A stretch of DNA of 32,970 nucleotides from a virus: positions 1 through 32,970 of IMG/VR virus record IMGVR_UViG_3300017773_000068; one strand, written 5' to 3'. Below, in pieces: positions 1 through 32,970 of the stretch. The notes below the pieces were generated by a model. It saw only the letters and a list, made by a program, of their open reading frames with translations. It did no database searches and had not been told where the DNA came from. Each line of letters begins with the position of its first letter. Within the stretch, counting starts at the first letter, position 1. The translations under genes were made by a program, and so were the position numbers.

Positions 1-31
1 ATAGAAATAACGAATTTTGAATGGCGAGACC

Positions 32-37
32 GAGGAG
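32..37 (+). promoter_or_regulatory. Ribosome binding site GAGGAG for the giant gene
   Basis: GAGGAG stands 5 bases before the ATG at 43. It decides the start, because the reading frame upstream is otherwise open to the window edge. Confidence 0.7.
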
Positions 38-42
38 TAAAT

Positions 43-3000
43 ATGCGGTTTGTGCGGGAGTGGTTAGCAGCCTATGACCACGATCCGGACGTATTTGCTT
101 CAAAGTATGCCAATCTTACTGAAAAGTCAAAAGCAATAATAGACGCGCTGCGAAGCACAGAAGGATATGAACCTCCAACGCAAGACATACTAGCAGTTGG
201 GGAGGAATCAGACTATGTACATCGCAACAAAGCAGGCATTAGTTTCTCTACGGAGATTATACCAAACACAGATGAAGATGCGTGGAATAGCTTTGTAGAC
301 TCTACGCCTCTTGAAGCTCAGTTTGGGTACGTACCAGAAGTCGTACAATTTATAGCCGATTATCGTGATAATAAAATAACTACGTTACCAGAACTTAACG
401 CTGCTTTTAACTCTTTGTTTTTTAGCGCCGAGTATCCTAGTGATGCAAGTATGCTTACCAAAGATTGGGTAAACGAGCATTGGCTACAAAAAAATGCACT
501 TCACATAACTGATAAGTTAGAACAAGAGCATAGATATAACTTTCTCCGAATACTGAATGCCGCGTCTCCAGACGGGATGGCCTATAAGTCCTCTGACCCT
601 GCTATTGCTGACTTATACGCTCTATGGCGTGAATGGGAAAGCAGAATGTCCGATAACATGGAGCGTATAACTACAGAGTACAGTAGTGGGCTTACCCGTG
701 ATGAAAGAACGGCGCAAAGAGAGGAGGTTCTTAATTCCTTTTCTGATGATGCGTTTGCAGAAGTTATTTCAGCTTCAATCATACCGGGCGTTGGCACACT
801 CTATCAAACCGGGAGGGATAAAAGTTTTTATGAGGGTACTTCATACGAAGATACGGCGATTTCTGTCGATGATAGAAGCAAGAATACCACGCTACAGAAT
901 GCGTTTGTTGACCATATAAAACCTAATAAACTTGGTTGGTTTGGGGAAGACGACGATGAAGATGGGTTCGATAATACAGTCGATGCTTACCCAAACAACA
1001 TAAACTATTGGGACGAAGAATCTAAACAAGAGTATGACTTCGATCACGCAGATACGGATGGCGATGGGCGTATAAACAAAATCGACCTAGATATTTATAA
1101 TAAGGATGTTTGGGATGAAGAAAGTCAGGCCGCCTATCAACTTACTATAACAGATTCTGATGGCGATAACGTTCCAGACGCATCGGATGATTACCCAAAC
1201 AACAAAAACTTTTGGGACGAAGGATCTAAACAAGATTACGAGTACAGTCAGCTAGATTCTGATAATGACAGCTATATAAATGCGGTAGATGATTACCCAA
1301 ACAACAAAAACTATTGGGACGCAGGATCTAAACAAGAGTACGAGTACGGTCTACTAGATGATGATGATGACAAAGTTATAAATGCGGAAGATGATTACCC
1401 AAACAACAAAAACTATTGGGACGCAGAATCTAAACAAGAGTACGACTACGGTCAAGAAGATACTGATAACGACAGCTATATAAATGCGGTAGATGAATTC
1501 CCATTAGATCCATCTGAGCATACTGATGTAGACAAAGACGGTTTTGGCTCTAATGTTGATTTTGACGATAATGATCCAAATCTTAGCGAAGAATATGACA
1601 CGCTTGAGTATGCCGCCCTCGACGTTAACCAAGACGGCATAGTAGATGCGTTAACTGATGGCCTTTTGGTAATGCGGTATTTATTTGGGTTAGAGACGGG
1701 ACAGCCACTTTTTAGCGGCGGCCTAAGAACTTCGGGTAGCGCCCGTAGCGAAGAAGAAATAATCGCGTTTTTAGAAAAACTTAAAGATGGCACCACAAAA
1801 CAAGAAAACCCCGGGCTGTTTAATGTATTCGATTTAGATCAGAATGGGCAGTTAGACCCGTTAACGGACGGATTACTAATGCTTAGGGCAGCATTCGGTA
1901 CGTTTTCACCTGAAGGTGCCATTGCGGACGATTCCCCTTTTACGACTATGGATACCGAGGTAGCTACGGATCTTATAACAGCTAGGTTTAGCGCCCATAA
2001 TGGGAAGAACGATGAAGGCATTAAAATTGCTGATGATGGTAGATTAGTTATACCGTCTGAGGAAGATACTAAATACAGAGAAATTTATGAGGAACTTTTC
2101 TCTGATTATGCGGTAACAGCTAACCCAGACGCAGCCGCAGAGATGGGTGAACCTCCTCAGAAAGTTAATTTAGACAATTACTTTTTGAACGCCGCAGAAA
2201 ACGCATATGAGGCGTACAAGCGTGACGGGATTAGTAGTATAGATTTAGCCGGAATGGTTAATTACATAGTAGATTTACCAGAAAGTCTTTGGAGCTATGT
2301 ATTTGACATTTCTAACCAAGGTCTAATTAACAAGTTCGATGCTACTGGCGATGGGAAAATAACGTCCGAAGATGCTGCCGCATTCCACAGCGAAGATTTT
2401 GGAGTACAAGTACCTGCAAGAGAAAACGAGCTGGCAGGAATAAAGGATAAGCTAAATAACCTTTTCATAGACGACCAAGAAACTGTTTATGAAGCCTATA
2501 TACGAGGTGTGGATGTTGAAGAGTTAAGTAGCGTTGTGTTAGAAATATCGGTATTAGAGATAAAAGGTGAAGACTTACCTTTACTCGGTATGCCTGCTGA
2601 TTATGAAGCCTTTGTAGATCGCTTTGACTCTCTTGGTTCGGGGGCAATATCTTCTCGCGATGCACAGGAAATAAAGGCGGAGAATTTTGGGTGGATAAAA
2701 GAACGTTATTTATCTGAGTACGATGGTAGGGACGAAATACCAAAGGGCGCTGGCGAAGAACAAATAAGAAAAAGATTTGAAATACTCGCTGAAGGGATAG
2801 TCCATGCAAGACACTACACTGATTTTACCGATCCAGAAGATGTTGCTGAGTTTAACGAAATAACTGCCCCCGCAATAGCAGAACTTGAAAAAGCAAAAAA
2901 TGAAAACCCCGAAGCATACGCAATCGTAGCCGCCGATTATAACAAAGATGGTGGTGATGCTGGGGTACTCGACCTAGACTTTTTTGATGTCAACCCAGAC

Positions 3001-6000
3001 GTAGCGGGTGTAACCACTGCTGAAGAATCCGTGGCGTATGATACGGAGCAAGCAGAAATAGCTGCAAGACAACAAGCGCTAGATAATTACACTGGGGAGG
3101 GTGCATTACCCGAAGGCTCTGGTGAAATACAGGTAAGAAAAAGGTTTGAGTATTGGAGAGATAACGCCCCTGCAACCGCGGAAGCTGAGGAGAATAGAAA
3201 GACTGAAGCTGCTCAAATAGCAGCGGACTACAGCACAGCTTTCAATGTTGTAAAAGCGGACTTTGATACGGATGAAGATGGCGTAATAGACCTTCTTGAT
3301 GTTAGTCCTGATGATCCCGGAATAACAACTTCCCAAGAGTTAGAGGATTCTAAAGCTGTAAAAGACGAAAGTGCAGAGGTAGGCACCATAGGATTTGGTA
3401 AATTACCAACTAAACAAGGCAGGGATCGTACTTCTTACCGTAGCGATATGATAAATGCTTTGCGAGACGAAGACGGCAAAATTGAATTTTTTAATAACGG
3501 TTTAACTGGTGGTGATACTTACTACCAAGGATATGTCATACCGTTAACAACAGAAGAACTTATAGATGGTTATTACTCTATCTTAAACACTGGAACGTGG
3601 GTAGATCCTAGAACAGAAAATCAAAATGGGGTGAATGACTTTTTGGCGGGTAATATCGACGATATTAATCAATACGGTGTTCCTGTTGTTGATGTAGCAA
3701 AGTATGGGAAGGAGAGTGAAGATAACAATACGTATAATGGAAAAAATGTAGCGGGTGCTCAAGCGTTTTTAGACGAATACACTAAGGGAACGTTTGTCTA
3801 CGAAGGTCAAATGGGTGGGCCGCTACAAGAAGTGGATATTAATTACGGTATAGATGACTCGGGAGACTTTATTACTTTAAGTGACCTGTTTAATCGTAGA
3901 GTGCCATTATACGACACGACTGACCTACAGCGCGTGGATCGAGAAAATATTTTGCCTGCGGGGTTCATACAAGGAGTAGACAGACTACCGGATACAGAAG
4001 AACTGTATGGTTTTTATACAGATGCAATAATTTATGCGTCGGCTATACATCCTGACTTACAACTAGCGTACGATTATGCCGACAAGTTAATGGCTAATCT
4101 GCCAGCAGAACTGTACAACGAATGGAAAAAACACCCGCTTGCAACGCGTTGGGATCAAGACCCTGCCAACATATCGACACTAAAAAGGGCTATAAAACCC
4201 TCAGACTTGATTGGGCTAGACCATTACACCGAAATAGATACTAGTATTCTTAGAGATTACGCTGAAAATATGGATGTTAGTGAGGTTACTGGGAAGGGCA
4301 AGCCATATCAAGATTTCCTTAACACTGTAGCAGATGCGATAGATAAGTTCGTAGAGGATCCTAGTAGTTTAAGCCCAAAAGAAAAAGAATATTTAAACCA
4401 GTACAGGGTAGTACAAAATGACATTTTATTCATGGGTACTCAAGACCTTGAAAATGACACGTTTGATATTGAAGACACAGCTCTTAGTGAAATATCTCGC
4501 GTAGCAGATTACCAAACCATTCAAGATAATTGGGCTAACCGCGAAACTCTTTTCGGTTCCCAGATTGCTGATAGGGTGGAAGAAAACTACGATTACCAAT
4601 ATGGAGGGTGGTCTCCCGACCCTAATGACCCCAACGATAGGCCTCCAGAGTACGGGTTTTCTATGAGTGGTCAGGGGTTAGAGTGGTCTAATGGACAGGC
4701 ATTTTTTGGTGGAACCGGCTTTACTGTGCCTTTAAATTCAGTGGTGGTGTGGGACGAAGATAATATGGGTAAGGCCCGCATTCGACATGGGGCGTACATA
4801 CAAGAATGGCAAAATACCATGAATTCTATGGATCTACCTTCATACCAAGAAACAAACATTTTAGGTGTGGGTTTAGAAACGTCTGAAAGATTTACAGAAC
4901 TAACTCAAAAAGACAACAGAAATGCTCAAGAAGAAGCGGAGTATCAGGAGTTAGTAGAAGCGTTGTCTAGTAACACTATGAGCATCTTTGGAGATGATCT
5001 ACCACCTGTTTGGTACGACGCTACTAGGCTGTACATGAAGCACCCATATCACGATTATGAGGCTTCAGTAGCGAGCGGTTACGCTAATCAAGCAGACATA
5101 GATTTTAGTATAAACCGTCAGGTCACTAATAGAGGGTATGGTGCTGGAAGTACAATTGGTGATCTAGGTGGCGTAGGTAAAATGGACTACACGGCTTTTG
5201 CTAACCCCGGAGGAGAAAATGAAGGTAGAGGATTTTACCTAGACATTTCTGGTGGTACTGCTCCGATTGGGTCTTACAGTATGGTATGGGTCTCGCAGCC
5301 AGAGTGGTATGAGCCCCCAGAGCAATCTTTTTGGGAGTTTATATTAACTAACCCTGTAACTTCAATAATGGTCAGTATAATCGCCCCCGGGTACGGAAAT
5401 GCGATATTAGCAGGGCTAAAAGCGGCTTCTGGGATAACGCTACATGCGAGTGATTGGTTAAGTTTAGGTCTAGGCGCACTAAAACTGACAGGGAATTTGC
5501 AGATGCCTGTAGATGCGACTCAAGCAGAACAGATGGCGCAAGCGGACGCAGTGGCAGCGGTAGATGCGGCAGAAGCGGCGGGGCAAACTCTAACCGAGTT
5601 AGAAAGAGCTACGCTAATGCTTGAGACTTATAACGGTGCTTATAGCGTATACGTTACTGGTTTTGGTATTGCCGGGATGAGTGCTGCACAAACAGTAGAC
5701 CTTATGAAAATAGTAGCCTATGAGGGAAACATAGGAAGCATGTTGGTAAGTTCTTTTGGGGATGAGTATTTTACCAAAGGACTAAGTATTGCAGGCATAG
5801 ATGTATCAAACTTACCAGACTTTGTTGTTGGCTTGATGAATGACGTAGCCACAGAGATGCTAGACGGTAAATCTTTTGACGATGCCATATCAATAGCGTC
5901 TGGTACAGAATTGTTAGGTTACTTAGAAACTGAAATTGAGTCCTCTAAAGTTTATGGTACGGCTAAAAATATTTTGGAAGAATTTAAGAACGACTTAAAC

Positions 6001-9000
6001 CAAGCTACCCAAGCAGTGCAGACTATGGCAGATGACGCGGTGGAGGGCGTAAAAGAGACTATAACAGCTATTAGCGAAAGTATGGACACAGACTTGCTGG
6101 AGGATCTATCAAAACTTTCTTCAGACGTTAGAACTGACATTAATCAGATAAGCCAGACCATAGGTAACATAGCCACAGAACTTAACGCAGAAGTATTAGC
6201 GCCCGTCTCAAATGCTATAAAAAATAACATGGGCAAGTTTATGACTATGGCGGGGCTAGACAATGAAAATTTGTTTAGTGTTTCTGGAGACTCTGTTGCA
6301 GACGCAGACAACTTAATGGGGGACATAAAAGATCTTGTAGGAGATACTATATTTGAAAGCGTCCCTGATGCTATAAAAGACACTTTAAGAGAAGCTGCTA
6401 TTCAAAAAATATCTCTTGGAGAAGTAGACGAAAACGAAATGAAGTTAATGGCTACTAGAGGGTCAATAACTGTAAAAGCTGTAAGCAATTTAGATGGGGA
6501 CTTAGTTGACGCTATAGGCCCTAGAATCCTTACTAAAGCCCTACAAAACACACTGACTGCAGCTACTTTTGGCGGTGATCCGGGAGAAGCGTTTTTAGAC
6601 ACTATAGTAGATAGCACTATACAATCTATAGAAGCTGCTAGGGCTAGCGGCGGTTGGGACGAGGTCGTCAAGCAATTTGACCAATTTGAAGACCGTATAA
6701 CAGGAAAAAGCCGAGAAGCGCAAACGGCTGCGGATGAGTACAACAAAATAGGTACAGACTTTAATGCGCTAGAAACCCGCAAAAAAGCGTTAGAAAAAGA
6801 AAACAGTGAGTACCTTGTTGAATTAGATAGGTTAGAACTAGCGGCAATGGCTGATGGTGCGGGAGACCTAGAGATGCAAGCGTATATAAACTACGCAGAA
6901 TTCTACACTAATAGAGCGCAGGGCATTGGCGAAGAATTAAGTCAAATTAAAGAAGACAAAGATGCTTTGATTGCAGCGTTGCCGGCTGCAGAAACAAAGT
7001 ACGATAACGCAGTAGCTGCTATAAATGCTGAAACAGCTACGCTAGACCCTTTACTACAAAAACAGTATGACGACCTATATGTAAACGCTCTGTTGGCGGT
7101 GCACCCAGAAATAAAAATGGGGGAGTACGCGGTAGTTAGTGGTATGGAGTGGGAAGGCGAATACCCAACTGCGGAAGAAATTGCGGAGCACTACTTATCT
7201 TATGGCATCCAAAACGGTGTACCTGTAAACGTAGAAGAATATAATGCTAGACGCGACGCAGGGGCATCTCAATACGTATTAACCGCTTTGCGAGAAGCTG
7301 GCATAGATGCTACAAAACTTACCCCTGAAGAAATAAAAAATACGACAAACTACCTACTAAATGAGCATGCTACGGCTAAAGCGGAAGAGAACGGGCAAAC
7401 TGTAGTTGAATACTTAGAAAACTTTAACGAAACCCCTGACAATGCGGAGAAAGCCCTAGAAGCTGCATACGTGCTTGAAGAAGGGTTTGGCACTCCACCA
7501 GACGCGGTTGCTTTGACAGTAGCGAATCGCCGCGCCTCGTATGCGTTTAATGCTTTAGGGATGTCTGCCGAGGACGTTAACAATATAGCTAATAATGAAG
7601 TGTCTTACACCATAGACCCTGATACAGGAGATATAATGTGGGGTGGTGATGGGTACATGATGCGCGAATGGAACTCTAGCACTAACCAGTTTGACACTTA
7701 TCAATACGATGCTGGGGGCGGTTTAAGGTATAGACTAAATGACGACGGGTCAGAACCGCTTATAAGGGAGTTAGAACGTACTGAAATGTTTAATGGTATA
7801 GCAGATTTGGCTGAAGATAGCCCTGCTTCATATATGACGTTCCTAGCGACAGCGCCAACAGATGCAGCAATAAATGCACAGGTAAATTACCTAACGCAAA
7901 AAGATCCTTATTCGGACGAACTACAAGAAATAAAAAACATACAAGCTGCTATTAAAGCCGCGCCAGAGGATGACGGAAGATTTGCTATACCTGATAGCGA
8001 GTTACCGTGGGAAGTACGTGTAGCCAGAGACTGGTTAGAGCACTCGCAAGAAATAGAAAACGCCTTACGTGCTGAGGTAGAAGCCTTAGAAAACCTAGAA
8101 GGCCCGTTAAGTGTAGATGAAGAGTTAAGACTTGAGTTTGCTAGAGATGCTTATAGTGATGCTGAAGGTAGCACGGAGTTCTTGGCTAACTGGGTAGTAA
8201 AAACTCCAACCAAGATAAATGCTTTTGTACAGACTAGCCTTAACGCATTTACCGCATGGTCGCAAGGTATAGCGGCTGAAAAGAAAGCTGATGGGTTTAG
8301 AAGACAGGCTCTATTTGAAGGTAAAAGCGCTGAAGAAGCCGACGCTATATTTAGAGAGAAGTATGCAGAGTTTAAGCAAGACATAGATTATTCAAGTATT
8401 GTGCACAATGAAGCCAACCAAACACACAATATGATGGAAAGTTTGGCTCGAGGTTATTTGCCAGACAGTTACCTAGCTGACCAAAAGGAGATGGGCGAAA
8501 ATATAGCGGCGGCGGATGGAACGATAGACACCGTAATAGCCATAACTGGAGAAATAATTGATAAACCAGATGTATTCCTAGGCACTTATCTAGCTGATGA
8601 GTTACCCACCGCTATTTTTGGGTTAGGGATTGGTTCTGCGGCTGGACGAATAACTAGTTTGGCGGCTGCTAAGGTTGTAGGTAAAGAAGCAGCGGAATCT
8701 TTAGCGGCTGGGTCAACTGTTTCTATGGGCGCAACTAGAGTAGCGGATTACGCAGAAGCGTTTGGTGAGAGCGCGTATGGTACATATGAAGATACTAAAG
8801 CAGAACTAGAGCGCATAGGCTACGAAGGTGACATAGAGGCAAAAGCACAAGAAATAGCTATAAGAGTTGGAACCGCGGCGATGGTGATGGTTGGGGCTAC
8901 AGAGCCGTTTGGTGCCTTTGCTTTAGACAATGCCATACTTAACGCCTCTACTAAGAAAGCAGTTAAAGAAGTAGCGCAACGTGTAGAGGGTCTTGGAAAT

Positions 9001-12000
9001 ACACTAACTAAAGAGACTGTAACCGAGGTCATACAAGGTGGATTTACGCAAGGTGCTACAGAAGTATTTTTATACAATGCTGGAGTTACGGATAGAGATT
9101 ACGCCGCTAATATTGCAGGTTCGGCTTACTTAGAAGGTTTAGTGGGTGGCACTACGGCAGGAGTTATGACGGGGCTTAGCACGCCGACAGATACAGGGAC
9201 AGGTTTTGGTGGGGGCGACCCATTTGCAAATTTAGTTTTCTCTAACCCAGACATAAAAGAGGCTATAGAGCTTGGAGACGCAACACAAGTACAAGCCTTA
9301 CTAGGAGAACGTAACCTTACAGGCACACCAATATATGTAGAGGTTATGAATACCGTAGATGATGCTAATTTTGTAACACCTTCGGAAGCACGGCAAGCCT
9401 TTAATTACTTGGGTGTAGACCCCGATGGAGACGAAGTAGTAGCGCTTCTAGACAGAGAAGGAGTTACTGATGCTACACTAGAAGCTGAGGCAGAGGCATA
9501 CTGGTCGGAAACCTACGGACAAGAACAGTTAGGTACGGGTCGCACTACTGCACAACATTATGACATAATACAACACATGGCAAACATGATTAATGGTGAT
9601 GTTCCTTTGGACTCAACTTTTAACATGAACGGAGACACTACGCTAAACCAAGCAGATATAGACGAATATATAGCGAAGTTGCCTCCAAGAGAGCAAGATT
9701 TATATAATCAATATGACCCCGCAGCTCACGTACCTACGGGCATAATAGAAGAAATGGGCGGATCGCTTATGACTAGTCAAGAGTTAGCACAATTAAAACA
9801 AGATATACAAACGATTTTAGATCGTGGCGACCCCGTTACTGCTCAAGAAGTGGTTGACATGTTACTACTAGACCCAACTAATAAAGCGCTACTTAAAGGG
9901 CAGATTGAAGCGGCGGTAGGTAATGAGTTTGCTAAGCTAGAAAACCAACAAGCCTTTGCTAGTGAGGTGGTCAATAAACTGGTTGAAAACAAAACAATTG
10001 AAACAAAATCAAAAGAAGCGGTTAAGGAGTTGTTTGGAGATCCTAATGGGAACACCGAGGAAGAACAAGGTGTGTTTGGGATTATTGAAGGCCTTAAAGA
10101 TATGTTGGATTTGGGAGAGTCCGACGCTACGACTCTTGCGGACTATATTACTGAAAAGATTGGTACTGCTGTAGAACTTGATGCTGACGGGAAAATAAAA
10201 GAAGGTACTGGGTCTGGTTTGCTAGGTACGCTGACTAGAAATGGCATTTTAAGAGACGTTGCGATTGCCGAGCTTGCTACCGTACTAGGTTCGGAAGAAG
10301 ATGGTACAGGGTTGTACGGCATAGCAGCTGACGCTACTAGTGCAGCTGATGCAGTAGCTAGGATAGAGACACAGTATGGCACCTTAGATACAGAATATGC
10401 GGCACTCAAAAATTTGTATGATACTGCAGTAGCTAGCATGCAGACTAATCTGGGTAGCCCCGGCGTTGCAGATGACCCAGATACTGAGATAAATGAGTAT
10501 AAATCAGCCACTGGGTTGTATGCGCTAGTAGGCAAAGCCATAGCCGCAGGGGATAGCGCAGAAGCTGCAGTTAGTGGCTTGTTAGGTGAGTACGTAGACT
10601 TTGCGGCGTTTGAATCTGCACTAGAACTTACCATGAAAGGTAAAGTCGATGAAGTTGTAACTGCTTTTGGTACGCCTCCTGTATATGAGACAAACGATGA
10701 TGGCACAATAAAACGTAATGAGGCTGGTGAGCCTATAATAAAAGATGCCGCCACTGGCTTGCTAGGAGACATGTATGCCGCTATGCAGTTGCAAGGTGCA
10801 GACCGTGATCTAGCTATAGCTGCGTTAAAGAGTGATATTGATGCCGCGTTGACTCAGGTTGAGCAAGTAAGTTCTACTGCTACCGCTGCAGCAATAAAAG
10901 ACGACATACTGAACGAGTATTTCCCAGCTAAGCCTGACGATTATACTGTAGGCAGAGACTTAGCACAGCAGCTAGACTACATACAGTCTTTAATGCGTAC
11001 TGGACAGTTTGATGCTGACTATGACACGGCTGGAGATGTAGGGACTATAACTCAAGAGGATTACGATGCAGCCCTGACAGCTATAAACGAGAACTCAGAA
11101 CAACAAGAAGCCCTAGCAAACTATAACGCTTGGCTAGCTACTCCAAATGCTATAACACCTGCACTAGAGAATCTTAGTAGAGAGACGGGCGCTAACTTTG
11201 ATTTGTTGAACCGGCGAGTAACGGCAGTAGAGACTAATGTAAATGACTATGTGCGAGATAACGTAGTTAGCATGATTGGTCAGCCTGAAGTAACCGAGGA
11301 AGAAGCGACAGCACTAAACCCTAAACAAGATGCTACCGGGCTATATGCACTAGTTCAAGAGGGCGATCAAGATATACTCGATGTGTTGGGCGAGTTGGGC
11401 ACAATAGAAGACGGTGTTTTAACTGGTGGTAACGGCTTATTAAGAGATATGCAGTTGTTGGGCATGAGCAATGCTGAAATTAAATCCTTCTTGGACACTA
11501 ATTTAGGTACGCCCGCCGAAGGAGACCAAGGCGCAACAGGATTGTATGCCGCTGTTGGCGCTAACACAGAAGCCTTAAACACACTAGAAGAAACAGTTAA
11601 CAGTATAACAATCCCAGAGGTTGATCTAACTGGACTTGCTACTACTGAAGACGTAACCGAAGCTACGCAAGATTTAGTAACTGACACAGAGTTAACTCAA
11701 GCTATAGAAGGTATACAATTCCCAGAAACTGATCTAACTGGACTTGCTACTACTGAAGACGTAACTCAAGCTGTAGAAGGTATACAATTCCCAGAGGTTG
11801 ATCTAAGTGGCCTAGCTACAAGTGCTGACGTGCAGATGTTAGCTGATCTTATTGGTAAACCTGTTAACCTGTTAACCGACTCAGATATAGAACTTGCAAC
11901 CGCTTATTTAGCTGCCGTTCAAACTGAACAAGAAGTAGCACAACAGGATGTGTTAAGGTATGATGTTACGGGAGACCAGTTACTTACACAAGAAGATATT

Positions 12001-12498
12001 GACTTAATGGCTGGTACGTTAGAAACTGGAGATTATACAGGGTTTGCGGACACTTCTCCGTTTACAGATACAGCTACGGGGATGTTTGGCAGAGAGCAGC
12101 AACTACAAGAAACAATTGTTGCTAGAGACCAAGAGCTGGAGGCGCAAAGACAGGAACAAGTACAGCGTGACCAAGACCTCCGTACGCAGATACAAACGGA
12201 CTTTGAAACCGCTAGAGTACAAAGAGAAGAGCAAGAAAAACAAGAAAAATTGTTTGAATCTCTACAAGCTCCGGGACGCACGGTTACTACAAAACCTGCA
12301 GATCCCTACCGAATTGATGAGATATACGATTTTGAGAGTATATTTAGAGGCGGCGACCAAGAAGCATTTTACAGTAGCGCCAGCCCGTATGGAGATAATT
12401 TTTTAACTGAAATATTAAACCCTCAACAAAGACGCGCGAAGGGTGGTATGGTAGAAGATAAAACAGATGAAATACTACGTATTATCGGAGATAAATAA
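43..12498 (+). CDS. Giant virion-like protein (4151 aa) with Ca-binding repeats and a membrane-type module
   Basis: No single known family covers this protein. Seen in order: an unrecognised N-terminal region (1-300); five 34-residue Asp-rich repeats resembling thrombospondin type 3/EF-hand loops (305-474) plus a sixth partial one; two dockerin-like loops (about 527-550 and 597-620); further isolated DxDxDG-type loops near 766, 862, 965 and 1075; a hydrophobic stretch near 1765-1800; coiled coils near 1965-2065 and 2220-2270; a Gly/Ala-rich hydrophobic module (about 2840-3045); and repeats with LGxP...ATGLY and IQFPE-type units (about 3330-3930). The C-terminus is Gln/Glu-rich and ends near a KGGMV motif. 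It is first of four tandem genes and overlaps the next by TAATG. The frame is open back to base 1, but GAGGAG sits 5 bases before this ATG, so this start is preferred. Inference: a structural or ejected virion protein. A host-surface fibre is the alternative. Confidence 0.85.
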   Translation: MRFVREWLAAYDHDPDVFASKYANLTEKSKAIIDALRSTEGYEPPTQDILAVGEESDYVHRNKAGISFSTEIIPNTDEDAWNSFVDSTPLEAQFGYVPEVVQFIADYRDNKITTLPELNAAFNSLFFSAEYPSDASMLTKDWVNEHWLQKNALHITDKLEQEHRYNFLRILNAASPDGMAYKSSDPAIADLYALWREWESRMSDNMERITTEYSSGLTRDERTAQREEVLNSFSDDAFAEVISASIIPGVGTLYQTGRDKSFYEGTSYEDTAISVDDRSKNTTLQNAFVDHIKPNKLGWFGEDDDEDGFDNTVDAYPNNINYWDEESKQEYDFDHADTDGDGRINKIDLDIYNKDVWDEESQAAYQLTITDSDGDNVPDASDDYPNNKNFWDEGSKQDYEYSQLDSDNDSYINAVDDYPNNKNYWDAGSKQEYEYGLLDDDDDKVINAEDDYPNNKNYWDAESKQEYDYGQEDTDNDSYINAVDEFPLDPSEHTDVDKDGFGSNVDFDDNDPNLSEEYDTLEYAALDVNQDGIVDALTDGLLVMRYLFGLETGQPLFSGGLRTSGSARSEEEIIAFLEKLKDGTTKQENPGLFNVFDLDQNGQLDPLTDGLLMLRAAFGTFSPEGAIADDSPFTTMDTEVATDLITARFSAHNGKNDEGIKIADDGRLVIPSEEDTKYREIYEELFSDYAVTANPDAAAEMGEPPQKVNLDNYFLNAAENAYEAYKRDGISSIDLAGMVNYIVDLPESLWSYVFDISNQGLINKFDATGDGKITSEDAAAFHSEDFGVQVPARENELAGIKDKLNNLFIDDQETVYEAYIRGVDVEELSSVVLEISVLEIKGEDLPLLGMPADYEAFVDRFDSLGSGAISSRDAQEIKAENFGWIKERYLSEYDGRDEIPKGAGEEQIRKRFEILAEGIVHARHYTDFTDPEDVAEFNEITAPAIAELEKAKNENPEAYAIVAADYNKDGGDAGVLDLDFFDVNPDVAGVTTAEESVAYDTEQAEIAARQQALDNYTGEGALPEGSGEIQVRKRFEYWRDNAPATAEAEENRKTEAAQIAADYSTAFNVVKADFDTDEDGVIDLLDVSPDDPGITTSQELEDSKAVKDESAEVGTIGFGKLPTKQGRDRTSYRSDMINALRDEDGKIEFFNNGLTGGDTYYQGYVIPLTTEELIDGYYSILNTGTWVDPRTENQNGVNDFLAGNIDDINQYGVPVVDVAKYGKESEDNNTYNGKNVAGAQAFLDEYTKGTFVYEGQMGGPLQEVDINYGIDDSGDFITLSDLFNRRVPLYDTTDLQRVDRENILPAGFIQGVDRLPDTEELYGFYTDAIIYASAIHPDLQLAYDYADKLMANLPAELYNEWKKHPLATRWDQDPANISTLKRAIKPSDLIGLDHYTEIDTSILRDYAENMDVSEVTGKGKPYQDFLNTVADAIDKFVEDPSSLSPKEKEYLNQYRVVQNDILFMGTQDLENDTFDIEDTALSEISRVADYQTIQDNWANRETLFGSQIADRVEENYDYQYGGWSPDPNDPNDRPPEYGFSMSGQGLEWSNGQAFFGGTGFTVPLNSVVVWDEDNMGKARIRHGAYIQEWQNTMNSMDLPSYQETNILGVGLETSERFTELTQKDNRNAQEEAEYQELVEALSSNTMSIFGDDLPPVWYDATRLYMKHPYHDYEASVASGYANQADIDFSINRQVTNRGYGAGSTIGDLGGVGKMDYTAFANPGGENEGRGFYLDISGGTAPIGSYSMVWVSQPEWYEPPEQSFWEFILTNPVTSIMVSIIAPGYGNAILAGLKAASGITLHASDWLSLGLGALKLTGNLQMPVDATQAEQMAQADAVAAVDAAEAAGQTLTELERATLMLETYNGAYSVYVTGFGIAGMSAAQTVDLMKIVAYEGNIGSMLVSSFGDEYFTKGLSIAGIDVSNLPDFVVGLMNDVATEMLDGKSFDDAISIASGTELLGYLETEIESSKVYGTAKNILEEFKNDLNQATQAVQTMADDAVEGVKETITAISESMDTDLLEDLSKLSSDVRTDINQISQTIGNIATELNAEVLAPVSNAIKNNMGKFMTMAGLDNENLFSVSGDSVADADNLMGDIKDLVGDTIFESVPDAIKDTLREAAIQKISLGEVDENEMKLMATRGSITVKAVSNLDGDLVDAIGPRILTKALQNTLTAATFGGDPGEAFLDTIVDSTIQSIEAARASGGWDEVVKQFDQFEDRITGKSREAQTAADEYNKIGTDFNALETRKKALEKENSEYLVELDRLELAAMADGAGDLEMQAYINYAEFYTNRAQGIGEELSQIKEDKDALIAALPAAETKYDNAVAAINAETATLDPLLQKQYDDLYVNALLAVHPEIKMGEYAVVSGMEWEGEYPTAEEIAEHYLSYGIQNGVPVNVEEYNARRDAGASQYVLTALREAGIDATKLTPEEIKNTTNYLLNEHATAKAEENGQTVVEYLENFNETPDNAEKALEAAYVLEEGFGTPPDAVALTVANRRASYAFNALGMSAEDVNNIANNEVSYTIDPDTGDIMWGGDGYMMREWNSSTNQFDTYQYDAGGGLRYRLNDDGSEPLIRELERTEMFNGIADLAEDSPASYMTFLATAPTDAAINAQVNYLTQKDPYSDELQEIKNIQAAIKAAPEDDGRFAIPDSELPWEVRVARDWLEHSQEIENALRAEVEALENLEGPLSVDEELRLEFARDAYSDAEGSTEFLANWVVKTPTKINAFVQTSLNAFTAWSQGIAAEKKADGFRRQALFEGKSAEEADAIFREKYAEFKQDIDYSSIVHNEANQTHNMMESLARGYLPDSYLADQKEMGENIAAADGTIDTVIAITGEIIDKPDVFLGTYLADELPTAIFGLGIGSAAGRITSLAAAKVVGKEAAESLAAGSTVSMGATRVADYAEAFGESAYGTYEDTKAELERIGYEGDIEAKAQEIAIRVGTAAMVMVGATEPFGAFALDNAILNASTKKAVKEVAQRVEGLGNTLTKETVTEVIQGGFTQGATEVFLYNAGVTDRDYAANIAGSAYLEGLVGGTTAGVMTGLSTPTDTGTGFGGGDPFANLVFSNPDIKEAIELGDATQVQALLGERNLTGTPIYVEVMNTVDDANFVTPSEARQAFNYLGVDPDGDEVVALLDREGVTDATLEAEAEAYWSETYGQEQLGTGRTTAQHYDIIQHMANMINGDVPLDSTFNMNGDTTLNQADIDEYIAKLPPREQDLYNQYDPAAHVPTGIIEEMGGSLMTSQELAQLKQDIQTILDRGDPVTAQEVVDMLLLDPTNKALLKGQIEAAVGNEFAKLENQQAFASEVVNKLVENKTIETKSKEAVKELFGDPNGNTEEEQGVFGIIEGLKDMLDLGESDATTLADYITEKIGTAVELDADGKIKEGTGSGLLGTLTRNGILRDVAIAELATVLGSEEDGTGLYGIAADATSAADAVARIETQYGTLDTEYAALKNLYDTAVASMQTNLGSPGVADDPDTEINEYKSATGLYALVGKAIAAGDSAEAAVSGLLGEYVDFAAFESALELTMKGKVDEVVTAFGTPPVYETNDDGTIKRNEAGEPIIKDAATGLLGDMYAAMQLQGADRDLAIAALKSDIDAALTQVEQVSSTATAAAIKDDILNEYFPAKPDDYTVGRDLAQQLDYIQSLMRTGQFDADYDTAGDVGTITQEDYDAALTAINENSEQQEALANYNAWLATPNAITPALENLSRETGANFDLLNRRVTAVETNVNDYVRDNVVSMIGQPEVTEEEATALNPKQDATGLYALVQEGDQDILDVLGELGTIEDGVLTGGNGLLRDMQLLGMSNAEIKSFLDTNLGTPAEGDQGATGLYAAVGANTEALNTLEETVNSITIPEVDLTGLATTEDVTEATQDLVTDTELTQAIEGIQFPETDLTGLATTEDVTQAVEGIQFPEVDLSGLATSADVQMLADLIGKPVNLLTDSDIELATAYLAAVQTEQEVAQQDVLRYDVTGDQLLTQEDIDLMAGTLETGDYTGFADTSPFTDTATGMFGREQQLQETIVARDQELEAQRQEQVQRDQDLRTQIQTDFETARVQREEQEKQEKLFESLQAPGRTVTTKPADPYRIDEIYDFESIFRGGDQEAFYSSASPYGDNFLTEILNPQQRRAKGGMVEDKTDEILRIIGDK
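955..1464 (+). repeat. Five 102-bp (34-aa) tandem repeats encoding Asp-rich Ca-binding-type units
   Basis: Units begin at 955, 1057, 1159, 1261 and 1363 with D-x-D loops (DEDG, DGDG, DGDN, DNDS, DDDK). Four of the five continue with a YPNN-x-N-[YF]-WD-x-x-SKQ-[ED]-Y core; the second unit is the most diverged. Units 3 to 5 are also nearly identical in DNA. A sixth loop (DNDSYINAVDEFP) begins at 1465 and then diverges into DVDKDG and DFDDND loops. The period is constant. The loop spacing resembles thrombospondin type 3 repeats, which bind Ca2+ in known proteins. Confidence 0.9.
1618..1905 (+). repeat. Two dockerin-like Ca-binding segments inside the giant gene
   Basis: DVNQDGIVDALTDGLLVMRY starts at 1621 and DLDQNGQLDPLTDGLLMLR at 1831, 70 residues apart. 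Each is a DxNxDG-type loop followed by an amphipathic LTDGLLxxR helix. This pattern matches dockerin type I-like repeats common in secreted proteins of marine bacteria. Whether they bind a cohesin-like partner cannot be told from the sequence. Confidence 0.75.
10030..11890 (+). repeat. Dispersed LGxP...ATGLY protein repeats in the C-terminal part of the giant gene
   Basis: A degenerate unit recurs. It is [LIF]-G-x-P or similar, then an acidic variable linker, then (A)TGL[YL] and a short helix. Copies occur near 10031 (FGDP), 10284 (LGSE...GTGLYG), 10447 (LGSP...ATGLYALVG), 10666 (FGTP...ATGLLG), 11272 (IGQP...ATGLYALV), 11500 (LGTP...ATGLYAAVG) and a last partial one near 11851 (IGKP). Linker length varies, so the unit is defined at protein level and not as a DNA tandem repeat. 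Function unknown; a repetitive fibrous or coiled structure is inferred. Confidence 0.7.
11611..11830 (+). repeat. Near-identical DNA repeats encoding a 23-aa IPEVDLTGLATTEDV-type unit
   Basis: A 35-base stretch at 11623-11657 recurs unchanged at 11731-11765. A 22-base stretch at 11705-11726 recurs at 11774-11795, exactly 69 bases (23 codons) later. The protein units read IPEVDLTGLATTEDV, FPETDLTGLATTEDV and FPEVDLSGLATSADV. The spacing keeps frame. The identical DNA suggests recent duplication of a coiled-coil-like unit. Confidence 0.85.
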
Positions 12499-14390
12499 TG
12501 AGCATGCTTGAAGACTGGTACAAGACCCTTACAGGTGGAGATTTAGATTTATCGGATGTAAGTTTTGATGATCTTTTACAAGTAGGCGGTACTGCGTATA
12601 TATCTAGTAAGTTTCCTGATGGTGGTTTGCGCGGCGTAAATAAGCCTCCAGTGGGCTATCAAGGTGGGGTTGATAGGCTTACAAAAGTAAGAGAACAAGT
12701 AGATAGACCTTTTGGCGCAACTCAAGGGCGTAGGGCAGGGTTGCTAAGTGCTGTAACTCCAGAAGTAAAAACAATGGCGGATATGGATTTTGCTGGCACA
12801 GACTTTACAGGAATGACTCCAGAAGAAGTTGACGCTAAGAAAAAAGGATTGTTAGCAGAAGAAAATGCTAGGGCGCAAAAAGAAGCAGACGACGCGGGAG
12901 TTATGCAAGGTGATATGTATGCTCGTGGTGAAGAGCGCAGGCCCGGACAATATGGCAGACGTTACTTCACTGACTCTATCTATGCTAAAACTCCTGAAGC
13001 AGCTCAAAAACCTCCATCTTTAGCAGACGCACAAGAAACAGCTAAAAGACAACGACTAGAAATGGAAGGTAAAAGCGCTGAAGAAATTGACGAAATCATG
13101 GCTTCCGAAACTCCTGCGGCAGCTGCTACAGGTGGGCATATACGCAAGTATGCTGGTGGTGGTATAGCTTCTATGAATAGTGGACAACTTTTTAATCAGG
13201 GCTATTATTTAGGTGGTAAAACTGATGGCATGGCTGACCAAATACCTGCCCGTATTAATGGTAAACAAGAAGCGCGTTTAAGTGATGGTGAGTTTGTAGT
13301 ACCTGCTGATGTGGTAAGTCATTTAGGTAACGGTAACTCAGATGCGGGTGCGCAGGAATTACATAATATGATGGATGGTGTTCGTACAGCACGTACAGGC
13401 AACCCAGAACAAGGCAAACAAATAAATCCACAAGAGTTTATGCCTAAGATGGCTCAAGGTGGATTAGCTCAGTTTGCTGGTGGTGGTAAGATCAAGTATT
13501 TAAACGTAGGGGGTGATCCCGGTGCGGATACTGAAACTGCCACTACTGAAACTACTAACAACACTGCTGACGGTGGAGAGATGGCGGGCACTGAAATCGG
13601 CACAGAGTCTAGCTTATCTGATTGGGCGGGTGATTATGTTACAAGTATGTTGTCGAAAGGTAGGGCGGAAGCTGAGAGTCCATACCAAGCATATACTGGC
13701 CCTCTGACTGCCGGGACTAGCACCCTACAAGATCAAGCGTTTACTGGAATACAAGCACTTAATAACCCACTTAGTGGGGGTTCTATAACTAGACAAATGG
13801 GGGCGTTTGACCCAACTGATTCTAGTATGTTTATGAATCCTTACCAACAACAGGTTATTGATCGCACTGCTGCTGACATGCAAAGACAAGACCAAATTAA
13901 TCAGCTACAGCAGCGTCAACAACTTACTTCTGCGGGCGCTTTCGGTGGTTCAAGAGACGCACTACTGCGTGCCGAAGCTGCTTCCAACCTATCTAGAAAT
14001 ATCGGTGATATGTCTGCGGAACAAAGGGCGCAAGGGTTCAACACTGCTATGGATAGAGCACAACAAAGACAGCAAGAGATTAATAAGTATGGTCTAGAGG
14101 CACTGGCAGCTCAAGGCGCGGCAGGTCAGGTACAAAGAGATATTGCTTCCGAAGGCATTGCTGCTGATTACGCTCAGTTTAGAGAAGAAAGAGATTACGA
14201 TCCTAAGATGGTTCAGTACATGCAGTCGTTACTACAAAACCTACCAATAACTGCTGCTTCATCTGTATACTCTGAACCTAGTGAGATACAACAATACTTA
14301 GAAAGTATAGAAGGCATTGAACAACTCATTGAAGCGCTAGGCGGGACTATTACACCCGCAGAAGAAACTACGCAGGAGACTACACAATAA
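12498..14390 (+). CDS. Putative internal virion protein with conserved LSDGEFVVP segment (630 aa)
   Basis: The start overlaps the stop of the 4151-aa gene (TAATG), suggesting translational coupling. The N-terminus is mixed and charged. About 213-345 is a Gly-rich zone: KYAGGGIASM, then a highly structured motif containing GGKTDGMADQIPARING and LSDGEFVVPADVVSHLGNG, then MAQGGLAQFAGGGKIKYLN. I recognise this LSDGEFVVP segment as recurring in marine phage proteins of unknown function. The C-terminal half (about 405-600) is helical and Gln-rich, with NPYQQQVIDRTAADM and GAFGGSRDALL, a pattern seen in internal or core virion proteins of podovirus-like phages. No enzyme motif or signal peptide is visible. 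Position between giant genes supports a virion role. Function is inference; that the gene is real is certain. Confidence 0.8.
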   Translation: MSMLEDWYKTLTGGDLDLSDVSFDDLLQVGGTAYISSKFPDGGLRGVNKPPVGYQGGVDRLTKVREQVDRPFGATQGRRAGLLSAVTPEVKTMADMDFAGTDFTGMTPEEVDAKKKGLLAEENARAQKEADDAGVMQGDMYARGEERRPGQYGRRYFTDSIYAKTPEAAQKPPSLADAQETAKRQRLEMEGKSAEEIDEIMASETPAAAATGGHIRKYAGGGIASMNSGQLFNQGYYLGGKTDGMADQIPARINGKQEARLSDGEFVVPADVVSHLGNGNSDAGAQELHNMMDGVRTARTGNPEQGKQINPQEFMPKMAQGGLAQFAGGGKIKYLNVGGDPGADTETATTETTNNTADGGEMAGTEIGTESSLSDWAGDYVTSMLSKGRAEAESPYQAYTGPLTAGTSTLQDQAFTGIQALNNPLSGGSITRQMGAFDPTDSSMFMNPYQQQVIDRTAADMQRQDQINQLQQRQQLTSAGAFGGSRDALLRAEAASNLSRNIGDMSAEQRAQGFNTAMDRAQQRQQEINKYGLEALAAQGAAGQVQRDIASEGIAADYAQFREERDYDPKMVQYMQSLLQNLPITAASSVYSEPSEIQQYLESIEGIEQLIEALGGTITPAEETTQETTQ

Positions 14391-16420
14391 TGTTAGGTAT
14401 AATGGGAAATATCGACCAACAGGTTAGTGACAAAGCTGACAGCATGCAGATGCAGGGTAAGACCAGCACTGTGTCTAAAGATCTTCTTGATGTAATGGCT
14501 ACACAAAGAATAGCCAGAGAGAAAGATACTGCGCTTAAAGAACTACAGATGGCGCAACAGCAAAACCCTAACACTATAAAAGACCAGCTAGAACAAAAAG
14601 TCATGGGCATGACGCAGAATGAGATGACCAACCAAACTGCGGGTATCATGGCACAACAACAACAACAAAAACGCCCCCAACAACAACAACAACGTCCGCC
14701 ACAACAAGGTGGTATTGCTGCTATGGGTGGCGCTCCTAAACCTCCAATGGGCGGGATGCCTCGCCCTCCTATGGCTGGTGCTCCTAAACCTCCTATGGGC
14801 GGGATGCCTCGCCCTCCTATGGCTGGTGGTATTGCAAGCGCTGCTCCACGCCCGCCAATGATGGCTAGTGGTGGTGTTGTTGGCTATAACAAAGGCGGCG
14901 TATCAATAAGCGACGACAAATTAAAGTTATTAGGGTTAACAAGAAGACAATATGAAGCGTTGCCCGAGGCTACTAAAAGAAAAATATTACAAGACGACAC
15001 AGCCTCTCTTGGATACAACCCCGCTAGAGCCGCTGAACAACGTAAGCAGCAAGAAGAGGCAACCAAGAAAGAATTACAATCTATAGCAAACATACCTGCT
15101 GGCATTGGAAGAGCGATAGAAAGTGGCAGAAAATCAGACGCTATAGAAACAGCTAAAAATTTAGGCGTTACTGCAGAAGACTTAGGTCAATATGATACCA
15201 GTGGCATAGCTCGTGCTATGGATACGCTAAAAGAGCCTGCGGAAAAAGAACCGTTCTTACCTACTCCTACAGGCAAAATGCCAGCTCCAGCTCCAGCTCC
15301 AGCCCAAGCTCCAAACACAACTGCAACCACGGATGCGAGTGCGACTACAAAAACACCCTTCCCGGGTATAGAAAGTCTTGACCCTAGGAAAGCTGCAACA
15401 GCAGGCCAAGGGGCGCTTGCAGAGAACCAAAGAAATATTTCAGATCGTGTAGGCGAAGACCTAATGAGTAAAGTTAGGCAGGATGCCGCTACAGATCCTA
15501 AAGCAGAAAGGGGCGCTGAGACTGACAGACTCAAGGACTTGTATGGCCTAGAAGAATTAAGAGCTATGCAAACTGGTGAGCAAGCAGACATAAAAGCCGC
15601 GCAGGATAGATACGATAGTCCTCAAGCTAGACGCGCACGAAATGCTGCTAACTTTATGCGAGGTGGCGCACGTGGTAGGGCTGAAGGCAAGGTTAATCGA
15701 CAGGAGCTAGACTTAAAACGTTTACGTCAGAAACAAGAAGATAGACGTAAGAACAACCAAGAACTGTTCCAGCGTTTAGAAAAAGTAGACTCTGGGTCTC
15801 GTCAGATGTTCCAAGACATGATGACTCAGCAGCAAGCTGCCTTTGCTAGCGTAGAGTCTATAGCCGCTAACGATGAACTAGCTAAGCAGAATATGGCACA
15901 ATTAGAATTTGGGTTTGAAAGTAAAGTACAAGACCTTGTCCTTGAAGCTATGGGTGTAGCTACGCAATCTGAGTTTAATCAGTTGTTGATGAGGGCCGAA
16001 GATACTAATAAGCTACTTTCTTATTGGTCTACGTTTACTCAGGGATTAAAAGACCTAGAGTCGGAAAGACTAGCGGAAGTAGTGCCTCAAATGCAAGACG
16101 TGTTTGCTAGACAGGCTAAAGGTGAAAATGTTGACAATGAACTTATCGCCATAGAAACTGCTAAGAAGATGATCCAAGGGCATGTCTATGCTAATACTCA
16201 ACACATGCTTAAAGCCTTTGCCCAACAATGGGAGAAGTTAAACCCGGGATCAAAAGGCGTAGCTGAACTTGCTATGTTAAGTGGAAGTAGCATGCCAAGT
16301 GGTATATCTTCTCTACAACCTTCAGGTATGGGGCAGTTTGGCAACCGTCAATTAAGTAGCCCAGCTATGAGTAGTAAGGCAGCATTAGATATATTTAATA
16401 AAAACACACCACAGCCATAA
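14390..16420 (+). CDS. Putative internal virion protein with Pro/Gln-rich linker (676 aa)
   Basis: Coupled to the preceding gene by a TAATG overlap. An N-terminal helix (1-80) leads into a poly-Gln tract (about 88-105) and two exact-length 16-residue repeats GAPKPPMGGMPRPPMA (about 114-145). After MMASGGVVGYNKGG comes a compact helical section (about 175-265), an Ala/Pro tract (PAPAPAPAQAP, about 298-308), and a long Arg/Gln/Glu-rich helical C-terminal half (about 340-620) consistent with coiled coil. There is no catalytic motif. Family unknown. The GGVVGYNKGG motif resembles the Gly-Gly motifs in the neighbouring 630-aa protein. Low-complexity hinge plus helical body and operon position suggest a virion scaffold or ejected protein (inference). 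Confidence 0.78.
   Translation: MLGIMGNIDQQVSDKADSMQMQGKTSTVSKDLLDVMATQRIAREKDTALKELQMAQQQNPNTIKDQLEQKVMGMTQNEMTNQTAGIMAQQQQQKRPQQQQQRPPQQGGIAAMGGAPKPPMGGMPRPPMAGAPKPPMGGMPRPPMAGGIASAAPRPPMMASGGVVGYNKGGVSISDDKLKLLGLTRRQYEALPEATKRKILQDDTASLGYNPARAAEQRKQQEEATKKELQSIANIPAGIGRAIESGRKSDAIETAKNLGVTAEDLGQYDTSGIARAMDTLKEPAEKEPFLPTPTGKMPAPAPAPAQAPNTTATTDASATTKTPFPGIESLDPRKAATAGQGALAENQRNISDRVGEDLMSKVRQDAATDPKAERGAETDRLKDLYGLEELRAMQTGEQADIKAAQDRYDSPQARRARNAANFMRGGARGRAEGKVNRQELDLKRLRQKQEDRRKNNQELFQRLEKVDSGSRQMFQDMMTQQQAAFASVESIAANDELAKQNMAQLEFGFESKVQDLVLEAMGVATQSEFNQLLMRAEDTNKLLSYWSTFTQGLKDLESERLAEVVPQMQDVFARQAKGENVDNELIAIETAKKMIQGHVYANTQHMLKAFAQQWEKLNPGSKGVAELAMLSGSSMPSGISSLQPSGMGQFGNRQLSSPAMSSKAALDIFNKNTPQP
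14652..14708 (+). repeat. CAA-rich microsatellite-like tract coding poly-Gln
   Basis: Two runs of CAA codons, broken by AAACGCCCC and CGTCCGCCA, encode Gln runs flanking Arg-Pro. Such tracts are prone to length change. Confidence 0.8.
14729..14824 (+). repeat. Two 48-bp tandem repeats (GAPKPPMGGMPRPPMA x2)
   Basis: Units 14729-14776 and 14777-14824 differ at only a couple of third-position bases, encode identical 16-residue Pro/Gly/Met units, and keep the frame. Confidence 0.9.
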
Positions 16421-16424
16421 GGGG
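16419..16424 (+). promoter_or_regulatory. Ribosome binding site AAGGGG for the 2211-aa gene
   Basis: AAGGGG overlaps the stop of the preceding gene and lies 5 bases before the ATG at 16430. This is the only gene of the + operon after the first with an evident separate ribosome site in a short spacer. Confidence 0.65.
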
Positions 16425-16429
16425 TAATT

Positions 16430-19400
16430 ATGCCTTCGTCTCAAGAGATTTTAGAGGCTGCAGCTAACGCCCAAAGATCGGGTAGAGCTGACGACACTAA
16501 AGTTTTAATGCGTGAATATAAACGCATGATTCGTTTAGAAGCGGGTTTACCTGAGACTCCTACAAAGGGAGCTGACAAAGGCGCAGGGTTCTTTGAAAAT
16601 GTGGCTGCCGGTCTAGGAACTGGGGCCGTTAGTACACTCGAAACAATCGCTCTTGGTGCTGCTACTATACAAGAAGAAGAGGCAGAGCTAGAGACTCGCC
16701 GAAAGATAAAAAACGTTGCTGATAAATTCAAGCCTGAAGGTGGCGATGCCGATTCTTTGGTATATAAAGGTGCTTCTGGGTTAGGTTCTCTACTCACATT
16801 TGTTCCCGCAGCTTTTACGGGTAAAGCCGCTATTCCTGTAGCTCTTGGTATGGGTATGGCTGCTGGTGGGGGTGAAGCCTCAGAACGTGCTAGAGATTAC
16901 GGTGCTACGGAAGAAGAAAGAAACGCTGCCATAAGACGTGGTCTGGCTATTGGTTCAACTGAAGTATTACCTGTGGGCAGGGCGCTAGGACAGCTGTCTA
17001 GAAAATTTGGTAGTCCGGGATTAGAAAACTTCTTAGATAACTTATCAGACAAAGTAACTCCAGATGTTATAGATGGAATAAAGTCTAGACTAAAAAGCAT
17101 GGCTGCTACTGGGGTAGCTGAAGGCGCGCAGGAAGCTACAGCTGCAATCTTACAAAATTTAAACGAGGCGGGCTACAACCCAGAGCAAGTAGCTTTTGAG
17201 ATGGGGGTAGTTGAAGAAGGCGCTATAGGTGGCAGTGCTGGTGCTATATTCCAAGGCATAGTTGACCTTATTGCTCCTAAACGTGGTAAAAAATTAGACA
17301 CTGGCGACACAGGCAAGATACGCGTAGGCGAACGCCATAGTGATGAGACACAAGAAGAGTTTGATGCTAGACAGCGAGCTTCCCGGGCAGCACGTGGTGA
17401 CACACAGCCTGACATGTTCTCAGATGAATTAGATGATGCAGAGATAAATACTTTAGAAGTAGAACAAACTAAAGAACGTATTGAACGCGCTCGTCTAGAA
17501 GACCCAGACGAAGTAGAATTTGACCTGCTCGTTGCTGAAGAAGGACGAGAGCAAAAAGAAAAAGAAGAAGCTAAAGATCAAGAAGAACGCGACAAGCAGA
17601 TAACTATAGATGAAGCTATAGAAGACGCTAAAGATGAAGAATATGACAAAGGCGTATCTGAAGGGTTTAAGACTCTTGAAGAACAAAGACGCGCAGAGTC
17701 AGACTTAGAAACTAAAGACGCTAGACGTAAAGACGAAGTACAAAAGAAAACTGCCGCAGGTCGTAGAATAATACTTGATGAAGTTTTTGATTCTGCTCCA
17801 GAGAAGGGCAGTAACGTACGCGACATATTTAGAACTAGGTTAGCTGAAGCTGGTTACAGAGATCCTGAACCGAATGCCAGTGAACTACAAAGCATAAAAC
17901 GTTTTCTAGACGTTAAGACAGCAGAACCTGCAAAAGAAGTGGTTGATTCTAACTCAGACTTAGCTACACTAGAATCTCAGATAAAGGAGAAAGGTGATGT
18001 TGGAAAGCAAGCTACTAGAGCACCTGACACAAAAACAACTGGAGACAGCGTTCCAAGTAGTCCAGAAGTCGTGGGAGAGCAACGTGCTGATAGTACCGTC
18101 GAGCCTGCAAGACCTGTCGAAGGAAGACTGGATGATAGTAAGCGTGACACTGGAAGACCTGTTAGAAGAAAGGGAAGAAAACAGTCTGCACTAATACAAA
18201 ATGTAAAAGCGGCTGCTGTAGCGAAAGAAGAAGATACTGCTAAAGAAGCCCCAACTAAAAAGCCTGAGAGCAAACAACCAATAAAAGTAAAAGGCCTTGA
18301 CTCCCCGCAAGTGAATCCTGACACAGGCAAGTTACGCTACCGAAGGGGTAGAAGACTAATTACTGCCCATGATTCTTTACAACTAGACATGCAGGCTGCT
18401 ACTAGGGTAGCTGGAATGAAGCCCGCTAAAGATGTTGGTAGGCTTTCTCAAGATGCCAAAAAGGTTTTAGCTAAGCCTGAGAGAAAGAGAACTCCTGAAG
18501 AGAAACAACTACTAGTAGAAGAACAAGGGCTAGTTACTTCACAAAAGAAAACTTTAACTCCACTTAATAAAGTGGCGGCTTACTTTGCCGCGTTCGATAA
18601 ACCTATGGACGCTATGTACAACGCTGCATATGAAATAGCTGAAGCTGGGTCGCAGATGAATATAGAGAAAGGCGACCCAATGAAATCGTTTGTGTCTTCT
18701 CTTGGTATAAGCAACGCTAAAGAAGTTAGAAAGTGGATGAAGAAAAATCTTAGTAAGAAAACTGTTGACCAGTTTGATGCTCGTGTAGAAGAGTTTAAAA
18801 CTAAGATAGCTAGCGAAAAAGAAAGGGCTCCAACTCAACAAGAACTTAACCAAGAAGCATTAGAAAGACAGGATAGAGCTACAAGGGTAGATCCTGATGC
18901 TGTTAAAGCTAGACAAAAACGCATGACTGATGCCGCAGAAACCAGAGCCGCAAAAAAAGCTGAGCAACAGGAAGGCAAGAAAAAACTTAGTAAAGAAGAG
19001 AAGGCTAGCATAAAAGCTACAGAAGAATTTCTTAATGCCCTTAACAACCCTAAGACAAATCCTAGAAACGCTAAAACATACCAACGCCTAAAAACTTTGG
19101 CAGAAAAAACCGATGACCCGCAAACTAGTTTAGAAGCGTTAGATGCAGCGGCGGCTAAGAAGATAGAAGGTGATGCACAAACTACCGCAGCTAAAAAAGC
19201 TATAGATGAAAAGAAAGTAGAGACAGGTGAATTAAAGCAAGAAGACCTAGACGCGCAAGCTAAGATAGCCGACAGAGAAAAACTATACGCTAAGTTTGTT
19301 GGTAAGAAAGGTATAACAAGATTAGATGTACTTGCTGCTATTAGGGAGCATGGGTACGATTATGTAAAGAACGAAGCTACGCCCGCTGAAGTGTTGGCCG

Positions 19401-22400
19401 CAGGTGACGCACGCGCTAAAGAAAATGGTATGAGTAGATTGCATGGAGAAAAGAAAGATCTGCTTAACGCGTTGAAGACTCCTGTATCACAAAAAATTAA
19501 TTTACTACTCCTAAAGGGAGACATAAAGGGGGCTCTGCTAGAAATATCAAAAACGGCTAAAGCTCCACAGCTAAAAAATATTGCGCGTGCTTTGGCTGAC
19601 AATATGGGCACTACAAAAGTTCAGTTTGTGACTGGTAAAGAAATGAAAACTTTAGTAGGAGAAGATTTAGGCGACGACGGCATTGCATTTGGTGGATTCT
19701 TGCATAGAGAAAACACAATAGTATTTAATGAAGACGTCCCTTTAACTTTGCATACTGTAATGCACGAGGCTACACACGCTGCTTTAGATTTAGTTATTCT
19801 ACGCAACCCTAAAAGGCCAGCAGTTAAATTTATAAACCGTCTATACGAAGAATCTAAAGATCAATTAGGTACAGCTTACGGAGCAGAAAGCATATACGAG
19901 TTCGTGGCTGAGGCAATGAGTAACCCTGCATTTAGGTCACACCTCTCAGGTATGAAGATTAATGAAGCAAACGCGTTTGTTATGTTTATGCGACACGTTG
20001 CTAACATATTGAGAAGTTTAGTTGGTCTAGATACTAAGCCTGTAGACAGAAGTGAAGTAATAAACCTAGATATATTTGACCAAGTTGTAGAACGTATAAT
20101 GGCTCCTAACCCCGATGCCATAACTAAACTTGAACTAAAACCCAGCTTGCTAAGTGAATCTATATTGGCAGCTATAAATCCAGAAGGTAAAAAACCTAGA
20201 GATATTATTACTACAATAACGGATTACATTAAAAATTTCCGCCCTGCTGTTAGTTCAGTTAAAGCCATAGCGCAAACGCTTAACTTGCAGTCTCTATCAG
20301 ATCTGGCTAAATCTAAGGGCGTAGGCTTAGGAGATGTAGGGCAACAGTTGTTGGTTGATGTAGAAAATCAACAGGGCCTACTTGAACAATACAAAGCAGG
20401 GGTTGATAAGGTACTTAAAAGCTACGATGCTTTCCTTCTTAAACATGGTATGAAAGCAAAACGAGTATTGGATCGAATCATATACAATGAAAATTATGGC
20501 GCTACTATATACCAAGTAGACCCAACAAAAAATAGAAGTGACTATGAAGGACAGTTCGATGCCGAATCAAATGTCAGTCTAGAGGAAGTATACGACGCGC
20601 AACAAGATCAATTAAATTCTTTGTCTGATGAGGCTAAAGATGCCGTTATTGAACAGTTCACTTCTATGCGTAATGAGTATAAGAAACAATGGAGTCGTCT
20701 ACGCAGAGCCCTCAAAGTAGAGTTTGATGCTTTGGCTAAGGAAGGTGATGCTGAAGTAGTTAACGAAGTAGCCAGAAAGATAGATAGGGCGTTGTTTGCT
20801 AAGGGAGAACTAGAAGTATACTTCCCATTAGTAAGGCAAGGTAAGTTTAGAGTATCGTTTAAATATAATCCTGAAGACAGGCCAGAAGCTATAGAAACAG
20901 GGTTCTTGATGTTTGAAAACCTACGTGAAAGAGAAGCGTTTATAGAAGATATACCAAACAACCCAATGATAGTAACAGGGTCTGACAAATCCTACGACGT
21001 TGATTTTTCTGCTTCCGACATGCGAAAAGATGCTCCAAACGGTTCTTTTGTAGCAGACATATTAGGTACGTTAGATAAGGCTAAAGTTCCTGAAGGAGTT
21101 CAAGACGATATACTCCGTATGTACGTACAAGCGTTACCAGAAACATCTTATGCTAGATCGTTAACTCAACGTCTAGGTACTTTCGGTTACATACAAAGTG
21201 CTAGAGTTGCTATGAATACTAAGGGCTACTCTCTTGCTTCACAGTCAGCTAAGATAGAAAGTGCATCTAAAATACGGGCTACTAAGAGAGATATAGAAGC
21301 TGCTAGAGACGAGGCAAACAACCCTTATGCTACAGCTGTTGCTAATACTTTAATTAATAGCCACGCTGATTTTGCCATGAAGGGCGCTACGTTCAAAGGA
21401 TTGGAAGAGTATTTTAAAAGAGCAAACCAAGTAGCGTTCATATACACGCTAGGATTTAATATATCTTCTGCCCTTGTAAACATGACTCAAATACCTTTGT
21501 TTGCTATCCCGTATTTGGCCCCACGCTACGGATTTGATAAGACTGTTGCGGCTGTTAGCAAGGCAATTAAAATGGTGTCCTCTTCCAATAACAGTATGGT
21601 TGAATACTATGATGTAACGGGTGAGGGAATAGGTGCTACTTATACATTAAAAGAAAGCCTAAAGAAAAGTATTCGAGAAAACTCTAGCACTGAGAAAGAG
21701 GCAGAGGCACGCATAGAAGAACTCACTAAGATAATACCCCTAATAAAAATGGCCCATCTAAGAGGTAAACTACCTACGTGGGACACGTTACAAGATGTGG
21801 GAGCTAGCGAGCGTGCTGGGTTCTTAGACAAAATGGCTCATCTATCTGCATATGCTTTCAGTGTGGGTGAGCGTTTTAACACGCAGTCTACGCTGTTGTT
21901 TACATACGACCTAACATTGCAAGAGATGGAAGCAGTTAAAGAACGTGGAGAAAAATACTTTAGTCTAGTGCAAGGACAAGACATAGACATATCTGGTTTG
22001 AATGACGACGCGCTACAAAAACTAGCGGCTGAAGAAGCTATATACCAAACACAAGAAGTTAACGCTGGTGGTAGACTAGAAACAGCTGCACCTATATCAA
22101 AACAAAATTTTGGTAGGGTGATGTTTATGTATAAGAGTTATGGTTTGCAGATGTACTACAGCATGTTTAAGTCTTTCTTTACTGCTGTAGACCTAATGTT
22201 TAAAGGTAATAAGAAACAAAGAAAGATAGCTAGACAACAACTAGCGGGGATACACTTGAGTGCGGTGCTATTTGCGGGTGTGGGTGGTATACCATTGTAT
22301 GGCTTGGTATCCATGATATATGACTTGTTCGCTGAGGAAGATGAAGATACGGCAGATGAAGTAGTACGGAAACACCTAACCGAGTTAGGCTTCAAAGGGC

Positions 22401-23065
22401 CTCTATCTCAAATACTAGGTTCGGATATAGCTGCTAGGGTGAAACTTACAGACCTAATATTCCAAGAAAATAGATTTATGCGTGACCCTAGCGTAGAAGA
22501 ACTAGCAGGGCACTACCTTGGTGGCCCAGCATTAAGTACAGGAAAACGTATATTTAGAGGGTTCCAAGATTTCGCTGAGGGTAATGTATACCGTGGGTTT
22601 GAAGCTGTATCTCCCGGTGGTATTGGTAACATGTTACAGTCAATACGATACTTCCAAGACGATGGAGTTATGACTCGTAGAGGCGATTATATTTACGACG
22701 ACATCACTGGGGCGGAGGTTTTCTCTAAGTTCTTAGGCTTTGCCCCTCTCGATTATACGTTCCAAGTAGAACAAAATTCTAGGAACAAAAGGATTGATAC
22801 TGCTGTAAATAAAGAAAAGACTAGGTTACTTAAAAAATACTATGTGGCTTTACGATTTAGTGACTTTATTGAAATGGCAGAACTGCGTAAAGATATGAGA
22901 GAGTTTAATCTCAAACATCCGACCAATCAAATATCTCCAGAGAGTGTGATTAAGTCTATGAAGTCACATGTTAAGACTAGTGCTGATATGTATAGCGGTG
23001 TAACTATATCGCCATTGATGCGGTACGCTATCGAGCAGAGTAATCTAGAGTATAAACAGTTCTAA
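16430..23065 (+). CDS. Polyvalent-type ejected virion protein with HEATH zinc-peptidase motif (2211 aa)
   Basis: The N-terminal helices (EILEAAANAQRSG) resemble starts of phage ejection proteins. About 53-281 is a Gly/Ala-rich hydrophobic module ending GAIGGSAGAIFQGI. A long Lys/Glu-rich region (about 285-1030) is probably coiled coil and linker. HEATH at 1112-1116, preceded by ENTIVFNED and followed by YEFVAEAMSNP (E1157/E1161), is the zincin HExxH pattern with a plausible third Glu ligand. The C-terminal 900 residues hold YFPLVRQGKFRV (about 1465), a hydrophobic stretch at 1670-1702 (TQIPLFAIPYLAPRYGF) and another at 1938-1967, followed by conserved-looking helices. The layout fits large polyvalent proteins of phages, perhaps with an LPD38-like end; this is family recognition by eye. 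Such proteins are thought to enter the host with the DNA. Its stop abuts the leftward terminator. Substrate unknown. Confidence 0.8.
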   Translation: MPSSQEILEAAANAQRSGRADDTKVLMREYKRMIRLEAGLPETPTKGADKGAGFFENVAAGLGTGAVSTLETIALGAATIQEEEAELETRRKIKNVADKFKPEGGDADSLVYKGASGLGSLLTFVPAAFTGKAAIPVALGMGMAAGGGEASERARDYGATEEERNAAIRRGLAIGSTEVLPVGRALGQLSRKFGSPGLENFLDNLSDKVTPDVIDGIKSRLKSMAATGVAEGAQEATAAILQNLNEAGYNPEQVAFEMGVVEEGAIGGSAGAIFQGIVDLIAPKRGKKLDTGDTGKIRVGERHSDETQEEFDARQRASRAARGDTQPDMFSDELDDAEINTLEVEQTKERIERARLEDPDEVEFDLLVAEEGREQKEKEEAKDQEERDKQITIDEAIEDAKDEEYDKGVSEGFKTLEEQRRAESDLETKDARRKDEVQKKTAAGRRIILDEVFDSAPEKGSNVRDIFRTRLAEAGYRDPEPNASELQSIKRFLDVKTAEPAKEVVDSNSDLATLESQIKEKGDVGKQATRAPDTKTTGDSVPSSPEVVGEQRADSTVEPARPVEGRLDDSKRDTGRPVRRKGRKQSALIQNVKAAAVAKEEDTAKEAPTKKPESKQPIKVKGLDSPQVNPDTGKLRYRRGRRLITAHDSLQLDMQAATRVAGMKPAKDVGRLSQDAKKVLAKPERKRTPEEKQLLVEEQGLVTSQKKTLTPLNKVAAYFAAFDKPMDAMYNAAYEIAEAGSQMNIEKGDPMKSFVSSLGISNAKEVRKWMKKNLSKKTVDQFDARVEEFKTKIASEKERAPTQQELNQEALERQDRATRVDPDAVKARQKRMTDAAETRAAKKAEQQEGKKKLSKEEKASIKATEEFLNALNNPKTNPRNAKTYQRLKTLAEKTDDPQTSLEALDAAAAKKIEGDAQTTAAKKAIDEKKVETGELKQEDLDAQAKIADREKLYAKFVGKKGITRLDVLAAIREHGYDYVKNEATPAEVLAAGDARAKENGMSRLHGEKKDLLNALKTPVSQKINLLLLKGDIKGALLEISKTAKAPQLKNIARALADNMGTTKVQFVTGKEMKTLVGEDLGDDGIAFGGFLHRENTIVFNEDVPLTLHTVMHEATHAALDLVILRNPKRPAVKFINRLYEESKDQLGTAYGAESIYEFVAEAMSNPAFRSHLSGMKINEANAFVMFMRHVANILRSLVGLDTKPVDRSEVINLDIFDQVVERIMAPNPDAITKLELKPSLLSESILAAINPEGKKPRDIITTITDYIKNFRPAVSSVKAIAQTLNLQSLSDLAKSKGVGLGDVGQQLLVDVENQQGLLEQYKAGVDKVLKSYDAFLLKHGMKAKRVLDRIIYNENYGATIYQVDPTKNRSDYEGQFDAESNVSLEEVYDAQQDQLNSLSDEAKDAVIEQFTSMRNEYKKQWSRLRRALKVEFDALAKEGDAEVVNEVARKIDRALFAKGELEVYFPLVRQGKFRVSFKYNPEDRPEAIETGFLMFENLREREAFIEDIPNNPMIVTGSDKSYDVDFSASDMRKDAPNGSFVADILGTLDKAKVPEGVQDDILRMYVQALPETSYARSLTQRLGTFGYIQSARVAMNTKGYSLASQSAKIESASKIRATKRDIEAARDEANNPYATAVANTLINSHADFAMKGATFKGLEEYFKRANQVAFIYTLGFNISSALVNMTQIPLFAIPYLAPRYGFDKTVAAVSKAIKMVSSSNNSMVEYYDVTGEGIGATYTLKESLKKSIRENSSTEKEAEARIEELTKIIPLIKMAHLRGKLPTWDTLQDVGASERAGFLDKMAHLSAYAFSVGERFNTQSTLLFTYDLTLQEMEAVKERGEKYFSLVQGQDIDISGLNDDALQKLAAEEAIYQTQEVNAGGRLETAAPISKQNFGRVMFMYKSYGLQMYYSMFKSFFTAVDLMFKGNKKQRKIARQQLAGIHLSAVLFAGVGGIPLYGLVSMIYDLFAEEDEDTADEVVRKHLTELGFKGPLSQILGSDIAARVKLTDLIFQENRFMRDPSVEELAGHYLGGPALSTGKRIFRGFQDFAEGNVYRGFEAVSPGGIGNMLQSIRYFQDDGVMTRRGDYIYDDITGAEVFSKFLGFAPLDYTFQVEQNSRNKRIDTAVNKEKTRLLKKYYVALRFSDFIEMAELRKDMREFNLKHPTNQISPESVIKSMKSHVKTSADMYSGVTISPLMRYAIEQSNLEYKQF

Positions 23066-23100
23066 AAAAAACTCCCCAATGCCTCGGAACAAAGGGGAGT
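23064..23100 (-). terminator. Rho-independent terminator of the leftward replication operon
   Basis: Read on the - strand, ACTCCCC (23100-23094) pairs with GGGGAGT (23077-23071) across a 16-base loop and is followed by an eight-T run. The T-run reaches the stop codon of the convergent 2211-aa gene. On the + strand the hairpin is not followed by a U-run, so it works best for the leftward transcript. Confidence 0.85.
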
Positions 23101-23129
23101 AAGGGAGTTAAAGAAGCAACAAAGGGGAG
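23088..23129. repeat. 12-bp direct repeat in the convergent junction
   Basis: AACAAAGGGGAG occurs at 23088-23099 and again at 23118-23129, offset by 30 bases. The first copy includes one arm of the terminator stem. The second copy could compete for pairing with the CTCCCC arm. A short inverted repeat GAAGTTACTTC (23130-23140) follows it. Confidence 0.7.
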
Positions 23130-23153
23130 GAAGTTACTTCTTATCCTATAATA

Positions 23154-23369
23154 TCACACGATCCTCCAAAAACGTACACCTAACTTCTTATTTTCTATAG
23201 TGGTCTTGGCTTTATACTGCCAACCTTTTCTTTTAAATATTACGTTAACTTGTTCTCGTGCTTTACGAGCGTTGATACATGGAACGAAGACTGAAGCGCC
23301 AACGCCCATCTTATCCCAACGTACAATAATACGTACGCCATCTGGTGCTATGTCATCAAGTTTCAGCAT
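23154..23369 (-). CDS. Small protein of unknown function at the operon end (71 aa)
   Basis: I do not recognise this protein. It overlaps the end of the primase-helicase gene by 14 bases and is the last gene before the leftward terminator. The sequence is compact and basic (IIVRWDKMGVGASVFVP, VIFKRKGWQYKAKTTIENKK, ending FWRIV), with alternating hydrophobic and charged residues that suggest a small beta-rich fold. There is no membrane segment or Cys cluster. The ribosome site is weak, consistent with reinitiation after the upstream stop. A nucleic-acid-binding accessory of replication is possible from context only. Confidence 0.65.
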   Translation of the reverse strand: MLKLDDIAPDGVRIIVRWDKMGVGASVFVPCINARKAREQVNVIFKRKGWQYKAKTTIENKKLGVRFWRIV

Positions 23370-26160
23370 CTTCGTCTAAGTCAACTTCAGAACAGTCTAC
23401 ACAAAACACATGTGTTAGTGGCATCTTAGTTGATGTACCTTTAGTAAGCCTTATCTTTTCATACTTACCTTTAAACTTAGCTTTCAATTCGTCTATCAAT
23501 GAACTGTAGTTTATCTGTTGCTTAGCAGCCCATGATTTCAATACTTTAGGTATTATGTACAGCTTCTTAACGTCAGTCTCATACCTACCAACCAACCGTA
23601 TACGAGGGTCAGCTTCAGGTATGACTAGGTCGTCCATACCATTGCCCTGATTCTTACGCATATCATCAGTGCTTTTAATTTTTAGTATGCTACCCCAATG
23701 CTCGTGCACAAAGTCATTCAATGTGTCAGCCGTAGAAGCTATCATATCGCTAGCCATAGTCTTATTCTCTTTTAATAAGCGTAGGGCATACCTAAAAAAG
23801 TCTTCTTTGTTGTACTCTAAAAACCCAAGTTCACTAGCCAATATAAACCCTGCTACAACAACAGTAGAACCTGCTGACCAATGCCTTTCCTGTGCAGTAA
23901 GCTGTGCTCCTGCATCTAACTTCTGCTGTACTTCTTGTAGTAAGTTTATAACTCTATCCATGTTCTGCATCAGGTATTGGAGGTAAGGTACGCCCACAAC
24001 CCCATAGATGTTTTGAGAGTTGGATTGGTGTTTGTCAGTCAGGTGCTTAGTCTTTGTCTCATCAAATAACTTAACAGCTTTTGTTTCTAGCATACGAGCC
24101 GCTTCGGCCTTCGGAGCGTTCTTGAAAGCACTTATCCGTTCAATGACACTAGTGTTACCTGTAGATATAGATAGTAAACTCCACGGCTCACCCCGATGTC
24201 TCTCTGTGTTCGCGCTACCTGCCATCCTGTTACGTTGCCTACCACTAGATAGTTGGTAGATCAGATCAGATAGTTCTTCACCCTTGGCGTTTGTTAACTC
24301 ATCAATGTAATAAGGTAAGTTCTTGTATACCTCACCACGTAACATCAATGAGTTCTGAGTATCCTTCGCTTCAACCACTAGAGTCTTAGGATTACCCCAA
24401 ACAGACGCTCCTACGTACATAGCAGTGGTCTTACCTAGTCCAGTATCCTTACTATGCACGTGTAAGCTCGAACATGCGATAGGCATTAGGGACATAAGCG
24501 GTGAACCGAAAGCACTAGCTACTACATATTGATGTAACTCGAAGCCATCACGATTGTAGAAGTTAGCCATTTCTTTCCACTGCTCTAGCGTACCTTTTGG
24601 TTTAAATGCGCTCATCAAACCTGCTGTAGCTTTAGATGGTGGGTTACTCTTAACACCATTAGCTGTTACTTCTTGGTTGCCTAAAACGAATGCACTGTGT
24701 GTATCATCAGTCCAACCAAACTGGGTACGAGCCAAGTCAGCTTTTGTGGTAGCCTGTAACTCGTTAATCCAAGTAGTCATATAAGTCATAAGTTTATCCA
24801 TCTTTGTTACTGCCACGCCTTGCATGGACATTTGTTTTCTAAATTCTTCTCTTGACGTTATTGCTGTAAGGGGAACAGTAAACTCCCGTACACCGTCCTG
24901 TGGTAGGTGTAAACGTATTACCACAAGTTCACCTAGTTCTACATCTACAATACGACTCACGATATAAATGTCGTTGTGGTATATCAGGTCTTCCGTTGGA
25001 TCACCCTCTTCATCTGTGGTACGTATATAAACACCACCACTAGCGCCACGTATGTATGGCTTTGGGTATGTCGGAATTACATACGTAGTAGTTGGTGTGT
25101 TTGGTAGATCAAGAGCAGGTACTTCTACTATATTATCTTCTTCGGTAGCTTCTCTTATACTGCCACCTAAAGTTATGGGTGACTTGATCTTGCCCCAGTG
25201 CGGACACTTGGTACATACATCAGGCTTGAACTCGTCAAAGTGATGACATAGGTATGGGCCTTTGATCTTATCAAACTTATCCTGTGTTTCTTCTGCGGAA
25301 TACTCAGGGTGGTTCTTAGACATAACGTGTGCGGCTTTCTGCCCATCAGAACAGAACTTAGCTATAGATAGCCCTGCCCTCCATATAGGTTCACTACAAC
25401 CGTCTTGGTTAACTACTATGTCAACCAACTGCGCACAGCTAGATTCTCTAGTAATAATATCTTTAAATTTAAACTGCTTGTTACCCATCAACGCGTCCAT
25501 AACTGCGCTGTTAGGCATAGGTTCAAGAGGTTTTGTTTCTACCTTATCTGCACCAATAACTTTAGCAAACTCATCTAGTGTTACATACTCGGGTACATGC
25601 TCACTAAAGAACGTTACTTCTGTTGGTGGTTCAGTCTTATGGTTGTGCGTAGTAGGTATACGCAGTACACGAGCCGCATCGGCAGTTACTGATGGATCAA
25701 CAATAAAGCCATGATTTTTACATAGCTGTTTAAGGTGCTCGGCTACAGGCTTCCACTCATCCTTGCTAACAGGTTTAGACAAAGGCCAGTAACAATGTAC
25801 TCCCCTGCCTGAATCAATTAACAGTGGTCTTGGAAGTTCAACCTTCTTACAAAATCTTTGTAGGGCTTGGAGTCCTTCTTTCTTAGTTGGATAATCTCTG
25901 CCTTCCCCGCAGTCGATGTCCATAAAGAAAGACTTTAACTGTTTTACGTTGTCAGCTACACGAGTACCACTTTCTTCAAACGTAGCTAGTGCAAAGTATG
26001 GGCTGTACCCACGAGCATCTAACTTCCGTGCTTCTTGTAGTAACGAATCATAGTCTGTATGAAACGTCTGTGGCCTGTCATTCTGTCCTAGCTTAACAGC
26101 AAATAAACAGTAGTATCCGTCTTCCCCTGTGACGTGCCGCAAAAATACTTCTGCATCCAT
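23356..26160 (-). CDS. Primase-helicase: AEP-type primase fused to DUF927-family ATPase (934 aa)
   Basis: Likely makes primers and unwinds DNA for phage replication. The N-terminal domain shows archaeo-eukaryotic-type primase signs: FFMDIDCG (D81, D83), SGRGVHCYW (H122), and a DPSVTADAARVLRIPTTHNHK-like tail (D155/D161, R164, R167) typical of PrimPol/RepB-type primases. A Cys/His cluster CHH...C-x2-C-PHW follows at about 303-320. The C-terminal part is DUF927-like: HSKDTGLGKTTA (Walker A, about 568-575), a hydrophobic strand ending YYIDEL (Walker B, about 616-621), then YQLSSGRQRNRM and LSISTGN. AGGA lies 7 bases before the ATG. It sits downstream of the ssDNA-binding gene, and no separate primase is visible. 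The cluster may bind zinc, as in primase C-terminal domains (inference). Confidence 0.88.
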   Translation of the reverse strand: MDAEVFLRHVTGEDGYYCLFAVKLGQNDRPQTFHTDYDSLLQEARKLDARGYSPYFALATFEESGTRVADNVKQLKSFFMDIDCGEGRDYPTKKEGLQALQRFCKKVELPRPLLIDSGRGVHCYWPLSKPVSKDEWKPVAEHLKQLCKNHGFIVDPSVTADAARVLRIPTTHNHKTEPPTEVTFFSEHVPEYVTLDEFAKVIGADKVETKPLEPMPNSAVMDALMGNKQFKFKDIITRESSCAQLVDIVVNQDGCSEPIWRAGLSIAKFCSDGQKAAHVMSKNHPEYSAEETQDKFDKIKGPYLCHHFDEFKPDVCTKCPHWGKIKSPITLGGSIREATEEDNIVEVPALDLPNTPTTTYVIPTYPKPYIRGASGGVYIRTTDEEGDPTEDLIYHNDIYIVSRIVDVELGELVVIRLHLPQDGVREFTVPLTAITSREEFRKQMSMQGVAVTKMDKLMTYMTTWINELQATTKADLARTQFGWTDDTHSAFVLGNQEVTANGVKSNPPSKATAGLMSAFKPKGTLEQWKEMANFYNRDGFELHQYVVASAFGSPLMSLMPIACSSLHVHSKDTGLGKTTAMYVGASVWGNPKTLVVEAKDTQNSLMLRGEVYKNLPYYIDELTNAKGEELSDLIYQLSSGRQRNRMAGSANTERHRGEPWSLLSISTGNTSVIERISAFKNAPKAEAARMLETKAVKLFDETKTKHLTDKHQSNSQNIYGVVGVPYLQYLMQNMDRVINLLQEVQQKLDAGAQLTAQERHWSAGSTVVVAGFILASELGFLEYNKEDFFRYALRLLKENKTMASDMIASTADTLNDFVHEHWGSILKIKSTDDMRKNQGNGMDDLVIPEADPRIRLVGRYETDVKKLYIIPKVLKSWAAKQQINYSSLIDELKAKFKGKYEKIRLTKGTSTKMPLTHVFCVDCSEVDLDEDAET

Positions 26161-26194
26161 AATACATTCCTAATTCCGAGGGTGGAGATAGCAG

Positions 26195-26210
26195 GGGCGC
26201 TGACGCGCCC
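26195..26210. other. Perfect GC stem-loop between the SSB and primase-helicase genes
   Basis: GGGCGC-TGAC-GCGCCC forms a 6-bp perfect stem with a 4-base loop, in the 81-base spacer. On the + strand it is followed by TTTT; on the - strand, where the genes lie, no U-run follows. It is more likely an RNA stability or processing element than a terminator for the leftward transcript. Confidence 0.55.
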
Positions 26211-26241
26211 TTTTCGCATAAAGCTAGCTAAGTTTGTGGGA

Positions 26242-26943
26242 CTAGTCGTCCCAGTCGTCTACGATTGATGCAAGATCAGCGTCAGTCTTTTTTGGTTTCG
26301 GTGTTGCTTTTTTACTGACTTTCTTTGGCTCGGGTGCATCGCCAAACTCACCTTCAATAACATTGGTGGTAGGTTTAGCTTCAACAACCTCAAAAGGGTT
26401 ATCATCTTTCTGGAATGTAAAGCCACCTTCAACCTTACCGAATGGCGTGCTAGATTCCATAGGTACGTATTTAATTACTTGTACCGCTTTCAAACGTAGT
26501 GAGATTCCTGCTTCGCGCATGTTGTAAGGCACAAAGATTACAGCTACATTGACTGTACTGCCTGTAGTTAACATGAAATCTTCTGGTAGTTTACTCCCAT
26601 TTGAGTCCACTTGTACAGGTTTTAATGTAGCCTCTTTACCATACGCACCTTTCAACGTAGCTTTGTACACGTACATGCCATCGTCATCTTTGGTGAATGG
26701 GTTATCAACCTTCTCAGGCCACCCTTTCTCTTTACGCTCTTCATACGCCTTACACATTTCAAGATACAAAGACTTGGCTTGATCTTTTGTCATACGAAAT
26801 TTAATCTCGTATTTAGCGCCATCGTCAAACGCGCTACACGGTACAGTGCGATTCTCTGCGTTATCAAAGCGATATGGTTTATTGATACGAGGCCAAAGAG
26901 CCTCAACGTTTTCTATAATATAACTGCTATTTGTATTAGCCAT
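26242..26943 (-). CDS. T7 gp2.5-like single-stranded DNA-binding protein (233 aa)
   Basis: Binds ssDNA at the fork and recruits polymerase and helicase, judging from family resemblance. The N-terminal part has the typical frame: an ALWPRINKPYRF strand, then KYEIKFRMTKDQAKSLYLEM. The middle (about 80-165) ends with ISLRLKAVQVIKYV, a hallmark of phage gp2.5/DUF2815-like SSBs. A linker with PFGKVEGGF leads to a Lys/Pro-rich segment (PEPKKVSKKATPKPKK) and an acidic tail ending SIVDDWDD, as expected of SSB interaction tails. AAGG lies 9 bases before the ATG. The gene is flanked by the Cys-rich protein, which carries the same PFGKVEGGF motif, and the primase-helicase. Confidence 0.82.
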   Translation of the reverse strand: MANTNSSYIIENVEALWPRINKPYRFDNAENRTVPCSAFDDGAKYEIKFRMTKDQAKSLYLEMCKAYEERKEKGWPEKVDNPFTKDDDGMYVYKATLKGAYGKEATLKPVQVDSNGSKLPEDFMLTTGSTVNVAVIFVPYNMREAGISLRLKAVQVIKYVPMESSTPFGKVEGGFTFQKDDNPFEVVEAKPTTNVIEGEFGDAPEPKKVSKKATPKPKKTDADLASIVDDWDD

Positions 26944-26954
26944 AATTAATTACC

Positions 26955-27617
26955 TTAGTTTGCATTTATATCAAACCCGCCTTCCACTTTACCGAATGGT
27001 GAGGGTTCACTCGTTACAGGTACGAAAGATGTTATTGCACGTTTTGTATCTTCGTGCGTAACCATACCCGCCAACTTTATACCCACATCAGACTTAACTG
27101 TTCGTACAGGTTTAAAATAAAGTTTTGGAACAACACTATCCTTATCGAAATATATATTCGTAACGACAGCAAGAACTGATGTATCGTGTGCAGACAAGTG
27201 ACGAGCATATTCTTGCATGCCCATGTTACCGTCTTTCGCTCTACCAAATATTGAACTGGCAGGTATCTGCAACTGATACACCTCATCGAGGTTTCCCTCA
27301 AAGACAATAGCTAGCCGTTGTTGAAACCGACAAGCCCTACCACCATTCTCACCAGAACCACGGACATTTTGCGTACAATCCATACACCTACGTGCTTGCA
27401 CGTTATCCTCTGGTACATTTTGAGATGGTCGTTGTGTGTCGTCAGACCAACATTCAGGTGCAGTAGACTTATTAGGGTCGAACTGATTACCAAAATATGA
27501 TCTTGATACACTTGCAGCATTCACAATGACTACGTCTACACTATCGTATGGTAAGACTTCTTGTTTACCATCTTCAATTAGTGTGAACTGACCACCGCGT
27601 ATGCTTAGCCTTCTCAC
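26955..27617 (-). CDS. Cys-rich protein related in part to the neighbouring SSB (220 aa)
   Basis: The family is not firmly recognised. It begins at GTG, overlapping the previous stop (TAGTG), with GAGGA 6 bases upstream. Four cysteines, C56, C78, C81 and C96, are spaced C-x21-C-x2-C-x14-C around a Gly-rich GSGENGGRACRF loop, consistent with a zinc site. Beta-rich stretches follow (RLAIVFEG, VYQLQIPASSIFG). The C-terminus carries VPVTSEPSPFGKVEGGF, which matches VPMESSTPFGKVEGGF in the next gene's SSB. Context places it between a helix-turn-helix protein and the SSB. A second ssDNA-binding or recombination mediator protein, with Zn as in T4 gp32, is the favoured inference. Confidence 0.7.
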   Translation of the reverse strand: MRRLSIRGGQFTLIEDGKQEVLPYDSVDVVIVNAASVSRSYFGNQFDPNKSTAPECWSDDTQRPSQNVPEDNVQARRCMDCTQNVRGSGENGGRACRFQQRLAIVFEGNLDEVYQLQIPASSIFGRAKDGNMGMQEYARHLSAHDTSVLAVVTNIYFDKDSVVPKLYFKPVRTVKSDVGIKLAGMVTHEDTKRAITSFVPVTSEPSPFGKVEGGFDINAN

Positions 27618-27868
27618 TAGAAATCCTCATCTAGCATGTCAGCACCAAAACTAAACTCTTCAACAGGTTCTTTAACCTCTTCCGATGCGTCTTTGTTGGT
27701 ACTCAAAAAGGCGTTTTCAATCCCTTGAAGGTTATAGCGATACGTGTTACCGATCTTTACATACAACTCGTCGGGTATCTTCCCCTGCCGTAGCCACTGG
27801 CGTACAGTGTGAGGCGTTACGCTAAACCGTTCGGCAACTTCACCGATTGGAACAAAATTATCTGACAT
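27617..27868 (-). CDS. Helix-turn-helix protein, MerR/excisionase type (83 aa)
   Basis: Residues 5-55 read as a MerR/HTH_17 (excisionase-type) DNA-binding domain: PIGEVAERFSVTPHTVRQWL is the helix-turn-helix, followed by RQGKIPDELYVKIGNTYRYN as the wing. The remainder is an acidic tail ending SFGADMLDEDF. It starts within a TAATG overlap with the 132-aa gene, with GGAG 6 bases upstream. Being inside the replication operon, it is likelier a regulator or origin-binding factor than a true excisionase. No integrase is in the window. The acidic tail resembles protein-docking tails of SSBs (inference). Confidence 0.78.
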   Translation of the reverse strand: MSDNFVPIGEVAERFSVTPHTVRQWLRQGKIPDELYVKIGNTYRYNLQGIENAFLSTNKDASEEVKEPVEEFSFGADMLDEDF

Positions 27869-28266
27869 TACTTTCTCCTTACTGAAACAACGTATTCAGA
27901 ATCTACGTTGAGACCTTTAGGTACAAGGTCTGGGTTTTCTTCCAAGTATTGTTTCATATTGCCTTGGTTTACACGTTTATCTAACAACTCAGGTACTTCA
28001 TTCTCAAGTATAAACTCGTGCATTGAAGCCCAATCACTTGTCCAATAGCGTGTTCTAGCCGACCTATAAAACAATCCTGCAGAAGACCTTACACTATCGA
28101 CACCTTGCTCCTCACAGTAGTCCAGTAAAGCACGCTTTACCTTATCTAACTGCTCGACTAACTCAGCATCTTTCTCTTTGAACTCTGCTGATAACTCGCT
28201 ACGCTTATCTTTTATCTTTAGATAAACAGTAGTTAGCTTCTCAGCTGTCAATTTTTCTTCACTCAT
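27868..28266 (-). CDS. Conserved-looking coiled-coil phage protein of unknown function (132 aa)
   Basis: Not assigned. The first 50 residues are Lys/Glu-rich and helical (KIKDKRSELSAEFKEKDAEL), consistent with a coiled coil. The rest is compact: VDSVRSSAGLFYRSARTRYW, WASMHEFILEN, a Lys/Asn-rich link and a terminal VDSEYVVSVRRK strand. AAGGAG sits 6 bases before the ATG, the best ribosome site in the operon. The helical start with a GLFYRS core recalls Gam-like or other phage nucleoprotein accessory proteins, but no diagnostic motif is visible. Neighbours are an SF2 helicase and the helix-turn-helix protein. Confidence 0.65.
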   Translation of the reverse strand: MSEEKLTAEKLTTVYLKIKDKRSELSAEFKEKDAELVEQLDKVKRALLDYCEEQGVDSVRSSAGLFYRSARTRYWTSDWASMHEFILENEVPELLDKRVNQGNMKQYLEENPDLVPKGLNVDSEYVVSVRRK

Positions 28267-28314
28267 CTTACGCTCCTTATCAAAGGGACAACCAAAATAG
28301 CGTATTATTGTGTA

Positions 28315-29850
28315 CTAGTCAAGGACTTCTTTATATAAGTCAATCATTTTAGTATGAATATCTATTCTATTGTCCAATAGTGTGTAAACACGTCTCTCTA
28401 CGTACGATCCTTGTAGGTGGACAACAGTACATTTTTGATCCTGACCTGACCTATGCACCCTAGCATTAGCTTGCGCATACGTTTCTAGCGAACTGGTTGG
28501 CGACCACCATACAACTGTATTAGCCGCTGTAAGTGTTACACCGTGTGCCGCAGACTGTGGTTGGATAACTAAAACTTTGGGGTCGTCTTGTTCTTGGAAG
28601 CGTTTGAATATATCAGTACGTTTGGGTGCAGGTACATCACCATTGATTACTTCTGTGCTTATACCATCTTTGCGTAACTTGTCAGTGAGTAACTGTATGG
28701 TGTGCCTAAAAGGTACAAAGATTAGAACTTTCTTACTAGACTCATCAATTACTTCTCTTAACACCTTATAACGTTTTGTTATATCAAACTCTAGTGCATC
28801 ACCATTATCGGCATATACAGCACCCGACGATATTTGTAGCAACTTGTTCATGTTGACTGCCGCATTAGCCGCAGTGATCTGTTCCCCTGCCGCTTGCATA
28901 ATCATTTTGTTCTTTAATTCTTTATAGTATTTATTTTGTTGTGGTGTCATATCGACTTCACGTTTGACATATACCATAGGTGGTAAGTCTAGGCACTCTT
29001 CTTTGGTGTAACGTATGGCAGGTTGAAGTACCCTGTGAACTGTTTCGGTAGCATCGTCTTTTGGTATCCATTTAAAATTAGTTACCTTGACCATGACTTG
29101 ATCTCGGAATGACCCAAAGAATCTAGGTACTCTGTCTTTGTTAACTAGCTTGGCTAAACCATACGCATCGGTTGGACTCTGTGCCGCAGGTGTACCTGTC
29201 ATCATCCAAAGCCATGTATTGCTGTTAATTAATTTAGCTAAAGTTTTCCAACGCTTGGTCTGTACATTTTTATAGTGGGTAGCCTCGTCTACAATAATTA
29301 GATCAAAACCACCGTTGGCAATCTCGTCAGCTACTATCTCTAAACCATCGTAGTTTATTATTACGTACTCAGCACCGTTATTTATTATCTCTTTACGCTT
29401 CTTTGCCGCCCCATATGCTACGTCAACTGTTCGGTGCATAGCAAAGTTAAACAGGTCGTTACGCCATGCTGATTCCATAATAGATAGAGGGCATATAACT
29501 AACACTCTATTTACCTTACCTTGATTTAATAAGTAGTCTGATGCCCATATAGCACTAGCGGTCTTGCCTGTACCTTGTTCGTTAAAACAAAAAGACTTCT
29601 TATTTAAGGTAAAAAAACTTGCTGTATTCTTTTGATGTTCGTAAGGTTCATACCTACCTGTCCATTCATACCTACCCTCAATAGGTGAGGGGGCATTTAT
29701 ACCCATATTGCGTAATACTTGCACTTCATCTACTCCCCAATTAACTAAAACTTCATGTTCTGATAACGTCTTACTCTTTGGTATACAACTCGTGACCCGC
29801 CCGGGAGTACGTAAATTAAGTAACAACGCCTTGTTATCTACAATCTTCAA
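28315..29850 (-). CDS. SF2 helicase/translocase, SNF2-like (511 aa)
   Basis: An ATP-driven DNA translocase or helicase. Motifs seen: YEPYEHQKNTASF (Q-type motif, H72/Q73), QGTGKT (Walker A, 92-97), VLVICPLS (Ia, about 117-123), DEAT (Walker B, 188-191), MMTGTP (III, 216-221), VLIFVPFRHT (IV), ITSGAVYAD-type linker, AAHGVTLTAANTVVWW (V), and NARVHRSGQ (VI, R464/R467), the arginine-finger motif. Walker B is DEAT instead of the usual DEAH. It starts at TTG; GGAG lies 8 bases upstream and no ATG is better placed. A 311-base untranslated leader precedes it. Role in replication, recombination or transcription remodelling is inferred from the operon. Confidence 0.85.
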   Translation of the reverse strand: MKIVDNKALLLNLRTPGRVTSCIPKSKTLSEHEVLVNWGVDEVQVLRNMGINAPSPIEGRYEWTGRYEPYEHQKNTASFFTLNKKSFCFNEQGTGKTASAIWASDYLLNQGKVNRVLVICPLSIMESAWRNDLFNFAMHRTVDVAYGAAKKRKEIINNGAEYVIINYDGLEIVADEIANGGFDLIIVDEATHYKNVQTKRWKTLAKLINSNTWLWMMTGTPAAQSPTDAYGLAKLVNKDRVPRFFGSFRDQVMVKVTNFKWIPKDDATETVHRVLQPAIRYTKEECLDLPPMVYVKREVDMTPQQNKYYKELKNKMIMQAAGEQITAANAAVNMNKLLQISSGAVYADNGDALEFDITKRYKVLREVIDESSKKVLIFVPFRHTIQLLTDKLRKDGISTEVINGDVPAPKRTDIFKRFQEQDDPKVLVIQPQSAAHGVTLTAANTVVWWSPTSSLETYAQANARVHRSGQDQKCTVVHLQGSYVERRVYTLLDNRIDIHTKMIDLYKEVLD

Positions 29851-29858
29851 TTATTATT

Positions 29859-29862
29859 CTCC
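29859..29862 (-). promoter_or_regulatory. Ribosome binding site GGAG deciding a TTG start
   Basis: GGAG on the - strand stands 8 bases before the TTG at 29850 of the SF2 helicase gene. Confidence 0.6.
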
Positions 29863-29924
29863 GTCAGTGAACCTCGTAAAACGATGTCCGTTTACGATAA
29901 CTTGTTACCACATACATACTTACA

Positions 29925-29942
29925 TTTTTGGGCGCCCAAAAA
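29925..29942. repeat. 18-bp perfect palindrome (possible operator)
   Basis: TTTTTGGGCGCCCAAAAA is a perfect two-fold dyad, 75 bases upstream of the SF2 helicase start. Without an unpaired loop it suits a dimeric DNA-binding protein better than an RNA terminator. The window's own helix-turn-helix protein is a candidate ligand (inference). Confidence 0.6.
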
Positions 29943-30161
29943 ATAGCGCAACTTTTGTATAACCTAAATAACCGTGGAACCCAGTAATAGCCTCGCTTTG
30001 TCTACAGATGAGGCTAGGTCTGCTATGGAGCAGCTTGCAATCTAATAAACAAACTCTCTAGACTGACTCGATTTTTGTGGTTATAAGCACCGCAAAGGAG
30101 GAGGAACGAACCACGTTGTTTTATGACGCATCAAGCTAAGCGTCTAACACACCAAGCAAAA

Positions 30162-30401
30162 TTACTTCTTAGGCTTATGCCCATTCCTAGCACGATTTTT
30201 ACTAGGACTTTCTAATTTGTATCCATCCTTGTTACTGCCACCATTCTTTAACATTTTATTGTGGCTTATATCTTTCCCTTTACGTGCGGCTTTACCATTC
30301 TTTTTATCAAACGCACGCCTAGCACGTTGGCGTTCCATTCTTCTTTCAAAGGTTTCACTGCCAACAGGAGCATTAACTTGTTTTTTACGTTTCTTTCTCA
30401 T
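30162..30401 (-). CDS. Small basic HNH-like protein (79 aa)
   Basis: Very basic (RKKRKKQ start, KPKK end) and coupled to the nuclease gene by a TAATG overlap. The C-terminal half has DISHNKMLKNGGSNKDGYKL and SKNRARNG, which lines up with the D-x-x-H...N...SKNR pattern of small HNH-type phage proteins. A full HNH zinc site is not evident, so it may be degenerate or a DNA-binding relic. The other half is an Arg-rich helix (ERRMERQRARRAF). Assignment is by motif reading only. It is followed by the untranslated region. Confidence 0.65.
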   Translation of the reverse strand: MRKKRKKQVNAPVGSETFERRMERQRARRAFDKKNGKAARKGKDISHNKMLKNGGSNKDGYKLESPSKNRARNGHKPKK

Positions 30402-31072
30402 TAGTGTCTACCATTATGCACGCATTCTGTAACAATGCAATGTCGTTTACATAACCCACTTTGGTGAGCATTCCATACGTCTTTTTTCCATGCCTGTTCC
30501 ATGCGATTGTAATCAGCTAACCACTTCTCCCACATCTTACCAGCGGACTCCTTGCCATACGTTTCACGTATTAACTCGTTACATACTACAAATAAAAGAC
30601 CGCCACGTACAGTCTCAATGTCAGGAAAATGTTTGAATACACACAGCGCCATGAGTTCTAACTGTCCCTTGTCAGCATAACGTGTGTTCTTGCTTGTCTT
30701 ATAATCAATAACCCAAGCAGTATTGCTTTCTTCATCAAGTATAACTAGGTCAGCTATACCTCTATACCAACAGTCTTCGTCCCAGAACCCACATGGTTCA
30801 AGGTCAGCCGTCAACCCCATCTCGTATTCGCAGAGTTTGTTCCCCTGTTTCATGTTCAATGAATCTAGTGGGGCTTTTATGTATTCGTACTCAGGGGGTA
30901 ACGGCTTTCCATCTCGAATGTACTCCTCTGCCGCTTCGTGCACAGCAGTACCATAAAGCATAGCCTCAGTCTCAGGCTCTTTATAATCCTTTGCTACCTT
31001 TAGATGATAAAACTTCTTGGGGCATTGTTCAAAGGATTTTATTTTACTGAATGACCAAGGCGTAATACTCAT
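30401..31072 (-). CDS. PD-(D/E)XK nuclease, Cas4/RecB type, with possible Fe-S cysteines (223 aa)
   Basis: Probably an exonuclease acting in phage recombination, replication or host-DNA degradation. Motifs: YGTAVHEAAEEY (H45), a Glu near 82-84, GIADLVI (D108), VIDYKTS (D123, K125) and GQLELMAL (Q137), the PD-(D/E)XK nuclease core with the RecB-type Q motif. C17 in FEQCPKKFYH plus C208, C212 and C217 (LCKRHCIVTEC) form one N-terminal and three C-terminal cysteines, as in Cas4/AddB-type iron-sulfur nucleases. The spacing differs slightly from those, and Zn is an alternative. It starts within a TAATG overlap and sits between the 67-aa membrane-type gene and the HNH-like gene. Confidence 0.84.
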   Translation of the reverse strand: MSITPWSFSKIKSFEQCPKKFYHLKVAKDYKEPETEAMLYGTAVHEAAEEYIRDGKPLPPEYEYIKAPLDSLNMKQGNKLCEYEMGLTADLEPCGFWDEDCWYRGIADLVILDEESNTAWVIDYKTSKNTRYADKGQLELMALCVFKHFPDIETVRGGLLFVVCNELIRETYGKESAGKMWEKWLADYNRMEQAWKKDVWNAHQSGLCKRHCIVTECVHNGRH

Positions 31073-31275
31073 TACATGCTACCCACTGCCCAGATTACAG
31101 CTAGGATACCCACACCAAGAATTATAATCTCAGAATGTTTGAAGGTGCGTTCCGTAAGTAACCACTCCATAATGTCAGTTTTTGTTTCTTGTAGTTCTTC
31201 TTGTAACTCGTCAATAGCTTCATCAGCTGCGTCGTGCGCTTCTTTGATTGCTTTTTCTATACCTTTCTTAGCCAT
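31072..31275 (-). CDS. Small coiled-coil protein with C-terminal membrane segment (67 aa)
   Basis: No family recognised. Residues 1-40 are Glu/Lys/Asp-rich with heptad-like spacing (AADEAIDELQEELQETKTDI), a likely coiled coil. Residues 48-65 (IIILGVGILAVIWAVGS) form one membrane segment. It is wedged between the polymerase and nuclease genes with TAATG overlaps on both sides, so it is made in step with them. Inference: it could anchor a replication or nuclease complex at the membrane, or affect the host envelope; a small holin-like role is less likely, since there is one segment and no endolysin nearby. Confidence 0.7.
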   Translation of the reverse strand: MAKKGIEKAIKEAHDAADEAIDELQEELQETKTDIMEWLLTERTFKHSEIIILGVGILAVIWAVGSM

Positions 31276-32970
31276 TATTCACAGTCTCCATAAGATTTAC
31301 CAATGCCAGACTCACATGTAATAGGCATACCCTCAGCCCAAGATGGTGTTGTACTCATACAATCTTCTATGTATTGTCTAGCTTCATCTAACTCACCATC
31401 AGGTACACAGCATACCACGGAATCATGCACTGTTAATACAGGCTTGTACCGCTTGGCAATAGCCAACATCTGCTCACCCATGATGCACCTAGCGATAGCT
31501 TGGCACACATTCTCTGTAACCTTACCACCGTAGATTCTTGTGCGACCTCGCCGTGTCTTGTAATTAAACTCCACACCACGTTCGCCTTGTTCATACTGTA
31601 AGTCATCGTAACGCATAACTAGACCACTTGGCAACTTTATACCATAACCTGTTGTAGTCTCTACACTTTTTACTATACCCAACGCCCCAAACGACATTAC
31701 TCTACCACGAGACATTTCTGTTAACATGTTCTGACAATTACGCCAGAATTGAGCTATTTTCCAATTTGAATCTCTGTAGATAGATATAATCCTACGTGCC
31801 TCATCTACATGTATGTCTGTACCAAAGGACTTTAACTGTTCAGCAAACCGTACAGCCCCCATGCCATACCCTGCACCAAGTATCGTGCTCTTACCTACAA
31901 ACCTTTGTTCTTTGGTAACGTCTTCTTCTTTGACGTTGTATATCTTAGATGCCATTTTGATGTATACATCTTCTTTGTTAGCAAAGGCTTCAACTAAATC
32001 ATCTTGTCCTGCTAACCATGCAAGTACACGTGCCTCAATCTGTGATGAATCACAATCAACTAGTGTATAACCTACTGGCGCAATGATACTGGACTTCAAC
32101 TTCTTGCCATTGACACCACGACTAGGTAGGTTTTGTATATTGATTTTGTCATCACCGCCCCACCTACCAGTGTGTGCCGCGTAGTACCTCACTGGGATAG
32201 GCATTAATCCACGCTTAGCAATACCTATAAACCTCTCCGTACGTGATTCTTCTAACGTACTCTTTGTACCCAAGCGTGCAGTAACAAGTGCTTGTACTCT
32301 TGTATCTTCGTGTTCTTGCAATGCTTTAAACGCTTCATCGTTCTTTGCGAATGCGTAGGTTTCTTTGCCAGTTGTCAGACTTGTTTTCATCGGAGGCTTT
32401 ACACCCAGTGATACCAGTGCCTCGGCAAACTTATTGTTACTCATCAAGTCTTCACGTGTTACACCGCTTGATGTGATTAAGTCTTCTTTTATCTGCTTAG
32501 TATTCTCTAAGTGTTGTTGAAGTAGCCCAATGTCTAGGTCTAACATTGGTTCAGTGAACATGCGCAACGTCATATCAATGATACGCATCTCTTGTTTGGG
32601 AAATCCCTTAGCCATAGTCATAAACAACTTATACGTTAACTCAACATCGTTAACACAATAGTCGCCATACCTGCTAAGTTCTTCTGGTGTAAAGTCTTCT
32701 CTACGTTTGCCTACGGCATTCAGAACTTCTTTCCCCTTAGTGCCGAGACCATACTTCTGAGTAAGTTTGTCAAGCGATCCACCAACCTCGACACCGTGCA
32801 GTGCGCGAGCCATGCAAAGAGTATCAGCAAGCACGCGAGGACGCACATCAAAAATCCAAGATAGAATAGCGCCATCAAACATAGTGTTGTGACATAAGAG
32901 CATACTGTTTGCCCAATCGAATGAATCCAAGTATTTTTTAATCTGTTCATGCGTTCCACTAGCCCATTCA
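31275..32970 (-). CDS. DNA polymerase, family A, with 3'-5' exonuclease; 5' end outside the window
   Basis: Replicative DNA polymerase. The frame stays open to the window edge (residues EWASGTHEQIKKY precede the first in-window TTG at 32930), so the start is missing. Numbering from that TTG: CHNTMFDGAILSW is exonuclease motif II, with D19; YGDYCVNDVEL is exo motif III. Motif I lies outside. Polymerase motifs: VDCDSSQIEARVLAW (A), RFVGKSTILGAGYGMG (B, O-helix) and VLTVHDSVVCCVP (C). In motif B the residue equivalent to E. coli F762 is Leu (codon at 31878-31880). TAATG coupling to the 67-aa gene. This is the first visible gene of the operon; its promoter is beyond the edge. Confidence 0.93.
   Translation of the reverse strand, partial: EWASGTHEQIKKYLDSFDWANSMLLCHNTMFDGAILSWIFDVRPRVLADTLCMARALHGVEVGGSLDKLTQKYGLGTKGKEVLNAVGKRREDFTPEELSRYGDYCVNDVELTYKLFMTMAKGFPKQEMRIIDMTLRMFTEPMLDLDIGLLQQHLENTKQIKEDLITSSGVTREDLMSNNKFAEALVSLGVKPPMKTSLTTGKETYAFAKNDEAFKALQEHEDTRVQALVTARLGTKSTLEESRTERFIGIAKRGLMPIPVRYYAAHTGRWGGDDKINIQNLPSRGVNGKKLKSSIIAPVGYTLVDCDSSQIEARVLAWLAGQDDLVEAFANKEDVYIKMASKIYNVKEEDVTKEQRFVGKSTILGAGYGMGAVRFAEQLKSFGTDIHVDEARRIISIYRDSNWKIAQFWRNCQNMLTEMSRGRVMSFGALGIVKSVETTTGYGIKLPSGLVMRYDDLQYEQGERGVEFNYKTRRGRTRIYGGKVTENVCQAIARCIMGEQMLAIAKRYKPVLTVHDSVVCCVPDGELDEARQYIEDCMSTTPSWAEGMPITCESGIGKSYGDCE

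Follow-up and report, generated by a model that had tools for sequence, protein, structure and literature searches.

A late four-gene unit of an aquatic virus as a probable podoviral ejection-protein cassette with an added giant protein

Results

The window, meaning the whole stretch of DNA that was analyzed, is an entire virus record of 32,970 bp, which is itself a fragment. Four tandem genes occupy its plus strand: giant1 (P0001; positions 43 to 12498; 4151 aa, 454 kDa, pI 4.1), P2 (P0002; 12498 to 14390; 630 aa), P3 (P0003; 14390 to 16420; 676 aa, pI 8.9), and P4 (P0004; 16430 to 23065; 2211 aa), a putative polyvalent ejection protein. The giant1 start codon at position 43 is preceded by a Shine-Dalgarno sequence (AGGAG, positions 33 to 37), and its reading frame stays open up to the contig edge. 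Since the orthologue in the nearest relative, G020, has 4156 aa, the 4151-aa giant1 is probably complete. A preliminary description of this DNA had listed the same four genes and had counted four joins between them; the tight spacing was confirmed, but only three joins exist and all three are tight, with TAATG at 12496 to 12500 (giant1/P2) and at 14388 to 14392 (P2/P3) and a 9-base gap at 16421 to 16429 (P3/P4). The protein features that it had named were also recovered, namely D-rich calcium-type loops in giant1, richness in Gln and Gly in P2 (8.6% Q, 11.4% G) and the Gln-rich P3 (9.9% Q, 8.0% G), and hydrophobic segments in the polyvalent P4 (residues 121 to 139 and 1938 to 1964, the latter a helix in the C-terminal half). 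A convergent replication module on the minus strand (23154 to 32970; primase/helicase, single-stranded-DNA-binding protein, SNF2 helicase, exonuclease, and DNA polymerase) serves as an end marker of the late unit.

Single-sequence searches with P0001, P0002, and P0003 gave few matches, so profiles were needed. IMG/VR held 379 relatives for gene 4 and 498 for gene 2. Conservation of gene order, which had been suggested as a check, was clear: 99 related viral loci hold P2b (the second part of P2), P3, and P4, and in every one of them (99 of 99) the three genes follow one order on one strand. The kept order is tail tube, tail fibre, giant1, P2a, P2b, P3, and P4; the cassette of the relatives sits downstream of head and tail genes, with tail tube B and tail fibre genes upstream of it, and is convergent with replication genes. 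The tail tube B profile of the relatives matched phiM5 (E 1e-42) and LUZ24 (E 5e-19), and tail tube A was found as well. In this phage group, the cassette spans 16 to 26 kb, or 24 to 39% of the genome. The group comprises aquatic short-tailed phages that are frequent in metagenomes, with IMG/VR contigs numbering in the hundreds.

Among the relatives, giant1 orthologues range from 982 to 5302 aa and the neighbouring genes vary little, a length variation that is unusual and is the least expected part of the cassette. The part shared with the 1.7- to 2.6-kilo-aa giants of relatives covers residues ~1720 to 4151 (positions 5200 to 12495), and these mid-size giants match P0001 by profile (hhalign E 2e-143); the upstream ~1,700 aa are an extension beyond this core. 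The extension holds 34-aa D-rich calcium-type loops (residues 303 to 520; positions 949 to 1602), comprising five to six copies of the repeat at residues 303 to 490, and two dockerin-like loops lie at residues 527 and 597; the Pfam dockerin match was weak (E 0.09). In relatives, this module sits elsewhere along the protein. The conserved C terminus (positions 11830 to 12495) carries an EF-hand-like loop at residue 3973, a YDFESIF motif at 4095, and AKGGMVEDKTDEILRIIGDK at 4132. The protein is acidic along its whole length; the low pI and the extracellular-type calcium loops of P0001 would also suit an external fibre.

In many relatives, the giant1 orthologue contains a Cell Wall Hydrolase domain (Hydrolase_2, E 3e-19), and these hydrolase-bearing forms tie to P0001 by profile comparison. 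In one type of short giant1 (L169), the domain lies at residues 811 to 925. A domain scan found no cell-wall hydrolase in P0001, in P4, or in the other window proteins. The orthologues also have hydrophobic Gly/Ala-rich N-terminal regions, and the longest form, the 5302-aa protein of G016, holds a coiled coil of ~1,600 aa. Matches of the giant1 profile to PI3-kinase coiled coils, as well as tropomyosin-type names, were set aside as coiled-coil composition rather than homology. Self-comparison of the giants for repeats returned no matches and is uninformative for such a coiled coil. On visual inspection, giant1 and P4 could plausibly share a membrane domain; the likeness fell short of significance (best hmmsearch E 0.006; hhalign probability 10%) and is not claimed.

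P2 is a fusion of two proteins, P2a and P2b; most relatives encode the two separately (67 of 118 loci). The P2a domain (residues 1 to 316; positions 12498 to 13445) matches a gene of MinM2 and Pag-Yong1 (E 5e-25), and the helical P2b domain (residues 364 to 622; positions 13587 to 14363) is homologous to phiM5 gp27 (E 3e-14), which is annotated as "detected in phage particle proteome"; the three internal virion proteins that come after gp27 bear the same mark. Structure prediction, another suggested check, gave no fold match for the weak AlphaFold model of P0002. No P2b relatives were found in GTDB genomes, and a match of P2b to N4 gp54 (E 0.05) was taken as chance. The position and size of P3 are those of a periplasmic-tunnel ejection protein, and profile search found no homologue of it beyond this phage group. 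Middle tunnel proteins of the gp15 type are mostly recognised through size and synteny only (PMC8954989).

The N-terminal part of P4 is a Gly-rich hydrophobic domain (residues 50 to 300; positions 16577 to 17329) with a probable membrane segment. A zincin-type metallopeptidase region follows (residues ~1106 to 1296; positions 19745 to 20317; H1112, E1113, H1116, Y1150, and E1157), and its HExxH motif is kept in 134 of 134 P4 proteins. In this region, a deep P4 profile matched the tetrameric ejection protein gp48 of PhiM1 (E 2e-5), with HExxH and YG..EF conserved, and matched chain G of PDB 9sfn, an internal virion protein that is a solved podovirus ejection protein (E 3.4e-5); gp48 was recovered again with a different, smaller alignment. 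The C-terminal half (residues 1410 to 2211; positions 20657 to 23062) is common to DarB/PLxRFG polyvalent giants (E to 6e-82) and matches a DarB-like PHROG (E 6e-38). Its predicted structure (pLDDT 83) matched polyvalent proteins (E 3e-47) as well as two internal virion proteins, the Ralstonia RSB3 internal core protein (E 4e-9) and roseophage internal virion protein D (E 2e-7). Against the PDB, the P4 model gave no significant fold (best, a lethal-factor-type zincin at E 0.09), and a likeness to the C terminus of the N4 virion RNA polymerase (vRNAP) is therefore not claimed. The metallopeptidase region was the only enzymatic domain found in P0004, and neither Pfam nor PHROGs gave a T7-type RNA polymerase match. 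One distant P4 relative lies in a Verrucomicrobiales bin. Phage polyvalent proteins, as treated by Iyer and colleagues in 2017, are reportedly large and multidomain, join several disparate enzymatic domains in a single chain, have a zincin-type metallopeptidase, and are encoded beside late genes.

Discussion

Collectively, these findings suggest that the 23-kb unit is probably the ejection-protein cassette of a short-tailed phage with a Gram-negative host, and that its proteins most likely take the phage DNA across the bacterial envelope. The preliminary description had proposed an oversized DNA-ejection machine. Homology supports such a role for P4 and P2 and, through the hydrolase of its orthologues, indirectly for giant1, which may be packaged and help in building the conduit. 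In the mechanism that we envisage, the cassette proteins would be produced late, and P2b, P3, and P4 would be packed above the portal inside the capsid and exit before the DNA. P2b would correspond to the outer-membrane protein and P3 to the periplasmic-tunnel protein (T7 gp14/gp15, N4 gp52/gp51), and P4 would be the counterpart of the large protein encoded last (T7 gp16, PhiM1 gp48, N4 vRNAP); the hydrophobic segments of P4 would reach the inner membrane, and its polyvalent body with the metallopeptidase would be delivered. As an added component, giant1 would most likely be packaged too and aid in crossing the cell wall; a peptidoglycan hydrolase is present in its orthologues, and the calcium loops and coiled coil would be variable inserts.

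Other readings of the same genes were weighed. If P2, P3, and P4 are ejection proteins, giant1 could still be an external tail appendage, a long acidic, calcium-stabilised fibre or whisker. Its gene comes after the tail-fibre gene, its acidic character and calcium-type loops fit, and the long coiled coil of the G016 form is in keeping with the rods of variable length that are common in fibres. However, the orthologues hold the hydrolase and the hydrophobic N-terminal regions, 66 of the 101 loci that were measured show a one-base overlap of P2a with giant1, and scans of P0001 and of 26 complete giants revealed neither a fibre domain nor a receptor-binding one; we consider an appendage unlikely. 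Alternatively, P4 and giant1 might act chiefly as effectors delivered into the host, polyvalent proteins that block its defences, with little or no conduit role; we regard this as rather unlikely. Such a role is suggested by the grouping of the P4 C terminus with DarB-like polyvalent proteins, by an LPD39 domain in 6 of 11 P4 relatives, and by an ADP-ribosyltransferase domain in one; against it, the matched region of P4 belongs to the structural, tetrameric PhiM1 protein, and a domain scan recognised no effector enzyme in most P4 relatives. Effector and conduit roles are mutually compatible.

The great length and helical nature of the proteins might instead recall a long-tailed phage, whose tape-measure-like or other tail-assembly proteins these genes would encode. 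The relatives have podoviral tail tubes A and B, and a scan of ten of their late proteins matched neither a tail sheath nor a tape measure, which makes this reading highly improbable. Within the preferred reading, an ejection cassette, a more specific and rather speculative idea is that giant1 is a new fourth ejectosome component, a modular calcium-binding, coiled-coil rod that provides a hydrolase in short forms and reach in long ones. If so, its length (about 1,000 to 5,300 aa) would be tuned, from one close relative to another, to how deep the host envelope is or how it is composed.

Envelope crossing by short-tailed phages is under active study, and only a few lineages have been solved. 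The giant1 proteins form a natural length series beside nearly fixed partner proteins, and the role of component length is therefore directly testable. Moreover, polyvalent giants, regarded as defence-blocking cargo, are now tied by sequence to a structurally proven ejection protein.

Like the cassette described here, T7 gp14-gp15-gp16, P22 gp7-gp20-gp16, PhiM1 gp50-gp49-gp48, and epsilon15 gp14-gp17 are late genes past the tail-tube genes in small-medium-large order. The present cassette differs from these operons in the extra giant gene upstream and the added P2a. PhiM1 gp48 is homologous to P4 across ~190 aa, and T7 gp16 has 1318 aa compared with 2211 aa in P4. The PhiM1 ejectosome has a mass of ~1.5 MDa. 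A peptidoglycan-degrading domain is optional in podoviral ejection cassettes, and P22 lacks one. The small-to-medium-to-large late order is a rule for ejection operons (PMC8954989) and is also seen in DEV (PMC10925440). In Schitoviridae (N4 and DEV), the giant vRNAP gp50 has an N-terminal ejection part, an HExxH domain, and a long helical C terminus, and its gene comes after that of a ~640-aa tunnel protein (PMC12633501). The DEV proteins gp72 and gp73 have reportedly been assayed for assembly into tubes and for pores in planar bilayers. P4 is likewise a giant last protein with HExxH; in contrast to N4 gp50, it has no RNA polymerase domain, and the two share no significant sequence match.

Among isolates, MinM2, Pag-Yong1, and Pra-JY27 (65,014 bp) have homologues of MCP, TerL, portal, tail tube B, P2a, and P2b, and their gene order is the same; the last gene encodes a 2803-aa giant that is annotated RelA/SpoT and only weakly matches P4; unlike here, no giant1 lies between the tail gene and P2a. 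In Sinorhizobium phage phiM5 (gp27 to gp31), the P2b homologue precedes three particle-detected internal virion proteins, and neither P3 nor P4 was matched to the genes after gp27, which encode only 363 to 514 aa. The DarB/PLxRFG giants of Pavtok, LASTA, Skulduggery, PBC5, and douglas 12A4 have the C-terminal ~700 to 900 aa in common with P4 and are also late genes adjoining virion-structural genes. They carry methylase, helicase, or transglycosylase domains in a single chain of up to 5007 aa, whereas the second giant here is a separate upstream gene. The proposal that the set is far larger than that of T7 holds against T7 (6.8 kb) and P22 (3.9 kb) but not against Pavtok, with its 5007-aa giant and a cassette of 30% of the genome, or LASTA (26%). 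Because these two cassettes are comparable, the unit is better seen as a variant of the podoviral ejection cassette than as the undescribed system first suggested: the kind of machine is already known, and the length range of giant1 is what is unusual.

Organization and conservation of the four-gene cassette

The window spans an entire virus record (32,970 bp), which has no end repeats. As the preliminary description had it, the plus strand carries four tandem genes with tight joins: giant1 (P0001; 4151 residues, positions 43-12498), P2 (P0002; 630 residues, 12498-14390), P3 (P0003; 676 residues, 14390-16420), and P4 (P0004; 2211 residues, 16430-23065). The giant1/P2 and P2/P3 joins are both TAATG, while P3 and P4 are separated by a 9-base gap with AGGGG inside. 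After P4 follows a convergent replication module on the minus strand (primase/helicase, ssDNA-binding protein, SNF2-type helicase, exonuclease, and DNA polymerase). AGGAG precedes the giant1 ATG at position 43, and the frame is open up to the contig edge. Since the orthologue in the nearest relative, G020, has 4156 residues (41% identity across P0001 1075-4151), 4151 residues is, judging from sequence, probably the true giant1 length.

A single P4 query returned 15 relatives; profiles matched 379 (P4) and 498 (P2b) stretches in IMG/VR, and 80 of each were retrieved. P2 was found to be a fusion of two domains, P2a and P2b, which are fused in 51 of 118 loci and separate genes in 67. The fused form includes loci far from the window in sequence, and fusion or splitting may have happened on several occasions. 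The gene order, which had been proposed for a search in viral genomes, was indeed kept: P2b, P3, and P4 occur in the same order and on the same strand in 99/99 retrieved loci holding all three, a set in which some loci share a contig and which thus covers fewer than 99 independent viruses. The commonest arrangement upstream (66/101 loci) is a P2a start overlapping the giant1 stop as TAATG.

In near-complete relatives of 60-67 kb, the late region reads TerL, portal, scaffold-like protein, major capsid protein (MCP), tail tube A, tail tube B, tail fibre, giant1, P2, P3, and P4, followed by replication genes in opposed orientation. Four of these proteins (TerL, portal, MCP, and tail tube B) have matches in the isolates MinM2/Pag-Yong1 (E values, 1e-127 to 7e-194), the last of them in phiM5 and LUZ24 as well; from this gene content, we infer that the group are podoviruses. 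Three deposits with the same match (OQ594354.1, OL906435.1, and PP438419.1; L016, L017) are all 65,014 bp long and name three different cyanobacterial hosts; they are apparently a single phage, with at least some of the named hosts looking doubtful. A lone distant relative of P4, 28% identical across the C-terminal half, comes from an 8.9-kb contig binned as Verrucomicrobiales, which may be a mis-binned phage contig or a host hint.

P4 is related to ejection proteins

Residues 1410-2211 of P4 match the DarB-like/PLxRFG polyvalent giants found in podoviruses of 60 kb (tblastn E values to 6e-41; PHROG DarB-like, 6e-38). The P4 profile matches the Skulduggery giant with an E value of 6e-82, and similarly those of PBC5, douglas 12A4, LASTA, and Pavtok; in these phages, too, the giant sits among virion-structural genes. 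HExxH is present in 134/134 P4 proteins longer than 1,300 aa, and H1112, E1113, H1116, Y1150, and E1157 were invariant in the first P4 alignment; the P4 of one locus (L015), broken by frame changes in the assembly, was excluded from full-length alignments. LPD39 was found in P4 relatives and an ADP-ribosyltransferase in one.

When a profile of 79 P4 C-termini was compared with all PDB sequences, the only matches below 1e-3 were gp48 of Pectobacterium phage PhiM1, a tetrameric ejection protein (2e-5), and 9sfn chain G, an internal virion protein (3.4e-5). Both matched the peptidase region and the stretch after it, and a second P4 alignment recovered gp48 again (4.6e-5). PhiM1 gp48 is located in the capsid, atop an octameric ejection protein (PMC11440229). 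An AlphaFold2 model of P4 1030-2211 (pLDDT, 83; pTM, 0.72) gave nothing significant against PDB structures; it matched predicted viral polyvalent proteins (3e-47), a Ralstonia phage internal core protein (4e-9), and a roseophage internal virion protein D (2e-7). A search of P4 for an RNA polymerase domain found none, and P4 was therefore rejected as an N4-type vRNAP. Even so, N4 gp50 resembles P4 in layout, with its HExxH domain and long helical C-terminus placed alike (PMC12633501; PMC5512222).

P2 and P3

P2b matches phiM5 gp27 (3e-14); the phiM5 record marks gp27 and the three genes after it, which are named as internal virion proteins, as detected in the particle proteome. P2b also matches MinM2 (1e-16), Octadecabacter virus DB2, and the N-terminus of an "internal virion protein D." Structure prediction gives long helices for P2b, at low overall confidence. 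P2a matches MinM2 (5e-25). Homologues of P3 outside the group were sought and none were found; gp15-type tunnel proteins commonly behave in this way and are mostly recognised via size and synteny (PMC8954989). The median P3 length, 642 aa, lies near the 644 aa of N4 gp51, a resemblance rather than a test of identity.

giant1 is a variable addition

In relatives, the giants of 1.7-2.6 k aa correspond to the part of P0001 that runs from roughly residue 1,700 to the end (hhalign E value, 2e-143), making the first ~1,700 residues an extension relative to them. The predicted calcium-binding repeats were seen as 34-aa D-rich calcium-type loops at P0001 303-490; such modules lie elsewhere along giant1 in two relatives (G016 and G018). 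An EF-hand/dockerin-like loop, YDVTGDQLLTQEDID (P0001 3973-3995; window 11959-12027), is kept near the C-terminus of many giants, including ones without N-terminal calcium repeats. Complete orthologues in the first set span 982 to 2505 aa (a 383-aa entry, read as a broken frame, is left outside this range), and those in close relatives of the window have 3388, 3690, 4156, 5229, and 5302 aa, with ~1,600 residues of the longest being coiled coil. This length range is the unusual feature to follow. In 37 of 43 loci holding both tail tube B and P2a, the two are separated by an ORF of 900 aa or more; because two of the 43 have a small fibre gene alone there and MinM2 lacks giant1, giant1 is an addition to the conserved P2a-P2b-P3-P4 set.

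Its acidity (pI 4.1) and calcium loops would also suit an external fibre. However, a SleB-type Cell Wall Hydrolase signature is present in eleven complete short giants and in additional incomplete ones, confirmed by Pfam in three scanned singly (3e-19 to 8e-18), and these are linked to mid-size giants by N-terminal (to 1e-22) and C-terminal (to 1e-17) profiles, which favours, at the level of sequence, a role for giant1 in passage through the cell wall.

The short motif A/K-x-GG-x-I/V is shared by giant1 (P0001 4132; window ~12436), P2a (P0002 219 and 327), P3 (P0003 159 and 167), and small head-region proteins of relatives (in G016, locus L205, ~3997-5302). It is strongly conserved in the P2a and P3 alignments and might serve as a signal for assembly or docking; we know of no description of it.

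Proposed mechanism and comparison with known ejection systems

In T7, N4/DEV, and PhiM1, ejection proteins exit the capsid first and reassemble as a channel, in which a small protein sits at the outer membrane, a tunnel crosses the periplasm, and a large protein sits at the inner membrane (PMC8954989, PMC12633501, PMC10925440, PMC11440229). By homology, P4 would take the inner-membrane place, carrying the peptidase and the helical body as far as the cytoplasm or into it; the peptidase would perhaps let P4 process itself, an activity that has been proposed for polyvalent proteins (PMC5512222). P2b would take the outer-membrane place, given its virion-detected homologue, and P3, by position only, that of the tunnel. 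Most likely, giant1 would move with them and open or span the cell wall, the weakest step. The earlier proposal of an oversized DNA-ejection machine is supported in part.

giant1-P2-P3-P4 makes up 39% of the genome in the 66.4-kb G016 and 30%, 26%, and 24% in the relatives G006, G013, and G010. The corresponding shares are 17% for T7 gp14-16, 19% for N4 gp50-52, and 10% for the P22 ejection set. The description of the set as far larger therefore holds against T7 but not against every known phage, as the sets of Pavtok and LASTA occupy 30% and 26% of their genomes.
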